This document shows positions 1-64,000 of a stretch of 64,000 nt of DNA, piece after piece. Both the position numbers and the translations under genes were made by a program. Positions within the stretch are counted from its first letter, which is position 1; every line of letters begins with the position of its first letter. The stretch comes from an uncultured beta proteobacterium (lineage in GTDB: Bacteria; Pseudomonadota; Gammaproteobacteria; Burkholderiales; Rhodocyclaceae): NCBI GenBank assembly GCA_903908065.1, contig CAIVQO010000011.1, forward strand, positions 62,001 to 126,000, in the 5' to 3' direction. Under the pieces are notes generated by a model. The model had not been told where the DNA came from and did no database searches. It saw only the letters and a program-made list of their open reading frames with translations.

Positions 1-807
1 TGCGCGGGCAACTGCGGCCAGTTCCGACCATTCGCTGATTTGCTTGTCGTCGATCGCCAACACCCTGTCGCCGCTCCGGAATCCGGCGACATCGGCCACC
101 GACCCCGGCTGCACATTACCAACCACCGAGGGCAGACGCGGACGAAACAGCAGCAGGCCCAGCGGACGCAAGGGATCCTTCTCCAGTTCCTCGAGGTCGA
201 ATTGGTCAATGGCGATGCGAACCACGGACGTTTCACGCTGCAGGCTGACGACATCGAGTTCAACCACCTCCTTATCGAGGGCGTGGCGCATCACCTCCCA
301 CCGCAAATCCTGCCAGGTCTGGATCGGCGTGCCATTCACCGCGCGCACGGTACTGCCCTCGCTGATGCTGACCGCAGCTGCCGGGGTTCCGGCGGGAGGC
401 AGCGCCAGGCGTGGCTTCAACTCGGTAACGCCATGGATGAACAAAGCCCAGTACAACACGATCGCCAGCAGGAAGTTTGCGGCCGGTCCGGCGGCCACGA
501 TGAATGCACGGCGGCCAACCGACTGACGATTGAACGCGCGGTCGAGTTCGGCGGCCGGAACATCGCCCTCCCGTTCGTCGAGCATCTTGACGTAGCCACC
601 CAGCGGGAATACCGAAATCGCCCATTCCGTGCCGTCCGCACCCTTGCGCCGCATCCAGATGACCTTGCCAAAACCGAATGCGAATCGCAGCACCTTGACA
701 TTGCAGGCTCGCGCTGCGAGGTAATGCCCCATTTCGTGCACCACGACCAGGACGGCCAGCGCGACGATGAAGGCTCCGCCATACCAAGCCCAGAGCTGTG
801 GGTTCAT
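1..807 (-). CDS. rseP: RseP-type site-2 intramembrane metalloprotease (C-terminus cut by window edge)
   Basis: Inner-membrane zinc protease of the RseP/S2P family (M50). In E. coli it cleaves the anti-sigma factor RseA after DegS, releasing sigma-E. The first 269 codons are present and the rest lies beyond base 1. The N-terminus is a hydrophobic segment carrying the zinc site HEMGH, followed by the conserved membrane-loop stretch FGFGKV and the GPAANF segment. A PDZ-like region follows ([12 protein letters not shown]) and a second one begins near the edge. The distal metal ligand motif (LDGG type) is not in the window. The ATG at 807 overlaps the dxr stop as ATGA, so the two are translationally coupled. 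This is the usual last-but-one position in the rpsB-to-bamA block of proteobacteria. Confidence 0.93.
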
Positions 808-1982
808 CCGCTAAAACGTCGGGAGAGAAGTTCGCTCGCCTTGCTGCGACCTTGCCGATCAGCCTCGATCACCGCATCGAGGTCCGGCAGTTCCTGACGT
901 GGCACAGCATCGAGGGTCGCCGCAATCAGATCGGCAATGCCAAGGAAGGAGAGGCGCCGCTCCAGAAAGGCCGCCACCGCAATCTCGTTGGCCGCATTCA
1001 GTACGGCAGCAGCATTGCCCTCGGCGCGCAAGGCGCGGTAAGCGAGTTCCAGGCAGGGAAATCGAACCGGGTCGGGACGCTCGAAGTTCAATTGACCGAC
1101 AGCAAACAGATCAAGCGGCGAAACGCCGGAATCGATCCGCTGCGGCCAGTTCAAGGCATGGGCAATCGGCGTGCGCATGTCCGGATTCCCCAGTTGCGCG
1201 AGTACCGACCCGTCGATGTAGTCGACCAGGGAATGGATCACGCTTTGCGGATGGATCACCACCTCGATGCTGTCCGCCGGCGCATTGAACAACCAGTGCG
1301 CCTCGATCACCTCCAGCCCTTTGTTCATCATGGTCGCGGAATCGACCGAGATCTTGCGCCCCATCGACCAGTTGGGGTGGGCCACGGCCTGCTCGGGCGT
1401 CACGGTCTGCAGCTGCACATGGGGCGTCGTACGGAACGGACCACCGGAGGCTGTCAGCAGGATGCGACGCACGCCGCTATGGGGCATGTTACCCGCGTAG
1501 CCATGTGGCATGGACTGGAACACCGCGTTGTGTTCGCTGTCGATCGGCAGCAGGAGGGCACCCGAGCGCTGGACCTCGGCCATGAATACTGCGCCGGCCA
1601 TCACCAGCGCCTCCTTGTTGGCCAGCAACACGCGCTTCCCGGCACGCGCGGCCGCCAAGGTCGGTGCCAGGCCGGCCGCACCGACGATGGCGGCCATCAC
1701 GGCATCGGTATCGGGCAGCGAGGCAACGGTCTCTAGCGCCTGCGGACCATGGAGAATTTCGGTTCCAGGGGCATCGGCAAGCAGTCCGGCGAGGCGCTTC
1801 GCCTCCGCCGCCCCCGCCACCACTGCATAGGCCGGACGGAAGCGTCGGCACTGCTCGGCCAGCAGGTCCACTTGCCGATGACCACTCAGGGCAAGCACTT
1901 CGAAACGATCCGGATGGCGGGCGAGCACATCCAGGGTGCTGACACCGATCGATCCGGTTGAACCAAGGACGGTGATTTTCAT
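804..1982 (-). CDS. dxr: 1-deoxy-D-xylulose 5-phosphate reductoisomerase
   Basis: Second enzyme of the MEP isoprenoid pathway. It converts DXP to 2-C-methyl-D-erythritol 4-phosphate with NADPH and a divalent metal in the cytoplasm. The 392-aa length is normal. The N-terminal Rossmann motif GSTGSIG (residues 7-13) binds [15 protein letters not shown] and the metal/substrate segments [22 protein letters not shown] and IHPQSVIHS are intact. The start overlaps the cdsA stop by ATGA and the stop overlaps the rseP start by ATGA, so translation is coupled along cdsA-dxr-rseP. Its product feeds the undecaprenyl carrier made by UppS, encoded just upstream. Confidence 0.97.
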
Positions 1983-2782
1983 GGGCGCAGCAAATACAGG
2001 ATCATGGCCGCCACGGGCAGGGTCGAGGTCAGGGCATCAATCCTGTCGAGCACGCCGCCGTGGCCGGGCAGCAACTGGCTGCTGTCCTTGATGCCCGCCT
2101 GCCGCTTGAGCAGCGATTCGAAAAGATCGCCCATCACGCTGACCGCGGTAAGCACCAGCAACAGGCAGGCCAGCACAGGCCAGGACAAGGGCAATTTGCT
2201 GCCAAGCGGGCTGAGCGAAAGTACCAGGCTGCCATAGATCAGGACACCGACCACCGCACCGGCCACGCCTTCCCAGGTCTTGCCGGGGCTGATGGTCGGC
2301 GCCAGCTTGCGGCGTCCGAAGGCGCGCCCGGCAAAGTAGGCGGCAATGTCGGCCACCCAAACCAGCGCCATGACAGCCAGCATCAACCAGGTGTCGACGG
2401 CATGCAGCGCCACCATCGCCGCCCAAGTCGGCAGTATCACCAGGGCGCCGAGCAGATAACCGAACATGTCATTGCCGGCCAGGGTCCATTTGTAACGGAA
2501 CCAGAGCGGCACCACCAGCAACCAGAACGCCGTGGCCAACCCCAGGAGCACAGGCACCAGTTGCGGCAGATTGACCGTCAATTGCCAGCAACAGATCAGG
2601 ATTGCTCCGCCAAACATGTAGCGAGCGGGCATGTCCTGCTTCATCAGACCCGCCCATTCCCAGGCCGCCAGGGCGGCGATTGCGGCAAACGCGAGGCGCG
2701 CGGCCAGGGGCGGCAGGGCAAACAGGATCAGGGCCAGCGCGGCAACCAGCACCAGGGCGGTAAGGATCCGCGTCTTAAGCAT
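1979..2782 (-). CDS. cdsA: Phosphatidate cytidylyltransferase (CDP-diacylglycerol synthase)
   Basis: Integral membrane enzyme making CDP-diacylglycerol from phosphatidate and CTP, the branch point to all bacterial phospholipids. The 267-aa product is almost entirely hydrophobic helices. It carries the family signature near the C-terminus ([10 protein letters not shown], then [12 protein letters not shown], then DRID). The ATG at 2782 (MLKTRIL) is chosen because it starts directly at the first membrane helix. An in-frame upstream extension would lie inside uppS coding sequence. The start overlaps the end of uppS by 8 bases and the stop overlaps the dxr start by ATGA. Confidence 0.96.
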
Positions 2783-3581
2783 CGTGGCCGGTGGCCGGCA
2801 GCCCAAAAGTCGGCGCTGGCGACACGGCATTTTCCGTCAATTGTTCGCTGGTGCGGCCAAAACGGCGCTCCCGACGACGATAGGAAAGGATGGCGGCATC
2901 AAGCGCGTCGTCGTCGAAATCGGGCCACAGGGTATCGGTGAAGTACAGCTCGCTGTAGGCAAGTTGCCAGAGCAGGAAGTTGCTGATCCGTTGCTCGCCG
3001 CCGGTCCGGATGAAGAGATCGGGCTCCGGCGCATACGCCATCGCGAGATGCGGTGCCAGATCGGCCTCGCCGAATGCGCCAACCTTTTCCGGATGTGCCA
3101 ACGCCAGTTGGTTCATGGCCTGCAGGATGTCCCAGCGGCCACCATAGTTGGCGGCGATGGTCAGCGTCAGGCGATGGTTGTTCGCCGTCAAGGCCTCGCC
3201 TTCGCGAATTAACGCCACCAGCCGGGGTTCGAAGGCCGACAGGTCGCCAACGACCTTCAGCCTTACCGAATTGGCGTGCAGTTTGCCGATCTCGCTTTGC
3301 AGCGCACTGACGAACAGATTCAGCAGGAAGGAGACTTCCTCGACCGGGCGGCGCCAGTTTTCCGAGGAAAAGGCGAACAGGGTCAGGTACTCGACTCCGC
3401 GAGCGATGCAGGCTTTGACCATGGAACGCACGGTCTCCACGCCACGCTTGTGGCCGGCGACGCGCGGCATGAATCGCTTCTTGGCCCACCGCCCGTTGCC
3501 ATCCATGATAATGGCAAGGTGGCGGGGCACGGCCCCCACTTCCGGGATGGCCTGGGTCGAACTGGTGAATTTCCTTGGCAT
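2775..3581 (-). CDS. uppS: Isoprenyl transferase (undecaprenyl diphosphate synthase)
   Basis: cis-Prenyltransferase that elongates farnesyl diphosphate with isopentenyl diphosphate to the C55 lipid carrier for peptidoglycan and O-antigen synthesis. The 268-aa product carries MDGNGRWA (metal-binding Asp and P-loop-like region), [18 protein letters not shown], the FIRTGGE segment and the basic ERRFGRT. The roughly 20 residues after ERRFGRT are not conserved in the family. They are encoded partly by a copy of the dispersed palindrome described separately (2805-2833). The gene sits between frr and cdsA as in most betaproteobacteria. Confidence 0.96.
2805..2833 (+). repeat. Dispersed palindromic element, copy 1
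   Basis: The left arm AAAAGTCGGCG is followed by the 9-nt loop CTGGCGACA and a shortened right arm CGGCATTTT. The core AAAGTCGGCGCTGGCG (2806-2821) is identical to four other places in the window. The 22 bases 2807-2828 are identical to 17215-17236. The element lies in the non-conserved C-terminal tail of uppS. Confidence 0.7.
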
Positions 3582-3599
3582 TCCGTCCCCCCCTACTGA

Positions 3600-4157
3600 T
3601 CAGACGGCCATCAGATCCTTCTCTTTTTCCGCCAGCAGGCGATCGACCTCGGCGACATAGCGATCCGTCAGGCGCTGCATGTCATCCAGCGCCTTGCGCT
3701 CGTCGTCCTCGCCGATTTCCTTCTTTTTCAGCGCGTCCTTAAGGTGGGCGATGGCATCGCGACGCAGGTTGCGGATTGCGACTTTGGCGTTCTCGCCTTC
3801 GTGCTTGATCACCTTGATCAGGTCGCGGCGACGCTCTTCGGTCAGCGCCGGCATCGGCACGCGGATCAACTCGCCCTGGGAGGCCGGGTTCAAGCCTAGG
3901 TCCGAATCCCGGATCGCCTTTTCAACCTTGGCCACCATGGGCTTTTCCCAAGGCTGGACACCGATGGTGCGTGCATCTATGAGTGTGAGGTTGGCCACCT
4001 GGTTGATCGCCACCATGTTGCCGTAGTACTCGACCTGAACATGATCGAGGAGGCCCGTATGCGCCCGCCCGGTGCGGACTTTTGACAGATCCGCCTTCAG
4101 CGACTCCAGGCTTTTCTGCATCTTCTGTTCGGAAGTTTTTTTCAGCTCAGGAATCAT
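3600..4157 (-). CDS. frr: Ribosome recycling factor
   Basis: With EF-G it splits the post-termination ribosome. The 185-aa length is standard. The sequence is recognisable throughout ([13 protein letters not shown] near residue 20, [19 protein letters not shown], then the [15 protein letters not shown] segment and a C-terminal coiled coil). The ATG at 4157 (MIPELKK) gives the family N-terminus; an open frame continues upstream but overlaps pyrH. The start is 8 bases after the pyrH stop, in the pyrH-frr order typical of the operon. Confidence 0.97.
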
Positions 4158-4165
4158 GCAGCCTC

Positions 4166-4882
4166 CTACACGTGAACCAGTGTGCCTTCGTCCTCCCCCA
4201 TCACCACGCGCTTGAGCGCGCCGGACTTGAAGATCGAAAACACGTTGATCGGCAATTTCTGGTCGCGGCACAGCGCGAACGCCGTGGCATCCATGACCGC
4301 CAGGTTGCGGCCGATCGCCTCGTCGAAACTGATGCGGGCGAAACGCGTCGCGCTCGGATCCTTCTTCGGATCGGCGGTGTAGATGCCATCGACCTTGGTC
4401 GCCTTGAGCACGATCTCGGCGCCGATTTCGGATCCGCGCAGCGCGGCAGCAGTATCAGTGGTGAAGAAGGGATTGCCTGTGCCGGCACCGAAAATCACGA
4501 CCTTGCCTTCCTCAAGATAGCGAATGGCCTTGCCGCGGATGTAGGGCTCGACCACCTGCTCGATGTTGAGCGCCGACTGCACGCGGGCGTTGATGCCTGC
4601 CTGGCGCATGGCATCGGAAAGCGCCATGGCATTCATCACCGTCGCCAGCATGCCCATGTAGTCGGCAGTGGCGCGATCCATGCCGGTGGCCGTCCCGGCC
4701 AGCCCACGGAAGATGTTGCCGCCGCCAATCACCACGCCGGTCTCAACGCCGAGATCAGTGACGGCCTTGATTTCGGCCACGATCGCACCCAGCACCGCCG
4801 TGTTGATGCCGTAGGCATCGTCCCCCATCAAGGCCTCGCCGGAGAGCTTGAGCAGGATGCGGCGGAACTTGGGTGCAACCAT
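4166..4882 (-). CDS. pyrH: UMP kinase
   Basis: Bacterial-type hexameric UMP kinase of the amino-acid kinase family, phosphorylating UMP to UDP with ATP. The 238-aa product shows the N-terminal KLSGEALMG, the [12 protein letters not shown] loop, [13 protein letters not shown] and [18 protein letters not shown]. All are characteristic of PyrH rather than of acetylglutamate or aspartate kinase. It starts 14 bases after the tsf stop. Confidence 0.97.
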
Positions 4883-4896
4883 GGCGCCCTCCCGGA

Positions 4897-5796
4897 TTAC
4901 TTGTTGCCGGCTGCGGCGGCAGCCTGGGCGGCCACCTCGGCGGCGAAGTCGCTTACCTTCTTCTCGATGCCTTCGCCGACGATGTAGAGGGTGAAGCCTG
5001 CCACCGACGCTGCCTTCTGCTTCAGCAGCTGTTCGATGGTCTGCTTGCCGTCCTCGGCCTTGACGAACACTTGCCCGAGCAGGGTCACGTCCTTGAGGTA
5101 CTTTTGCACCGTGCCTTCGGCAATCTTCTCCAGCATGGCTTCCGGCTTGCCTGCCTCGCGCGCTTTCTCGATGGCGATGCGGCGCTCGGTATCGAGCAAC
5201 TCGGCCGGTACCCCGGAGGAATCCAGCGCCTTGGGCTTCGATGCGGCAATGTGCATGGCGATGTCCTTGGCCAGCTGCTCATCGCCACCAACCACATCGA
5301 CCAGGACGCCAATCTTCGATCCACCGTGGATATAGGACGCCAGCTTGCCCTTGGCCTCGACGCGAACGAAGCGCCGAATGCTCATGTTCTCGCCGATCTT
5401 TCCCACCAGCGCGGTGCGCGTCGACTCGACGGTACCCTCGCCCAGCGGCAGCGCCGACAGCGCGGCCACGTCGGCCGGCGCCTTGTCGGCCACCAGCTTG
5501 GCGCAATCGGCAGCCAACTTGAGGAACTCGTCGTTCTTGGCAACGAAATCGGTTTCGCTGTTGATCTCGAAAATGCTGCCCAGCTTGCCATCGCCAGCGA
5601 CGTGAATCGCCACCACACCCTCGGCAGCAACGCGGGCGGCTGCCTTGGTCGCCTTGTTGCCCAGCTTGACGCGCAGGATTTCCTCGGCCTTGGCCATGTC
5701 GCCACCGGCTTCGGTCAGCGCCTTTTTGCACTCCATCATCGGCGCGTCGGTCTTCTCGCGCAGTTCCTTGACCATGCTTGCGGTAATTTCCGCCAT
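4897..5796 (-). CDS. tsf: Elongation factor Ts
   Basis: Guanine-nucleotide exchange factor for EF-Tu. The 299-aa product has the UBA-like N-terminal domain with [12 protein letters not shown], the core with [16 protein letters not shown], and an Ala-rich C-terminus. The ATG at 5796 (MAEITASMV) gives the conserved N-terminus and has a purine-rich GGAGTGAAGAGA upstream. The 92-base gap to rpsB holds no obvious gene; it is GC-rich without a clear terminator. Confidence 0.97.
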
Positions 5797-5888
5797 TCTC
5801 TTCACTCCAAAACAGTACATCACTCGGGAACCGGCGCCGCGGGGCGCAACGCACCCGCTGGACCGGCCGCCCTCCCTGCGCGGACAAC

Positions 5889-6638
5889 TTACTCGGCGGC
5901 GTCCTCGACCTCGACGAACTCGTCGTCGCCGGCCAGCTGCTGCACCACTTCGTTGATCGACTGGCTCTTGCCTTCCAGGATCGCATCGGCCACGCCGCGC
6001 GCATAGAGGCGAATCGCACCGGACGAATCGTCGTTGCCCGGAATGACGTAGGCCACTCCTTCCGGCGAGTGGTTGGTATCAACCACGCCGATCACCGGGA
6101 TGCCCAGCTTGCCGGCCTCGGTAATCGCAATCTTGTGGTAACCGACGTCGATCACGAAAATTGCGTCGGGCAGACCGCCCATGTCCTTGATGCCGCCGAT
6201 GGACTTGCGCAGCTTGTCGATCTCGCGCTGACGGGTCAGGGCTTCCTTCTTGGAGAGCTTCTCCTGGCCGCCTTCCTCGATCGCCTGCTCAAGATCCTTG
6301 AGGCGCTTGACGGAAAGCTTCAGCGTCTTGAAGTTGGTCATCATGCCGCCCAGCCAGCGGTCATCGACATAGGGCATGCCGCAACGCTGTGCCTCTTCGG
6401 CAACAATTTCGCGCGCCTGGCGCTTGGTGCCGACGAACAGGATGGTGCCCTTCTTGGCCGCCATCTTGCGGACGAAGGCCATCGCCTCGTTGTACTTGGC
6501 GAGGGTCTTCTCGAGGTTGATGATGTGAATCTTGTTGCGATGGCCGAAAATGAACGGGGCCATCCTGGGGTTCCAGAAACGGGTCTGGTGGCCGAAATGA
6601 ACGCCGGCCTCCAGCATCTGGCGCATGGTAGTGCTCAT
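5889..6638 (-). CDS. rpsB: 30S ribosomal protein S2
   Basis: Small-subunit ribosomal protein needed for S1 binding. The 249-aa product begins with the family signature [20 protein letters not shown] and includes the [14 protein letters not shown] and [11 protein letters not shown] segments. It is the first gene of the rpsB-tsf-pyrH-frr-uppS-cdsA-dxr-rseP series on the minus strand. In many bacteria the rpsB leader binds S2 for autoregulation. The 5' leader here is about 110-130 bases and could do so, but no specific fold was verified. Confidence 0.98.
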
Positions 6639-6762
6639 CGATTGTCTCCGATATGGGTTGAAACCGCCGCCCGGCCGTGCTGCTCAACGCGACTCGCGTT
6701 CAGCCACCCTATCGGCGCCGGGCGTGTGGATTTTGCCCGGGACCACCCCGGACAAGCTTGCG

Positions 6763-6792
6763 ATTATAGCCGAGCAGGCGCAATTGGCACAA
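6763..6792 (-). promoter_or_regulatory. Sigma-70 promoter for rpsB operon
   Basis: On the minus strand, -35 TTGTGC (6787-6792) and a perfect -10 TATAAT (6763-6768) are separated by 18 bases. Transcription would start about 6756, giving a leader of roughly 115 bases before the rpsB ATG. It is the only clear promoter in the gap between rpsB and the divergent cyclase-like gene. Confidence 0.75.
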
Positions 6793-6924
6793 GGCCTGCC
6801 TATGACCTGCTGCGACATTGCGGCAGGTCTTCGCCCGGTCGCTGCAAGCCTATGCGATAAGTAGTATCTTCCACATTCCGCGCGCATTTTTCCCAGACTC
6901 CCACTCAGCCGGAGCACACGATTC

Positions 6925-7683
6925 GTGAGCCTTTTGACCAAAAGCCGCCTTGCCGCGGATGCCGAAATCGACCATCAGTTTCGCAGCCACGCGCCGCTCG
7001 ACCGTTTCGATCCGACCCGAACCAATGTATCTCCCGCGATCCGCGAGGCCATCAGCGACACCGCACCAATCGAAGCCATCGTCCTGACCGTCGATATTCG
7101 ACGTTCCTCCTGCGTGCTGAAGGAATCCATCGAGATTCCCCAATACGCAAAAATCCTCGACGATTTCGTCGCCGAATTTCGTACCGTGTTGCATTATCAC
7201 GGAGGCTGGTTCGACAAGTTCACCGGCGACGGCTTCATTTGCTACTGGCTGGTGGAGCAATCGTTTTCCGAACGCATGGAGACGGTGCTGGACTTCTGCT
7301 GCTCGGTCATGAACAACTTTCGCAGTTATTACTACCCGGCCTTCGTCGGCAACATGCGCAACGAACCGGCGGGGATCGGCCTGTCGATCGGCGTGGATGC
7401 AGGTCCCTGCTACCTGACGCCAATTGTCGGCGACCTGACCATCATCGGTTCACCCATCGTCGGCTCGGTACGCATGTGCGACACCTGCCCCCCCTACCAT
7501 CTGCTGCTCAACGCCTATCCCGGCAGCCGATTGCGCGAAGGCATGACCAGCAGCAGCGGCCGGCTGTCGGACGACATTACCTACCAACTCCAGTCCAAAA
7601 CGGTCGCCACCAAGGAATACCCGGACGGGCAAACTGCCTATTCCGTGGAGTTTTTCCGCAAGGGCGAACGCCTGTTCTACTAG
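6925..7683 (+). CDS. Divergent class III nucleotidyl cyclase-like protein
   Basis: A 252-aa soluble protein with one class III adenylate/guanylate cyclase fold (about residues 50-190). Both metal-binding aspartates are recognisable, in LTVDIRRSS (Asp57) and FTGDGF (Asp102), along with the GLSIGVDAGPCY strand. The later catalytic segment is altered. Where active enzymes read G-D-x-V-N-x-A-x-R, this one reads GSPIVGSVR, so the base-selecting Asp is Ser and the transition-state Asn is Val, while the Arg (183) is kept. It may therefore be inactive, or use another substrate. No sensor or membrane domain is attached. It is transcribed divergently from rpsB and is followed 77 bases later by map. Confidence 0.72.
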   Translation: MSLLTKSRLAADAEIDHQFRSHAPLDRFDPTRTNVSPAIREAISDTAPIEAIVLTVDIRRSSCVLKESIEIPQYAKILDDFVAEFRTVLHYHGGWFDKFTGDGFICYWLVEQSFSERMETVLDFCCSVMNNFRSYYYPAFVGNMRNEPAGIGLSIGVDAGPCYLTPIVGDLTIIGSPIVGSVRMCDTCPPYHLLLNAYPGSRLREGMTSSSGRLSDDITYQLQSKTVATKEYPDGQTAYSVEFFRKGERLFY

Positions 7684-7760
7684 GCCTGGCCAGCCGACTC
7701 CTTGCCTGCCACCACTCCGGCGCAGGCTAGAATGCGGGTTCCCAACCGCTAGCCGCACTC

Positions 7761-8570
7761 ATGGCCATTTCCATCAAATCCGCCGACGACATCACCGCAA
7801 TGCGGACCGCCTGTCGCCTGGCTGCCGAGGTCCTCGACTACATCGAGCCATTCGTCAAACCGGGCGTCACTACGGCGGAACTTGATCGCCTGTGCCACGA
7901 CTACATGGTCGACGTCCAGGGCTGCATTCCTGCCCCTCTGAACTACGCCCCGCCCGGCTATGCCCCTTACCCGAAATCGATCTGTACCTCGGTGAATCAT
8001 CAGGTTTGCCATGGCGTGCCGAACGATCGCGCGCTCAAGAAGGGCGACATCGTCAACCTCGACATCACCACCATCAAGGATGGATGGCATGGCGATACCA
8101 GCCGCAGCTTTTGCGTCGGCGAAACGTCCATCATGGCGCGCCGGCTGGTGACCATCACGCACGAATGCATGTGGGCCGGCATTGCCCAGGTCAAGCCGGG
8201 CGTCCATCTCGGTGCAATCGGTGCCGCCATCCAGAAATATGCCGAGGGCGCCGGCTACTCGGTAGTCCGGGAATTCTGCGGTCACGGCATCGGCCGCAAC
8301 TTCCATGAAGAACCTCAGGTGCTCCATTACGGCAAGGCCGGCGATGGGCCGATCCTGCAACCGGGAATGGTGTTCACCATCGAGCCGATGATCAATGCGG
8401 GCAAGGCCGCAATCTCCGAACTGCCTGACGGCTGGACCATCGTCACCAAGGATCGCAGCCTGTCGGCGCAATGGGAACATACGGTTTGCGTCACCGAAAC
8501 CGGCGTGGAAGTCCTGACGCTTTCGGCCGGGGCCCCGCCCTGCCCCGAGCACATCAAGATAACGCCCTAG
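7761..8570 (+). CDS. map: Type I methionine aminopeptidase
   Basis: Removes the N-terminal Met from nascent proteins. The 269-aa pita-bread fold enzyme has all five metal ligands in recognisable motifs: NLDITTIKDGWHGDTSR (two Asp), the GHGIGRNFHEEP segment (His), FTIEPM (Glu) and QWEHTV (Glu). An upstream TAGAAT at 7728-7733 is -10 like, but no -35 at good spacing was found. The pair map-glnD is common in proteobacteria, where rpsB often lies divergent on the other side; here the cyclase-like gene is interposed. Confidence 0.97.
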   Translation: MAISIKSADDITAMRTACRLAAEVLDYIEPFVKPGVTTAELDRLCHDYMVDVQGCIPAPLNYAPPGYAPYPKSICTSVNHQVCHGVPNDRALKKGDIVNLDITTIKDGWHGDTSRSFCVGETSIMARRLVTITHECMWAGIAQVKPGVHLGAIGAAIQKYAEGAGYSVVREFCGHGIGRNFHEEPQVLHYGKAGDGPILQPGMVFTIEPMINAGKAAISELPDGWTIVTKDRSLSAQWEHTVCVTETGVEVLTLSAGAPPCPEHIKITP

Positions 8571-8601
8571 GGACCACCTCGGGACAAAGGTCGGCCATCG
8601 A

Positions 8602-11175
8602 ATGCAGGATTTGCGCGAACTCGCGACGCACTCGCGCCAGCGCCTGGCCGAGGGCCAGCAAGCACTTATTGGCGACTGGCGCCGGGAGAAGGATGGCGCC
8701 AAGTTGCTGGCCGGGCGCGCTGCCCTGGTCGACGAGATACTCCGCGCCGTCTGGAACGCACTGGCGATGCCGGAACTTTGCACCCTCGCCGCCGTTGGCG
8801 GTTACGGACGCGGCGTGCTGCATCCCGGCTCCGATGTCGATCTCCTGATCCTGGTGCCAGATGCCGCACATACGGCCTGCAATCCGGATTCTGCGCAGCG
8901 TCTCGAGCAATTGATCGGCCTGTTGTGGGACATCGGCCTCGACATTGGCCACAGTGTACGCAGCATCGATCAGTGCCTGGATGAAGCCGAGCGCGACATC
9001 ACGGTGCAGACCGCCTTGCTGGAGGCGCGCTTCCTTGCCGGATCGAAAGCCCTGTTCAAGGACTTCGAGCAGAGTTTCAATGCCAGCCTGAAGCCGGAGG
9101 AATTCCTCAAGGCCAAGCGACTGGAGCAGGCGGAGCGCTATGCCAAATTCAACGACACGCCCTACAGCCTGGAACCGAACTGCAAGGAAAGTCCGGGCGG
9201 CATCCGTGACCTCCAGGTAATACTGTGGGTCGCTCGCGCCGCCGGCATCGGTGACGACTGGAAATCCCTTGCACGCGCCGGTCTCATCTCGTCGATCGAA
9301 GTTCGGCAGTTCGAGCGCGTCGACCAGTTGTTGCGAGATTTGCGCATTGAATTGCACCTGCTGGTCGGACGTCGAGAGGAAAGGCTGCTGTTCGACCACC
9401 AGGAGAAGCTGGCCGCCGCCCTGGGAATTCAGGCAACCGAATCAAAGCGTGCCTCCGAAGTATTGATGCAGCGCTACTACCAGAACGCGAAGCTGGTTAC
9501 CCAGCTCAATTCCCTGGTGCTGCAGGAACTAGACCAGCGCCTGGTACCCTCCAAACTGGGGCCGCCGATCATCATCGACAGCCATTTCCAGATGGTGCGC
9601 GACCAACTCGACGTGCGCGACGAACTGGTGTTCAAGGAGTATCCACGCGCCATACTGGAGTGCTTCCTGCTGCAGATGCAGCGCTCCGAGATCAAGGGTA
9701 TGACGCCGCGCACCCTGCGCGCGCTGTGGCGTGCACAAGGCGGCATCGATGCGGCCTTTCGCCGCGATCCGGCGAATCGCGCCCTGTTCCTCAGCCTGTT
9801 CCAGCAGCCGCACCTGATCCACGCACTGCGCCGCATGAACCAGTACGACATCCTGGGTCGCTACCTGCCGGCCTTCGGCCGCATCGTCGGCCAGATGCAG
9901 CACGACTTGTTCCACGTCTATACCGTGGACCAGCACATCCTGCAGGTCATGCGCAACCTGCGGCGCTTTGCCATGCCGGAATTCGCCCACGAGTATCCGT
10001 TCTGTTCGCGCCTGATGGCCGGTTTCGAAAAGCGCTGGCTGCTTTACCTCGCAGCGTTGTTTCACGACATCGCCAAGGGGCGCGGCGGCGATCATTCGCA
10101 GTTGGGCAAGCGCGACACGGCAAACTTCTGCCGCGACCACGGCATCGACGACGCCGATACCGCGTTGCTGGTGTTCCTGGTCGAGCATCACCTCACCATG
10201 TCGCAGGTTGCGCAAAAACAGGACCTCGCCGACCCGGAAGTCGTGCTTGCCTTCGCCCGCAAGGTCGGCGACATGCGCCGCCTGACGGCGCTGTACCTCC
10301 TGACGGTCGCCGACATTCGTGGCACCAGTCCCAAGGTGTGGAACAATTGGAAGGGCAAACTGCTGGAAGACCTGTTTCGCATGACCGCCAGCGTGCTGAA
10401 GGGCACCGCCAGCCTGCAATTGTCAGGCGTGGCAGAGCGCCAGGAGGAGGCGCGCCGTCTGCTGCGCTACCACGGTCTGCGGCCGGACGTCGAAGTGGCC
10501 TTGTGGAACCAGCTCGACACGGCCTACTTCATGCGCCATGGGGCCGATGAAATCGCCTGGCATACACGCACCCTGTACCACTGCCCGGACAGCGAACAAC
10601 CCGTGGTCCGGGCGCGTCTCAACCCAACCGGAGACGGCCTGCAGGTGATGGTCTATGTGCGCGACCAAGCCCTGCTGTTTGCCCGCCTATGCGGATTTTT
10701 CGCCAGACTCGGATACAGCATCGCAGACGCCAAGATACACACCACGCGTCACGGCTGGGCCCTCGACAGTTTTGCGGTGTTTGCCGCCGATGCCAGCCAG
10801 TCCCATCGCGACATGATCCAGCTGGTGGAGCACGGGATACGCGAGAACCTGGAAAAGCTGCCGCCCCTGCCCGCCGCGCTCGGCGGACGCCTGTCCCGAC
10901 TGGTGCGGCATTTTCCGATCACGCCGGAGGTCGAAATTCGCGCCGACGAGCGGGGCAGTCACTACCTTATGAATGTCACCGCGGCGGACCGTCCCGGCTT
11001 GCTGTTCGGCATTGCCCGCGTCCTCGGGCAACACGGAATCACGCTGCATACGGCGAAGATCGCCACGCTGGGAGAACGGGTCGAGGACGTCTTCCTGATC
11101 AGCGGCAAGGAACTGTCACAGACGGCCACCCTGGTGCGACTGGAGCAGGACCTGCTGGCGACCTTGCAGGTCTGA
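8602..11175 (+). CDS. glnD: Bifunctional [protein-PII] uridylyltransferase/uridylyl-removing enzyme
   Basis: Primary nitrogen sensor that uridylylates PII proteins when glutamine is low and removes UMP when it is high. Its 857 aa match the family. The N-terminal nucleotidyltransferase has GGYGRGVLHPGSDVDLL (residues about 65-81); the two Asp are present but the usual Glu after GYGRG is Val. A central HD domain carries LFHDIAKGRGGDHSQLG, the hydrolase site. Two C-terminal ACT domains follow, the last with VTAADRPGLLFGIARVL. It lies 31 bases after map, probably in the same transcript. Confidence 0.96.
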   Translation: MQDLRELATHSRQRLAEGQQALIGDWRREKDGAKLLAGRAALVDEILRAVWNALAMPELCTLAAVGGYGRGVLHPGSDVDLLILVPDAAHTACNPDSAQRLEQLIGLLWDIGLDIGHSVRSIDQCLDEAERDITVQTALLEARFLAGSKALFKDFEQSFNASLKPEEFLKAKRLEQAERYAKFNDTPYSLEPNCKESPGGIRDLQVILWVARAAGIGDDWKSLARAGLISSIEVRQFERVDQLLRDLRIELHLLVGRREERLLFDHQEKLAAALGIQATESKRASEVLMQRYYQNAKLVTQLNSLVLQELDQRLVPSKLGPPIIIDSHFQMVRDQLDVRDELVFKEYPRAILECFLLQMQRSEIKGMTPRTLRALWRAQGGIDAAFRRDPANRALFLSLFQQPHLIHALRRMNQYDILGRYLPAFGRIVGQMQHDLFHVYTVDQHILQVMRNLRRFAMPEFAHEYPFCSRLMAGFEKRWLLYLAALFHDIAKGRGGDHSQLGKRDTANFCRDHGIDDADTALLVFLVEHHLTMSQVAQKQDLADPEVVLAFARKVGDMRRLTALYLLTVADIRGTSPKVWNNWKGKLLEDLFRMTASVLKGTASLQLSGVAERQEEARRLLRYHGLRPDVEVALWNQLDTAYFMRHGADEIAWHTRTLYHCPDSEQPVVRARLNPTGDGLQVMVYVRDQALLFARLCGFFARLGYSIADAKIHTTRHGWALDSFAVFAADASQSHRDMIQLVEHGIRENLEKLPPLPAALGGRLSRLVRHFPITPEVEIRADERGSHYLMNVTAADRPGLLFGIARVLGQHGITLHTAKIATLGERVEDVFLISGKELSQTATLVRLEQDLLATLQV

Positions 11176-11180
11176 ACCGG

Positions 11181-11468
11181 CTACGACGACTTCCCTTCGT
11201 CGAGGTGGCGGGGCAACTGGTACTTGAGGCACTCGCCGAGGCTGGCGACATCCAGCGCCAACTCGGGTCTCGGCCTCAACCGCAAAGCCAGGGATCCCTG
11301 CTCGCCGCAGGGCGCCATGCTGTCGATCTTCATGCATTCCCCCGAGGAGCAGCCCCAGGCCCTGGCCTGGCAACGGCCAATGGCATCGATTACCGACTGG
11401 GCATTGCCGCCGACCTCTTCGAAGCGTATGACAATCTCTTCGCCCTGCTTTTCGATCTGGTACTTCAT
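11181..11468 (-). CDS. Small conserved-looking protein of unknown function
   Basis: A 95-aa soluble protein, not recognised. It begins MKYQIEKQGEEIVIRFEEV and contains three cysteines, two in CSSGEC (residues about 40-45) and one in the GECLKYQ segment, which could bind a metal or form disulfides. The ATG at 11468 is directly preceded by a strong purine run GGGAGGGGGAG, which supports it as a real gene. It is convergent with glnD, ending 5 bases from the glnD stop. No domain assignment is attempted. Confidence 0.6.
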   Translation of the reverse strand: MKYQIEKQGEEIVIRFEEVGGNAQSVIDAIGRCQARAWGCSSGECMKIDSMAPCGEQGSLALRLRPRPELALDVASLGECLKYQLPRHLDEGKSS

Positions 11469-11536
11469 CTCCCCCTCCCGACCGGTCTTTTTCAGGCTAT
11501 TTTAGTCTTGGGCAACGGCTACAGGGGAACCTCGCT

Positions 11537-12364
11537 TCAGCCGCGCATGCCCAGCGAGGCTTCGAGCTGTCGGACCAGCCCGATCAATTGCGGACGTACC
11601 TCGCCCAACAGGAACTCCCGCGACAGGGTGAACGAAGGCCCCCCGCAATTGATTGCCATCGGTGGCAAGCCGCCACCCGGTCGCAACGGCACGGCAATCG
11701 CGTTGACGTCGGATTGCCATTCACCGAAGGAACTGACGCAACCGGTCTGCCGATACTCCGTCAGCGAACGCTCGATGCCATCGCGGATGGCCGGCCACGC
11801 CACCTCGTCGAGCTCGCGCACACGCTCCATGACATCTTCACGCTCGCGCTCGGGAACCATGGCCAGATACGCCCGCCCCATCGCCGTGGTGGCGATGGGA
11901 ATGCGCGAGCCGATATCGAGCGACAGCGTCAGCGCCGCCGAGCTGCGCGCATTCCCGACGTAGATCATCGATAGGCGATCGCGACTGCCGAGCGACACCA
12001 TGGCCTTGGAAAAATCCGCCAGCTCCTGCATCAGCGGGCGCGCCAGGTCGCGCACGTCGAGGCGTGCCAGCATGGCACTGCCCAGAGCGAGGGTCGACGT
12101 GCCGAGACGATACTTCCCGGTCTCCTCGACGAACACCAAATAGCCCAACTTGGTCAGCGTATAGGTGAGGCGCGAGACGGTCGACTTGGGCAGGCGACAG
12201 CGCTTGGCGATATCCTGATTGCCCAGCATTTTTTCGCCGGAGCTGAAGCACGAAAGCACCGACAGGCCGCGTGCCAGGGCCGTGACGAAATGCCTGTCTT
12301 CCTTGGCGGGCAGCGTCGGAACGGGCGGCGGAACAATGACAGAAGACTTTTTGGCATTGGCCAT
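11537..12364 (-). CDS. IclR-family transcriptional regulator
   Basis: A 275-aa regulator with the N-terminal winged helix (ALARGLSVLSCFSSGEKMLGNQDIAKRC, residues about 29-56, then PKSTVSRLTYTLTKLGYL) and the C-terminal IclR effector domain (GTSTLALGSAML onwards). The ATG at 12364 (MANAKKSS) lies one base after the stop of the nitronate monooxygenase gene. The regulator is therefore the last gene of the transporter-monooxygenase-regulator transcript. Its likely targets are the two palindromes in the intergenic region upstream of that operon (14813-14827 and 14962-14984). The effector is unknown, probably an acid or acyl-CoA of the divergent pathway (inference). Confidence 0.93.
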   Translation of the reverse strand: MANAKKSSVIVPPPVPTLPAKEDRHFVTALARGLSVLSCFSSGEKMLGNQDIAKRCRLPKSTVSRLTYTLTKLGYLVFVEETGKYRLGTSTLALGSAMLARLDVRDLARPLMQELADFSKAMVSLGSRDRLSMIYVGNARSSAALTLSLDIGSRIPIATTAMGRAYLAMVPEREREDVMERVRELDEVAWPAIRDGIERSLTEYRQTGCVSSFGEWQSDVNAIAVPLRPGGGLPPMAINCGGPSFTLSREFLLGEVRPQLIGLVRQLEASLGMRG

Positions 12365-12365
12365 T

Positions 12366-13340
12366 TCATTCCTCCCCAAGATCGGTCGCGGCGGATAGCG
12401 CCCGCCGCGCGGCATGATATTCACGCTCGAGTCGCCGTACAACCTCGGCGGCAGGCGCCACTTCATCGATCGTCCCTACACCCTGGCCGACACCCCAGAT
12501 GTCACGCCAGGCCTTGGTCCGGTCGGAGCCGAAGCTCATGCTGGTCTTGTCGCGCGGCGGCAGGTTATCGGGGTCCAGGCCCTGGGCGACAATGCTCGGC
12601 CGAAGATAGTTGCCATGTACGCCCGTAAAGTAGGGCGTATAGATCACGTCTGCCGCGCTGCTGGCGAGGATCATCTGCTTGTAGCCATCGGCAGCATTGG
12701 CTTCAATGGTAGGAATGAAGCGCGTACCGATGTAGGCCAGGTCGGCCCCCATCGCCTGGGCCGCAAGGATCTGTTCGCCCCGCGTCATGGCGCCCGACAG
12801 GGCAATCGGCCCATTCCAGAAACGGCGCACCTCGGCAACCAGCGCAAACGGACTCAGCGTACCCGCATGGCCGCCGGCCCCTGCCGCCACAAGGATCAGG
12901 CCGTCCACGCCGGCCTCGAGCGCCTTCTGTGCATGACGAACATTGATCACGTCGTGGAACACGATGCCGCCGTAGGCATGGACATCCTTGACCACATCGC
13001 CCGGCGCGCGCAGGCTGGTGATGATCATCGGCGCCTTGTGCTTCACACATAGCGCGATGTCGTGGTCGAGTCGGTCGTTGGAGTGATGAACGATCTGATT
13101 GACCGCGAAGGGCCCGATCTTGCGTCCGGGCTCGGCACGTCGAGCCGCCGCGATCTCCTCCGTCATCATCGCCAGCCACTCGTCGAGCAGTTCCTTCGGC
13201 CGCGCGTTGAGCGCCGGAAAGGAACCGACGATGCCCGCCTTGCATTGCGCCAGCACAAGGTCTGGCTGGGAAACGATGAACATCGGCGCGCCTATGACCG
13301 GTAGCGAAAGGTTGTCGGCCAATACCTTGGGCAAACTCAT
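12366..13340 (-). CDS. Nitronate monooxygenase family flavoprotein
   Basis: A 324-aa FMN-dependent TIM-barrel enzyme of the nitronate monooxygenase/2-nitropropane dioxygenase family. Visible motifs are IGAPMFIVSQP at the N-terminus, AGIVGSFPALN, the catalytic-region GAGGHAGTLSPFALV and GADLAYIGTRF. Members oxidise alkyl nitronates, but many have other flavin-dependent roles, including enoyl-type reactions, so the substrate is open. It sits between an efflux-type MFS transporter (11-base gap) and the IclR regulator, next to an acyl-CoA catabolic operon. A role in that pathway is possible. Confidence 0.88.
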   Translation of the reverse strand: MSLPKVLADNLSLPVIGAPMFIVSQPDLVLAQCKAGIVGSFPALNARPKELLDEWLAMMTEEIAAARRAEPGRKIGPFAVNQIVHHSNDRLDHDIALCVKHKAPMIITSLRAPGDVVKDVHAYGGIVFHDVINVRHAQKALEAGVDGLILVAAGAGGHAGTLSPFALVAEVRRFWNGPIALSGAMTRGEQILAAQAMGADLAYIGTRFIPTIEANAADGYKQMILASSAADVIYTPYFTGVHGNYLRPSIVAQGLDPDNLPPRDKTSMSFGSDRTKAWRDIWGVGQGVGTIDEVAPAAEVVRRLEREYHAARRALSAATDLGEE

Positions 13341-13351
13341 GAACAGAACTC

Positions 13352-14779
13352 CTACGTCGTAATGCGCGCCCGCCCGGTCATGCGCCAGGCGGGAAACAGC
13401 GCAAGGAAATAAACCAGCGCGATCAGAAAGAAGCCCTCCTGCATCGGCTGCAGGCCATGCACGGCATCCAGTTGTCGCTCACGCGCCTCGAGGAACAGCG
13501 CGATCAGCGTGACTCCGAGGGCCCCGCCCAATTGGCGAAAGAAGTTGATCGAGGCCGGCCCGGCGGCTTCGCTACCATAGGGAAGCAAGCGCAGCGCGCC
13601 GGCATTCAGCCCCGGAATGATCAGGCCCAGCCCGACACGGCCCACGGCGACCCAGAGCGCCAGCAACCAAAACCCGGTCAACGTCGAGGAAAACCCCATA
13701 AGGATTGCCGACAGCGCAAAGCAGGCCAGTCCGGCCATCGCCACCCGATTCGACGGAAAGCGGTCGGCAAGCTTGCCCGCCTGAAACAGCACCACGGCCA
13801 GCACCGCACCGCCGGGCAGCAACATCAGGCCGGCCTCATAGCCGCTGAAGCCGAGACCGATCTGCGCGAAGACGGGCGCAAGGTAAGTCGAGCCATAGAT
13901 CCCAACGCCATAAGCCAGGGCGACCAGGGTCGCGGCGCCGAAGCCGGCCTCGCGGAAAATGCGGAAGTCGAGCAGGGGATGCAGGGTGGTGCGTTCCCAG
14001 ACCACGAACGCCGCAGCCAGCACCAGGCCGAGGAGCAAGGCCAGCGAACCGGCCAGCGGTTGCCGAATCAGGGCCGCCAGGCCGCCGAGCACCAGGCAGA
14101 GCGCCAGCACCACCAAGCCAAGGCCCGGCAGGTCAAGGGGGCGCTTGTGTGCATTGGGCAGGGCGCGGCCGGCGACGACATAACGTGGAGCCAGGGCGAT
14201 CGCCGCCAGGCAGAGCGGCACCGTTACCAGGAACACGGCCCGCCAGCCGAAATGGTCCACCAGCAAGCCGCCCGCCACCGGCCCCACCGCCGGCGAAAGC
14301 ACGATGCCCAATCCATAGGCGCCCATTGCCCGCCCGCGCTCTTCTGGCGGGAACACGTCGATGATGACCAGCATGGAGAGCGGCTGGATCAGGCCGGCAA
14401 TGCTGCCCTGGCCGATACGGCATAGCGCCAGCAGTTCGAAGCGATCGCTGAACGCCGCGAGTACGGAAAACATCACCAGCAGAACTAGTGCGCCGACGAA
14501 GGCACGGCGCAGCCCGAAACGCTGCATCGCCCATGTCGCCAGCAGCATCGACGTGGTGGTGGCGGCCAGGAAACCGGTGGACAACAGTTGCACCTGGTCA
14601 TGCCCGACGTGAAACGCGCGAATGATTTCCGGCAGGGCCACATTGACCACCGTGGCCTCCATGATCGCCGACACGGTGCCAAGCATCACCGTCAGCACCG
14701 CCCACCAGCGGTAGCCGGGACCGTGGCGATGGAACATGGCGGCGACCTCTGCCTGCCGGGCTTGGGTTTCTGCGCTCAT
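13352..14779 (-). CDS. DHA2 (EmrB/QacA) family MFS transporter, 14 membrane segments
   Basis: A 475-aa drug:H+ antiporter-like protein. It has the DHA2 motif in the first helix (here MEATVVNVALPEI, where the usual Asp is not Asp), the loop sequence RFGLRRAF, and the proline/glycine-rich antiporter motif LGIVLSPAVGPVAGGLL in helix 5. It is the first gene of the minus-strand operon that ends with the IclR regulator. It diverges from the acyl-CoA operon, so it may export or import that pathway's substrate. The cargo cannot be told from sequence. Confidence 0.92.
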   Translation of the reverse strand: MSAETQARQAEVAAMFHRHGPGYRWWAVLTVMLGTVSAIMEATVVNVALPEIIRAFHVGHDQVQLLSTGFLAATTTSMLLATWAMQRFGLRRAFVGALVLLVMFSVLAAFSDRFELLALCRIGQGSIAGLIQPLSMLVIIDVFPPEERGRAMGAYGLGIVLSPAVGPVAGGLLVDHFGWRAVFLVTVPLCLAAIALAPRYVVAGRALPNAHKRPLDLPGLGLVVLALCLVLGGLAALIRQPLAGSLALLLGLVLAAAFVVWERTTLHPLLDFRIFREAGFGAATLVALAYGVGIYGSTYLAPVFAQIGLGFSGYEAGLMLLPGGAVLAVVLFQAGKLADRFPSNRVAMAGLACFALSAILMGFSSTLTGFWLLALWVAVGRVGLGLIIPGLNAGALRLLPYGSEAAGPASINFFRQLGGALGVTLIALFLEARERQLDAVHGLQPMQEGFFLIALVYFLALFPAWRMTGRARITT

Positions 14780-14812
14780 CTACAAGTTGGTGATCCAGTT
14801 TTCAGTATCTCG

Positions 14813-14827
14813 TTCCGGATAGTGGCA
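14813..14827. promoter_or_regulatory. Candidate IclR operator, transporter side
   Basis: TTCCGGATAGTGGCA, an imperfect palindrome of the TTCCGC-N3-GCGGAA type used by many IclR-family regulators. It matches the reverse complement of the second site at 14966-14980 in 11 of 15 positions. It lies 34-48 bases upstream of the transporter ATG, where a repressor or activator would act. Confidence 0.4.
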
Positions 14828-14961
14828 CGACGACCAATCCACCGTCAAGGCGGCCCTGCCCTGTTGATTCTTGGAATTGCCATGATTTTAGCGGATCACA
14901 AGGATGATTGACTTTTCATGGGCGGAGGCGAAGAATTCGGGACTCGTCATTTTCTCAGAAC

Positions 14962-14984
14962 AAAATTCCGCTATGCAGAATTTT
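14962..14984. promoter_or_regulatory. Candidate IclR operator, acyl-CoA operon side
   Basis: Perfect inverted repeat AAAATTC / GAATTTT with a 9-base centre. The core TTCCGCTATGCAGAA (14966-14980) is a near-palindrome of the IclR type, with arms TTCCGC and GCAGAA differing at one position. It ends 15 bases before the GTG of the thioesterase gene. The rest of the 219-base gap (14780-14998) shows no gene. Confidence 0.5.
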
Positions 14985-14998
14985 ATAGGTGGTAAGCC

Positions 14999-15439
14999 GT
15001 GACCCAGAGCACCGACCTGCTGGCCTTCGGACGGCGCATCCTTGCCGAGCAACCCTTCAGCACGCTGCTCGGCGCCGAACTCACGGCATTCGAGTCGGGG
15101 CGCGCCGAGCTGCGCCTGGCGGTGCGCCACGAACTCAAGCAGCAATATGGCTTCGTCCATGGCGGCGTGCTCAGCTACCTGGCGGACAACGCGCTGACCT
15201 ACGCCGGCGGCAGCGCCCTTTCGGGGCAAGGGATCGTCACCTCGGAGTTCAAGATCAACTACCTGAGGCCGGCCCTCGGCGAGACACTGGTTGCACGGGC
15301 CCAGGTGATCCACGCCGGCAAGTCGCAAGCAGTCTGCCGTTGCGACGTGTTTGTCCTGACTGGCACGGAAGAGAAGCTCTGCGCAACGGCACAGGGAACC
15401 ATCACCGCCCCCACCAATTTCGCGACCAAGGAGCCCTAG
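14999..15439 (+). CDS. PaaI-family hotdog thioesterase
   Basis: A 146-aa single hotdog-fold acyl-CoA thioesterase of the PaaI/YdiI type. The active-site helix begins at QQYGFVHGGVLSYLADNALTYA, with HGG and a following Asp at the usual catalytic position. The GTG at 14999 follows the purine run TAGGTGGTAAG. It is the first gene of the catabolic operon and would hydrolyse a CoA thioester, either as a pathway step or to rescue CoA. Confidence 0.9.
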   Translation: MTQSTDLLAFGRRILAEQPFSTLLGAELTAFESGRAELRLAVRHELKQQYGFVHGGVLSYLADNALTYAGGSALSGQGIVTSEFKINYLRPALGETLVARAQVIHAGKSQAVCRCDVFVLTGTEEKLCATAQGTITAPTNFATKEP

Positions 15440-16594
<1,155 letters not shown>

Positions 16595-16604
16595 GGCCGC
16601 CGCC

Positions 16605-17714
16605 ATGAATTTCGACTTCACCGACGACCAGCGCGCGCTGGCCGACACCGTCCGTCGCTTTGTAGCCAAGGACTACGATTTCGAGCGCCGCCGTGCCATT
16701 CGCGACTCGGCCGCCGGCTGGAGCCGCGCCGTCTGGCAGGAGCTGGCCGAACTCGGCGTACTGGCCATCGGCATCGACGAGGACCATGGCGGCCTCGGCT
16801 ATGGCCCGCTGGAAACCGGGCTGGCGATGAATGCCTTTGGCGCCGCCTTGCTGGTCGAACCCTATCTTGCCGCCGCTGTGGTCGCCCCGGCACTGATTCG
16901 CCGTGCCTCCAGCACCGACTTTCAACGCCACTGGCTGCCGCGGATCGCCTCGGGCGAAAACATCGTGGTGTTCGCGCATCATGACGCCCGCGGCGATCCC
17001 GTGCGCGTCGCCGACGGCGCGCTCAGCGGGCGCAAGACCGTGGCAGCCCACGCCGACTGTGCCGACCTGCTGCTGGTATCGGCGCGGGCCACCGACGGCA
17101 GCACGCGGCTGTTTGCACTCGCCCCGACGACACCGGGCGTCACGCTGCGTAGCTACCCGACGCTCGATGGCCAGCGCGCGGCGGACGTACAGCTCGACCA
17201 GGCCGTGGCCACGGAAGTCGGCGCTGGCGACACGGCGACCGATGCGACGCAGGCCATCGACGCCGCGCTCGACATCGGCCTCGCGGCGCTCTGCGCCGAA
17301 GCCGTAGGCATCATGGAAGCCACCGTGGCCGCCACAGTCGACTACCTCAAGACCCGACGCCAGTTCGGCCAACCCATCGGCCGCTTCCAGGCGCTTCAGC
17401 ATCGCATGGCCGACATGCTGCTGCACCAGGAACAGGCGCGCTCGATGAGCTATCTTGCCGCCATGCACTGCGCCAATCCGGACCAGGTTCTGCGCCAACG
17501 CACGCTGTCCGCCGCCAAGGTCACCGTCGGCCAGGCCTGCCGCTTCATTGCCCAGAACGCGGTGCAGCTGCATGGAGGCATGGGCATGACCGACGAACTG
17601 ATCCTGAGCCACTGGTTCAAGCGCCTCACCGCCATTGAAATGAGCTTCGGCGATACCGATTTCCACTTGCAACGTTTCGCCGCGCAGCTGTCGCGGGGAG
17701 CGCGGGCCGCGTGA
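16605..17714 (+). CDS. Acyl-CoA dehydrogenase, PimD-like small subunit
   Basis: A 369-aa acyl-CoA dehydrogenase homologue. The N-terminus (DFTDDQRALADTVRRFV, then a YDFERRRA segment and GWSRAVWQELAELG) resembles PimD, the small subunit of pimeloyl-CoA dehydrogenase. The C-terminal region that normally carries the catalytic Glu and a GT/SNEIQ motif reads FKRLTAIEMSFGDTDFHLQR instead. A non-catalytic or complementary subunit in an alpha2beta2 enzyme with the preceding gene is therefore likely. It starts 10 bases after its partner. A copy of the dispersed palindrome (17214-17240) encodes an inter-domain stretch at about residues 204-212. Confidence 0.88.
   Translation: MNFDFTDDQRALADTVRRFVAKDYDFERRRAIRDSAAGWSRAVWQELAELGVLAIGIDEDHGGLGYGPLETGLAMNAFGAALLVEPYLAAAVVAPALIRRASSTDFQRHWLPRIASGENIVVFAHHDARGDPVRVADGALSGRKTVAAHADCADLLLVSARATDGSTRLFALAPTTPGVTLRSYPTLDGQRAADVQLDQAVATEVGAGDTATDATQAIDAALDIGLAALCAEAVGIMEATVAATVDYLKTRRQFGQPIGRFQALQHRMADMLLHQEQARSMSYLAAMHCANPDQVLRQRTLSAAKVTVGQACRFIAQNAVQLHGGMGMTDELILSHWFKRLTAIEMSFGDTDFHLQRFAAQLSRGARAA
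17214..17240 (+). repeat. Dispersed palindromic element, copy 2
   Basis: Left arm GAAGTCGGCG, loop CTGGCGACA, right arm CGGCGAC (one mismatch to the perfect complement). Positions 17215-17236 are identical to 2807-2828. The element is inside the second acyl-CoA dehydrogenase gene, in a variable stretch of the protein. Confidence 0.7.
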
Positions 17715-19192
17715 CAGCCGCCCTCGCCTGTGGCGACCTGCGGCGCAGCGGGGCCGAGATCGAGGCACGCGCCGCCCGCCTCGCCGGCGGCCTGGCCCGT
17801 CTCGGAATCGACGACGGCGACGTGGTTGCGGTGATGTTGCGCAACCTTCCGGCCTACATCGACATCATCCAGGGCTGTCGCATCGCCGGCGCCTACTACT
17901 GCCAGATCAACTGGCACTTCAAGCGCGACGAAGCCGGGTTCATCCTCGCCGATAGTGGCGCCAAAATGCTGTTCATCCAGCCCGACCTCTTGGCCGAGAT
18001 CGCCGCCGCGATTCCGCCCGGGGTGCAAGTGGTCCTGGTCGATGCTGATGGCACCCATGCTGCGGGCTTCGACGCCTGGCTGGCGGCACAGCCCGCGTTC
18101 ACCGGCGCGGCACGCTGGCCGCGCGGCCACATGGCCTATACCTCGGGCACCACCGGGCGGCCCAAGGGCGTGCGCCGCCTGCCGCCAAACCCAGAGCAGC
18201 AGGCACTGGCCGCCCAAGTTTTCAAGGAAGCGCTGGGTATCTACCCTGGCGTGCGCAGCCTGGTGTCGGCGCCGCTTTACCACAGCGCGCCGAGTTCCTT
18301 TGCCCAGCAATCGATGTTGCAGGGCGACTTGCTGGTGCTGGAAGAACGATTCGATGCCGAGGCCACCCTGGCGCTGATCGAGCGCCATCGCATCGATACC
18401 GCCTATCTGGTGCCGGTGATGTACGTGCGCCTATTGCGCCTGTCGCCCGAGGTCCGCGCCCGCTACGATCTATCGTCGCTGAGCTTCGTCGCCTCGACCG
18501 GGTCGCCCTGCGCTCCCGAGGTGAAGAGGGCCATGATCGACTGGCTGGGCCCGGTGATCCATGAATCCTACGCATCGAGCGAGACCGGCTACATCACCGT
18601 GATCTCGTCGCCGGATGCACTGCGCAAACCGGGCAGTGCCGGCAAGGCGGTCGGCCGGGCGCTGATCCGTATCCTCGACGATGCCGGCCGGGAACTGCCG
18701 ACAGGTGAGATCGGACGCATCTATGCCCACCAGCCAGCCTATTCCGACTTCAGCTATCACGGCAACGACGCCGCCCGCCGCGAGGTGGAACGCGACGGCC
18801 TGGTCAGCGTCGGGGACATGGGCTTCCTTGACGACGAGGGCTTTCTCTACGTCTGCGATCGCGCTTCGGACATGGTGATTTCAGGTGGCGTGAATATCTA
18901 TCCGGCAGAGATCGAGCACGTGCTGATCGGCCTGCCCGGCGTTGCCGATTGTGCCGTGGTCGGCATTCCCGATGACGAGTTCGGCGAGTCGCTGGCGGCG
19001 CAGGTGGTCGCCGAAACCGGCGCCATTCTCGATGTCGATGTCTTGCGCCACGAACTGGGCCTGCGCATTGCCGGCTACAAGGTGCCGCGCCGCATCGACA
19101 TCGTCACCGCCCTGCCGCGCGACGACAACGGCAAGTTGCTGAAGCGCAAGATCCGCGACGCCTACTGGAGCGGTAGTTCGCGCCGGATATGA
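17711..19192 (+). CDS. AMP-forming acyl-CoA synthetase (ANL superfamily)
   Basis: A 493-aa ligase that activates a carboxylic acid to its CoA thioester through an acyl-adenylate. It has the P-loop YTSGTTGRPKGVRR (residues about 139-152), YASSETGY (A5), VSVGDMGFLDDEGF with GGVNIYPAEIEHVL (A7/A8 hinge), and the catalytic Lys region at the end (DDNGKLLKRKIRD). The GTG start overlaps the previous stop as GTGA and the stop overlaps the next start as ATGA. As the activating enzyme of this operon it defines the pathway as one degrading a free acid. The substrate cannot be read from sequence. Confidence 0.92.
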   Translation: MTAALACGDLRRSGAEIEARAARLAGGLARLGIDDGDVVAVMLRNLPAYIDIIQGCRIAGAYYCQINWHFKRDEAGFILADSGAKMLFIQPDLLAEIAAAIPPGVQVVLVDADGTHAAGFDAWLAAQPAFTGAARWPRGHMAYTSGTTGRPKGVRRLPPNPEQQALAAQVFKEALGIYPGVRSLVSAPLYHSAPSSFAQQSMLQGDLLVLEERFDAEATLALIERHRIDTAYLVPVMYVRLLRLSPEVRARYDLSSLSFVASTGSPCAPEVKRAMIDWLGPVIHESYASSETGYITVISSPDALRKPGSAGKAVGRALIRILDDAGRELPTGEIGRIYAHQPAYSDFSYHGNDAARREVERDGLVSVGDMGFLDDEGFLYVCDRASDMVISGGVNIYPAEIEHVLIGLPGVADCAVVGIPDDEFGESLAAQVVAETGAILDVDVLRHELGLRIAGYKVPRRIDIVTALPRDDNGKLLKRKIRDAYWSGSSRRI

Positions 19193-19989
19193 GCACCTGT
19201 CCGCATCCCTTCGACGAGGCCATCGCACTCCGGCCGGAACCGCCGAATCGCTGGCACGGTCGCACCAGCGAGGCCTACTGGAACATGGTCAGCCCCTATG
19301 GCGGCGTCACCGCCGCAGTCATGATGCGCGCCATGCTCGACCACTCCGAACGACGTGGCAGCCCGCTCTCGTTCACCCTGAACTTTCTCGCACCGATCGA
19401 TGCCGGCGAATTCGTGGTCGAAACCGAACTGGTGCGCGCCAATCGCAGCAGCCAGCATTGGGCGATCCGCCTTGCGCAGCACGGCAAGGTGCTGGCCCTG
19501 GCGATCGCCATCTGCGCCCAGCGCCGCGCCACCTGGGGCCAGGTCGAAGCCGCCTGTCCGGAAGTCCCCCCGGCCGCACAATGTCCCGTGGCGCCGCCGC
19601 GCAAGGCCACTGGATTCCTCCAGCGCTACGAGTTCCGCATCGTGCGCGGCAAGCCCTTCGCCGAGAACGCCGACAGCCTCTCCCATGTCTGGGTCGCCGA
19701 CAACCCGCCGCGCCCGCTCGACTTCGCCTCGCTTACCGCACTGTGCGACAGCTTCCTGCCGCGCATCTTCCTCAGGCGGCCGGATTTCGTGCCGATCGGC
19801 ACGGTATCGATCAACATCTACTTCCATTGCGGCGAGGATGCCCTCGCCCGCCAGGGCGCCGCGCCGCTGCTCGCCGTGGCCCAGGCCCAAGCTTTCAGCG
19901 ATGGCCACTTCGATCACCATGGCCATGTCTGGAGCTCGGATGGCAGCCTGCTTGCCACCACGCAACAGCTGGTCTGGTACAAGGAATGA
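19189..19989 (+). CDS. TesB-like acyl-CoA thioesterase family protein
   Basis: A 266-aa protein with the double-hotdog layout of TesB-type thioesterases. The first half has NMVSPYGGVTAAVMMRAML and SFTLNFLAPIDAGEFVVE. The second half has SLSHVWVADNPPRPLDF and HFDHHGHVWSSDG, the usual position of the product-side active site. It is coupled to the synthetase gene by an ATGA overlap. Together with the PaaI-type gene it gives the operon two thioesterases, which suggests CoA release is a deliberate step rather than housekeeping (inference). Confidence 0.85.
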   Translation: MSTCPHPFDEAIALRPEPPNRWHGRTSEAYWNMVSPYGGVTAAVMMRAMLDHSERRGSPLSFTLNFLAPIDAGEFVVETELVRANRSSQHWAIRLAQHGKVLALAIAICAQRRATWGQVEAACPEVPPAAQCPVAPPRKATGFLQRYEFRIVRGKPFAENADSLSHVWVADNPPRPLDFASLTALCDSFLPRIFLRRPDFVPIGTVSINIYFHCGEDALARQGAAPLLAVAQAQAFSDGHFDHHGHVWSSDGSLLATTQQLVWYKE

Positions 19990-20011
19990 ACCTCTCCAAG
20001 GAGCCGTCAAC

Positions 20012-21118
20012 ATGATGCAACATGCCCGCGCCGTCGTCAGCCGCGAAATCGGCAAGCCCGTCGTCGTCGAAACCGTCAGCGTCGATCCGCCGCAGCGCGG
20101 CGAGGTGATGATCAAGCTCGCTGCCTGCGGCGTATGCCACAGCGATCTTTCCGCCACCAACGGCACCATTCCCTTCCCGTTGCCGGTGGTGCTGGGCCAC
20201 GAAGGAGCCGGCAGCATCGTCGCAGTGGGCGAAGGCGTCAGCGGCTTCGCGCTTGGCGACCACGTCGTCAGCTCCTTTGTCAGCATGTGCGGCAAATGCC
20301 GCTATTGCCAGACCGGTCGCCCGCAGCTGTGTGACCAGGCTGCCAAGGCGGGCTATTCCCTGCCCGACGGCAGCACGCGTTTCAAGGATGCTGCCGGCAA
20401 TCCCCTCAATGTCTTCTCCGGCTGCGGGGTGATGGCGGAGTACGCCACCTTGCACATCGACAACGTGGTCAAAATCGACGCGGCGATGCCGCTCGACAAG
20501 GCGGCCCTGATCGGTTGCGGCGTGATGACGGGCGTCGGCGCGGCGGTCAATACGGCACGCGTCGAGCCCGGCTCGGTCTGCGTCGTATTCGGTTGCGGCG
20601 GCGTTGGCCTCAACGCCATCCAGGGCTGCGTGATCGCCGGCGCGCGCAGCATCGTTGCTGTCGATACCGCGGATGCCAAGCTGGAAATGGCGCGTCAGTT
20701 CGGCGCCACCCATACCCTGAACCCAAAGGCCGAGGAGAACCTCGTCAAGTCGCTGAAGAAGCTCACCGAGGGCGGCGCCGACTATGCCTTCGAGTGCGTC
20801 GGCCTCGGCGAGATCGCGGCACAGGCCTACGGCTGCCTGCGCAAGGGCGGCACCGCAGTGGTGGTCGGCGTTGCCGGCCCCAAGGACAGCACGACGATCC
20901 GCACCTCCAGCCTGACCTTCGAGGAGAAGACGCTCAAAGGCAGCTACTTTGGCTCCGCCCGCCCGCAGCAGGATTTCCCGAGCCTGATCGGACTCTATCG
21001 CGGCGGCCAGCTCAAGCTCGACCAGCTGATCACCCGCACCTACTCGATTGAGGAAGCGCCCCAGGCATTCGCCGACCTCGCCGAGGGCCGGAATGCACGG
21101 GGTGTGATATTGTTTTAG
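20012..21118 (+). CDS. Zinc-dependent alcohol dehydrogenase (MDR, class III-like)
   Basis: A 368-aa medium-chain dehydrogenase oxidising an alcohol to the aldehyde with NAD(P). The catalytic zinc site is GVCHSDL with GHEGAGSI, and the structural zinc lobe MCGKCRYCQTGRPQLC supplies four Cys. The Rossmann motif is FGCGGVGLNAIQG. The ATG at 20012 is preceded by AAGGAG at 8 bases; ATG 20015 is an alternative. It ends an operon that activates and oxidises acids, so it may handle the alcohol precursor. An aldehyde dehydrogenase is not present in this cluster. Confidence 0.92.
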   Translation: MMQHARAVVSREIGKPVVVETVSVDPPQRGEVMIKLAACGVCHSDLSATNGTIPFPLPVVLGHEGAGSIVAVGEGVSGFALGDHVVSSFVSMCGKCRYCQTGRPQLCDQAAKAGYSLPDGSTRFKDAAGNPLNVFSGCGVMAEYATLHIDNVVKIDAAMPLDKAALIGCGVMTGVGAAVNTARVEPGSVCVVFGCGGVGLNAIQGCVIAGARSIVAVDTADAKLEMARQFGATHTLNPKAEENLVKSLKKLTEGGADYAFECVGLGEIAAQAYGCLRKGGTAVVVGVAGPKDSTTIRTSSLTFEEKTLKGSYFGSARPQQDFPSLIGLYRGGQLKLDQLITRTYSIEEAPQAFADLAEGRNARGVILF

Positions 21119-21147
21119 CCTCAAATATCGGCCAGGGGAGCATTCTG

Positions 21148-21972
21148 GTGAGGCAACGCAAGCTGCATGTCCTGCATCGCCCGGCAAAGCAGGCCAACGG
21201 TCATCCGCCGCTGGTCTTCGTGCACGGCGGATACATCCATTCCGGTTGCTGGGATCTCAATTTCCTGCGCCATTTCAATCAGCTTGGCTACCACTGCCAT
21301 GCCCTCGACCTCTCCGGTCATGGCGCAAGTGAATGCCGTGATGATTTGCATCACTACGACATCGACCATTACGCCGGCGATGTTGCCCAGGTGGTCGACA
21401 GCCTGTCGCATCCACCAGTCCTGATCGGCCATTCGATGGGCGCGCTGGTAGTGCAGCGCTATCTCGAAAAGGGAACTGCGGCGGGAGTGGTGATGATGGC
21501 GCCGGTGCCGAGCACCGGGCTCGCCGCGGCCAGCATCCAGTTGAATGCGCGCCAGCCGGATTTCCTGGTCGAAGCAGCCCGTGCTGTGAGTGGGAAGTAC
21601 ACCGAGAAAACTGTCAGGGTAATGCGCGAAACCTATTTTTCGCCCGATGTCACCCACGAGGAATTCACTGCTTTCAAGCCGCTGGTGCAGGACGAGTCGA
21701 CCACCGCGATCGCCGAAATGATGGCACTCGCCTGGCGCCCGCCGAAGCGCTCGCGGCCGAAGATTCCGGCGCTGGTGATGGGCGGCGAGAAGGACGCGAT
21801 TTTCCCTTCCAATCAGCTGCACTTCACGGCCAGCAGCTGGAACGCCGAAACCTTCGTGGTTCCCCGCGCCGGGCACATGATCATGATGGAGCCGCACTGG
21901 ACGGTCGCAGCCGAGAAGATCGATAACTGGCTGGTGCGCCGGCTGGGCCCGCGGCTGGCTGCCGCTGCCTGA
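21148..21972 (+). CDS. Alpha/beta hydrolase
   Basis: A 274-aa hydrolase with oxyanion-hole motif FVHGGYIHSGCWD, nucleophile elbow GHSMGA (Ser about residue 98) and C-terminal His in RAGHMIMMEPHW. Esterase, lipase or C-C hydrolase activity is possible. The GTG at 21148 follows AGGGGAG by about 7 bases. It is 29 bases after the alcohol dehydrogenase gene. As the operon's last pathway-like gene it could cleave an ester that delivers both the alcohol and the acid (inference). Confidence 0.85.
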   Translation: MRQRKLHVLHRPAKQANGHPPLVFVHGGYIHSGCWDLNFLRHFNQLGYHCHALDLSGHGASECRDDLHHYDIDHYAGDVAQVVDSLSHPPVLIGHSMGALVVQRYLEKGTAAGVVMMAPVPSTGLAAASIQLNARQPDFLVEAARAVSGKYTEKTVRVMRETYFSPDVTHEEFTAFKPLVQDESTTAIAEMMALAWRPPKRSRPKIPALVMGGEKDAIFPSNQLHFTASSWNAETFVVPRAGHMIMMEPHWTVAAEKIDNWLVRRLGPRLAAAA

Positions 21973-21979
21973 CGCCGCC

Positions 21980-22654
21980 ATGTTCAATCGCGCCAGCTTT
22001 GGCTTTCTGAGGGAACTGGCCGCCAACAACAATCGCGAGTGGTTCGAGGCCAACAAGGCGCGTTACGAAGCGACGGTGCGCGAACCCGCGCTTGAATTCA
22101 TTGCCGCAATGACGCCACAGCTCGCCCGCTTTGCCCCGCATTTCCGCGCCGAGCCGCGCAAGATGGGCGGTTCGCTGATGCGTGTGTTCCGCGACACGCG
22201 CTTTTCGCGCGACAAGACGCCCTACAAGACCAACATCGGCATCCAGTTCCGGCATGAACTGGGCAAGGATGTGCATGGCCCCGGCTTTTACGTCCATATC
22301 GCTAACGACGAATGTTTTTTTGGCGCCGGTTGCTGGCATCCGGAAGCCGATGCGCTCGGCCGCATTCGCGACCAGATCGCCGCCGATCCCAAACGCTGGT
22401 TCGCCACCCGCGACGCCGCCAGATTCGCGAGGCACTGGACGCTCGCCGGCGACAGCCTGTCGCGCCCGCCGCGCGGATACTCGGCTGACCACCCGGCGAT
22501 CGACGACCTGAAACGCAAGGATTTCATCGCGCTCGCCGCGCTGTCGGCGAGCGCGGTTACCGGCGATGGCCTGGTCAAGCTGGCCGCGCAGCGCTTCGCC
22601 GAAGCGGCACCGCTGATGCAGTTTCTCTGCGCGGCGCAGGGCGTCCAGTACTGA
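21980..22654 (+). CDS. DUF2461 (TIGR02453) family protein
   Basis: A 224-aa protein of a widespread family of unknown biochemical function. The signature segments are NNNREWFEANKARYE near the N-terminus, KMGGSLMRVFRDTRFSRDKTPYKTN in the middle, and GFYVHIANDECFFGAGCW. It starts 7 bases after the hydrolase stop, but the family is not known to take part in lipid metabolism. Co-transcription may be incidental. Confidence 0.88.
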   Translation: MFNRASFGFLRELAANNNREWFEANKARYEATVREPALEFIAAMTPQLARFAPHFRAEPRKMGGSLMRVFRDTRFSRDKTPYKTNIGIQFRHELGKDVHGPGFYVHIANDECFFGAGCWHPEADALGRIRDQIAADPKRWFATRDAARFARHWTLAGDSLSRPPRGYSADHPAIDDLKRKDFIALAALSASAVTGDGLVKLAAQRFAEAAPLMQFLCAAQGVQY

Positions 22655-22668
22655 GCGGCGATAGCCGC

Positions 22669-23406
22669 GTGCTGCCCATCCTCTACCGCGACGAACACCT
22701 CGTCGCCGTGCATAAGCCCGCCGGACTGCTGGTCCACCGCAGTGACCTCGACCGCCATGAAACGCGCTTCGCGGTGCAATTGCTGCGCGACCAGATCGGC
22801 CGTCGCGTGCATCCGGTGCACCGCCTCGACAAGGGCACCTCCGGCGTCTTGCTGTTCGCGCTGGATGCCGAATCGGCATCGGCCGTCGGCGCTCAGTTCG
22901 AGCGCGATGAAATCGACAAACGCTACCTCGCGGTGGTGCGCGGCTGGCCACCGCAGCGCGGCCTCATCGACCATCCCTTGAGCCGCCGCTTCGACGACTT
23001 TGGTCGCAAGCTGGCGCCGGATCAGCGTCCCCCGCCCTTGCCTGCGATCACCGGCTACCGTCGCCTGGCCACCGTCGAACTGCCAGAACCGATGGCGCCC
23101 CATCCAAGCTCACGCTACGCCCTACTGGAACTCGCGCCGCGTACCGGACGGCAGCACCAGTTGCGCCGCCATCTGAAACACATCGCCCACCCCATCATCG
23201 GTGACGCCACCTGGGGCAAGGGCGCACACAATCGCCTGTTCCAGCGACGCTTCGGCTGCCACCGCCTGCTGCTGGCCTGCACCGCCATGCAGTTGCGCCA
23301 TCCCGCAACTGGCGCGCCGCTCGCCATCACCTGCACGCTGGCGCAGGACTTCGCCGCGTTAATCGAAGCATTGTCCTGGAACGATGATGTGCCGACACCA
23401 ATGTAG
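22669..23406 (+). CDS. truC: tRNA pseudouridine(65) synthase
   Basis: RluA/TruC-family pseudouridine synthase. The N-terminus ILYRDEHLVAVHKPAGLLVHRS, with DRHETRF and QLLRDQIGRRV, follows E. coli TruC closely. The catalytic Asp is in HRLDKGTSGVLLFAL. TGRQHQLRRHLKHIAHPIIGD forms the C-terminal active-site motif. The 245-aa length agrees with TruC (no S4 domain), unlike RluC/RluD. The GTG start at 22669 is the only sensible start for the conserved N-terminus. Confidence 0.9.
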   Translation: MLPILYRDEHLVAVHKPAGLLVHRSDLDRHETRFAVQLLRDQIGRRVHPVHRLDKGTSGVLLFALDAESASAVGAQFERDEIDKRYLAVVRGWPPQRGLIDHPLSRRFDDFGRKLAPDQRPPPLPAITGYRRLATVELPEPMAPHPSSRYALLELAPRTGRQHQLRRHLKHIAHPIIGDATWGKGAHNRLFQRRFGCHRLLLACTAMQLRHPATGAPLAITCTLAQDFAALIEALSWNDDVPTPM

Positions 23407-23475
23407 AGTCCCAACGACACCAGCATTCCAGCCTCGCCGATAGAGGCATCCCGCCGGTCTGCCTAGAATTCGCGC

Positions 23476-23748
23476 ATGAATCAGACTACCGCCCCGAATC
23501 ACCTGGTCGTCATATCCACGCCCGATGGCGAGCGCAGCTTCACCGTCAGCGGACTGAGCGGAGAGGAAATTCGGGTACTCCTCGCCAAGGCATCCGAGGG
23601 TCGCTTTTTCAAAGTCATCGAGCTCGACACGGCGCAACAGCAGAGCAAAGCGCTGAGTCATCTTTCCGATGCCACCGGCGCATTGGCGATCCTCTTCGTC
23701 GTGTCGGCCTTTCTCATCCGTCGCCTGCAACGCTGGATGCAGCAGTAG
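23476..23748 (+). CDS. Small single-pass membrane protein of unknown function
   Basis: A 90-aa protein, not recognised. Residues 1-65 are polar (starting MNQTTAPNHLVVISTPDGE). Residues about 66-84 form a hydrophobic helix (ATGALAILFVVSAFLI) followed by RRLQRWMQQ, so it is probably tail-anchored in the inner membrane. Codon use resembles the neighbours. A TAGAAT (23465-23470) just before the ATG is -10 like but too close to leave a leader. Confidence 0.5.
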   Translation: MNQTTAPNHLVVISTPDGERSFTVSGLSGEEIRVLLAKASEGRFFKVIELDTAQQQSKALSHLSDATGALAILFVVSAFLIRRLQRWMQQ

Positions 23749-23888
23749 GCGGAATCCGGCCTGCAAGCCAGGCCAGGCAAACAATCCGGAAATTCGGGGC
23801 CGAGTCTGGGATAATGTCGGGTCTTGGGCGCCGTTTCCGGCTCCGCGCCCTACCTTCCCCTGATTGGCCTGCCGCCGGCAGGAAACAC

Positions 23889-25814
23889 ATGACTACCACC
23901 CAAGACAGTACCGCCACGGGGTTCGAGAACCTCGGGCTGGCAAAACCATTGCTCGATGCGCTCGCCGCCGTCGGCTACGAAACCCCATCGCCAATCCAGG
24001 CCACTTGCATTCCTCCACTGCTTGCCGGCCAGGATCTGCTCGGCGAGGCGCAGACCGGAACCGGCAAAACTGCCGCCTTTGCCCTCCCCCTGCTGCAGAA
24101 GATCGATCTGGCCCGCGCCGTGCCGCAGGCCCTGGTGCTGACGCCCACCCGCGAGCTCGCGATCCAGGTTTCCGAGGCGCTGCAAAAATACGCCCACTTC
24201 CTGCCCGGCTTCCATGTCCTGCCGGTGTATGGCGGACAAAGCATGGTGGTGCAGCTGCGTCAGCTTTCACGCGGCGCCCATGTCATCGTCGGCACACCAG
24301 GCCGCGTCATGGACCACCTTGAGCGCAAGAGCCTGATGCTGGACAAGCTGTCGATGCTGGTGCTCGACGAAGCCGACGAAATGCTCCGCATGGGCTTCAT
24401 CGACGACGTCGAGTGGATCCTCGAACACACCCCGGAAACCCGCCAGACGGCGCTGTTCTCGGCGACCATGCCGGACCCGATCCGTCGCGTTGCGCACAAG
24501 CACCTGCGTAACCCGAAGGAAGTCCGCATCAAGGCCGCAACCACCACCGTCGCCGCCATCAGCCAGGCCTACTGCCAGACCCATGCCGGGCAAAAGATGG
24601 AAGCCCTGACCCGTGTGCTGGAAGTCGAGGAAGACCTCGATGCCGCCATCATCTTCGTGCGCACCAAGACCGCCACCGTGGAACTGGCCGAAAAGCTCGA
24701 AGCGCGCGGCTATTCGGTGGCGGCGCTCAATGGCGACCTGACCCAGGGCCTGCGCGAGCAGGTCATCGACCGCCTCAAGGCCGGCAACATCGACATCCTG
24801 GTGGCCACCGACGTCGCCGCGCGCGGCCTCGACGTGCCGCGCATCAGCCACGTCATCAACTTCGACATTCCCTACGACACCGAGGCCTACGTGCACCGCA
24901 TCGGCCGCACCGGCCGCGCCGGCCGTGCCGGCCGCGCCATCCTGTTCATCACGCCGCGCGAGACGCGGATGCTGAAAGCCATCGAATACGCGACGCGGCA
25001 GAAGATCCAGCCGCTGGCGATGCCCAGCCTGTCAGACGTGGCCAACCGGCGCGTAGCGCAGTTTACGCAGCAGATCATCGATGCGCGCAACGAGCAGCGC
25101 CTCGATTTCTTTTTCGACATGGTGCGCAACATCGAGGAAACGCACGGTCTCTCGGCGCGCGAAATCGCTGCCACCCTGGCCTGGCTGCAGCAGCGCGAAC
25201 GCCCTCTGCAAATCGAGGGCGCAAGCGCCGAACGCCCCGCCGCGTCGCCGTATCAGCGCAATGACGAAAAAGTTGCCGTGGCGCCAGCGCCGACTTTTGC
25301 ATCCGAGGATGCGCCGCCGCGCGAAGGGCGTCGCACCGCGCCGGTGGCGCGACGCGAGTTTGCCAGCGACCGCCTGAGCAAGTACCGCATCGCCGTGGGC
25401 CGCAACCAGGGCGTACTGCCCAAGGAAATTGTCGGCGCCATTGCCAACGAAGGCGGCATCGACGGTAAATACATCGGCCAGATCAACCTGTTCGACGATT
25501 ACAGCACCGTCGAACTGCCGGCTGACCTGCCCAGTGAATTGATGGATGCCCTGCAGCGAATTCGCGTACGCCAGGTGCCGCTCAAGACCCGCCCGCTCGC
25601 ACCGGGCGAAGGCGTCGATACGCGGCCTGCGCGACGTCCTTCCCCTGCCCGTGAGGGCGGCAAGCCAGAGTGGAAGAAGTCTGACGACACGCGTCCGGCG
25701 CGCTCCCGCAGCGACGACACTCGCCCCGCGCCCTGGAAGAAGAACGACGGCGCCAAACCACCCGTGAAGAAAGCCGATGCCGCCAAGCCGGCGTGGAAGA
25801 AACGCGAACGCTAG
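23889..25814 (+). CDS. deaD: DEAD-box RNA helicase, DeaD/CsdA type
   Basis: A 641-aa ATP-dependent RNA helicase acting in cold adaptation, ribosome assembly and mRNA decay. It has the Q motif (FENLGL with TPSPIQ), motif [12 protein letters not shown], Ia [30 protein letters not shown], and [16 protein letters not shown] DbpA/CsdA-type RNA-binding domain follows a linker (about residues 495-575, [19 protein letters not shown]). The tail is basic and repetitive (several DDTRPA and KKxD units). The ATG at 23889 (MTTTQDS) is preferred because the upstream in-frame extension is not family-like. The linker contains a copy of the dispersed palindrome. Confidence 0.94.
25268..25298 (-). repeat. Dispersed palindromic element, copy 3
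   Basis: On the minus strand, arm AAAAGTCGGCG, loop CTGGCGCCA, arm CGGCAACTTTT (9 of 11 pairs). Its core is the shared 16-mer (25282-25297). It encodes part of the low-complexity linker between the helicase core and the RNA-binding domain. Confidence 0.7.
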
Positions 25815-25832
25815 CAACAACGAGGAGTCCGC

Positions 25833-26354
25833 ATGCCCATCTACACACTCGGCGAGCGTCGCCCCACGCTGGGACGCGATGCCTGGATCGCCCCCAACGC
25901 CACCGTCATCGGCGACGTTCATCTAGGAGACGAAGCCAGCATCTGGTGGAACGCCGTGCTGCGTGCAGACAACGACCGGATCAGCATCGGAGCCGGCAGC
26001 AACATCCAGGACGGTTCGGTGCTGCATGCCGACGAAGGGGTGCCCTTGAGGCTGGGCGCCAACGTCACCGTCGGCCACCTGGTCATGCTGCACGGCTGCA
26101 GCATCGGCGAGCAGTCGCTGATCGGCATCAAGTCGGTAATCCTCAACCGCGCCGTGATCGGCAAACACTGCATCATCGGCGCCAACTCTCTGATCCCCGA
26201 AGGCAAGGTGATCCCCGAGCGCTCGCTGGTGATGGGCTCGCCGGGCAAGGTGGTGCGCGAACTGAGCGACGAGGAAGTGGCGCGCCTGCTATTGGCCGCG
26301 CAGGGCTACGTGGCCAATGCCCGTCGCTATCGGGAACTCCTGCAGCCCGCCTAG
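25833..26354 (+). CDS. Gamma carbonic anhydrase family protein
   Basis: A 173-aa left-handed beta-helix protein of hexapeptide repeats. It has the family motifs [42 protein letters not shown], and the metal-binding histidines in [13 protein letters not shown]. It belongs to the YrdA/PaaY/CaiE-like group, many of whose members are metal-binding with weak or no carbonic anhydrase activity. It lies 18 bases after the helicase gene with AACGAGGAG as a good ribosome site. Confidence 0.9.
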
Positions 26355-26363
26355 GGCAATGCG

Positions 26364-27716
26364 TCAGGCGGCGAACACTGCTTCCATCTCGCGGCGCACT
26401 TTCACCGCTTCGGACGCCGCATCGATCTCCACGTCCTGCCACGACACGGGCATGCCTTGGGCCACTGGCCGCACCAGCTTGACCTTGTGCGCCAAGCCGA
26501 TCGGCAGGCCGCCCAGGCGTAGCGAACCCGCGGCCGGCAGCAGTTTGCCGTAGACCGTGTAACCGCCCTCGCCGTCGAGCATTTCGCCGGCGGCGAGGTT
26601 GCGCTTGGCGATGGCGACCACGTCACCATGCCAGGCGCTCGGCGCTCCCGTGGGTTCGCGGCGCAAGGCGGCGCTGGCGACACTGATGCCCATTTCCAGT
26701 CCGATCAAGTGGCAGGGTTTGTACATCGCGGTGTAGTGGCCGGATGGATCGGTCACCAGGCCGTATTCCCTGAAGCAGCGTTCGACGTAGGCGCGATTCC
26801 GTTCGTCGGCCGGGGCGAAGGTGACATAGACGCCCCACCGCAGGTCACGAAACACCGGGCGACCATCGCGCTCGACGCTGGAAATCACCTCGACCTGACC
26901 GGCATGATGGAGTTGGCCACCCGCACTTCGCGGACGCAGGATGCGCGCCAGATCATCCACACCGCAGGGCGGGAAGGCCAGGCCGTCGGCGGCGGGTGTC
27001 AATTGCACCGCATTGGCCACGGCCGCCATCTCGATCGCTGACTTGGTGCCATCGAGGAAGGAATTGAACATTTGCGCATTGAAGTCGCTTGCCGCCACCA
27101 TCTCGGGCGTGAAGCCGTAGTGGCCCCAGACGGTATCCGGCGTCGATTGGTGGTAGCCCGGCAGGTACTTGGTGCCCTTGCCCGCCGCCACCACCCTGAA
27201 ACCAGCGGCACGTGCCCAGTCGACCATTTCGCAGATCAGCGCCGGCTGGTCGCCGTAGGCCAGCGAATAGACCACGCCGGCTGCCTCGCAGCGGCGCGCC
27301 AGCAGCGGCCCGGCCAGTGCGTCCGCCTCGACGTTAACCATCACGATGTGCTTGCCGTGCTCAGCGCAGGCAAGCGCATGGCGGATGCCGGCGGCCGGCG
27401 AGCCGGTGGCGTCGATCACCACTTCAATGCCGTCGGCGGCGATCATCGTCGCCGCATCGTCGCTGAGAAACGTGCTGCCATGGGTCATGGCATCGGACAA
27501 ACTGCGCGCGACGAACAATTCGTCGGTCCAGCCAGTGCGGCGCAGCGACTCGGCGGCGCGTGCCGGTGACAGGTCGGCGATGGCGGCAATGTGGATACCA
27601 GGCGTGACGCGCGCCTGTGCCAGGTACATGGAGCCGAATTTCCCCGCGCCGATCAACAGAACGCGCACCGGGTTGCCGTCATCAGCGCGGCGTTGCAGCA
27701 GTCGATGAAGATTCAT
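26364..27716 (-). CDS. SAF-domain NAD(P)-dependent oxidoreductase (homoserine dehydrogenase-like)
   Basis: A 450-aa protein. The N-terminal Rossmann domain has [18 protein letters not shown] (residues about 17-34), a middle region has [17 protein letters not shown] and [13 protein letters not shown], and the C-terminal SAF domain (about 350-440) has [11 protein letters not shown] and a [11 protein letters not shown] segment. Family members are annotated as putative homoserine dehydrogenases or sugar-acid oxidoreductases; some take part in apionate-type sugar acid breakdown. The substrate here is unknown. The ATG overlaps the ftsB stop as ATGA, so it is translated with a division gene, an odd partnership. 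Confidence 0.82.
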
Positions 27717-27991
27717 GGTTTTTTCTGTGGCACCTGGACGAAGACTTCGCCGTCCTTGATCATGCCAAGCTCGTAGCGGGCGCGTTCCTCGATCGCCTCG
27801 TAACCTGCCTTGAGGTCACGCACTTCGGCGTCCAGCGCGGCATTGCGCTGCTCCAGCTTCTGATTTACCTCGCGCTGGGCCTGCACCTGGCGTTCATATT
27901 CCCAGACGCGGACCCAGCCGCCCTTGCCCAGCCACAGGGGGTACTGCAGCAGGGCAATGATCAGCAGCAGGATCAGCGTCGACCAGTTCAT
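27713..27991 (-). CDS. ftsB: Cell division protein FtsB
   Basis: Bitopic divisome protein that joins FtsL and FtsQ. The 92-aa product has one N-terminal membrane helix ([19 protein letters not shown]), the typical WV/VW periplasmic entry, a coiled coil (about 33-65) and the conserved [16 protein letters not shown] end. The ATG at 27991 follows a GTG one codon upstream; ATG is preferred. It is 16 bases after eno, the usual eno-ftsB order, but the gene that follows is not ispD as in E. coli. Confidence 0.94.
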
Positions 27992-28007
27992 CACTGGGTC
28001 GCGCCGC

Positions 28008-32191
<4,184 letters not shown>

Positions 32192-32914
32192 TCAACCGGG
32201 TGTGTCGCGGCGGCTCAAACGGTCAACCAGCCCCGCCAGATTGCCCAGGGAAATGAGATGTGCATAGATGGCGGCCAGGCTGCCATTGGCGAACAATTCC
32301 TGAACGACATCCTTGTCGAGTGCGCGCAGTCGTGCTTCGTCAACCACGTGCAGGCCGTTCAGGCGGAACTGCTGGCCGTCCTTCATCTGCGCCAGCGAAT
32401 CGGCCTGGCGCAGCAGGCCGAGTTCATCCAGCCGTCGCCCAAGTTGCTCGGTATTGGTCGCTGCCTGATGGAATTCGCGCAGGAACTTGATCGCATGGTC
32501 GAGTTGCGGCGTCGGCTTGCCATCGGCAAACAGGGCCTCGCCTTCCGTGGTGCTGAAACAGGGCGAGGCTTCGTCGATGCAAACCAGCAGTTCGCCTTTG
32601 GCACCAGTGGCGGGGACGAAGGGATAGCGTCGCACAAAGGCCGGAACGTAGCGCGCATCCCACTTGCCGGCACGATCGACGAACAGGTTTTCGTTTTCCC
32701 GCAATCCGAGCAGCACGGCCGGCAGAGGGCCGCCCTGTCCGCGGGCAAACACGATCGGGTACTCGCGGGCGCATTCGAACATCTCGCCGCCCAGCACCGG
32801 CACCGAGTTGGTCCGCGCGGCATACGAAAAGCTGCTCGCCGGCCTGACTTTCAGCTGCGCGTGGACCTTATCGCTGAGCGCAACCACCCTTTCGTAAAAC
32901 ATCATCTCGGCCAT
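32192..32914 (-). CDS. SapC family protein
   Basis: A 240-aa soluble protein of the SapC family (named after an S-layer associated Campylobacter protein; exact function unknown). The family pattern is visible as SYAARTNSVPVLGGEMFECAREYPIVFA near residues 30-57 and YVPAFVRRYPFV near 88-99. No signal peptide is seen. It stands alone between pyrG and the divergent prfB. Within 32075-32191 no other gene was found. Confidence 0.85.
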   Translation of the reverse strand: MAEMMFYERVVALSDKVHAQLKVRPASSFSYAARTNSVPVLGGEMFECAREYPIVFARGQGGPLPAVLLGLRENENLFVDRAGKWDARYVPAFVRRYPFVPATGAKGELLVCIDEASPCFSTTEGEALFADGKPTPQLDHAIKFLREFHQAATNTEQLGRRLDELGLLRQADSLAQMKDGQQFRLNGLHVVDEARLRALDKDVVQELFANGSLAAIYAHLISLGNLAGLVDRLSRRDTPG

Positions 32915-33011
32915 GAGCAGGCTCCATATTTGGAAACAGGAAGGCTAGCACACGCATGCGCTTCGCCTGATTTTGCGGGATTCTCGGTCGCGGCCTAGCG
33001 GTGTCGGCGCG

Positions 33012-33017
33012 TATAAT
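33012..33017 (+). promoter_or_regulatory. -10 element upstream of prfB
   Basis: A perfect TATAAT 30 bases before the prfB ATG. No convincing -35 hexamer was found at 16-19 bases upstream, so promoter strength or sigma use is uncertain. Confidence 0.45.
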
Positions 33018-33046
33018 CGCCTGCTTTCGATCTTGCAGGAAATCCC

Positions 33047-34151
33047 ATGGAAGCCGAACGCATCAATGCCGTCGCCAACCGCATCGCCGACCTGAGCAAT
33101 CGCGGCGAACAACTGCGGAGGTATCTTTGACTTCGATGGCAAAGCGGAAAAGCTCGCGGAGCTGAACCAGATCCTGGAAGACCCCAAAATCTGGGACGAT
33201 GCGGAACGCGCCCAGGCGCTGGGCAAGGAAAAGAAATCCCTCGAAGCCGTGGTCGGCACCCTTTCCAACGTCACCGGAAAGCTGGCCGATGCGCGTGACT
33301 TGCACGCCCTGGCGCGCGAGGAAGACGACGAGGAAACCATGGCCGCCGTCGAGGGTGACCTGGATGCCACCGAGAAGCTGGTGGCCGACCTCGAATTCCG
33401 CCGCATGTTCGCCAACCCGGCCGACCCGAACAACTGCTTTATCGACATCCAGGCCGGCGCCGGCGGCACCGAAGCCTGCGACTGGGCCAGCATGTTGCTG
33501 CGCCAGTACCTGAAATACTGCGAGCGCAAGGGCTTCAAGACCGAACTCCTGGAACAGACCGACGGCGACGTGGCCGGCATCCGCAGCGCTTCGCTCAAGG
33601 TGGAAGGTGACTACGCCTACGGCTTCCTGCGCACCGAAACCGGCGTGCACCGCCTGGTGCGCAAATCGCCCTTCGATTCTTCGGGCGGGCGCCATACCAG
33701 CTTCGCCAGCCTGTATGTGTACCCCGAGATCGACGACAGCATCGAAGTCGAGATCAACCCGGCTGACCTGCGCACCGACACCTTCCGCGCCTCGGGTGCC
33801 GGCGGCCAGCACATCAACAAGACCGACTCGGCGGTACGCATCACCCACGTGCCGACCGGCATCGTGGTGCAGTGCCAGAACGACCGCTCGCAGCACCGCA
33901 ACCGCGCCGAGGCCATGGCGATGCTGAAGTCGCGTCTTTACGAGCACGAAATGCGCAAGCGCCAGGCCGAAGCCGACAAGCTGGAGGCCGGCAAGACCGA
34001 CGTCGGCTGGGGCCACCAGATTCGCAGCTACGTGCTCGACAACTCGCGCATCAAGGATTTGCGCACCAACGTCGAAATCGCCAACACGCAGAAGGTGCTC
34101 GACGGCGACCTCGATGCCTTCATCGAAGCCAGCCTCAAGCAGGGCGTTTAA
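33047..34151 (+). CDS. prfB: Peptide chain release factor 2, with programmed +1 frameshift
   Basis: Terminates translation at UAA and UGA. The first 27 codons (33047-33127) end at an in-frame TGA (33128-33130). Reading resumes in the +1 frame at GAC 33129 and continues to 34151, giving 367 aa. The product has the RF2 specificity tripeptide SPF ([11 protein letters not shown]) and the peptidyl-transferase GGQ ([15 protein letters not shown]). The frameshift is the normal autoregulation of RF2: scarce RF2 favours frameshifting at CTT TGA. This is not a broken gene. lysS follows 17 bases later, as in many proteobacteria. Confidence 0.96.
33117..33131 (+). promoter_or_regulatory. RF2 programmed frameshift site
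   Basis: GGAGG (33117-33121), acting as an internal Shine-Dalgarno, lies 3 bases before the slippery CTT TGA C (33125-33131). This is the canonical RF2 autoregulatory layout. Confidence 0.95.
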
Positions 34152-34168
34152 CCACACGGAACACCATC

Positions 34169-35676
<1,508 letters not shown>

Positions 35677-35680
<4 letters not shown>

Positions 35681-37497
35681 GCTTTCCGCTGATCCCCGCC
35701 GAACTTGCGTTCGCCGGGGACGGCACTCCATTTTCATCACGCTACGGCGACATCTACCATTCCAGCCAGGGCGGCCTGGAACAGGCCCGCCATGTCTTTC
35801 TCGGCGGCAACCAGCTGCCTGCGCGCTGGAACGACTGCCAGCGCTTCGTCATCCTCGAAACCGGTTTCGGGCTGGGAATAAATTTCCTCGCCACACTGCA
35901 GGCGTGGCGCGCCGTTGGCGACCCTGGCGGGCGACGACTGCACTACGTTGCGGTGGAGAAGCATCCCTTCCGCCTGGACGACCTGAGGCAAGTCCACCTG
36001 AACTGGCCGGAACTTGCGGCCTTTGCCGCGGAACTCCATGCGCAATGGCCACTCCCCCTACCCGGCTTGCATCGCCTGGATCTTGGCGATGTAATCCTGA
36101 CCCTCGCCTTCGGCGACGGTGCCGAGTTGTTGCCCCAGCTCTGCCTTGTCGCCGATGCAATCTACCTCGACGGATTTGCCCCGGATCGCAATCCGGATCT
36201 GTGGTCGGAGGCCGTAGTCGCCCAGCTGCAGCGCCTTTCCGCCCCCGGCACCACACTGGCCACCTGGACCACGGCTGGCGAAATCCGTCGCCGTCTCGCC
36301 AGCGCCGACTTTTTCCTCGAACGAAAGCAGGGCTTCGGCGGCAAACGCGAAATGCTGGTCGGGCATCGGCCCGGCATGTCACCTGCCCGACCCCGATCGC
36401 CAAAACGTATCGCGGTGATCGGTGCCGGCATCGCCGGAGCCGCGACCGCCCATGCCCTCGCCCGGCGCGGTCATCAGGTAACCGTACTCGATGCCGCCAG
36501 CGCTGCTGCCAGTGGCGCCTCGGGTAACCTTGCCGGCGTATTCCGGCCGCTTCCGGCGCTGGACGACGGCAGGCTGGCACGCGTGCTGCGGGCCGGATTT
36601 CTGCTCGGCCGACGTTCGTTCCCCTTGCTCACCGGGACACGGCTGGGCTGGACCGGGGTACTGCACGTCGCCCGCGATGCCAGGCATGAACAGACCCAGC
36701 AGCGGATCGTTGAGCAACATTCGCTGCCTGCTGAGTATTGCCGTTTCGTCACACGTGATGAAGCCTCGCTGCTGGCGGGATCGCCGGTCGCCATGGGTGG
36801 CTGGTGGTTTCCCCAGGCCGGCTGGATCAATCCCCCCAGCCTTTGCCGCAGCCTGTTGGCGGGGATCGACTGCCGCTACAACTTCCCGGTCCGTCGGTTG
36901 CAGAGACAGGGCAGTGCCTGGCGAATCTTCAGCGCCGAAATGGAAATCGAATCCGACACGGTCATCGTTGCCAATGGCATAGGTGCCCCAAGCCTGGTGC
37001 CGGAGTATTCGCTGCCGATCCGTGCAGGTCGCGGAATGGTCAGCCACCTGCCGGAGGCAGCCACGGCTGCCATGGATATCGTAGCCACTCGCCTGGGGTA
37101 TGTGACGCCTCCGATCGATGGCCTGCGTTGCGCCGGAGCCACCCTGCAGGCAGATGACCTCGATACCGCTCCCCGCCTGGCCGACCATGTGGAGAACCTG
37201 TTCCGCCTCGACATGCTGTTTCCAGGCTTTGCGCGCGGGATCGATCCGGCGCAGCTGGATGGCCGCGTATCCTTTCGCCCCATGTCGCCGGATCGCCTGC
37301 CTATGGTTGGCCCACTCGCTGCCAGTGACGGCCTGTGGATCAATGACGGATATGGTGCCAGGGGCCTGGTCTTCGCGTCCATCTGTGCCGAACTGCTGGC
37401 CAGCCAGATCGATGACGATCCCCTGCCACTTGAAGCCGACCTGGTGCGGTCCCTGGCGCCGGAACGCTTCCGGAAGCGCAAATCGGCCGCCAACTGA
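35677..37497 (+). CDS. mnmC: Bifunctional tRNA mnm5s2U34 biosynthesis protein MnmC
   Basis: Completes the wobble-uridine mnm5 modification. The FAD-dependent C-terminal half removes the carboxymethyl group and the N-terminal half methylates the resulting amine with SAM. In the 606-aa product, residues 1-240 hold the methyltransferase ([14 protein letters not shown] motif [18 protein letters not shown]). Residues from about 245 hold the oxidase with the dinucleotide motif [21 protein letters not shown] and a C-terminal [18 protein letters not shown] palindrome copy lies at 36287-36312, in the conserved end of the methyltransferase domain. It is coupled to lysS by ATGA overlap. Confidence 0.95.
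36287..36312 (-). repeat. Dispersed palindromic element, copy 4
   Basis: On the minus strand the order is arm GTCGGCG, loop CTGGCGAGA, arm CGGCGAC (one mismatch), with AAA preceding the first arm. It contains the shared 16-mer (36297-36312). It encodes [10 protein letters not shown] of MnmC, a fairly conserved stretch, unlike most copies. Confidence 0.65.
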
Positions 37498-37503
37498 CCG
37501 GTT

Positions 37504-37520
37504 TGTAACAGATGTAACAG
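37504..37520. repeat. Direct repeat TGTAACAG, candidate response-regulator box
   Basis: Two perfect 8-base copies of TGTAACAG separated by one A (9-bp period), 74-90 bases before the ATG of the glycine-zipper gene. Tandem half-sites with near one-turn spacing are typical for OmpR-family regulators. No clear -10/-35 pair was identified beside it. Confidence 0.4.
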
Positions 37521-37593
37521 TTGATTGCACCTGTCCCGCTACGTCAATCTGCGGCGTTAATGTGCTCATGCCTCATCACCACAGGAGCACATC

Positions 37594-38376
37594 ATGGAAG
37601 CCTCACAGTCCGTCCTTGGCGCCACTCCGGTTGCCGCCTCATCCACGCATCCCCTGCTACTCGTTGCAGCAGGGTCGGTCACCATACTCAGCCTCGCCGG
37701 CGCTTCCTACTTCGCCGGCTGGTTGCCCGGCCCCGCGACACACGCGACCGACAACCGTCCTGTCGTTGCCGCAACTACGGCCACCGCTCCGGTCGCCGTT
37801 CCGGCGGTCAGCCCGCCGATTTCCGTGACCCAATCGGTCAGCCTGCCGCAGGAAAAGCCCAAAGCGGCGAGCCGTCCGACCGAAACCGTTGCCCCTGTTG
37901 CGCGCCGTAGCGTGGCCAACCCCGTCGTGCGGGCACCGGAACCCGTGTCCGTACCCACCATCGCCGTAGCTTCAGCGCCGACTCCCGTTGCCGCCCCCGT
38001 GCCCGCGATTTGTCGCGAATGCGGCGTCGTGGAATCGGTGCGCGAAGTCGCGGTGGAAGCCAAGGGCAGCGGCGGTGGCGCCGTTGCCGGCGGCATTGTC
38101 GGCGGCGTGATCGGCAACCAGTGGGGGCGTGGCGCGACCCGCGACATCGCCACGGTGCTGGGCGCGATCGGCGGCGCCTATGCCGGCAATCACATCGAAA
38201 AATCGATCAAGGAGAGCAAGCGCTATGACGTCAGCGTTCGCTTCGAGGATGGCAGCACGCGCAGCTTCAGCAGCGACACGCTGCCGACATGGCATGTCGG
38301 CGACCGTGTGAGGCTTCAGAACGGTTTGCTGACCAGCGGCGGTGGCAGGTCGTCGATGGACCTGGGCAGCATCTGA
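37594..38376 (+). CDS. Glycine-zipper 2TM domain envelope protein
   Basis: A 260-aa protein. An N-terminal hydrophobic anchor (about residues 22-46) leads into a long Pro/Ala/Val/Thr-rich linker (47-135). Two cysteines in ICRECGVV come next, then a glycine-zipper segment (GGGAVAGGIVGGVIGNQWGRG, followed by ATVLGAIGGAYAGNHIEK) typical of SlyB/Rick_17kDa proteins. A C-terminal beta region (SVRFEDGSTRSFSS, GDRVRLQNG) completes it. Family members sit in the envelope and influence its integrity. The last 61 bases overlap the end of the convergent lipoprotein gene. A diverged palindrome copy lies in the linker. Confidence 0.85.
   Translation: MEASQSVLGATPVAASSTHPLLLVAAGSVTILSLAGASYFAGWLPGPATHATDNRPVVAATTATAPVAVPAVSPPISVTQSVSLPQEKPKAASRPTETVAPVARRSVANPVVRAPEPVSVPTIAVASAPTPVAAPVPAICRECGVVESVREVAVEAKGSGGGAVAGGIVGGVIGNQWGRGATRDIATVLGAIGGAYAGNHIEKSIKESKRYDVSVRFEDGSTRSFSSDTLPTWHVGDRVRLQNGLLTSGGGRSSMDLGSI
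37960..37983 (-). repeat. Dispersed palindromic element, diverged copy 5
   Basis: Arms ATCGCCG and CGCCGAC(T) flank a 9-base loop TAGCTTCAG. Compared with the copy at 56903-56932 it keeps the right arm and loop length but has two changes in the loop. It sits in the low-complexity linker of the glycine-zipper protein. It is included as probable because arm, loop length and loop ends all agree. Confidence 0.4.
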
Positions 38377-39236
38377 ACCGCCTGGCTGGCGCCATCCGGC
38401 AAAGGGGGCCCCTGCATCAGGCTGGCGATGCGGTGCATCGATTCGCGCAGTTCTTCGGTCCAGGCCGGTGGATCAGGAAGCGGTGGCGGCATAGCCTGCA
38501 ATTGTTCGGCCACCTCGCGGCCATCCCAGCCGGCCGCCGCAAGCAGTTCCATCGCCATGGTTTCGGCTTCGATCACTTGCTGCGGACGAAAACTGGCCCG
38601 CAGTGCGCGTGAGCCGGCAAAGGATGCGGCGGACGCAACCGCCGTGGTTGTCACCGTGGTCGTTGCCGCGGAGGTCGCTGCCGCCGTGGTCGCTGCGCTG
38701 CCCGAAATGAGCGCCGGCAAATTGAGAATCGGAAACAGGATCTGCGCGGCCACCCCGACCAGAATGGCTGTGGTCACGTTTTCATCGTGATGGCCATCGA
38801 TGATGTGGCTCATTTCCCGTGCCAGCACGAAGGCCAGGGCCGCATCGTCCAGTTCGAGAAGGCGGATGCCGCGGTAGATCACCACCGTGCCGGCCGAACT
38901 GGACGCCGCGCCAGGATCGCGTTTGTCGGCGACGACAAATTCGAATCTCGGGAAACGCAAGTGCAGATCCGGGTGGAGCCGGAAGGCCACGTCCGCCAGC
39001 CTGCGTCCGATCGCCAGGATGCGCTGGTCGAATGCGCGATCGGCCATGCATTCTGACTCGCTGCAGGCGGGTGCATCGGCCGCAGTGACCAGTTGCAGCC
39101 TCATGTCGAACTCGGAATAGACGGCACTGAAGCCCTGCAAGCCCGCCGGTGCCTGCAATTGCTTGCGAACTTCCGGCGACGTGGAGCACCCGGCCGCAAG
39201 AACCGCCATCAACATGAGCGGCACGAGTCGCAACAT
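38316..39236 (-). CDS. M48-like lipoprotein with defective zinc motif
   Basis: A 306-aa protein. The signal peptide has lipobox LAAGC (MLRLVPLMLMAVLAAGC), predicting an outer-membrane or periplasmic lipoprotein. The fold resembles M48 peptidases (Loip/YcaL group), but the HExxH motif reads REMSH in ALAFVLAREMSHIIDGHH, with Arg for the first His. The downstream E-x-E-A-D helix reads EAETMAMELLAAAGWDG. It also has an unusual Thr/Ala-rich insertion (about 180-205). Proteolysis is therefore doubtful; a chaperone or binding role is possible. The ATG at 39236 is preferred over two upstream GTGs. The 3' end overlaps the convergent neighbour by 61 bases. Confidence 0.75.
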   Translation of the reverse strand: MLRLVPLMLMAVLAAGCSTSPEVRKQLQAPAGLQGFSAVYSEFDMRLQLVTAADAPACSESECMADRAFDQRILAIGRRLADVAFRLHPDLHLRFPRFEFVVADKRDPGAASSSAGTVVIYRGIRLLELDDAALAFVLAREMSHIIDGHHDENVTTAILVGVAAQILFPILNLPALISGSAATTAAATSAATTTVTTTAVASAASFAGSRALRASFRPQQVIEAETMAMELLAAAGWDGREVAEQLQAMPPPLPDPPAWTEELRESMHRIASLMQGPPLPDGASQAVQMLPRSIDDLPPPLVSKPF

Positions 39237-39296
39237 CACCACCTGTCTGGGTTCCGCCAGATCCGTGTCGTGACGAGTTCCCTGCGCGTCAATCGA

Positions 39297-40694
39297 TCAG
39301 CTCCCGAGGGCCGACTCCAGGCGCGCAATCACGCGTTCGCGGCCCAGTACTTCGAGTACCGAGTCGATCGACGGTGACTGGGGCAGCCCCAGCAGGACCA
39401 CGCGCAAAGGTATTGCCAGTTGCGGCATCTTGAGTCCAGCCGCCGCCGCAGTCTGCTTCACGGCCTGACCAAGATCGGCAGCCTGCCAGGGGCAATCGGA
39501 TAAACGCTCTCGCAACATTGCCAGTGCCGTGCGCGCTGTTTCGGTCAGATGCTGCGCAAGCAGCTCTGCCCCCGGTTTCGGCAAGCTGTAATAAGGATGC
39601 ATCGCATCCGCCAGCTCGTTGAGGTTGGCGACGCGATCGCGATACAGGGCCGCCACCCGGCTCGGGGCGGGGCCACCCTCGAAGCCGACCTGCTGGCGGC
39701 CGAGGCGACGTCCTGCCTCATTCGCCAGCCGTTGCGGATCCGCCTGCTTGATGTAGTGCGCATTCAACCAATTGAGCTTTTCCGTATTGAACTGCGCCGC
39801 GGATGCCGTGATGTGATCGAGATCGAACCAGGAGACGAAGCGCTCCATGTCGAAGACTTCGTCGTCACCGTGCGACCAGCCGAGCCGTGCCAGATAGTTC
39901 AATACCGCCTCCGGCAGATAGCCCTCCTCGTCGTACTGCATCACCGACACCGCACCATGCCGCTTGGAGAGCTTCTGTCCGTCGTCGCCAAGGATCATCG
40001 ACAGGTGCGCATACTGCGGAACGGGCGCACCAAGGGCCTGCAACAAATTGATCTGCCGCGGCGTATTGTTGACGTGGTCATCGCCCCGGATGACGTGGGT
40101 GATCTGCATGTCACGATCATCGACCACGACGCAAAAATTGTAGGTCGGCGTGCCGTCAGCGCGGGCAATGATGAAATCATCAAGCTCGGCATTGGCGAAT
40201 TCGATGCGGCCTTTCACCAGGTCCTGCCAGCCGACTGCCCCAGCCACGGGATTGCGAAACCTCACCACCGGCGCCACGCCCTCGGGCGGAGGCGGCAAGG
40301 CCTTGCCGTCTTCCGGGCGCCAGCGACCGTCATAGCGCGGCTTCTCCTTGCGCGCCTCCTGCGCCGCACGCAAGGTATCGAGTTCCTCTTTGGACATGTA
40401 GCAGTAATAGGCGCTGCCCGATGCCAGCATTTCCGCGATAACGGCCTTGTAGCGGTCCATGCGCTGCATCTGGTAGAACGGCCCCTCGTCATGCTCTAGG
40501 CCCAGCCATTGCATTCCGTCGAGAATCGCCTGCACCGCCTCGGGTGTCGAGCGGGCCACATCCGTATCTTCGATACGCAGGATGAAACTGCCGCCGTGGC
40601 GCCGCGCGTAGGCCCAGGAGAACAAGGCGGTGCGAGCACCGCCAATATGCAGAAAACCGGTGGGACTGGGGGCAAAGCGGGTGCGAACGGTCAT
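39297..40694 (-). CDS. gltX: Glutamyl-tRNA synthetase
   Basis: Class I synthetase charging tRNA-Glu. The 465-aa product has the HIGH-type motif [15 protein letters not shown] at residues 8-22 and the KMSKS-type LSKRHG near 247-252. The catalytic-domain stretch [23 protein letters not shown] and an all-helical C-terminal anticodon-binding half complete it. It is transcribed alone, divergent from the tRNA-Val gene. Confidence 0.97.
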
Positions 40695-40749
40695 GGCGCA
40701 AGGGACGGAAAGCGATGCGGCTATTTTATTCCAGCGCCGCAGCCGCCGA

Positions 40750-40779
40750 TTGACCGCCTAGCGGGCTTTGTGGTTAAAT
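40750..40779 (+). promoter_or_regulatory. Promoter of the tRNA-Val gene
   Basis: -35 TTGACC (40750-40755) and -10 TTAAAT (40774-40779) with an 18-base spacer. The start site would fall about 40786, just ahead of the tRNA, as usual for stable RNA promoters. A GC-rich stretch follows the -10. Confidence 0.65.
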
Positions 40780-40794
40780 TCGCGCCTCTTTCGC

Positions 40795-40869
40795 GGGCGG
40801 TTAACTCAGCGGTAGAGTGCCACCTTCACACGGTGGAAGCCACTGGTTCGATCCCAGTACCGCCCACCA
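40795..40869 (+). tRNA. tRNA-Val (anticodon CAC)
   Basis: 75 nt including the encoded CCA (40867-40869). The acceptor stem GGGCGGT pairs with ACCGCCC (40859-40865). The anticodon arm is CCACC / GGTGG around the loop TTCACAC, giving anticodon CAC (40827-40829), which reads GUG valine codons. The T arm carries GGTTCGATCC. The 68 bases after it, up to the end of the convergent cyclase gene, show no clear terminator. Confidence 0.97.
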
Positions 40870-40937
40870 ATCCCCCTCTCCTGACGCACAGCCATCTTTG
40901 CACGCACCCTTGCGTCCTGCTGGCGACAACCAGGGTA

Positions 40938-42314
40938 TTACCCCCCGCTACGTGATTTCAGATGATGTCCCAGGTGGCGATCTGTCTTTACGCTGTGATT
41001 GATCGTCCAGTCCATCAACAACAGCTTGATGCGAAATGCGAGGTAGATTGCATTTTCCGTTTCTGACAGGATCTCGTCGCTAAGCCGCGCAAGATTGCGC
41101 AAAAAGCGGCGATGCTGATGTTCATGATCGGCCTGGAAGCGGTATCGCGAATCCTGCATCTGTACCATTTCAGCATTGAACTGGGCCTCGGTTTCGCGTG
41201 CGACCTTGTCCAGAATCGGCTGCGCATCCGCGCTACGTCCCTCTCGCACCGCCATCGTCAGCGCGTTGAGCTGACTGAGCAAGGCGCGGTGATGACTGTC
41301 GATGTCAGCGACGCCAGAACTGTAATCTTCGGACCAGGTCTGAGTCAGCTCGTTTTCCTCGATGCCTTCCGCATGTCCATTGCGTAGATACGCATCACAC
41401 CGGGCAAGGTACAAACGGGCTGGCTTGTCGTCGGGAACCTCTTCCAGGCAGCGCACCAGGCGGGTCCTGGCGCGAAAGATATCGGCCACGAAGTAGAAGG
41501 CCATTGCCTCCTCGAATCGCTTGCGCGTACGCAGTTTTGCGGCGCGCATGGAAGGCGGATCGCCGTCGAAAACCTCGTAGACGGATTGCGCCTCCTGCTT
41601 TCCCTTGACCCGATTGCGCGCAAGAAAGCGGATGCTGTAACTATCGGGATCGACCAGGCTATGCAGGGTGTGTTCACTGATCAGGAGCGGCACCTCGAAG
41701 GTCTTGGACATATCCTCCAACCGGGAAGCCAGGTTGACCGCGTCGCTGATTACCGTACCCTCCATTCGACCGCTGCCGCCCACCGTCCCCAGCATGACGA
41801 TGCCGGTATTGATGCCGATGCCTATCCGTATGGGCAGATAGCCCGCACGAGCCCGCCCCCTGTTGTAGTTGTCCAGGCGCTCCAGCATGGCGAGGGCGCT
41901 CCGGACTGCGTCGTCCGTCTCCTCGGGAAACAGCGCCATGATCGCATCGCCGATGTACTTGTCGATCAGGCCACGGAACGGCACGATCATCGGTTCCATT
42001 TGCGACAGGTAGGAGTTCAGAAAATCGAAATTCTCCTGCGGCGTCAGGGTTTCCGACAGGCCGGTAAAGTTTCGGATGTCGGCAAAAAGAATGGTCAGCT
42101 TGCGTTCGGTCTGCATGCCCAGGCGAACCTCACGCACATTGTCGATCGACAGGAAATGCAGAAATTCGCGTGGCACAAAACGCCCGAAGGCGTGCTCGGT
42201 ATCGACCAGTTGCTGGCGGACTCCGGCAAGTTCGCCACGCAGACGATCCAGTTCGGCTTGCAGCGCTTCCGCGCGGGTGTCAGGAATCGATTCTTGGTTC
42301 AAATGCCCGGTCAT
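40938..42314 (-). CDS. Class III cyclase fused to C-terminal hemerythrin-like domain
   Basis: A 458-aa soluble protein. Residues 15-40 form a short coiled coil. Residues about 70-255 form a class III cyclase domain with both metal Asp (LFADIRNFTG, Asp79; KYIGDAIMALF, Asp123) and the ISDAVNLASRLE segment, with Asn and Arg of the transition-state site and an Asp as in adenylate cyclases. Residues about 327-458 form a bacterial hemerythrin-like domain with DIDSHHR (His342), H397/H401 and H440/D445. The canonical H-x3-E pair reads QFNAE (Gln378, Glu382), so one iron ligand is replaced. It is predicted to make cAMP under control of a di-iron or altered O2/redox sensor. It lies 43 bases after the large GGDEF gene, likely in the same operon. 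Confidence 0.88.
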   Translation of the reverse strand: MTGHLNQESIPDTRAEALQAELDRLRGELAGVRQQLVDTEHAFGRFVPREFLHFLSIDNVREVRLGMQTERKLTILFADIRNFTGLSETLTPQENFDFLNSYLSQMEPMIVPFRGLIDKYIGDAIMALFPEETDDAVRSALAMLERLDNYNRGRARAGYLPIRIGIGINTGIVMLGTVGGSGRMEGTVISDAVNLASRLEDMSKTFEVPLLISEHTLHSLVDPDSYSIRFLARNRVKGKQEAQSVYEVFDGDPPSMRAAKLRTRKRFEEAMAFYFVADIFRARTRLVRCLEEVPDDKPARLYLARCDAYLRNGHAEGIEENELTQTWSEDYSSGVADIDSHHRALLSQLNALTMAVREGRSADAQPILDKVARETEAQFNAEMVQMQDSRYRFQADHEHQHRRFLRNLARLSDEILSETENAIYLAFRIKLLLMDWTINHSVKTDRHLGHHLKSRSGG

Positions 42315-42357
42315 CCCGCTGGTGGGAAAGGGTTGGCCGTTTCAGGCCACGCGGGCA

Positions 42358-45300
42358 TTATCCAACAAGGTGTAGTCGCTCGGGGCCATCCGCCTCTGGA
42401 AAAAACGAGCCGGGATTGCGAGCTTCGGCCAGCAACTTGGCGAAATCCTCGGCGCTGACGCCCTGCGAAAAACGATAGCCCTGCAGCACATCGCAACGGA
42501 TTCGCCGCAGGAAGTTCACCTGGCTGGCGGACTCGACTCCGGCAGCGATCACCTTCAGGTTCAATGCGTGAGCCATGGCGACAATGGTTTTGGTAATCGC
42601 AACCGCTTCATTGTCATTCGGAGTGTCCTGGATGAAGGAGCGATCAATCTTCAAGGCATCGATGGGGAACCGATTCAGGTAACTCAGGCTCGAATAACCG
42701 GTGCCGAAATTATCCATCGACAAACGAATACCAAGGTCATTGAGTCGATGCAGGAGAGTCAATCCTGCAGGCGCATCCCGCATCAGCGTAGCCTCCGAAA
42801 TCTCCAGATTTAGGAAGCGGGGATCGAAGGTAAGCTCTCGCATCAGCGCATCGAGTTTCTCCACCACGCGCTCATCGGTGGTTTGCGCCGAACAGAAGTT
42901 GACGGCAACAAACAGCTCGCTATCGAATTCCCTGCGCCAGGCCGCATTGGCCTCCAATGCCGTACGCAAAACCCAATCGCCCACCCTTACCGCCAGTCCT
43001 GCTTCCTCCAGCATCGGAACGAAGAACTCGGGACTGACGTAGCCGGCCTCTGGACGGAACCAGCGCAGCAGGGCCTCGGCACCGACGATGCGACCGGTTT
43101 CTCCAGAAATAAGGGGCTGGAAGAATACTTTCAGTTCCTCGCGCTCGATGGCGCGCTGCAGGCGTTCCCGCAACTTGATCTGCTCCGAGGGACGCTCGCT
43201 GGTTTGCGGGAATCGATACGTATTGCCGCCGGCTTCGGCGGCAAGATACATCGCCGCATCGGCGCTCTTGGTCAGGCTCTCGGCATCGTTACCATCCCGC
43301 GGAAATACGGCAATTCCGATGCTGGCCGAGATGTAAAGCGCGGTCTCGTCCACATAAAGCGCACGCCCCAGTTCCTGCTGTATCCGGATGGCGGCAGCCG
43401 CGGCATCATCGGCAGAGCCGATATCGGACAACACGATCGCAAACTCGTCGCCACCAAGGCGGGAAACGCAATGGCCAGGATCGACCGAAGCGAGGAGCCT
43501 GGCTGCCACTTCCTGCAGCAGGCTGTCCCCGGCATTGTGTCCCACGGATTTGTTGATCTGGTCGAAACGATCCAGGTCAACCAGCATCAGGGCCGTGCAT
43601 CGATTGCTTCGACGGGCGGCAATGATCGATTGTTCAAACCGATCGCTAAACAGAATCCGGTTCGGTAGCGACGTCAGCGCATCGTAATGCGCGAGGAATT
43701 GCATGCGCTTCTTGATTGTCTTGTGCACCGTGATCTCGGAAAACACGGCGACATAATTGACGATCTCCCCGCCCTCATTCTTGACCGCGCTGATGTTCAT
43801 CCATTCGACGATAACCTCGCCGTCCTTGCGGCGGTTTCGGATTTCGCCATGCCATTCCCCACGATTCGTCAGGGAACGCCACATGTTGTTGTAGAAGGCC
43901 TTGTCCTGCTGGCCCGAATTGAGCAGGCTCGGCGATTGTCCGGCCACCTCGTCGGCCGTGTAGCCGGTGATCTCGGAGAATCGCCGATTTACCATCAGGA
44001 TGCGATTGTCGCGGTCGGTGATCATCACGCCTTCGGCGCTGTTTTCAAACACATGCGCCGCCAATTCCAGCTTGCGCTCGGCATTCTGTCGGGCACGCTC
44101 CCGCTCCAGCGACTCAAGGGCATGGGACAGATTTTCCGCAAGGCTCGAAAGCAGTCCCTGCTCCTCGCCGTCGGCGAGATCCTCGGCCGAGCCCACGATG
44201 CACACACCACCCGCAATCCGGCCGGCGATACGCAAGGGAAGATGAGCCAGCCCAAGCGCCTCGAAGTCCGGAGGCGTATCCGCCGCCAACGTCTGATCGC
44301 ACGCCGCAAGGGTTGGGAAGAAGCGGCAATGGACCGGATCAAATTCACCGTCTTCACCATGGCAACAGGCATTCTTGCGCAACACGTCGGAAATTCTCGG
44401 CGCCAACTCGGGATGTTCCCCGACCACCGCCATCGACGGAAGGGTTTGGTCGTTCGAATAGACCCATGCAAGGGGGAAACCGCCGCTCTTATGAAGAATT
44501 TCGACGGTCTCCTGAATCAGTTCCTGCGAACCACGGGTACGCAAAATCGCCTCCTTGGTTTCGCTGACGACCGCGAGCGTTCGATTCAGTCGCAAAACGT
44601 GACGCTGTGCATCCTTCTGTTCTGTCACGTCAAGCAGGATGCCAACAATCCCGCCAACCTCGGCCTGCGTCGTCGAAAAAACTGCCTTGAAGAACATTAC
44701 GTCCTTGACGGTTCCATCGGCACAGCGAACCTTGCTTTCGTACACTTGGCGCCCGCGGGTGGCAAGCAATTCGCGATCGGCCTTGTCATACACGGCGGCA
44801 AGCTCGGGCGGCGCGATGTCGAACACGGTCTTGCCGATCATATCCTCGCTGCTTGTTCCGTAGAAATCCTCAAACGCCTGGTTGACGCCGATATACGCCA
44901 GGTTGGCATCCTTGAAAAACACCGGGGAGGGTATTGCGGCCAGCAACTGTTCGACGAAGTTCAGGTTTTCCGTCAAGGCTTCATCGAGATGCTTGCGAGT
45001 GGTGATGTCTTCGCCGATGCCAAGGACATGGGATGGCTTGCCGCTACTGTCGAACAGAGCGATCTTGCGCATCTTCACCCAGCGCGCAGGTTCCCCCGGA
45101 ACAGACATCCGCTGCTCCGGTATTTCCACCAGCACTTGGTCACGAATAGCGGCAAGGTCGGTTTCGGTATCGTTCTCGGCCTGTTCCCCGCGATACAACT
45201 CGCGACTCGACTGCCCCTGCAAGGACGCCTTGGACTGTCCCAGCAACAGTTCGCCCAAGCGGTTCACCCGAACAACCTTGAGATCCGTCGCCCGCTTCAG

Positions 45301-46332
45301 CACCACCATGTTCGGGATATATTCGAAGATCGAATCGAGCAAGGCGTGCGATTCCTTCAACTCTGCTTCGGTCTCCTTGCGCAGTTCGACTTCGGACCTG
45401 AGTACCTCCTTGTCCAGTGACAATTGCAGGGTTCGCAACGCGACCTGCTCACCCATTTCCGCCGAGCGACGCAGGAGAAGGTAGGTCATGAGCCCCACCA
45501 GGCCGCCCCCCGTCAGCAGCAAAGCCAATTCGGCCAGGGCGATCGCCGGTACGTCCCAGGACAGGGGCAAGCTTGCGCGCAACTGAAGGTGAGCACCTTT
45601 GGCGACAGCAAGCTCCTGATCGATGAACCGGTCTCGCAAATCCCCGCCCAAACTGGCGAGCATTGCCGGACTGCCCGAATCGACGCGGAGAAGCAGGGCC
45701 AAAGCAAACCCTTGCTTGTCAAGATCGCCAAGGCCAATGAACTCGGCAAGTCCGGCACCCGGGACCGAAAAAATTACCTTCCCCCATTCGACTTCCGGGC
45801 CACCTTGGTGTGACAACAGGATTTTGCGGCTGATCGTGATGCCACCGGCAACAGGCGTGAGGGCAAAAGCACCGTCTGTGCGAAAGGCGCTACCACCTCC
45901 ATTGAGACCAGTCCATTGCGGCAGGGCCGCTACGTCGGACGCCAGTCCCATTTCCGACACCCGCAGGTCCTCCCGGCGCAGACGGAAGGACGGCTGCCCC
46001 TCAGGCGCCACCTCCAGCGAACTTACAAGCGGGTTGGCCCTCAGGAATTCCCTGCCGGCAAGCTGCCGTGCGTTTGGATCTGTCTCCGACGCAAGGCGAC
46101 CAACCAGCGCTTCAGACGCAACAACAATCTGGCGCAAAAAAGTTTCGGCGACCTTGAGTCGGAATCGCAGGTCGCCAATCGCATCCTCGGTCCGCGGACC
46201 CAAACCATGATGATCGCGCGCATAGTAGCTTCCAACGGGAACTACGAAGAGCACCGTCGCCAACGCCGCAATCAGTGCCGCACTGGCTCGACCGGGTACC
46301 CATTGCCGGATTCTGCTTATCAAGTTTGGCAA
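42358..46332 (-). CDS. Membrane PAS-GAF-GGDEF-EAL protein with degenerate EAL domain
   Basis: A 1324-aa sensor for cyclic di-GMP signalling. A membrane helix (about 19-36), a periplasmic sensing region and a second helix (about 265-290) are followed by two PAS domains (about 330-575), a GAF-like domain with several Cys (about 580-760) and a third PAS (about 770-890). The GGDEF domain has an intact SRLGGDEFAIVL. At the usual I-site position there is DPGH rather than RxxD. The EAL domain keeps GAEALLRW and ALKIDRSFI. The usual DDFGTG is MDNFGTG and the usual AEGVET is AAGVES, replacing a metal ligand and the proposed general base. It is predicted to be a diguanylate cyclase whose EAL half no longer hydrolyses c-di-GMP. 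Confidence 0.9.
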   Translation of the reverse strand: MPNLISRIRQWVPGRASAALIAALATVLFVVPVGSYYARDHHGLGPRTEDAIGDLRFRLKVAETFLRQIVVASEALVGRLASETDPNARQLAGREFLRANPLVSSLEVAPEGQPSFRLRREDLRVSEMGLASDVAALPQWTGLNGGGSAFRTDGAFALTPVAGGITISRKILLSHQGGPEVEWGKVIFSVPGAGLAEFIGLGDLDKQGFALALLLRVDSGSPAMLASLGGDLRDRFIDQELAVAKGAHLQLRASLPLSWDVPAIALAELALLLTGGGLVGLMTYLLLRRSAEMGEQVALRTLQLSLDKEVLRSEVELRKETEAELKESHALLDSIFEYIPNMVVLKRATDLKVVRVNRLGELLLGQSKASLQGQSSRELYRGEQAENDTETDLAAIRDQVLVEIPEQRMSVPGEPARWVKMRKIALFDSSGKPSHVLGIGEDITTRKHLDEALTENLNFVEQLLAAIPSPVFFKDANLAYIGVNQAFEDFYGTSSEDMIGKTVFDIAPPELAAVYDKADRELLATRGRQVYESKVRCADGTVKDVMFFKAVFSTTQAEVGGIVGILLDVTEQKDAQRHVLRLNRTLAVVSETKEAILRTRGSQELIQETVEILHKSGGFPLAWVYSNDQTLPSMAVVGEHPELAPRISDVLRKNACCHGEDGEFDPVHCRFFPTLAACDQTLAADTPPDFEALGLAHLPLRIAGRIAGGVCIVGSAEDLADGEEQGLLSSLAENLSHALESLERERARQNAERKLELAAHVFENSAEGVMITDRDNRILMVNRRFSEITGYTADEVAGQSPSLLNSGQQDKAFYNNMWRSLTNRGEWHGEIRNRRKDGEVIVEWMNISAVKNEGGEIVNYVAVFSEITVHKTIKKRMQFLAHYDALTSLPNRILFSDRFEQSIIAARRSNRCTALMLVDLDRFDQINKSVGHNAGDSLLQEVAARLLASVDPGHCVSRLGGDEFAIVLSDIGSADDAAAAAIRIQQELGRALYVDETALYISASIGIAVFPRDGNDAESLTKSADAAMYLAAEAGGNTYRFPQTSERPSEQIKLRERLQRAIEREELKVFFQPLISGETGRIVGAEALLRWFRPEAGYVSPEFFVPMLEEAGLAVRVGDWVLRTALEANAAWRREFDSELFVAVNFCSAQTTDERVVEKLDALMRELTFDPRFLNLEISEATLMRDAPAGLTLLHRLNDLGIRLSMDNFGTGYSSLSYLNRFPIDALKIDRSFIQDTPNDNEAVAITKTIVAMAHALNLKVIAAGVESASQVNFLRRIRCDVLQGYRFSQGVSAEDFAKLLAEARNPGSFFPEADGPERLHLVG

Positions 46333-46563
46333 GTCAATTCCAACTATTGAGAATGCAATACGGAAAACGGCATCGCCAGTTCGATCTAGCTCTATGAAAA
46401 CTAAGCGATCTCTACATCAAGAGAAAATATGGAAGTAGAAGGTGCTCTACCACCTTAGTCAGATAGCAAATTTGAAGCCTAAATGAAAAAGGGCACGGCC
46501 AATCGGGTGAGCGGTGAAAAAATTCGGCGCCCACCACGCCGCCCACGTATGGAAGGTGGGCAT

Positions 46564-46590
46564 AAAAAAAGGGGCGTTGCCGCCCCTTTT
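46564..46590 (-). terminator. Strong intrinsic terminator after the HiPIP gene
   Basis: A perfect 10-bp stem AAAAGGGGCG / CGCCCCTTTT (46567-46576 and 46581-46590) around the 4-base loop TTGC. Read on the minus strand it is followed by a run of seven T. It closes the cytochrome/propeller operon. A second weaker stem GCCCAC / GTGGGC lies just beyond (46541-46561). The rest of the 276-base gap to the GGDEF gene has no gene; it holds a 6-bp inverted repeat AAGGTG / CACCTT at 46439-46456. Confidence 0.88.
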
Positions 46591-46608
46591 GGGTTTGAGC
46601 GGGTCGGC

Positions 46609-46872
46609 TCAGCCCTTCTTGGCCCAGGCCACGCAGTAGCCCTTCGGGGAGACTTCGGTGTCGCCCGGGAAAATCTTACAGCCGCCGAGATCGGTAGCCG
46701 ACTTGCCGGGAACGAACTGCACGCAGTTCGAACAGCTCTTGTCACCCTCGGGCGAATCCTTGTACTTCATCGACGAACGCATTGCATCGTTCTTCGCGGC
46801 GATCGCAACCACGGGAATCATCGCGAGGGCGGCGCCGCCCAGCTTAAGCATGTTACGACGGGACTGATCCAT
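46609..46872 (-). CDS. High-potential iron-sulfur protein (HiPIP)
   Basis: An 87-aa periplasmic [4Fe-4S] electron carrier. The N-terminus is a Tat signal (SRRNMLKLGGAALAMI), so the cluster is inserted before export. The mature domain has the HiPIP cysteine pattern: Cys47 and Cys50 (SCSNCVQF), Cys65 (GGCKIFPG) and Cys80 (GYCVAW). It is the last gene before a strong terminator, 95 bases after the lipoprotein gene. It may also have its own weak promoter (46921-46949). HiPIPs commonly shuttle electrons between the bc1 complex, cytochromes and terminal enzymes, which fits the cytochromes upstream. Confidence 0.95.
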   Translation of the reverse strand: MDQSRRNMLKLGGAALAMIPVVAIAAKNDAMRSSMKYKDSPEGDKSCSNCVQFVPGKSATDLGGCKIFPGDTEVSPKGYCVAWAKKG

Positions 46873-46894
46873 TCTTTGGTTCTCCAGGTAAATT

Positions 46895-46911
46895 CCCCCA
46901 CAGGTTGGGGG
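46895..46911 (-). other. Stem-loop in the HiPIP leader
   Basis: CCCCCA (46895-46900) and TGGGGG (46906-46911) form a 6-bp GC stem with a 5-base loop, 22-38 bases ahead of the HiPIP ATG. There is no following T run, so it is more likely an mRNA processing or stabilising hairpin than a terminator. Confidence 0.4.
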
Positions 46912-46920
46912 CCGGGCAAT

Positions 46921-46949
46921 ACTCTAGCAAAAATCGTGACAAACTTGAA
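46921..46949 (-). promoter_or_regulatory. Weak candidate promoter for HiPIP
   Basis: On the minus strand TTCAAG (46944-46949) and TAGAGT (46921-46926) are separated by 17 bases. Both hexamers are poor, but the spacing is ideal and the 95-base gap is the largest within this gene series. Confidence 0.3.
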
Positions 46950-46967
46950 TCGCCGGTCACTCCAAGT

Positions 46968-47489
46968 TCAACGCAAGGTGCTGTTCAAGGGCGGATGAGT
47001 CACGGCAATCACGATCCCTCCGCCAGAACCTTTATTGACTTCAAACGACACGTTTTTTCGCCCGCCAGCCTCCTGATCCATAACCGCGCGAAGAAATTCC
47101 CCGTCTTCCTCGTCGGCCGTTGCAACCACGATCCTGATAGGAAGAGCCGAGTACTCTGGCAGGGCGCATATCCTGGCGATGTTGCCTAGCAATTTACGCA
47201 CCCCTTCGTGCCTGCGCTTCATCCCATCCAGCGGAATCCGCAGATGAATCGAATCGTGGTGAGTGTGCGCCGTCCGATCACTGACGATCCGATGACTGAA
47301 ACCATCGGCGGCGATGGATTCGGACAATCGTTCATGAATGTCTTTTGTTTCCGCCGCAGCATCAGCACCTGCCTTCATCCCCGAAGTGCAGGCGCCCAGC
47401 ACCAACATCGCCGCGAAAAGTACGACGCACTTGCGACAATAGATGGATCCTGCGCGCCGCCTGATACCCACTGCCTCCAATGCCGACAT
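46968..47489 (-). CDS. Lipoprotein of unknown function
   Basis: A 173-aa protein, not recognised. It has a lipoprotein signal ending LVLGAC (Cys about residue 34) and then an Ala/Glu-rich helix. An alpha-beta region follows (LRIPLDGMKRRHEGVRKLLGNI, then the YSALPIRIVVATADEEDGEF segment) that resembles OmpA-like or peptidoglycan-associated folds only vaguely. ATG 47489 follows GGAA by 6 bases. It lies between the trihaem cytochrome and HiPIP genes and is probably an accessory of that system. Confidence 0.7.
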   Translation of the reverse strand: MSALEAVGIRRRAGSIYCRKCVVLFAAMLVLGACTSGMKAGADAAAETKDIHERLSESIAADGFSHRIVSDRTAHTHHDSIHLRIPLDGMKRRHEGVRKLLGNIARICALPEYSALPIRIVVATADEEDGEFLRAVMDQEAGGRKNVSFEVNKGSGGGIVIAVTHPPLNSTLR

Positions 47490-47527
47490 TTAAGTTCCAA
47501 TAGAAAAGCTGGCGGACATCCGACCGG

Positions 47528-48205
47528 TCACTTCTGCGATCGCTTCTGTTCCTGCATTTCCCGGGAAACGCTATGGCAACGATCGCAGGAGAAGAACGTG
47601 ATGAATGCGACACGATCATGGCACATTCCGCAATACTTCCCGCGAAAAATTTCGCTCATGCTGATCTGGTTTGCACCGGCCTTAGGCAAAAATGGATAAG
47701 GATGACAATTAGCGCAATCCAGCCACAATGTATGTGAGAGATGCGGGAACAGTACGTTGGGCATTTCCCGCGTATTGGTCATGACTACATTCAGGTCGAA
47801 AGTTGACATGCGCTCGTCGGGATTCAACCCGGCACGGGGCGATATCGCACCGGACCGGAGCGCCATCATCCAGTCGGGGAATCCGGCAACATCGCGCTTC
47901 ACACCGAGCATCGCGTCATCGAGTTTCTGAAGGCGAGGGTACTCGGGGTTAGATTCGTCATGGATTGGATTGCGCGCAATCGCCAATCTTGCGGGGTGGA
48001 TTTCGCTCAACTCGGCCGACGTTTTGTCTGGAGCATCAACCGTGTCTTCCACAGGAGCCACATTCGGCGCCGGTTTCAGCGCAGCGACGACAATTGAATC
48101 AGCCGCAATCGATGCCCCAACCACCAGGCCGCAAACGCCCAGCAAAAAAGCCCTTCCCACCCGCCTTCGCCAAGCGTCCATCCTGATCTGGGACAGACCG
48201 GTCAC
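47528..48205 (-). CDS. Trihaem cytochrome c (c7-type domain)
   Basis: A 225-aa exported multihaem cytochrome. The N-terminal signal or anchor is RRRVGRAFLLGVCGLVVGASIAA. About 100 residues without haem sites follow. A C-terminal domain has three CxxCH sites: CANCH (164-168), CGMCH (192-196) and CDRCH (207-211). The preceding MPNVLFPHLSHTLWLDC resembles c7/trihaem cytochromes, in which upstream His residues serve as distal ligands. The GTG at 48205 has AAGG at 7 bases; ATG 48181 is an alternative. It lies 51 bases after the second propeller gene. Such cytochromes move electrons through the periplasm. Confidence 0.88.
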   Translation of the reverse strand: MTGLSQIRMDAWRRRVGRAFLLGVCGLVVGASIAADSIVVAALKPAPNVAPVEDTVDAPDKTSAELSEIHPARLAIARNPIHDESNPEYPRLQKLDDAMLGVKRDVAGFPDWMMALRSGAISPRAGLNPDERMSTFDLNVVMTNTREMPNVLFPHLSHTLWLDCANCHPYPFLPKAGANQISMSEIFRGKYCGMCHDRVAFITFFSCDRCHSVSREMQEQKRSQK

Positions 48206-48256
48206 GACCTGACCTTGACTGGCCGAAATACGAAAAGCACCAGTTTGAGTTTGGTG

Positions 48257-49471
48257 CTACTTCCCGCGTCGCAAATGAGCCACGCCACCGTAACTCCCAA
48301 CCCACAAGGCACCATCCGGCGAGGACGACATGGCAAACACGTTGTTGGCAAACAGACCGTCGGCAACGGTGAGTGCCTTGGCAAATTTTCCGTTCTGCCA
48401 CCAGGTCAGACCATTGTTGGTGCCAACCCAGAGTTTTCCGTCAAGATCGCGATGCAGCGAAAACACGTGGTTGCCAGGTAGACCTTCCGCAGTGGTGTAG
48501 CTCTGCCACCGCTTGCCGTCGTAGCGCGACAGCCCTCCTCCCCAGGTGCCCGCCCAGACCTGACCGTTGGCATCGGTAGCAAGTGCAACCACGTAGTTAG
48601 GGTTGTAGGCGACATCGACATCGCCCAGGCCCATTTCCTCCTTCTGCTTGGCATGATGCACTGATTGCTTGCTCGGATCGGTCTTGAAGGCTATGTCCTT
48701 TTTGACACGGTCATACGACGCCCCGAGCCCCCGCGCATGGTTCCAGTTTTCCCAACGATTGTTGGCAAATCTCGCCATTCCGCCCTCGGTAGCCAGCCAG
48801 ATCTCTCCGTTTCGCCCCTCGACAAGACCATACACCCAATCGTTGGGCAACCCACCCTTTGTATTTTCGACGGTGTACAGATCCCATTTGCTTCTATCGT
48901 CGAGATGACCGCCGCGCACCCGGTTGACTCCGGACCAGGTGGCGATCCAGATGTCGCCATTCTTGGCCGTGATCACCCCATAGACGAAGGCGTCGCCAAG
49001 CCCTTCAGGAATGTTGTAGGTTTTCCACTGGCCCGTCTTTTCGTCAAGCAATGACAATCCGCCGCCATACGTACCCACGGCAATTTTTCCCGTGACCCGC
49101 CCGACGTAAAACATGCCATTGGACAAGAGCCCGTCCTTGGTGTCGAACAACTTGAAGCTGTCGTCTTTCGTGTTGTAACGCACGACACCGCTTGACGTAC
49201 CGACCCAAACCACGCCCTGGTCTATGAACAGAGATTTGACGTTCTTGTTGCCGACCCGGAAATGAACGAACTTGGCGGCCTGGTCAACAGCGACTTTGCC
49301 TTCGCGCGGAGGCGGCGGCGTCGGTGCCGGATGGGCTGCCGCTCCAGCCTGAATAGCTGGTTTTGCACCGGTTAATGGGCGCGTAACCGAGGATTCGGCT
49401 GCTACTGCGCCACCCGCCGCGAAAGCCAAGATCAAGGCGGTCGCAAAATTGCCAGAGCCAATTCGTGTCAT
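48257..49471 (-). CDS. Exported beta-propeller protein (Reg_prop repeats), copy 2
   Basis: A 404-aa protein with a Sec signal (SGNFATALILAFAAGGAVAA). A Pro-rich linker (PAPTPPPPREG) and a series of beta-propeller blades of the two-component-regulator propeller type follow, each with an xxWVGT-like motif (VVWVGTSSGVVRYN, IWIATWSGVNRV, IWLATEGGMARF, VWAGTWGGGLSRYDGKRW, LWVGTNNGLTWW, ALWVGSYGGVAHL). Unlike classical hybrid sensors it has no membrane or kinase part, so it is a free periplasmic propeller. It is paralogous to the upstream gene: both share NPNYV and a W-GTWGGG-SR-DGK-W blade. ATG 49471 is chosen for the signal peptide. Confidence 0.85.
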   Translation of the reverse strand: MTRIGSGNFATALILAFAAGGAVAAESSVTRPLTGAKPAIQAGAAAHPAPTPPPPREGKVAVDQAAKFVHFRVGNKNVKSLFIDQGVVWVGTSSGVVRYNTKDDSFKLFDTKDGLLSNGMFYVGRVTGKIAVGTYGGGLSLLDEKTGQWKTYNIPEGLGDAFVYGVITAKNGDIWIATWSGVNRVRGGHLDDRSKWDLYTVENTKGGLPNDWVYGLVEGRNGEIWLATEGGMARFANNRWENWNHARGLGASYDRVKKDIAFKTDPSKQSVHHAKQKEEMGLGDVDVAYNPNYVVALATDANGQVWAGTWGGGLSRYDGKRWQSYTTAEGLPGNHVFSLHRDLDGKLWVGTNNGLTWWQNGKFAKALTVADGLFANNVFAMSSSPDGALWVGSYGGVAHLRRGK

Positions 49472-49491
49472 GGTCAACTTTCGGTTTGTTG

Positions 49492-50544
49492 TCACTTTTC
49501 CGAAATCCTTACAACGCCACCACGCGTCCCTGCCCACACGTTACCGCCCGGGGTAACGGCAAGCGCATAAACGTTTTCGTCGAACAGTCCATCCTTGACG
49601 CCAATCGTCTTCCAGGTTTTGCCGTCATGCCTGGAAACGCCTTTGTCCGTACCAAACCAGATCACGCCCTGGTCATCCTGTGCCATTGAATACACGATGT
49701 TTCCGGCAAGTCCCTCCTTGGTCGACCACGAGGTCCACTTCTTGCCGTCCCATCGACTGACGCCACCGCCCCAGGTACCAGCCCAAATACCGCCGTCCTT
49801 CGCAATCAGTATCGAAAAGACATAGTTGGGGTTATAGGAGGACATTCCCTGAACCTGCGTTGTCAGATCGTGACGGGTCCGCGTTCCCAGCCCGGTATTG
49901 GGACTAAGCGGTAGCCCTTCGGGATTCTCGGCACCCAACCCCTCCTTGTGCGTCCACGACTTCCAGGCCTTGCCGTCGTACATCGATACGCCACCCTCGG
50001 TACCGAACCATACGCGACCGCTGCCATCGACTCCCAGACCATAGACCCACTCGTTGATCAACTCCTTGACATAGGTTTTGAATTTGCCCGTCTTCACGTT
50101 GAAACTGTTGGCGCCCGCCCAGGTTCCGATCCAGAGATTGCCGGCCTTGTCATTGGCAAACGCATAGATCCAGTAGTCGGCAAGCCCATGCATCGGAAAG
50201 AAGGTCTTCCACTTTCCATCCTTGTAGCGCGAGGCGCCCCCGGCATTGGTGCCGAACCAGATATGGCCCTGGCTGTCCTTCCCCAGCGCAAATACATATT
50301 CATTGGCCAATCCATCCTTGCGCGTGAAGGTTCGCTTCGCCGCCGTGGTCTTCAGATCGATCTCCATTGCCCCAACGGAAGTCCCGACCCAAAGCGAACC
50401 GGCTGCGCCATCATGCATGAGCGAACGAACGTAGGCCCCTTTGCCCACGTCAAACCTGTCGATCACCTTTTCGGCAGCTTGCGAGGACAGCCCCCAGCCC
50501 CATACCAGAACAACAGAAAGCCAACTCAGGATCCTCTGCCTCAT
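49492..50544 (-). CDS. Exported beta-propeller protein (Reg_prop repeats), copy 1
   Basis: A 350-aa protein with a Sec signal (RQRILSWLSVVLVWGWGLSSQAA) and about seven propeller blades. Each has a W-x-GT motif (SLWVGTSVGAMEID, IWFGTNAGGASRYKDGKW, LWIGTWAGANSF, VWFGTEGGVSMYDGKAW, IWAGTWGGGVSRWDGKKW, IWFGTDKGVSRHDGKTW, VWAGTRGGVV), which would close a complete propeller. ATG 50544 follows AAAGGAA at good spacing; a TTG two codons upstream is rejected. It lies 12 bases after the monohaem cytochrome gene. The ligand is unknown. Propellers of this type in other bacteria sense or bind, whereas here it is paired with redox proteins. Confidence 0.85.
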   Translation of the reverse strand: MRQRILSWLSVVLVWGWGLSSQAAEKVIDRFDVGKGAYVRSLMHDGAAGSLWVGTSVGAMEIDLKTTAAKRTFTRKDGLANEYVFALGKDSQGHIWFGTNAGGASRYKDGKWKTFFPMHGLADYWIYAFANDKAGNLWIGTWAGANSFNVKTGKFKTYVKELINEWVYGLGVDGSGRVWFGTEGGVSMYDGKAWKSWTHKEGLGAENPEGLPLSPNTGLGTRTRHDLTTQVQGMSSYNPNYVFSILIAKDGGIWAGTWGGGVSRWDGKKWTSWSTKEGLAGNIVYSMAQDDQGVIWFGTDKGVSRHDGKTWKTIGVKDGLFDENVYALAVTPGGNVWAGTRGGVVRISEK

Positions 50545-50556
50545 TGGCAATTTCCT

Positions 50557-50871
50557 TTAGCGAAGTATGCGAGCGTAGTGAATTGCATCGAGTATTTCCT
50601 CGTCCTTGAGGATGCCCATGAAGGGAGGCATCAGGGTCTTCCCCATCTTCACCGACTGAATCAACGCCATATCGGGCTGCATCAGCCTATCCTTGTTGGC
50701 GAAACTCGGCGCCTGCTGGATGACGGGCACACCATTCAGTCCATGGCAGACCGAACAGTGCGTGTTGTAGATGCGCTGCCCACGCTGCAGGTCAACAGCC
50801 GTCGCGGCAGAAGAGCCCAACAAAAGGGACAGCAGGAACAAGGCCCGTTTCCCGACTCGCGTCTTTTTCAT
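50557..50871 (-). CDS. Monohaem class I cytochrome c
   Basis: A 104-aa exported small cytochrome c. The signal peptide (KRALFLLSLLLGSSAATA) is followed by the haem site CSVCH (Cys39, Cys42, His43) in a typical RGQRIYNTHCSVCHG context. The distal Met is probably Met81 or Met85 in LMPPFMG. The ATG at 50871 overlaps the stop of the Sel1 gene as ATGA. It is a likely soluble electron carrier or partner of the propeller protein encoded next. Confidence 0.93.
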   Translation of the reverse strand: MKKTRVGKRALFLLSLLLGSSAATAVDLQRGQRIYNTHCSVCHGLNGVPVIQQAPSFANKDRLMQPDMALIQSVKMGKTLMPPFMGILKDEEILDAIHYARILR

Positions 50872-51536
50872 TGCTTCTCTCCAGACCGCCTGCGCCCCTT
50901 GCGCTCCTTGATGCCTTTCAATGCATCGAGTTTCTTCCTGTACTCGTCAGCTTTTGCGATATTTACAGACAGGCCATATCCGCCGGTACGATGTGCCGCC
51001 TCCAGAGCCTCCAGCGCGGTGACGAATCCATCGTCCGCCGCGGAAGTGATCCATTTCAACGCATCTGAACCCTTGCGCTCAGATTCGGGTATGCCCAGGT
51101 CACCATGGATATAACCTGCCGCCAGGGCAGCTATTGCCGGCTTGTGGCCAGCTTCGGCTGCCCGGGTATATAGCTTGCGAGCCTCAACGACATTTTTGGC
51201 GACACCCTCTCCGGCAGCAAACATCGTGCCCAAGCCAAAGATTCCGTCAAGATTTCCGGAGGCGGCTGCCTTGCGGTAATACGCAACCGCTTCCTCATCC
51301 TGATCCGCCGCATCGAGAATCGATGCCAGCAATGCCTGGGACTGCGCATGGCCCGCATCGGCGGCCTTGCGCAATACCGGAATCGCGGTGGCGAAATCAG
51401 CGCGCTGATATGACAGCAGCCCCGCCGCGTAGTCTTCCTCAACACCTGCCCGAGCGCCTCCTGCCAAACCAAAAATCAGCACCGAGGCGACCAGCGATCG
51501 CCGAAGCGACGACGCCAACAAACTATCAAGGGCCAT
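50868..51536 (-). CDS. Exported Sel1-repeat protein
   Basis: A 222-aa protein with a signal peptide (LRRSLVASVLIFGLAGGARA) and about four Sel1-like helical repeats (AIPVLRKAADAGHAQSQALL, AVAYYRKAAASGNLDG, ARKLYTRAAEAGHKPA, DALKWITSAADDGF). It ends in a basic tail. Sel1 repeats are scaffolds for protein contacts, so it may assemble the cytochromes and propellers in the periplasm. ATG 51536 follows GGAGG by about 5 bases. It is the first gene after the response regulator, 44 bases downstream. Confidence 0.85.
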   Translation of the reverse strand: MALDSLLASSLRRSLVASVLIFGLAGGARAGVEEDYAAGLLSYQRADFATAIPVLRKAADAGHAQSQALLASILDAADQDEEAVAYYRKAAASGNLDGIFGLGTMFAAGEGVAKNVVEARKLYTRAAEAGHKPAIAALAAGYIHGDLGIPESERKGSDALKWITSAADDGFVTALEALEAAHRTGGYGLSVNIAKADEYRKKLDALKGIKERKGRRRSGEKQ

Positions 51537-51559
51537 GCAACCTCCAGTCAAATAACATG

Positions 51560-51576
51560 CCTTGCAAACTGCAAGG
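51560..51576. other. Perfect inverted repeat between regulator and target genes
   Basis: CCTTGCA and TGCAAGG with a 3-base centre (AAC), located between the response-regulator stop (51581) and the Sel1-protein ATG (51536). It may be an RNA hairpin separating regulator and structural genes, or a regulator binding site. No T run follows. A sigma-54 promoter reading was tried and fails on spacing by one base. Confidence 0.45.
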
Positions 51577-51580
51577 CCGA

Positions 51581-52945
51581 TCAAGTCATTCCCAGTGCCT
51601 CGAATTCATCGAGCTTGCGATACAGGCTTGATAGTCCGATTTCGAGTTGTGACGCCGCCGCCTTCCGATCGCCACCGCAATCTTTCAGGACTCGGAAAAT
51701 GATATCAGCCTCGGCACGACGCACCTGTTCGCGCAAACTTCCGCCAGCCGCGCTTTTCGGCTCGTGGGTCAAGGAATTCGACCTTGCCGACAAGCCCGGA
51801 GGCAAATCGGCAATCGTGATCCTTCCGCCGTCCGCCATGATCAAGGCACGCCCGATCACGTTCTCGAGTTCCCTGAGATTTCCTGGCCAACGATATTCCA
51901 AAAGCAATTCTTCGGCTGCCGGATCGAGCGCTATGTCGGACGCACCCTTGATCTTTGCGGCATCGAGAAAGAAGCCGATCAGCCGCAACAAATCATCGCC
52001 CCGCTCGCGCAGTGGCGGAAGATCGATATGAAACTGAGAGATACGGAAATACAGGTCCTCGCGGAAGGTTCCCGCAGCGATCATCGCCGGCAGGTCGCGA
52101 TTGGTGGCAACGATGATACGGGTATCGACCTTTCGCAATTGCTCGCTGCCGACCGGGCGGATCTCCTTGTCCTCGATCACATGCAGCATTTTGGTCTGCA
52201 TATGCAAGGGCAGTTCACCGATTTCGTCGAGAAACAGTGTTCCGTTGTCCGCCTGGGCGAAAAGGCCCTTCCGCGCTTGAGATGCCCCGGTGAAAGCGCC
52301 CTTGGTGTGGCCGAACAATTCACTTTCCAGCAGATTCTCCGGGATGGCGCTGCAATTCACGGGAATGAACGGCGCCTCGCCTCGCGCGCTCTGGTCGTGT
52401 ATAGATCGGGCCAATACCCCTTTGCCGGTTCCGCTTTCACCAGTAATTAAGACTGTGTTGTCAATTGCGGCAACGCGGCTCGCCAAGCGCTCGACCGCAA
52501 GCATCGGCGCGGAACTGAACTTGAATCGGGTGTTCTCCCGCTCGGCGCTGACGAACTTGCGCAAGGCCACGTTTTCGGCCTTCAGCCCCAGGAGCGTTTG
52601 CGCCTGGCGCAGGCGGTAGAGCAGTTCTTCGCTGTCCACCGGCTTGACCATGTAATCCATGGCCCCGGCCCGCAGGGCCTCGACCGCGGTCTGCACCGAC
52701 GCAAAGGCCGTCACCATGATGAACAGTGTCGGAATTCCCGACCCCTTCATGCTGCGCACCAGTTCCACGCCATCGCCATCCTGCATGCGTATGTCGCATA
52801 TTGCGACATCAAAATCCCCGCGAACCAGTTTCGCCGCTGCCTCCTTCACACCGGAAGCGCTATCCACCGAGTAACCGGCGCGGCGAACGGTGGCAGCAAT
52901 GATCTGCCGCAATGCAAGTTCGTCGTCGATGACCAGTACGTGCAC
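51581..52945 (-). CDS. NtrC-family sigma-54-dependent response regulator
   Basis: A 454-aa activator. The receiver domain (1-115) has the phospho-acceptor Asp51 in AICDIRMQDGDG and Lys101. The AAA+ domain (about 145-375) has Walker A GESGTGKG (169-176), the sigma-54 contact loop GAFTGA (216-221) and Walker B LFLDEIGELP. The Fis-type helix-turn-helix near the C-terminus is in DRKAAASQLEIGLSSLYRKL. All parts needed for activation are intact. It is 12 bases downstream of its histidine kinase and directly upstream of the cytochrome/propeller genes, which are its most likely targets (inference). Confidence 0.95.
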   Translation of the reverse strand: MHVLVIDDELALRQIIAATVRRAGYSVDSASGVKEAAAKLVRGDFDVAICDIRMQDGDGVELVRSMKGSGIPTLFIMVTAFASVQTAVEALRAGAMDYMVKPVDSEELLYRLRQAQTLLGLKAENVALRKFVSAERENTRFKFSSAPMLAVERLASRVAAIDNTVLITGESGTGKGVLARSIHDQSARGEAPFIPVNCSAIPENLLESELFGHTKGAFTGASQARKGLFAQADNGTLFLDEIGELPLHMQTKMLHVIEDKEIRPVGSEQLRKVDTRIIVATNRDLPAMIAAGTFREDLYFRISQFHIDLPPLRERGDDLLRLIGFFLDAAKIKGASDIALDPAAEELLLEYRWPGNLRELENVIGRALIMADGGRITIADLPPGLSARSNSLTHEPKSAAGGSLREQVRRAEADIIFRVLKDCGGDRKAAASQLEIGLSSLYRKLDEFEALGMT

Positions 52946-52957
52946 CTGCTTATGCTC

Positions 52958-54487
52958 CTATGTGTTTCCGTCCGACGGCATCGGGAGTGAAATGTTCACC
53001 ATAGTGCCGCGACCAGGATCTGATTCAATGGCTATTGTGCCCCCATCCTGCTCGACGAGGTTGCGGCAAAGGGACAATCCGAGCCCGGAACCTCTGCCCG
53101 GCGGCTTGGTGGTGAAATGCGGATCAAAAACCCTCGCCAAATTCTCCGACGCAATGCCTGGCCCGTTGTCGCTGACACGGAGCACGATTCTATCGCCAAG
53201 GCGGAGGGACGCCACCGTGATGCACGGAAGCTCACCTGCCTTTCCCTCCAGCGCGTCCGCCGCATTGATCAACAGGTTCATCAATACCTGGACGAGATGA
53301 TCGGAAACCACGAACACTGCCGGCAAACCGTCGGCAAGCTCCTGGACAAGTCGGATTCCGCGAAAACGCTTGTCGAAGCTGATGAACGTACAGGTACTCC
53401 GCACCAGGGCATTCAGATCGACAAAACCTGGAACCAAGGGACGTTGCAGGGAAAACTCGCCGATCTGACGGGTGATCGCCATTACGCGCCGCGCCTGTTC
53501 AAGAATCAGGTCGATCTGGTGATCGGCCCGCCGTCGCTGCACATCCTTGCCAGCGCGGTCTTCAACCAGCGACTCGGCCAGACCGACAATCGCCGCCAGC
53601 GGGTTATTGATTTCGTGGGCAACCGCAGCTGCGAGCGAGCCGACCGCCGCCATTTTTTCGGTATGGAAATGCTGCTGTCGACTGAGTTCTAGTTGGCTGT
53701 CTCGCGACTTCAGCTGCGCTTCCATATCGTTAATCGCCGACATCAACACACCCAGCTCATCATTGCGTGTCACCGGCAGGGGCTCGCCGCGATATCCAAG
53801 CACGATTTCGCCGGCCCTGACCTTGATCAGGCCGATGTCGCGGGCCAGTCGGCGAAAAAAAAGCCCCCCGATTCCCCCGACGATCACCACACCGGCTGCC
53901 ACGAGCAGAAAAAGCTCCAGCGTCAGACGGCTGAACACGGTGCGATAGCCCTCAAGGATCTCCGCCTTGCTCCCGCGTATCGACAGTGTCAATTGGTCAA
54001 GCTTGAGCACCAGTTCATGGAGGGTTTCGCGCAAACGAGCGATTTCTCCCCGTGATGGCGCACGCTGAAGCTCCGCGTTGCTCTTGCGCAGGCGATCGAT
54101 GAATCCACCAAGGTCACCCCCATAACTGGATTCGATTCGACTCAGTTGCGAAACCAGACCATCGATCTCCTGGGTCAAGAGGCGACCGGCGGTGGAGATA
54201 TCTTCGGACAGGTAATTCTCATTCACCGTGAGGATGGCATGGGATACTACGTAGTTCACCGCGAGCTGTTGTTCCTCGCGACCATGAATCGCCTCCAGCT
54301 CGCTCATGGAAGCAAACAGCATGAGCCGCTCCGACGCAATCAAGGCCGTGGCGAGCACGAGATAGACGATCATGCCACCGAAGATTCTCCAGCCCTTGCG
54401 GGCGAACCCAACCGGCTGCACGCCCTCTGCCGCGAGCCCGGTCGAAGAATTCTTCGGAAAGATGAGCACTTTGTCTCGGCTCTTCAT
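52958..54487 (-). CDS. Membrane sensor histidine kinase (NtrB/ZraS-like)
   Basis: A 509-aa kinase. The two membrane helices (about 34-58 and 187-211) enclose a roughly 130-residue helical periplasmic sensor with many leucines. A HAMP-like linker follows, then HisKA with the phospho-site His291 in AAVAHEINNPLAAIVGL. The C-terminal HATPase has NLLINAADALEGK, VSDNGPGIASENL and GRGSGLGLSLCRNLVEQDGG. The signal is not evident from sequence; no haem or metal motif is seen in the sensor. It forms a two-component pair with the next gene and is divergent from a second Sel1 gene (102-base gap with no clear promoter). Confidence 0.94.
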   Translation of the reverse strand: MKSRDKVLIFPKNSSTGLAAEGVQPVGFARKGWRIFGGMIVYLVLATALIASERLMLFASMSELEAIHGREEQQLAVNYVVSHAILTVNENYLSEDISTAGRLLTQEIDGLVSQLSRIESSYGGDLGGFIDRLRKSNAELQRAPSRGEIARLRETLHELVLKLDQLTLSIRGSKAEILEGYRTVFSRLTLELFLLVAAGVVIVGGIGGLFFRRLARDIGLIKVRAGEIVLGYRGEPLPVTRNDELGVLMSAINDMEAQLKSRDSQLELSRQQHFHTEKMAAVGSLAAAVAHEINNPLAAIVGLAESLVEDRAGKDVQRRRADHQIDLILEQARRVMAITRQIGEFSLQRPLVPGFVDLNALVRSTCTFISFDKRFRGIRLVQELADGLPAVFVVSDHLVQVLMNLLINAADALEGKAGELPCITVASLRLGDRIVLRVSDNGPGIASENLARVFDPHFTTKPPGRGSGLGLSLCRNLVEQDGGTIAIESDPGRGTMVNISLPMPSDGNT

Positions 54488-54589
54488 CGGTTGGTGTCTG
54501 GCGCCTGGTTCAGAATGAGGGAGAAGCCCGGTAGAATCGCGAGCGACGCGTCATACAAACGAAAAAACCTGCAAACCGAAGGACTCGAA

Positions 54590-55150
54590 ATGCCCACACG
54601 ACGGGCCACGTTGTTGCTACTAGCCTGTTTTGCACTGCCGGCCACCCTGGCCTTGGCGACGCCGCTCGACGATGCCCTCAAGGCACTCGAGGCGGGCAGC
54701 AGCCCCAAGGCGGTCGAAACCCTGATCAAGCTCGCCAACGAAGGCAATCCGCTGGCCCAGTTCCGACTTGGCGGCCTGTACTATCACGGGCAAGGTGTCG
54801 CCGAAGACGAGAACATGGCGATTTACTGGTGGAAGAAGGCCGCCGCTACAGGGAATGCGGAGGCCATGTTCCAAATCGCCCACGCCTATCTTTTTGGCCA
54901 TACCGCGGCCAAGGGCGTGGCCGATCCGGACCGCGAAGCGGCTCTGTGGTATTTCCAGGCGGCAAGTGCCGGGCACCCGGAAGCGGCCTATACACTCGGC
55001 CTGCTTTTCCTGGCCGGAAAAGGCGTCGTCGAAGACCGTGGCGAGGCGATCCGCTGGTTTCGCAACGCCGCCGCCAAGGGACATGTCGAAGCCCGCAAAG
55101 CAGCTGAAACTGCGGAAAAGGAAGCCGCGCGAAGCAAGTCCCGGCGGTAA
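54590..55150 (+). CDS. Exported Sel1-repeat protein
   Basis: A 186-aa protein with a signal peptide (RRATLLLLACFALPATLALA). At least three clear Sel1 repeats follow (AQFRLGGLYYHGQGVAEDENMAIYWW, AMFQIAHAYLFGHTAAKGV with the following WYFQAASAGH, and AAYTLGLLFLAGKGVVEDRGEAIRWF) and a basic Ala/Lys-rich tail. ATG 54590 has AAGGA at 6 bases; an in-frame upstream extension runs into the kinase gene and is rejected. It is divergent from the kinase and may belong to the same system as the other Sel1 protein. Confidence 0.85.
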   Translation: MPTRRATLLLLACFALPATLALATPLDDALKALEAGSSPKAVETLIKLANEGNPLAQFRLGGLYYHGQGVAEDENMAIYWWKKAAATGNAEAMFQIAHAYLFGHTAAKGVADPDREAALWYFQAASAGHPEAAYTLGLLFLAGKGVVEDRGEAIRWFRNAAAKGHVEARKAAETAEKEAARSKSRR

Positions 55151-55161
55151 CCGCCACCGCG

Positions 55162-55192
55162 AGACGCGCGCTCGAAAACTCGGGCCGCGTCT
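55162..55192. other. Stem-loop between convergent genes
   Basis: A 7-bp perfect stem AGACGCG / CGCGTCT with a 17-base loop in the 50-base gap between the convergent Sel1 and ccmI genes. No T tract is present, so a terminator role is only possible. Confidence 0.3.
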
Positions 55193-55200
55193 GGCTACAT

Positions 55201-56445
55201 TCACTTTGCCACACCATTGATCGTGACGGTGATCCCGGTCGTGCCGAGCGGAACCGGCGCCGAGTAACCCTCCAAATCGCCTGGTTTGGCGATCGCGTCT
55301 CCGCTGCGTGAAACGCGGGCCCCGATGATCACGGAGTTCGCCGACGACAGCTTTACGTTCGGCGCCATCGACATCGAGTCATCCAGCTTGAAGGCATGCG
55401 GGAAACGCGCGCCATTCACGCGTGCCATGGCCAACGGTATGCGCGATCCATCGCTGTTGCGGGCAAAAATGAACAATGTCGCCTCAGCCGGGAGCTTGGA
55501 CACAAACTCGGGAACGAGCGCAATCGTCCCGGCTACCGACGCGACACCCGTACCCGACTTGGCTGTCCTGGCGGGAACCTCCTGCGCGGGCGAGGCCTGA
55601 GTCCCGCCCATTCGGCGCTCCGCATCGGCAATGCTGTTGGAAATGCTCTGCGCCGCCTGCGAATCGGCGGGGACCAGTGTCAGGATCGTGCGCCAGTCCT
55701 TGACCGCCGACGGATAATCGCCGCGCTCGAAGGCCGCCGTACCCGACAAGGCCAGCGACTTGATATGGCGCGGATCGATTGCCAGCGCGCGTGCAATGAT
55801 CTTTTCCGGCTCGCCCGAGAGGCGGCGACCCTGCGCCATGGCAACGACATCCGCATAGTCCGCAAGCAGGGCGGCGTTTGGCGGCAGTAACGTCGTGGCC
55901 CGACCAAACGCCGCCGCCGATTCCGGATACCGCCCCAAAACCGAATACGAGCGCGCCAGCATCAGCCAGCCCTCGCCATCATCGGGATTGCTTTGCAAGC
56001 GCTCGGCGAGCTTCGCGGCCATGTTCTGGATCTGCTGCGGATTCAGGGCATGGTTGCCCGCCGCATCCGTTGCCGGCGCCGGGCGCAGCGCCTCCGGACT
56101 CCCCAACCACACATAGAACCCGATTGCGAGCACGGGCACGCCCAAACCGACCAAGGCAGCGAGAGCAGGCTTGCGTGCGGCATCCGCCTTTGTTGCGAGA
56201 GGCTTGGTGCCGTCTTCCAGGGCACGCTTTTCCAATTCGGCCTGTTCCTCGACAAAAACACCGGAATCGAGGAGACCTGCCTTGCGCTGCTCGTCAAGCT
56301 CACCAAGCTGTTCGCGCAATACCGCGATGCTGAGTTCGCTTGCACTGCCGACATGCAGCTTGCGTTCGCGCAGCAACAGGGGATAGAGCAACAGGGCCAG
56401 CACGACCAAGGTCAGCAGCGTGGCAAGTACGATGAACCCGGTCAT
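55201..56445 (-). CDS. ccmI: Cytochrome c maturation protein CcmI
   Basis: Holds apocytochrome c for haem attachment by CcmF/CcmH. The 414-aa product has two membrane helices (about 4-25 and 93-113) with a cytoplasmic loop between (REQLGELDEQRKAGLLD). A TPR domain follows (about 135-275; DDGEGWLMLARSYSVLGRYPES is a clear repeat). A C-terminal periplasmic beta domain (TLFIFARNSDGSRIPLAMARV) is typical of the long CcmI form. The ATG overlaps the ccmH stop as ATGA. It is the last gene of the minus-strand ccm series. Confidence 0.93.
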   Translation of the reverse strand: MTGFIVLATLLTLVVLALLLYPLLLRERKLHVGSASELSIAVLREQLGELDEQRKAGLLDSGVFVEEQAELEKRALEDGTKPLATKADAARKPALAALVGLGVPVLAIGFYVWLGSPEALRPAPATDAAGNHALNPQQIQNMAAKLAERLQSNPDDGEGWLMLARSYSVLGRYPESAAAFGRATTLLPPNAALLADYADVVAMAQGRRLSGEPEKIIARALAIDPRHIKSLALSGTAAFERGDYPSAVKDWRTILTLVPADSQAAQSISNSIADAERRMGGTQASPAQEVPARTAKSGTGVASVAGTIALVPEFVSKLPAEATLFIFARNSDGSRIPLAMARVNGARFPHAFKLDDSMSMAPNVKLSSANSVIIGARVSRSGDAIAKPGDLEGYSAPVPLGTTGITVTINGVAK

Positions 56446-56960
56446 TTGCCGTCACCTTCACTTTTGCCCAGCAGGCTCGCGGCCTGGCGGTGTTCGCTTT
56501 CGCTCAACTCGCTTCCCGCCTGCGCCGAACGCTTGCGCAACTTGACTGCCAGGAACGCCAGAGCAATCACCAACAGTAGGAAGGGGCCGCCCCACAACAG
56601 CCAGGTGGTGCTCTTTACCGGCGGCCGATAAAGCACGAAATCGCCATAGCGCTGCACCATGAAATCGATGATTTCCTTGTCGCTCTTGCCGGCCACGATC
56701 ATGCCGCGGATCTCGCGCTTCATGTCGGAGGAAAAGGAGGACTGGGAATCCGCGATGCTCTGCCCCATGCAGGTCAGGCATCGCAACTCCTCGGCCAGCC
56801 GGTTGACGCGCGCCTCCACCACCGGGTCGCCCAGCGGTTGCGCCGCGCCGCCCTCGGCGGCAAAAGCGGGTGCCAGAATGAATGTGGAAAACGCGAGGAC
56901 CAGAAATCGGCGTAGCGCCAGCGCCGACTTTCGCATCGCAAGCAAAAGCAGATCAGCCAC
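56442..56960 (-). CDS. ccmH: Cytochrome c maturation protein CcmH
   Basis: Periplasmic membrane-anchored thiol oxidoreductase that handles apocytochrome cysteines. The 172-aa product has a signal peptide and the family motif LRCLTCMGQSIADSQ (CxxC; most CcmH read RCxxCQNQxIADS). VAGKSDKEIIDFMVQRYGDFVLYRPP follows, and a membrane helix near 118-140. ATG 56960 overlaps ccmG by 8 bases; ATG 56936 is an alternative and would start exactly within the dispersed palindrome at 56903-56932, which encodes the signal peptide's n-region (KSALALRRF). Confidence 0.93.
   Translation of the reverse strand: MADLLLLAMRKSALALRRFLVLAFSTFILAPAFAAEGGAAQPLGDPVVEARVNRLAEELRCLTCMGQSIADSQSSFSSDMKREIRGMIVAGKSDKEIIDFMVQRYGDFVLYRPPVKSTTWLLWGGPFLLLVIALAFLAVKLRKRSAQAGSELSESEHRQAASLLGKSEGDGK
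56903..56932 (-). repeat. Dispersed palindromic element, copy 6
   Basis: On the minus strand: arm GAAAGTCGGCG, loop CTGGCGCTA, arm CGCCGATTTC. The arms pair apart from one unpaired base. It contains the shared 16-mer (56916-56931) and encodes the start of the CcmH signal peptide. Confidence 0.75.
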
Positions 56961-57483
56961 GCGACAACTCCTCGGCCAGGGGCAGTATCTTGGATTTCAG
57001 CGCTTCTTCGGTAACCGGGCCGATATGCTTGTAGCGTATGGTGCCGGCCTTGTCGATGAGGAAAGTTTCCGGCACGCCATACACGCCAAAGTCGATGCCT
57101 ACCCGCCCGTCGGCATCGAAGGCTGATACGGCATAGGGGTCGCCCCCGTGCTGATTCAGCCAGGTGATCGCCGCGCCACGCTCGTCCTTGTAGTTCAGGC
57201 CGACGATGGGGATGCGGTTTTGCCTGTTCAGATCGATCAGCACCGGGTGCTCCTGCTTGCACGAGACGCACCAGGATGCCCAGACGTTCAGCAGCCAGAC
57301 CTTGCCACGCATGTCCTCGGGGGAAATCGATTTGTCGCTGGCATGGAGCTGGGCCAGACGAAAGGCCGGAACTGGCTTGCCGATCAAAGGCGACGGCACC
57401 TCACGCGGATTGAGGCGCAGGCCCACCGCGAGGAAGCCGGCAAGCACAAGAAAAATTGCAAGGGGAAACAAAAAGCGTCGCAT
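56953..57483 (-). CDS. ccmG: Thiol:disulfide interchange protein CcmG/DsbE
   Basis: Periplasmic, membrane-tethered thioredoxin that reduces apocytochrome c or CcmH. The 176-aa product has an N-terminal anchor (RRFLFPLAIFLVLAGFLAVG) and GKVWLLNVWASWCVSCKQEHP with the CxxC active site. The middle pair is Val-Ser rather than the common Pro-Thr. The CcmG-specific GVYGVPETFLID loop is present. It starts 9 bases after ccmF. Confidence 0.95.
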   Translation of the reverse strand: MRRFLFPLAIFLVLAGFLAVGLRLNPREVPSPLIGKPVPAFRLAQLHASDKSISPEDMRGKVWLLNVWASWCVSCKQEHPVLIDLNRQNRIPIVGLNYKDERGAAITWLNQHGGDPYAVSAFDADGRVGIDFGVYGVPETFLIDKAGTIRYKHIGPVTEEALKSKILPLAEELSRG

Positions 57484-57492
57484 CTAAGCTCC

Positions 57493-59472
57493 TTAAGCCG
57501 CCACAGCGGACCGCTCATCCGCCAGATTTTCACGTTGTTTGATGCGGTAGCGGCGATCGGATGCCGCCAGCAAACCGCCCAGGGCCATCAGCAAGCAGCC
57601 GCCCCAGATCCACACCACCAAGGGCTTGTGCTGTACTCGAACGATCCAGGACACATCATCGACCGGTTCGCCAAGCGAAACGTAAAGGTCGCGGAAGATG
57701 CCGCTGTCGATTGCCGCCTCGGTCATGGGCATGCGCTGCACCAGATACATGCGCTTTTCCGGATGCATCACCGTGACTGGCGTCCCGCCGCGGCTCACGT
57801 TCACGGTCGCGCGTACCGCCATGTAATTCGGCCCGCGGATTTCCTGCAGGTCCACCAGTTGGAAGTCGTAGCCGCCGGCGCTTGCCCGCTCGCCCGGTTG
57901 CATCTTGACCTCGCTTGCCGTCTCGTAGGACTTGACCACGGCAACGCCCAGAATGAACACGCCGATGCCGATATGCGCCAGCAGCATGCCCCATTTTGCC
58001 AATGGCATCGCGCGCATGCGCGCCGGTATCGCCTGGCTGCCGCCACCGCCGTGCATCAGGTGCTCGACCACCTGGCTCAGACTGGAGACGATGGCCCACA
58101 CACCCAACAGCACGCCAAACGCCAGTACCGGCGCCCAGCGCCCCAGCGCCAGGGGCAAGGCGACGGCCGCGGCAACCGCCAGGCCGACCGACCAGCGCAG
58201 GCGCGGCCAGAAATCGATCAGTCGCGCCTGTTTCCAGCGGGCGAACGGCCCCAGCCCCATCAGCAGGATCAGCGGCGCCATGAGCGGGAAAAAGACGGCC
58301 TCGAAGTAAGGGGGGCCTACGGAAACCTTGCCCAGGCCCAGCGCGTCGAGAAACAAGGGGTACAGGGTGCCAAGCAGCACGGCACCGGCGGCAACCACCA
58401 GCAGCACGTTATTGACCAGCAGGAAGGTCTCGCGCGAAAACATCTCGAACTTGCCGCCCAGCCCCACCGACGGTGCACGCCAGGCGTACAGGACCAGTGA
58501 AACGCCAACCACCAGCACCAGGAAGCCAAGCACGAAAACGCCGCGGCGCGGATCGGTCGCGAAGGCATGGACCGAGGTCAATACGCCCGAGCGCACCAGG
58601 AAGGTACCGAGCAAGGAAAGCGAGAAGGCCATGATCGCCAGCAGCACGGTCCAGTTCTTGAATCCGCCGCGCTTTTCGGTGACCGCCAGGGAATGGATCA
58701 GCGCCGTACCCACCAGCCAGGGCATGAAGGATGCATTCTCGACCGGATCCCAGAACCACCAGCCGCCCCAGCCCAGTTCGTAATAGGCCCACCATGAGCC
58801 GATCGCAATGCCGAGCGTGAGAAACATCCAGGCGATGGTGGTCCAGGGGCGCGACCAGCGCGCCCAGGCTGCGTCGAGGCGACCGGAGATGAGTGCCGAG
58901 ACGGCGAAGGCGAATGCCACGGCAAATCCGACATAGCCCATGTACAGCAGCGGCGGATGGATCGCCATGCCCGGGTCCTGCAGCAGCGGATTGAGGTCGC
59001 GCCCGTCGGCGGCGGCAGGCAGCAGGCGCTCGAAGGGATTCGAGGTCAACAACAGAAAGAGGACGAAGCCGACCGTGATCAAGCCCATCACACCCAGTGC
59101 ATTGGCCACGGTTTGCAGCGGAAGACGCTGGCTGAAGGCGGCTACGGCGACGGTCCACAGCGAGAGGATGAAGACCCAGAGCAGCATCGAGCCTTCATGG
59201 CCACCCCAGACCGCCGTCACCTTGTAGAACGTCGGCAGCATCGAGTTCGAGTTCTGCGCCACGTAGAGCACGGAGAAATCGTTGCCGACGAAGGCTGTGA
59301 CGAGGCAGGCAAACGCCGTTCCCATCGCCAGGAATTGCGCCGCCGCCGCGGGACGGGCGAGGCTCATGAGGCGTACGTCGCCGCGCAGGCCGCCGACAAT
59401 GGGCACCACGCCCTGCACCAGCGCAATGCCCAGCGCCAGGATCAAGGAAAACTGGCCAAGTTCAGGAAACAT
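57493..59472 (-). CDS. ccmF: Cytochrome c haem lyase subunit CcmF
   Basis: Large integral membrane protein that ligates haem to apocytochrome c. The 659-aa product has about 14 membrane helices. The WWD haem-handling domain is WGGWWFWDPVENASFMPWL (residues about 233-251). Other recognisable stretches are MLPTFYKVTAVWGGHEGSMLLW, HPPLLYMGYVGF and RSGVLTSVHAFATDP. ccmABCDE are not in the window and must lie elsewhere, or be functionally replaced. The gene follows a TPR gene by 69 bases. Confidence 0.96.
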   Translation of the reverse strand: MFPELGQFSLILALGIALVQGVVPIVGGLRGDVRLMSLARPAAAAQFLAMGTAFACLVTAFVGNDFSVLYVAQNSNSMLPTFYKVTAVWGGHEGSMLLWVFILSLWTVAVAAFSQRLPLQTVANALGVMGLITVGFVLFLLLTSNPFERLLPAAADGRDLNPLLQDPGMAIHPPLLYMGYVGFAVAFAFAVSALISGRLDAAWARWSRPWTTIAWMFLTLGIAIGSWWAYYELGWGGWWFWDPVENASFMPWLVGTALIHSLAVTEKRGGFKNWTVLLAIMAFSLSLLGTFLVRSGVLTSVHAFATDPRRGVFVLGFLVLVVGVSLVLYAWRAPSVGLGGKFEMFSRETFLLVNNVLLVVAAGAVLLGTLYPLFLDALGLGKVSVGPPYFEAVFFPLMAPLILLMGLGPFARWKQARLIDFWPRLRWSVGLAVAAAVALPLALGRWAPVLAFGVLLGVWAIVSSLSQVVEHLMHGGGGSQAIPARMRAMPLAKWGMLLAHIGIGVFILGVAVVKSYETASEVKMQPGERASAGGYDFQLVDLQEIRGPNYMAVRATVNVSRGGTPVTVMHPEKRMYLVQRMPMTEAAIDSGIFRDLYVSLGEPVDDVSWIVRVQHKPLVVWIWGGCLLMALGGLLAASDRRYRIKQRENLADERSAVAA

Positions 59473-59541
59473 TGAATACTCCCAACGCGGATCGCTCCGC
59501 AGAAAAACAGGCGAAAAGCAGACGCAAACTACGTGCCAACA

Positions 59542-60102
59542 CTACTTGACGGGCGGGGCCGCCCGATCCCGGGTGATCCGGTCCCGCCACTCCCAAACCG
59601 CTGCCTCTGCGCGACGCCGGAACGGGTCATCCTTCGCGGCCCGATGCAACCAGGTCTCCATCGCCTCCAGGGCGCCGCGGTAATCGCCCAGCCCTTCGAA
59701 GGCTTCCGCCATGCCGAAATAGGCATTGAGCTGATTGGGGTTAAGCGTCGTCGCGCCGTCGAAGAAATCGAGGGCCTCCTTATAGCGTTTCTGTCCCAAC
59801 AAGGCAAACCCCATGTTTACGTGAGCCTCGGGCATGGTCGGCGCAAGCTGCAGGACCCGGTGAAAGGCGGTCATTGCATGATCGTATTGCTTGGCGTGCA
59901 GCATCATCACGCCCTGCGTGAAGCGCTTGTCAATTTCCTCCTTGCGCTTCGAGTCGACATGCGCCTTGAGGTCGGCCTTGTCGGCGCCGTTGATCCAGCG
60001 ATCGAGCAAAAAGCCGCCGCCCGCGACGAGCGCTACGGTCAGCGCCAAAGCGACGATCCGGACATCCACCCGCTTGCGCACCGGCACGCTTGCCTCAGCC
60101 AT
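59542..60102 (-). CDS. Membrane-anchored TPR protein
   Basis: A 186-aa protein with one N-terminal membrane helix (VRIVALALTVALVAGGGFLLD, about 14-34) and three tetratricopeptide repeats (about 58-160: KRFTQGVMMLHAKQYDHAMTAF, AHVNMGFALLGQKRYKEALDFF, AYFGMAEAFEGLGDYRGALEAM). Its layout recalls the TPR half of CcmI/CcmH fusions. It may present apocytochromes or a dedicated partner to the neighbouring haem proteins. It overlaps the upstream oxidase-like gene by 8 bases and precedes ccmF. Confidence 0.85.
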   Translation of the reverse strand: MAEASVPVRKRVDVRIVALALTVALVAGGGFLLDRWINGADKADLKAHVDSKRKEEIDKRFTQGVMMLHAKQYDHAMTAFHRVLQLAPTMPEAHVNMGFALLGQKRYKEALDFFDGATTLNPNQLNAYFGMAEAFEGLGDYRGALEAMETWLHRAAKDDPFRRRAEAAVWEWRDRITRDRAAPPVK

Positions 60103-61453
60103 GGCGCGCCATCCGCAGGCTGACCGCCGGCCACAACTGGCGCAGCACGAGTACCAGGAAATACAGGATTCCAGCCGTGGCCAGCGTCCCGCCGAGCCCC
60201 ATCACGATGCGCGACAGGGTTTCGACGCTGAACTCGATGCCGACGTTGCCGGCGATCTTGCGCGGCGCGCCCATCAGCCCGGCGCCGGCCAGGCCGAACA
60301 TCATCAGCAGGATGCCGTTCCCATAAAGCCGCAATTGCCATTCGACGGCCCTGCGCGCCGGCGAGCCGCAGCCCAGGCAAGCCAGTACGCCATGGGTCAA
60401 TCCCATGAAGGCCAGCGTCACCGCGCCGATGGTGCCGTGGTAATGCGCGGTAACCAGCGTGGTCTGGCCGTCGATCATCGCCCCCAAGGCAATGCCGGCG
60501 ACTAGCAGGATCAGCGAAAGCGAAAACCCGGTCGCCGGAACGATTCCGGCGCGCCAGTGCGCGAGCATTAGCCAAACCGCGCATACCAGCGGAACCTGCC
60601 AGCTGGCCCACTGCATCAGGCTGGTGAAGGCTTTGAAGTAAGCCGGGCTGACGGGGTCCAGCAGCAGCAGGAGCGGCGCGATCAGCCCCGGCGCCGCCCC
60701 GATCGCAAGCAGGAATTTCAAGCGCGCGGCGGAAGGAAGCGGGATGCGGGCCGACGTCAGCCCCAGCCAGGCGAGCAGCATCAGCGTCGTCAGGCTGAAT
60801 TGCCAGATGTGGCCGGCGCCCCAGAACAGGGATTCAAACCGCGCGAGACCGAACAGCTCTGTAGGCAGCAACACCGCCGTAACTACGAAAACCAGCAAGG
60901 CGGCAAGCACCACGCTCGCCGCCAGCTTAAGCCCGAGTCGCATCACGTCAGACAGGGAGTCGGCGCTGGCGGTACGGCGATGCTCGGCGCCATCGTGCAT
61001 CACCCGTGCCGCCATGAGCAGTACCGCCAAACCGTAGGCGCCCAGGCCGGCAAAAAACCAGGGGCTGTCGAGGACCGGCAGGTAATTCGCCATCAAGGGC
61101 CGGATTGCGCCGAAGGCTGGCGACAGGGCCATCAGCAAGGCACCGGCGGCCGCCAGCGCCAGAGCAAACCAGTGCCAGCGCCCGGGCACGCGCACCAGAC
61201 CCAGGCTCCACAACACGCCGGCGAAGGCCATGAACCAGACCCATTGCGACAGATTGACGTGCAGCGTCAGCGCCACGCGGTAGAACTCGGTCCCGGGAAA
61301 CAGGGCACCCAAACCGGGCACCCGGGCAAACACGATAAGTATGGCGAACAGGCTGGACGCCGCCACTGCGGCCGTCGCCAGGACCAGCCAGCCTAGGGCC
61401 AGGCTCTCGCTGCCCGCGCCGCGTGCAGACGGCAGCATGGACTCCAGCCTCAC
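60095..61453 (-). CDS. Haem-copper oxidase subunit I-like membrane protein
   Basis: A 452-aa protein of about 12 membrane helices distantly like cytochrome oxidase subunit I. Candidate haem ligands are His in ALTLHVNLSQWVWF (helix 2 position) and in VTAHYHGTIGAVTL (helix 10 position, H-x-H). WGAGHIWQF aligns with the WxxGHxxxY site, but Tyr is Gln. No HH pair for the copper site was found. It therefore probably binds haem without being a normal oxidase. The GTG at 61453 overlaps the preceding TGA and has AAGGGGG upstream; ATG 61438 is an alternative. It sits between a CcsA-like gene and ccmF, suggesting haem transfer or a quinol/cytochrome module. A palindrome copy falls in a loop. Confidence 0.7.
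   Translation of the reverse strand: MRLESMLPSARGAGSESLALGWLVLATAAVAASSLFAILIVFARVPGLGALFPGTEFYRVALTLHVNLSQWVWFMAFAGVLWSLGLVRVPGRWHWFALALAAAGALLMALSPAFGAIRPLMANYLPVLDSPWFFAGLGAYGLAVLLMAARVMHDGAEHRRTASADSLSDVMRLGLKLAASVVLAALLVFVVTAVLLPTELFGLARFESLFWGAGHIWQFSLTTLMLLAWLGLTSARIPLPSAARLKFLLAIGAAPGLIAPLLLLLDPVSPAYFKAFTSLMQWASWQVPLVCAVWLMLAHWRAGIVPATGFSLSLILLVAGIALGAMIDGQTTLVTAHYHGTIGAVTLAFMGLTHGVLACLGCGSPARRAVEWQLRLYGNGILLMMFGLAGAGLMGAPRKIAGNVGIEFSVETLSRIVMGLGGTLATAGILYFLVLVLRQLWPAVSLRMARHG
60956..60982 (+). repeat. Dispersed palindromic element, copy 7
   Basis: Left arm GAGTCGGCG, loop CTGGCGGTA, right arm CGGCGAT. The 14 bases AGTCGGCGCTGGCG are shared exactly with the other copies. It encodes part of a hydrophilic loop (RTASADSLSD on the other strand) of the oxidase-like protein. 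Confidence 0.6.
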
Positions 61454-62265
61454 ACCGCCCCCTTGTGCGGCGATTCCGAGATGAAGGGAACGCCGAAGAA
61501 GGTGAGAAAGGCAAAAACGAATACGCCAAGGATCATCCACGCCCCCACGACCGGACTTGATTTCATGGTCACGCGCCAATGCAAGGCGAATGCCAGCATG
61601 ATCCAGGTAATGAAAGACCAGGTTTCGAGTGGATCCCAGGCCCAGTAGCGGCCCCAGGCATCCTGCGCCCAGATCGCGCCGGAAATCAGCATCAGCGTCT
61701 GGAAGATGATGCCCAGGGCCATGAAGCGGTAGGCCAGCTCGTCGAGGCGGTTGTCGCTAGGCAAGCTCTCAAAACGGGAAACGCCGATGCCGGCGCGACG
61801 CAGCAAGACAACGCCGGCCATGCCGACCGCGACCAGCACCGTACCGAGGAACAGCTTGGACAAGCTGACGTGGATGTACAGCCACGGTGTGCGGAAGCTG
61901 CGCGGGAAATGGCCATCGTGCGTACCGGACAAGGTCATCCAGCCAAGCATGATGAAAATGATGGGCATCACCACCGCAGCCGTACCACGGATCGACGGGT
62001 AGCGCCAGTAGGCGAAGGCAAAGATCAGGCTGAAACTCCAGACATTGCTGGCCAGGATCTCGAACAGCGTGATGAAGGGTCCATGACCCAGCCGCTCCCA
62101 GCGTAAACCCAGCGCAACGCTGAGCAGCAACACGCCGAGCAGCAGAGTCGCGAAGACAAAGCGATGCGGAGATTTTTTCAGCACCACGCCAAAGATCGCA
62201 ACCACGCCTGACAGGACGTAACTGACCACGGCCACCCAGAGGATCTGGAGTTCGCGCTGCTCCAT
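61450..62265 (-). CDS. ccsA: CcsA/CcmC-family haem-handling protein
   Basis: A 271-aa integral membrane protein of about eight helices with the WWD signature GAIWAQDAWGRYWAWDPLET near residues 202-221 and flanking histidines (HFPRSFRTPWLYIHVSLS; FALHWRV). The sequence is closest in style to CcsA (ResC, system II) rather than to CcmC. System II proteins normally pair with CcsB/ResB, which is not seen here. ATG 62265 is used; a GTG four codons upstream is possible. It is the first gene of the minus-strand set and is coupled to the oxidase-like gene by GTGA overlap. Confidence 0.85.
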   Translation of the reverse strand: MEQRELQILWVAVVSYVLSGVVAIFGVVLKKSPHRFVFATLLLGVLLLSVALGLRWERLGHGPFITLFEILASNVWSFSLIFAFAYWRYPSIRGTAAVVMPIIFIMLGWMTLSGTHDGHFPRSFRTPWLYIHVSLSKLFLGTVLVAVGMAGVVLLRRAGIGVSRFESLPSDNRLDELAYRFMALGIIFQTLMLISGAIWAQDAWGRYWAWDPLETWSFITWIMLAFALHWRVTMKSSPVVGAWMILGVFVFAFLTFFGVPFISESPHKGAV

Positions 62266-62350
62266 CAGCGGCCGCACCCGTCACGAACAACCGGGCCAAA
62301 CGACGTCCGGCGGTAAGATGACGTCTTCGAAACTCGTAAAATCATTGCGT

Positions 62351-62989
62351 ATGAATGGATGGACATGGACCGGTAAACCCTTGGGGCAGCACGCCGCCAG
62401 CCACCTAGTGACCATGGCCCTGCTGATCGGTTCCGCGGGGGTCGGGGCCCAGGGCACACCGGGCGCGAACCCGATCGCGAATTGTATCGAATGCCATGGC
62501 ACGGATGGCCTGGGCAATGAACCCGATTTCCCCCACCTCAATGGCATGCCGGAGCACTTGCTGAAGAACATGCTCGATGCCTTTCGGGCCGGCAAGCGCC
62601 CGCCCAAGGTTCGCATCCATCGCGAGATCCCGGCTGACGACGTGGCACTGATCGCCAAGCACTATGCCCAGCAAAAGGCCGTCCGCCCCAAGTCCGCGAC
62701 CCAGCCGGAGCTGGTCGCCCGCGGCGAATCCCTTTACCAGCAACGCTGCGCGGACTGCCATCTTGACAACGGGCGCGACTCCGACAAGGAGGCCCCGCTT
62801 ACTGCCGGACAGTCGTTGCCGTATCTTGTCGCCCAAACGCTCGCCTACAAAAACGGGGAGCGCAAGTTTCCCTACCTGATGGATGGCGCCTACCGCAACC
62901 TGAGCGACGAAGACCTTACCGCCATCGCCCATTTCTTCGCCGCCCAGGATCAGATCGCACCGGCCCAGGGACGACGCCGGCGGCGCTGA
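62351..62989 (+). CDS. Dihaem cytochrome c (c4/FccA-like)
   Basis: A 212-aa exported cytochrome with two haem sites, CIECH (45-49) and CADCH (133-137). The spacing and context (CHGTDGLGNEPDFPHLNGMPEHLLKNML) are typical of cytochrome c4 or the cytochrome subunit of flavocytochrome c. The signal peptide is long (HAASHLVTMALLIGSAGVGAQG) and the C-terminus is very basic (GRRRRR). Candidate distal Met residues are present in both halves. It diverges from the CcsA-like gene with an 85-base gap. A TAAAAT at 62337-62342 lies too near the ATG for a normal leader. Confidence 0.9.
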   Translation: MNGWTWTGKPLGQHAASHLVTMALLIGSAGVGAQGTPGANPIANCIECHGTDGLGNEPDFPHLNGMPEHLLKNMLDAFRAGKRPPKVRIHREIPADDVALIAKHYAQQKAVRPKSATQPELVARGESLYQQRCADCHLDNGRDSDKEAPLTAGQSLPYLVAQTLAYKNGERKFPYLMDGAYRNLSDEDLTAIAHFFAAQDQIAPAQGRRRRR

Positions 62990-62994
62990 GCGTC

Positions 62995-63025
62995 GAAAGT
63001 CGGCGCTGGCGAGACGCCGACATTC
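62995..63025 (+). repeat. Dispersed palindromic element, copy 8 (intergenic, best hairpin)
   Basis: Arms GAAAGTCGGCG and CGCCGACATTC pair at 10 of 11 positions around the loop CTGGCGAGA. It lies in the 68-base gap between two convergent genes, 6 bases after the cytochrome stop. It is the only intergenic copy and the one with the best stem, so it may also act as an mRNA 3'-end hairpin. Confidence 0.8.
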
Positions 63026-63057
63026 AGGTGGCGCTGATGGTCGCCTGCATGCGCGGC

Positions 63058-64000
63058 CTAACCGTAGAGCAGAATTGCCGGCGGGGTCGTCTCGAGGATG
63101 CTGCGACGCACGTGCTCATGCATTTCGATGTCGAGCACATCGAGGGGATTGAAGTCGTCGCTGAGAATCATGCCTTGTTCGGGCACCGAGACCAATCGGC
63201 CCTGCCTCAGCGCGAGTTGCACCAAGGTATCGGCCATTGGATGGACCCCCGTCAGATGGGTGCGCAAGGCGGCGTCAAGCTTGCGGTTCCCCGCCAGGAG
63301 GACGATGTTGCCGCCGCGTGCCGCCGGGTCGGCCGGATTGAACAGGGGAAACGCGGCAACTTCGGCGAACTGGGTGCGCAAGGTACGCACGACCGTCGGC
63401 AGCAACTGCGACTCGGCCCGCTTGCTTGCCAGCAGGTTGATTGCGACGACGCCGTCGTCCGTCAGGCGGGCACGAACCCGCGCTAGGGCTTCGCGCGTCA
63501 GCAAGTGGCTGGGGCTCACGTCGCCGGCAAAGGCATCCATCACCACCAGATCGAAGCGGCGCCCTTCGCCGGCCAGATAGAGTCGCGCGTCCTCGGTGAC
63601 GACCGGGTGCTCCACGCGCAGTCCGAAATGCCGCTCCGCCATCGCCACCACGAGCGGATCGATATCGATCGACTCGACTTCGATGCCCCGTCGCTGCAAC
63701 CGATCGGGGAGAACGCCGGCCCCGAGGCCGACCACCAGCGCCGAACGCAGCTCGGGATTCACGGCGAGCGGCAGCGCCTCGAGGAGATAGGAATACTCGT
63801 AGATCGAGAGTCCGCTGCGGATGTCGATGCCGCCCTGGACCACGCCGTCGATCAGCATTTCGCGAATCGAACCGTTAGTACCATGGTATTCGACGATCTT
63901 GACGTTGCCATAGTGGCTGTCATTGCTTGCCACCAGCCGCGCCTGGGTACCGTCGGCCAGGGTCGCCACCGGGAGTGGGCCGCTTGCCGGCCACAGCGCC
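63058..64000 (-). CDS. Spermidine synthase-like methyltransferase-fold protein (N-terminus beyond window)
   Basis: At least 313 aa, open to the right edge. Visible is the C-terminal half of a spermidine synthase-type Rossmann domain. It has a beta region (GNVKIVEYHGTNGSIREMLIDG), the nucleotide-type motif ALVVGLGAGVLPDRL, IDIDPLVVAMAERHFGL, DARLYLAGEGRRFDLVVMDAFAGD and a C-terminal part. Many such proteins in proteobacteria carry an N-terminal membrane (MFS-like) domain; the part beyond 64000 would decide this. A GTG at 63969 is in frame, but the frame stays open upstream, so it is not taken as the start. True polyamine synthesis is uncertain. Confidence 0.8.
   Translation of the reverse strand, partial: ALWPASGPLPVATLADGTQARLVASNDSHYGNVKIVEYHGTNGSIREMLIDGVVQGGIDIRSGLSIYEYSYLLEALPLAVNPELRSALVVGLGAGVLPDRLQRRGIEVESIDIDPLVVAMAERHFGLRVEHPVVTEDARLYLAGEGRRFDLVVMDAFAGDVSPSHLLTREALARVRARLTDDGVVAINLLASKRAESQLLPTVVRTLRTQFAEVAAFPLFNPADPAARGGNIVLLAGNRKLDAALRTHLTGVHPMADTLVQLALRQGRLVSVPEQGMILSDDFNPLDVLDIEMHEHVRRSILETTPPAILLYG

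Follow-up and report, generated by a model that had tools for sequence, protein, structure and literature searches.

Copies of the motif in the window

The window, the whole stretch of 64 kb that was analysed, comes from a genome (G000) whose genus is probably Sulfuritalea. A total of nine copies of a short motif were located in it, among, within and beside the following genes and open reading frames (ORFs):

2804..2832, + strand: copy at the junction of a UppS-type and a CdsA-type ORF (from ORFs and Pfam), kept in genome G008
16896..16924, - strand: ninth copy, within a gene for an acyl-CoA dehydrogenase, overlooked in the initial annotation
17212..17240, + strand: copy sharing its acyl-CoA dehydrogenase gene with the one at 16896..16924, with the peptide VGAGDTA
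25271..25299, - strand: copy lying between the DeaD_dimer and DbpA matches of a DEAD-box RNA helicase gene
36286..36314, - strand: copy within an mnmC-type gene, gapless against six other genera
37959..37987, - strand: diverged copy, scoring 30 bits, within the gene of a glycine-zipper protein, the version in G008 being closer to the consensus
56905..56933, - strand: copy near the start of a CcmH-type ORF, adjoining a redoxin-type ORF
60954..60982, + strand: copy inside the ORF 60095-61579 (weak COX1 match, below the cut-off)
62994..63022, + strand: copy directly 3' of the ORF 62318-62989, where the second arm is CGCCGAC

The eight copies reported in the initial annotation were all found at the positions given there, and both the exact 16-mer common to five of them (AAAGTCGGCGCTGGCG) and the exact 22-mer common to the copies at 2805 and 17214 were recovered. 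As that annotation also held, the copies occupy both strands and several reading frames, and protein conservation does not explain them. At the additional site (16896-16924), the motif was found, plain or insert-bearing, in all 19 aligned genomes of the genus, with hairpin-inserted forms in G011, G003 and G023, while at 17212..17240 several other genomes of the genus had a different sequence with a footprint of equal length. In the Rfam search of the window, only a tRNA reached the threshold, and the motif matched no described RNA family.

Abundance, distribution and sequence of the motif

The repeat is a real, genome-wide family, and in this respect the initial proposal of a dispersed element was right. 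In the genome of the window, the 13-nt core GTCGGCGCTGGCG was present in 194 exact copies (92 and 102 on the two strands) compared to 0 for the reversed-pattern control. Within the window, seven exact cores were found, and 28 places had at most two mismatches vs. 9.9 expected, a number reached in 0 out of 100 shuffles. The complete unit is RAAA-GTCGGCGCTGGCG-NN-ACGGCGA, of about 27 bp and with flanks that are not conserved. Its consensus is sharp, with an information content of about 40 bits according to the position-specific scoring matrix (PSSM), and its density is about 0.2 copies per kb. When 825 kb were scanned with the PSSM, which thereby scored the sequences on which it had been trained, 142 sites exceeded 20 bits and none fell between 15 and 20 bits, while the control gave none at 13 bits or more. 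A chance origin was thus rejected by the reversed-pattern control, the window shuffles and the gap in the scores.

Extending the scan from the whole genome to its relatives, as had been suggested, revealed the longer pattern in all 31 searched genomes of the genus, where the number of copies ranged from 1 to 306. A looser pattern appeared in six genera of the family (51-474 copies) and was absent from 137 out of 199 family genomes. Moreover, variants of the motif were observed among the genera, as judged from small samples of 5-92 copies. The high-copy label was not compatible with a single origin on a one-protein tree of 30 genomes (a class II tRNA synthetase, window 33872-35677), as it required five changes, at least three of them forced, though clustered.

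In the single-contig genome G002, the copies were distributed 150/156 between the strands, with no orientation bias. For 93 copies in 460 kb of this genome, the spacing was more even than random (CV of 0.76 vs. 0.985 simulated, P-value of 0.0023), the 20-kb dispersion index by itself not being significant (P-value of 0.09). Both strands were intermixed along 23 sampled stretches of G002, by which a polar, KOPS-like replication motif was rejected. According to home-made gene calls with a coding fraction of 0.77, 34 of 93 copies were intergenic vs. 22% of random places, indicating a non-coding preference, and the 55 copies in coding sequences were strongly uneven over the reading frames (chi-square of 36, 5 df), with VGAGxTA and AVxPAPT being favoured.

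Apparent origin of the copies in place

The initial annotation had described the family as a palindromic element, with Rickettsia elements and REP sequences as analogies, and its reading as a mobile palindrome was not supported. Of its arm-loop-arm pattern, the first arm and the loop carry the signal, while the two-arm pattern with up to three mismatches remained at chance level (60 vs. 50.7). The second arms had been thought to be retained as if paired; the stem pairing is not maintained, since the commonest second arm is CGGCGA instead of CGCCGAC and mismatches the first arm at its centre in most copies. In particular, across 416 copies the central stem pair is a conserved G-G mismatch and no covariation was detected at the stem pairs, so the compensatory changes that had been looked for did not appear. 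A linkage to a RAYT or IS200 transposase was also rejected: a Y1_Tnp match was present in 12 out of 22 high-copy genomes, whereas the other 10, including that of the window, had no Y1/RAYT match.

An insertion comparable to those of the Rickettsia palindromic elements or REP sequences would leave a length difference of its own size, and none of this size was seen. In 29 groups of sites, each with an orthologue in which the element is missing or altered, the difference was 0 nt in 12, -3 nt in four and about -27 nt in none. Flank similarity served to merge sites into these groups, which leaves room for double counting (the two +24 rows belong to one site), and hairpin-inserted forms are among the 'absent' class (those at +24 and +36, and one of the two at +27). 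In MnmC, the motif gaplessly overlies native codons in the alignment with six other genera, for which the motif was obtained from only eight of 30 loci (the window's own, six relatives and one false frame, in G123). Furthermore, at 23 sites recognizable in both species, identity was 0.81 in the flanks, 0.95 in the core, 0.93 in the second arm and 0.62 in the free NN, these being means per site because 119 of the 172 pairs came from one site, with 'kept' pairs conditioned on a score and orthologue sets leaning on one syntenic block. The motif is hence conserved above its flanks. At six gapless element-less sites with a flank identity of 0.82-0.90, the identity of the footprint averaged only 0.59, a figure from six sites only that leaves out many gapped pairs. 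Judging from these alignments, copies of the motif seem to replace sequence that was already there instead of being inserted.

Decay, competence genes and accessory DNA

Degradation of the motif was observed in one genome, G017, which had one exact copy and nine degraded matches in 193 kb. At nine distinct places opposite intact copies, four showed recognizable relics and five did not, the latter counting against an uptake signal. As for the competence machinery, ComEC was found in 42 of 42 genomes, DprA in 48 of 49 and a ComP_DUS-type pilin in 62 of 65, and these genes do not discriminate, as they are also present in low-copy genera. Canonical ComEA was above the cut-off in none of 15 genomes of the genus, G002 among them, which also counts against a role in uptake. 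Overall, it exceeded the cut-off in nine of 49 genomes, seven of which were low-copy, and did not follow the copy number, so competence genes were discarded as a discriminator.

Copies of the motif were also carried by phage contigs and by restriction-modification and other accessory genes. A single 31-base query of named phage and plasmid records gave no hit exceeding 38 bits or 81% query coverage, a search that multiply differing copies could escape. Hairpin inserts interrupt some copies, and orthologous sites include 61-bp forms whose inner hairpin occurs in either orientation. Both the phage-borne and the hairpin-interrupted copies count against an uptake signal.

A putative uptake signal and its alternatives

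The motif resembles an uptake signal in its lack of strand bias, even spacing, non-coding preference, strong consensus, genus variants, origin in place and relics in one genome, and its uptake function is putative. Our leading reading, held tentatively and at somewhat less than an even chance, is that of a genome 'watermark' working like a DNA uptake sequence (DUS/USS), a non-mobile signal of 27 bp. Such a signal (RAAAGTCGGCGCTGGCGNNACGGCGA) would arise in place in permissive DNA, and a sequence-specific process recognizing DNA would drive it to, and hold it at, a strict consensus; the likeliest process would be that kin DNA is taken up and recombined preferentially when it bears the signal. 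From this pattern we infer a recognizing machinery and its action in DNA uptake. A wider proposal is more doubtful: the motif may be a third independent system of this type outside Neisseriaceae and Pasteurellaceae, covering several Rhodocyclales genera, relying on a receptor route other than ComEA and using a signal of 27 bp that carries about 40 bits. Under this proposal, small hairpin parasites would insert in-frame preferentially at its copies, which would also reach other families along with phages and restriction-modification genes.

The origin in place, even spacing on both strands, conservation above the flanks and genus variants would fit equally well if the motif were bound on the chromosome by an architectural protein inside the cell, acting in the nucleoid, segregation or replication, and had formed through point mutations at permissive positions; no ComEA would be required. 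This is nevertheless unlikely, as some 770 sites per genome (extrapolated) need roughly 13 bits (calculated) vs. about 40 in the motif, an excess of the kind that drive or copying usually produces; moreover, copy numbers vary from 1 to 306 within one genus, there is no polarity along the sampled chromosome and phage contigs bear the motif. Quite improbable is also a templated overwriting, in which gene conversion or annealing of single-stranded DNA at near-match sites would write the whole unit in one step. It would account for the empty interval at 15-20 bits, the low footprint identity against that of the flanks and the free NN differing more than the flanks, but neither an enzyme nor a template was found, the footprint figure comes from six sites, and the frames track small or flexible residues, as expected from selection.

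Less probable still, and disfavoured, is an inserted mobile palindrome (of the REP/RAYT, RPE or MITE type) with the 27-mer as the remnant of a longer hairpin. The 61-bp forms and the copies in accessory genes and phage contigs agree with it, while the missing length difference of about 27 nt (0 of 29 site groups), the gapless MnmC, the stem with its G-G mismatch and no covariation, and the high-copy genomes with no Y1_Tnp match oppose it. Finally, an artefact of composition or codon usage, conceivable for a GC-rich and often coding motif, has practically no chance and is refuted by the empty control, the absence from most family genomes and the intergenic copies.

If the motif is an uptake signal, such signals would have arisen a third time, here with a much longer sequence that occurs in variants over several environmental genera. 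A comparison could then lead to its receptor and drive, because the variants across genera are accompanied by one genome letting the signal decay. If it is not, the appearance in place of 40-bit sequences, hundreds per genome, must be due to another process and is just as much in need of an explanation. In either case, finding the motif in phages and accessory genes may reveal DNA that came from these genera.

Comparison with known systems

Literature searches (the exact 13-mer, uptake sequences in Rhodocyclaceae, DUS/USS dialects, palindromes or repeats in Sulfuritalea, and palindromic elements) found no description of the motif, in line with the initial annotation, which had not recognized the family. 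The traits of USS and the gap test were taken from the excerpt of PMC1626085 (2006), according to which no uptake sequences were then known from naturally transformable bacteria other than Pasteurellaceae and Neisseriaceae. As described there for the USS of Pasteurellaceae, the motif has a strong consensus, no orientation bias, a more regular spacing, a non-coding preference though most copies lie in genes, no insertion signature and subclade variants. In contrast, it comprises about 27 bp and 40 bits, whereas the USS has a 9-bp core with AT-rich flanks (PMC1626085, same excerpt), and its putative uptake role would come with no ComEA above the cut-off in the 15 genomes of its genus. Similarly to the DUS dialects of Neisseriaceae in the excerpt of PMC3630211, there are genus-level variants, permissive sites inside and between genes, and degraded copies in one genome, as suggested there for lost specificity, although the sequence of the motif is unrelated and longer. 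It further differs from both DUS and USS in its density (about 0.2 vs. about 1 per kb) and in having far more bits than their cores, both of which count against an uptake signal. The closely spaced inverted pairs of DUS and USS may be missing as well: among the exact 13-mers listed for 460 kb of G002, the nearest opposite-strand pair was about 310 bp apart.

With the GTAG/CGTC REP elements, the motif shares a length of 20-40 bp, a high copy number and some intragenic copies, REPs being palindromes, mostly intergenic and often near RAYTs (PMC3733652, in the part covering them). Unlike REPs, it shows neither stem covariation nor an insertion signature, nor a Y1_Tnp match in the genome of the window. 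Like the Rickettsia palindromic elements, which are longer insertions, it is present in-frame within protein genes, but it appears to overwrite sequence in place.

Copies and anatomy of the motif

All eight copies reported in the window by the initial annotation were found at their positions, and a ninth, which it had overlooked, lay at 16896-16924. The window held seven exact matches to the 13-base core GTCGGCGCTGGCG and 28 when up to two mismatches were allowed (9.9 expected); the two-arm pattern originally described, with three mismatches allowed, gave counts not above chance. A whole-genome scan (3.84 Mb, 103 contigs) yielded 92 + 102 occurrences of the core, against none for the reversed pattern. 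Alignment of 108 copies delimited a conserved block from about −4 to +21, with a sharp end, comprising R-A-R-A, GTCGGCGCTGGCG, two free bases and ACGGCGA in that order. Site scores over 825 kb were bimodal, with 142 sites above 20 bits and none at 15–20 bits. Small differences appeared between the sampled high-copy genera.

Motif variants in three high-copy genera
g104: ...CTGGtGAtACGGCG
g19: ...ACGGCAc
g86: ...GccGGCG..ACGGtG (five copies only)

Some copies carried an additional 36-nt hairpin 3′ of GCTGG, in either orientation, and others a 24–27-nt insert after AAAGT, containing TATGC..GCGGTATCCC. The lengths of these modules were divisible by three, and they lay inside the motif at orthologous sites (window 16896-16924; loci L066, L063 and L070). 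Across 19 genomes, site 16896 had the plain form in 16 and was 24 nt longer in G011 and 36 nt longer in both G003 and G023 (all of the window's genus), the last two in opposite orientations. We read the hairpin-bearing forms as secondary insertions into the motif; the alternative, at single sites, is a longer ancestor having lost its hairpin. Another kind of palindromic repeat, in which a variable hairpin precedes GGTATCCC, was seen around 6547 (minus strand) of locus L076 and around 7367 (minus strand) of L131, at times nested within the 36-nt or 24–27-nt modules.

Distribution among genomes

The window's genus is probably Sulfuritalea, since the named matches, among those listed, came mainly from Sulfuritalea and from unclassified MAGs of Rhodocyclales/Rhodocyclaceae; Sulfurisoma, Rugosibacter and Propionivibrio were also represented. 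A 19-base pattern occurred in all 31 genomes of this genus (1 to 306 copies), with 132 copies in one other genus and 1–7 copies in 14 of the 69 remaining relatives. Relaxing the pattern gave matches in 62 of the 199 genomes of the family; 21 of these, spanning six genera, had 51–474 copies and the other 41 had 1–12. Outside the family the motif was rare, both in same-order genomes (2 of 40, with 1 and 3 copies) and in the other genomes of a class-wide sample (6 of 368, with 1–2 copies each). In a tree built from one protein, high-copy genomes clustered, yet their label required about five changes. Several copies were also seen in a MAG labelled Gammaproteobacteria (Modern_marine_glass_biofilm.mb.13; L143, L171, L195, L210), which is either a wrongly labelled bin or a genuine carrier from beyond the family.

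In G002, another genome of the genus, 460 kb held 93 copies (202 per Mb), 44 of them on one strand, spaced more evenly than random (CV 0.76, P = 0.0023; 20-kb dispersion index, P = 0.09). Intergenic copies numbered 34 of 93, versus 22% of random places, and among the 55 genic copies two frames dominated, encoding VGAGxTA (23) and AVxPAPT (14). Other repeated words in these 460 kb (L090-L109, L085-L087) were CAGATTTCGCAGAT (nine times) and TGCGTCATCTGCGG (seven times).

Origin and maintenance

The reading as an inserted, stem-paired palindromic element was not supported on either count. Regarding insertion, 29 site groups had an anchored orthologue without the plain motif; their net length difference was most commonly 0 (12 groups), with −3 in four and none near −27 nt, and the differences of +24, +36 and one of two of +27 were hairpin-inserted forms. 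At site 17212 many other genomes of the genus had unlike sequence over a footprint of equal length, and the MnmC codons occupied by the motif aligned gaplessly in six relatives from other genera; an insertion origin is not supported by these comparisons. Separately, the MnmC of G005, of the same genus (G005:C69:89194-91110), was just 50% identical to that of the window, and the neighbouring tRNA-synthetase protein 90% identical, a possible gene replacement. Regarding the palindrome, single strands of the motif are able to fold, but across 416 copies pairing was no higher than in shuffles, double (compensatory) stem changes were lacking or close to chance expectation, and a conserved G-G mismatch occupied position 4/18, which argues against a maintained stem.

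The motif carries about 40 bits, where by our own calculation about 13 would suffice to locate its sites; this excess speaks for drive over plain binding. The traits of uptake signals listed in PMC1626085 were shared by the motif, except density and close inverted pairs, none of the latter being seen among the listed exact 13-mers in the 460 kb of G002. By this analogy the motif may work like an uptake signal, a reading given slightly less than an even chance. It is so worded, and not assigned to the DUS or USS of Neisseriaceae and Pasteurellaceae, because ComEA was above cut-off in none of 15 genomes of the genus, and ComEC, DprA and a ComP_DUS-type pilin, present in high-copy and low-copy genera alike, were non-discriminating.

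The motif is maintained: at 23 sites, taken on condition that it was recognisable in both species compared, identity reached 0.95 for the core and 0.93 for the second arm, against 0.81 for the flanks and 0.62 for the two free bases. All six window copies (of nine) that could be compared with G008, of the same genus, were kept. In G017, a congeneric genome with one exact copy, 193 kb held nine degraded matches (control, 0), and nine distinct places facing intact copies in other genomes comprised four relics (18–23 bits) and five without relic.

Mobile and accessory surroundings

Lone copies in low-copy or distant genomes lay inside genes including HsdS-like and HsdR-like restriction subunits, a DNA methylase and a YgjP-like peptidase. 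Among named phages and plasmids, a single 31-base query found just partial matches (34–38 bits). In viral contigs, at least 120 stretches held the motif, with at least 171 sites in 1.08 Mb, or about 47 per Mb among the stretches listed, not counting one recruiting site each; portal, head or tail genes were found on five of seven motif-bearing viral contigs scanned. One viral contig (L253:881-2242) had five copies, the first four at 316-base spacing.
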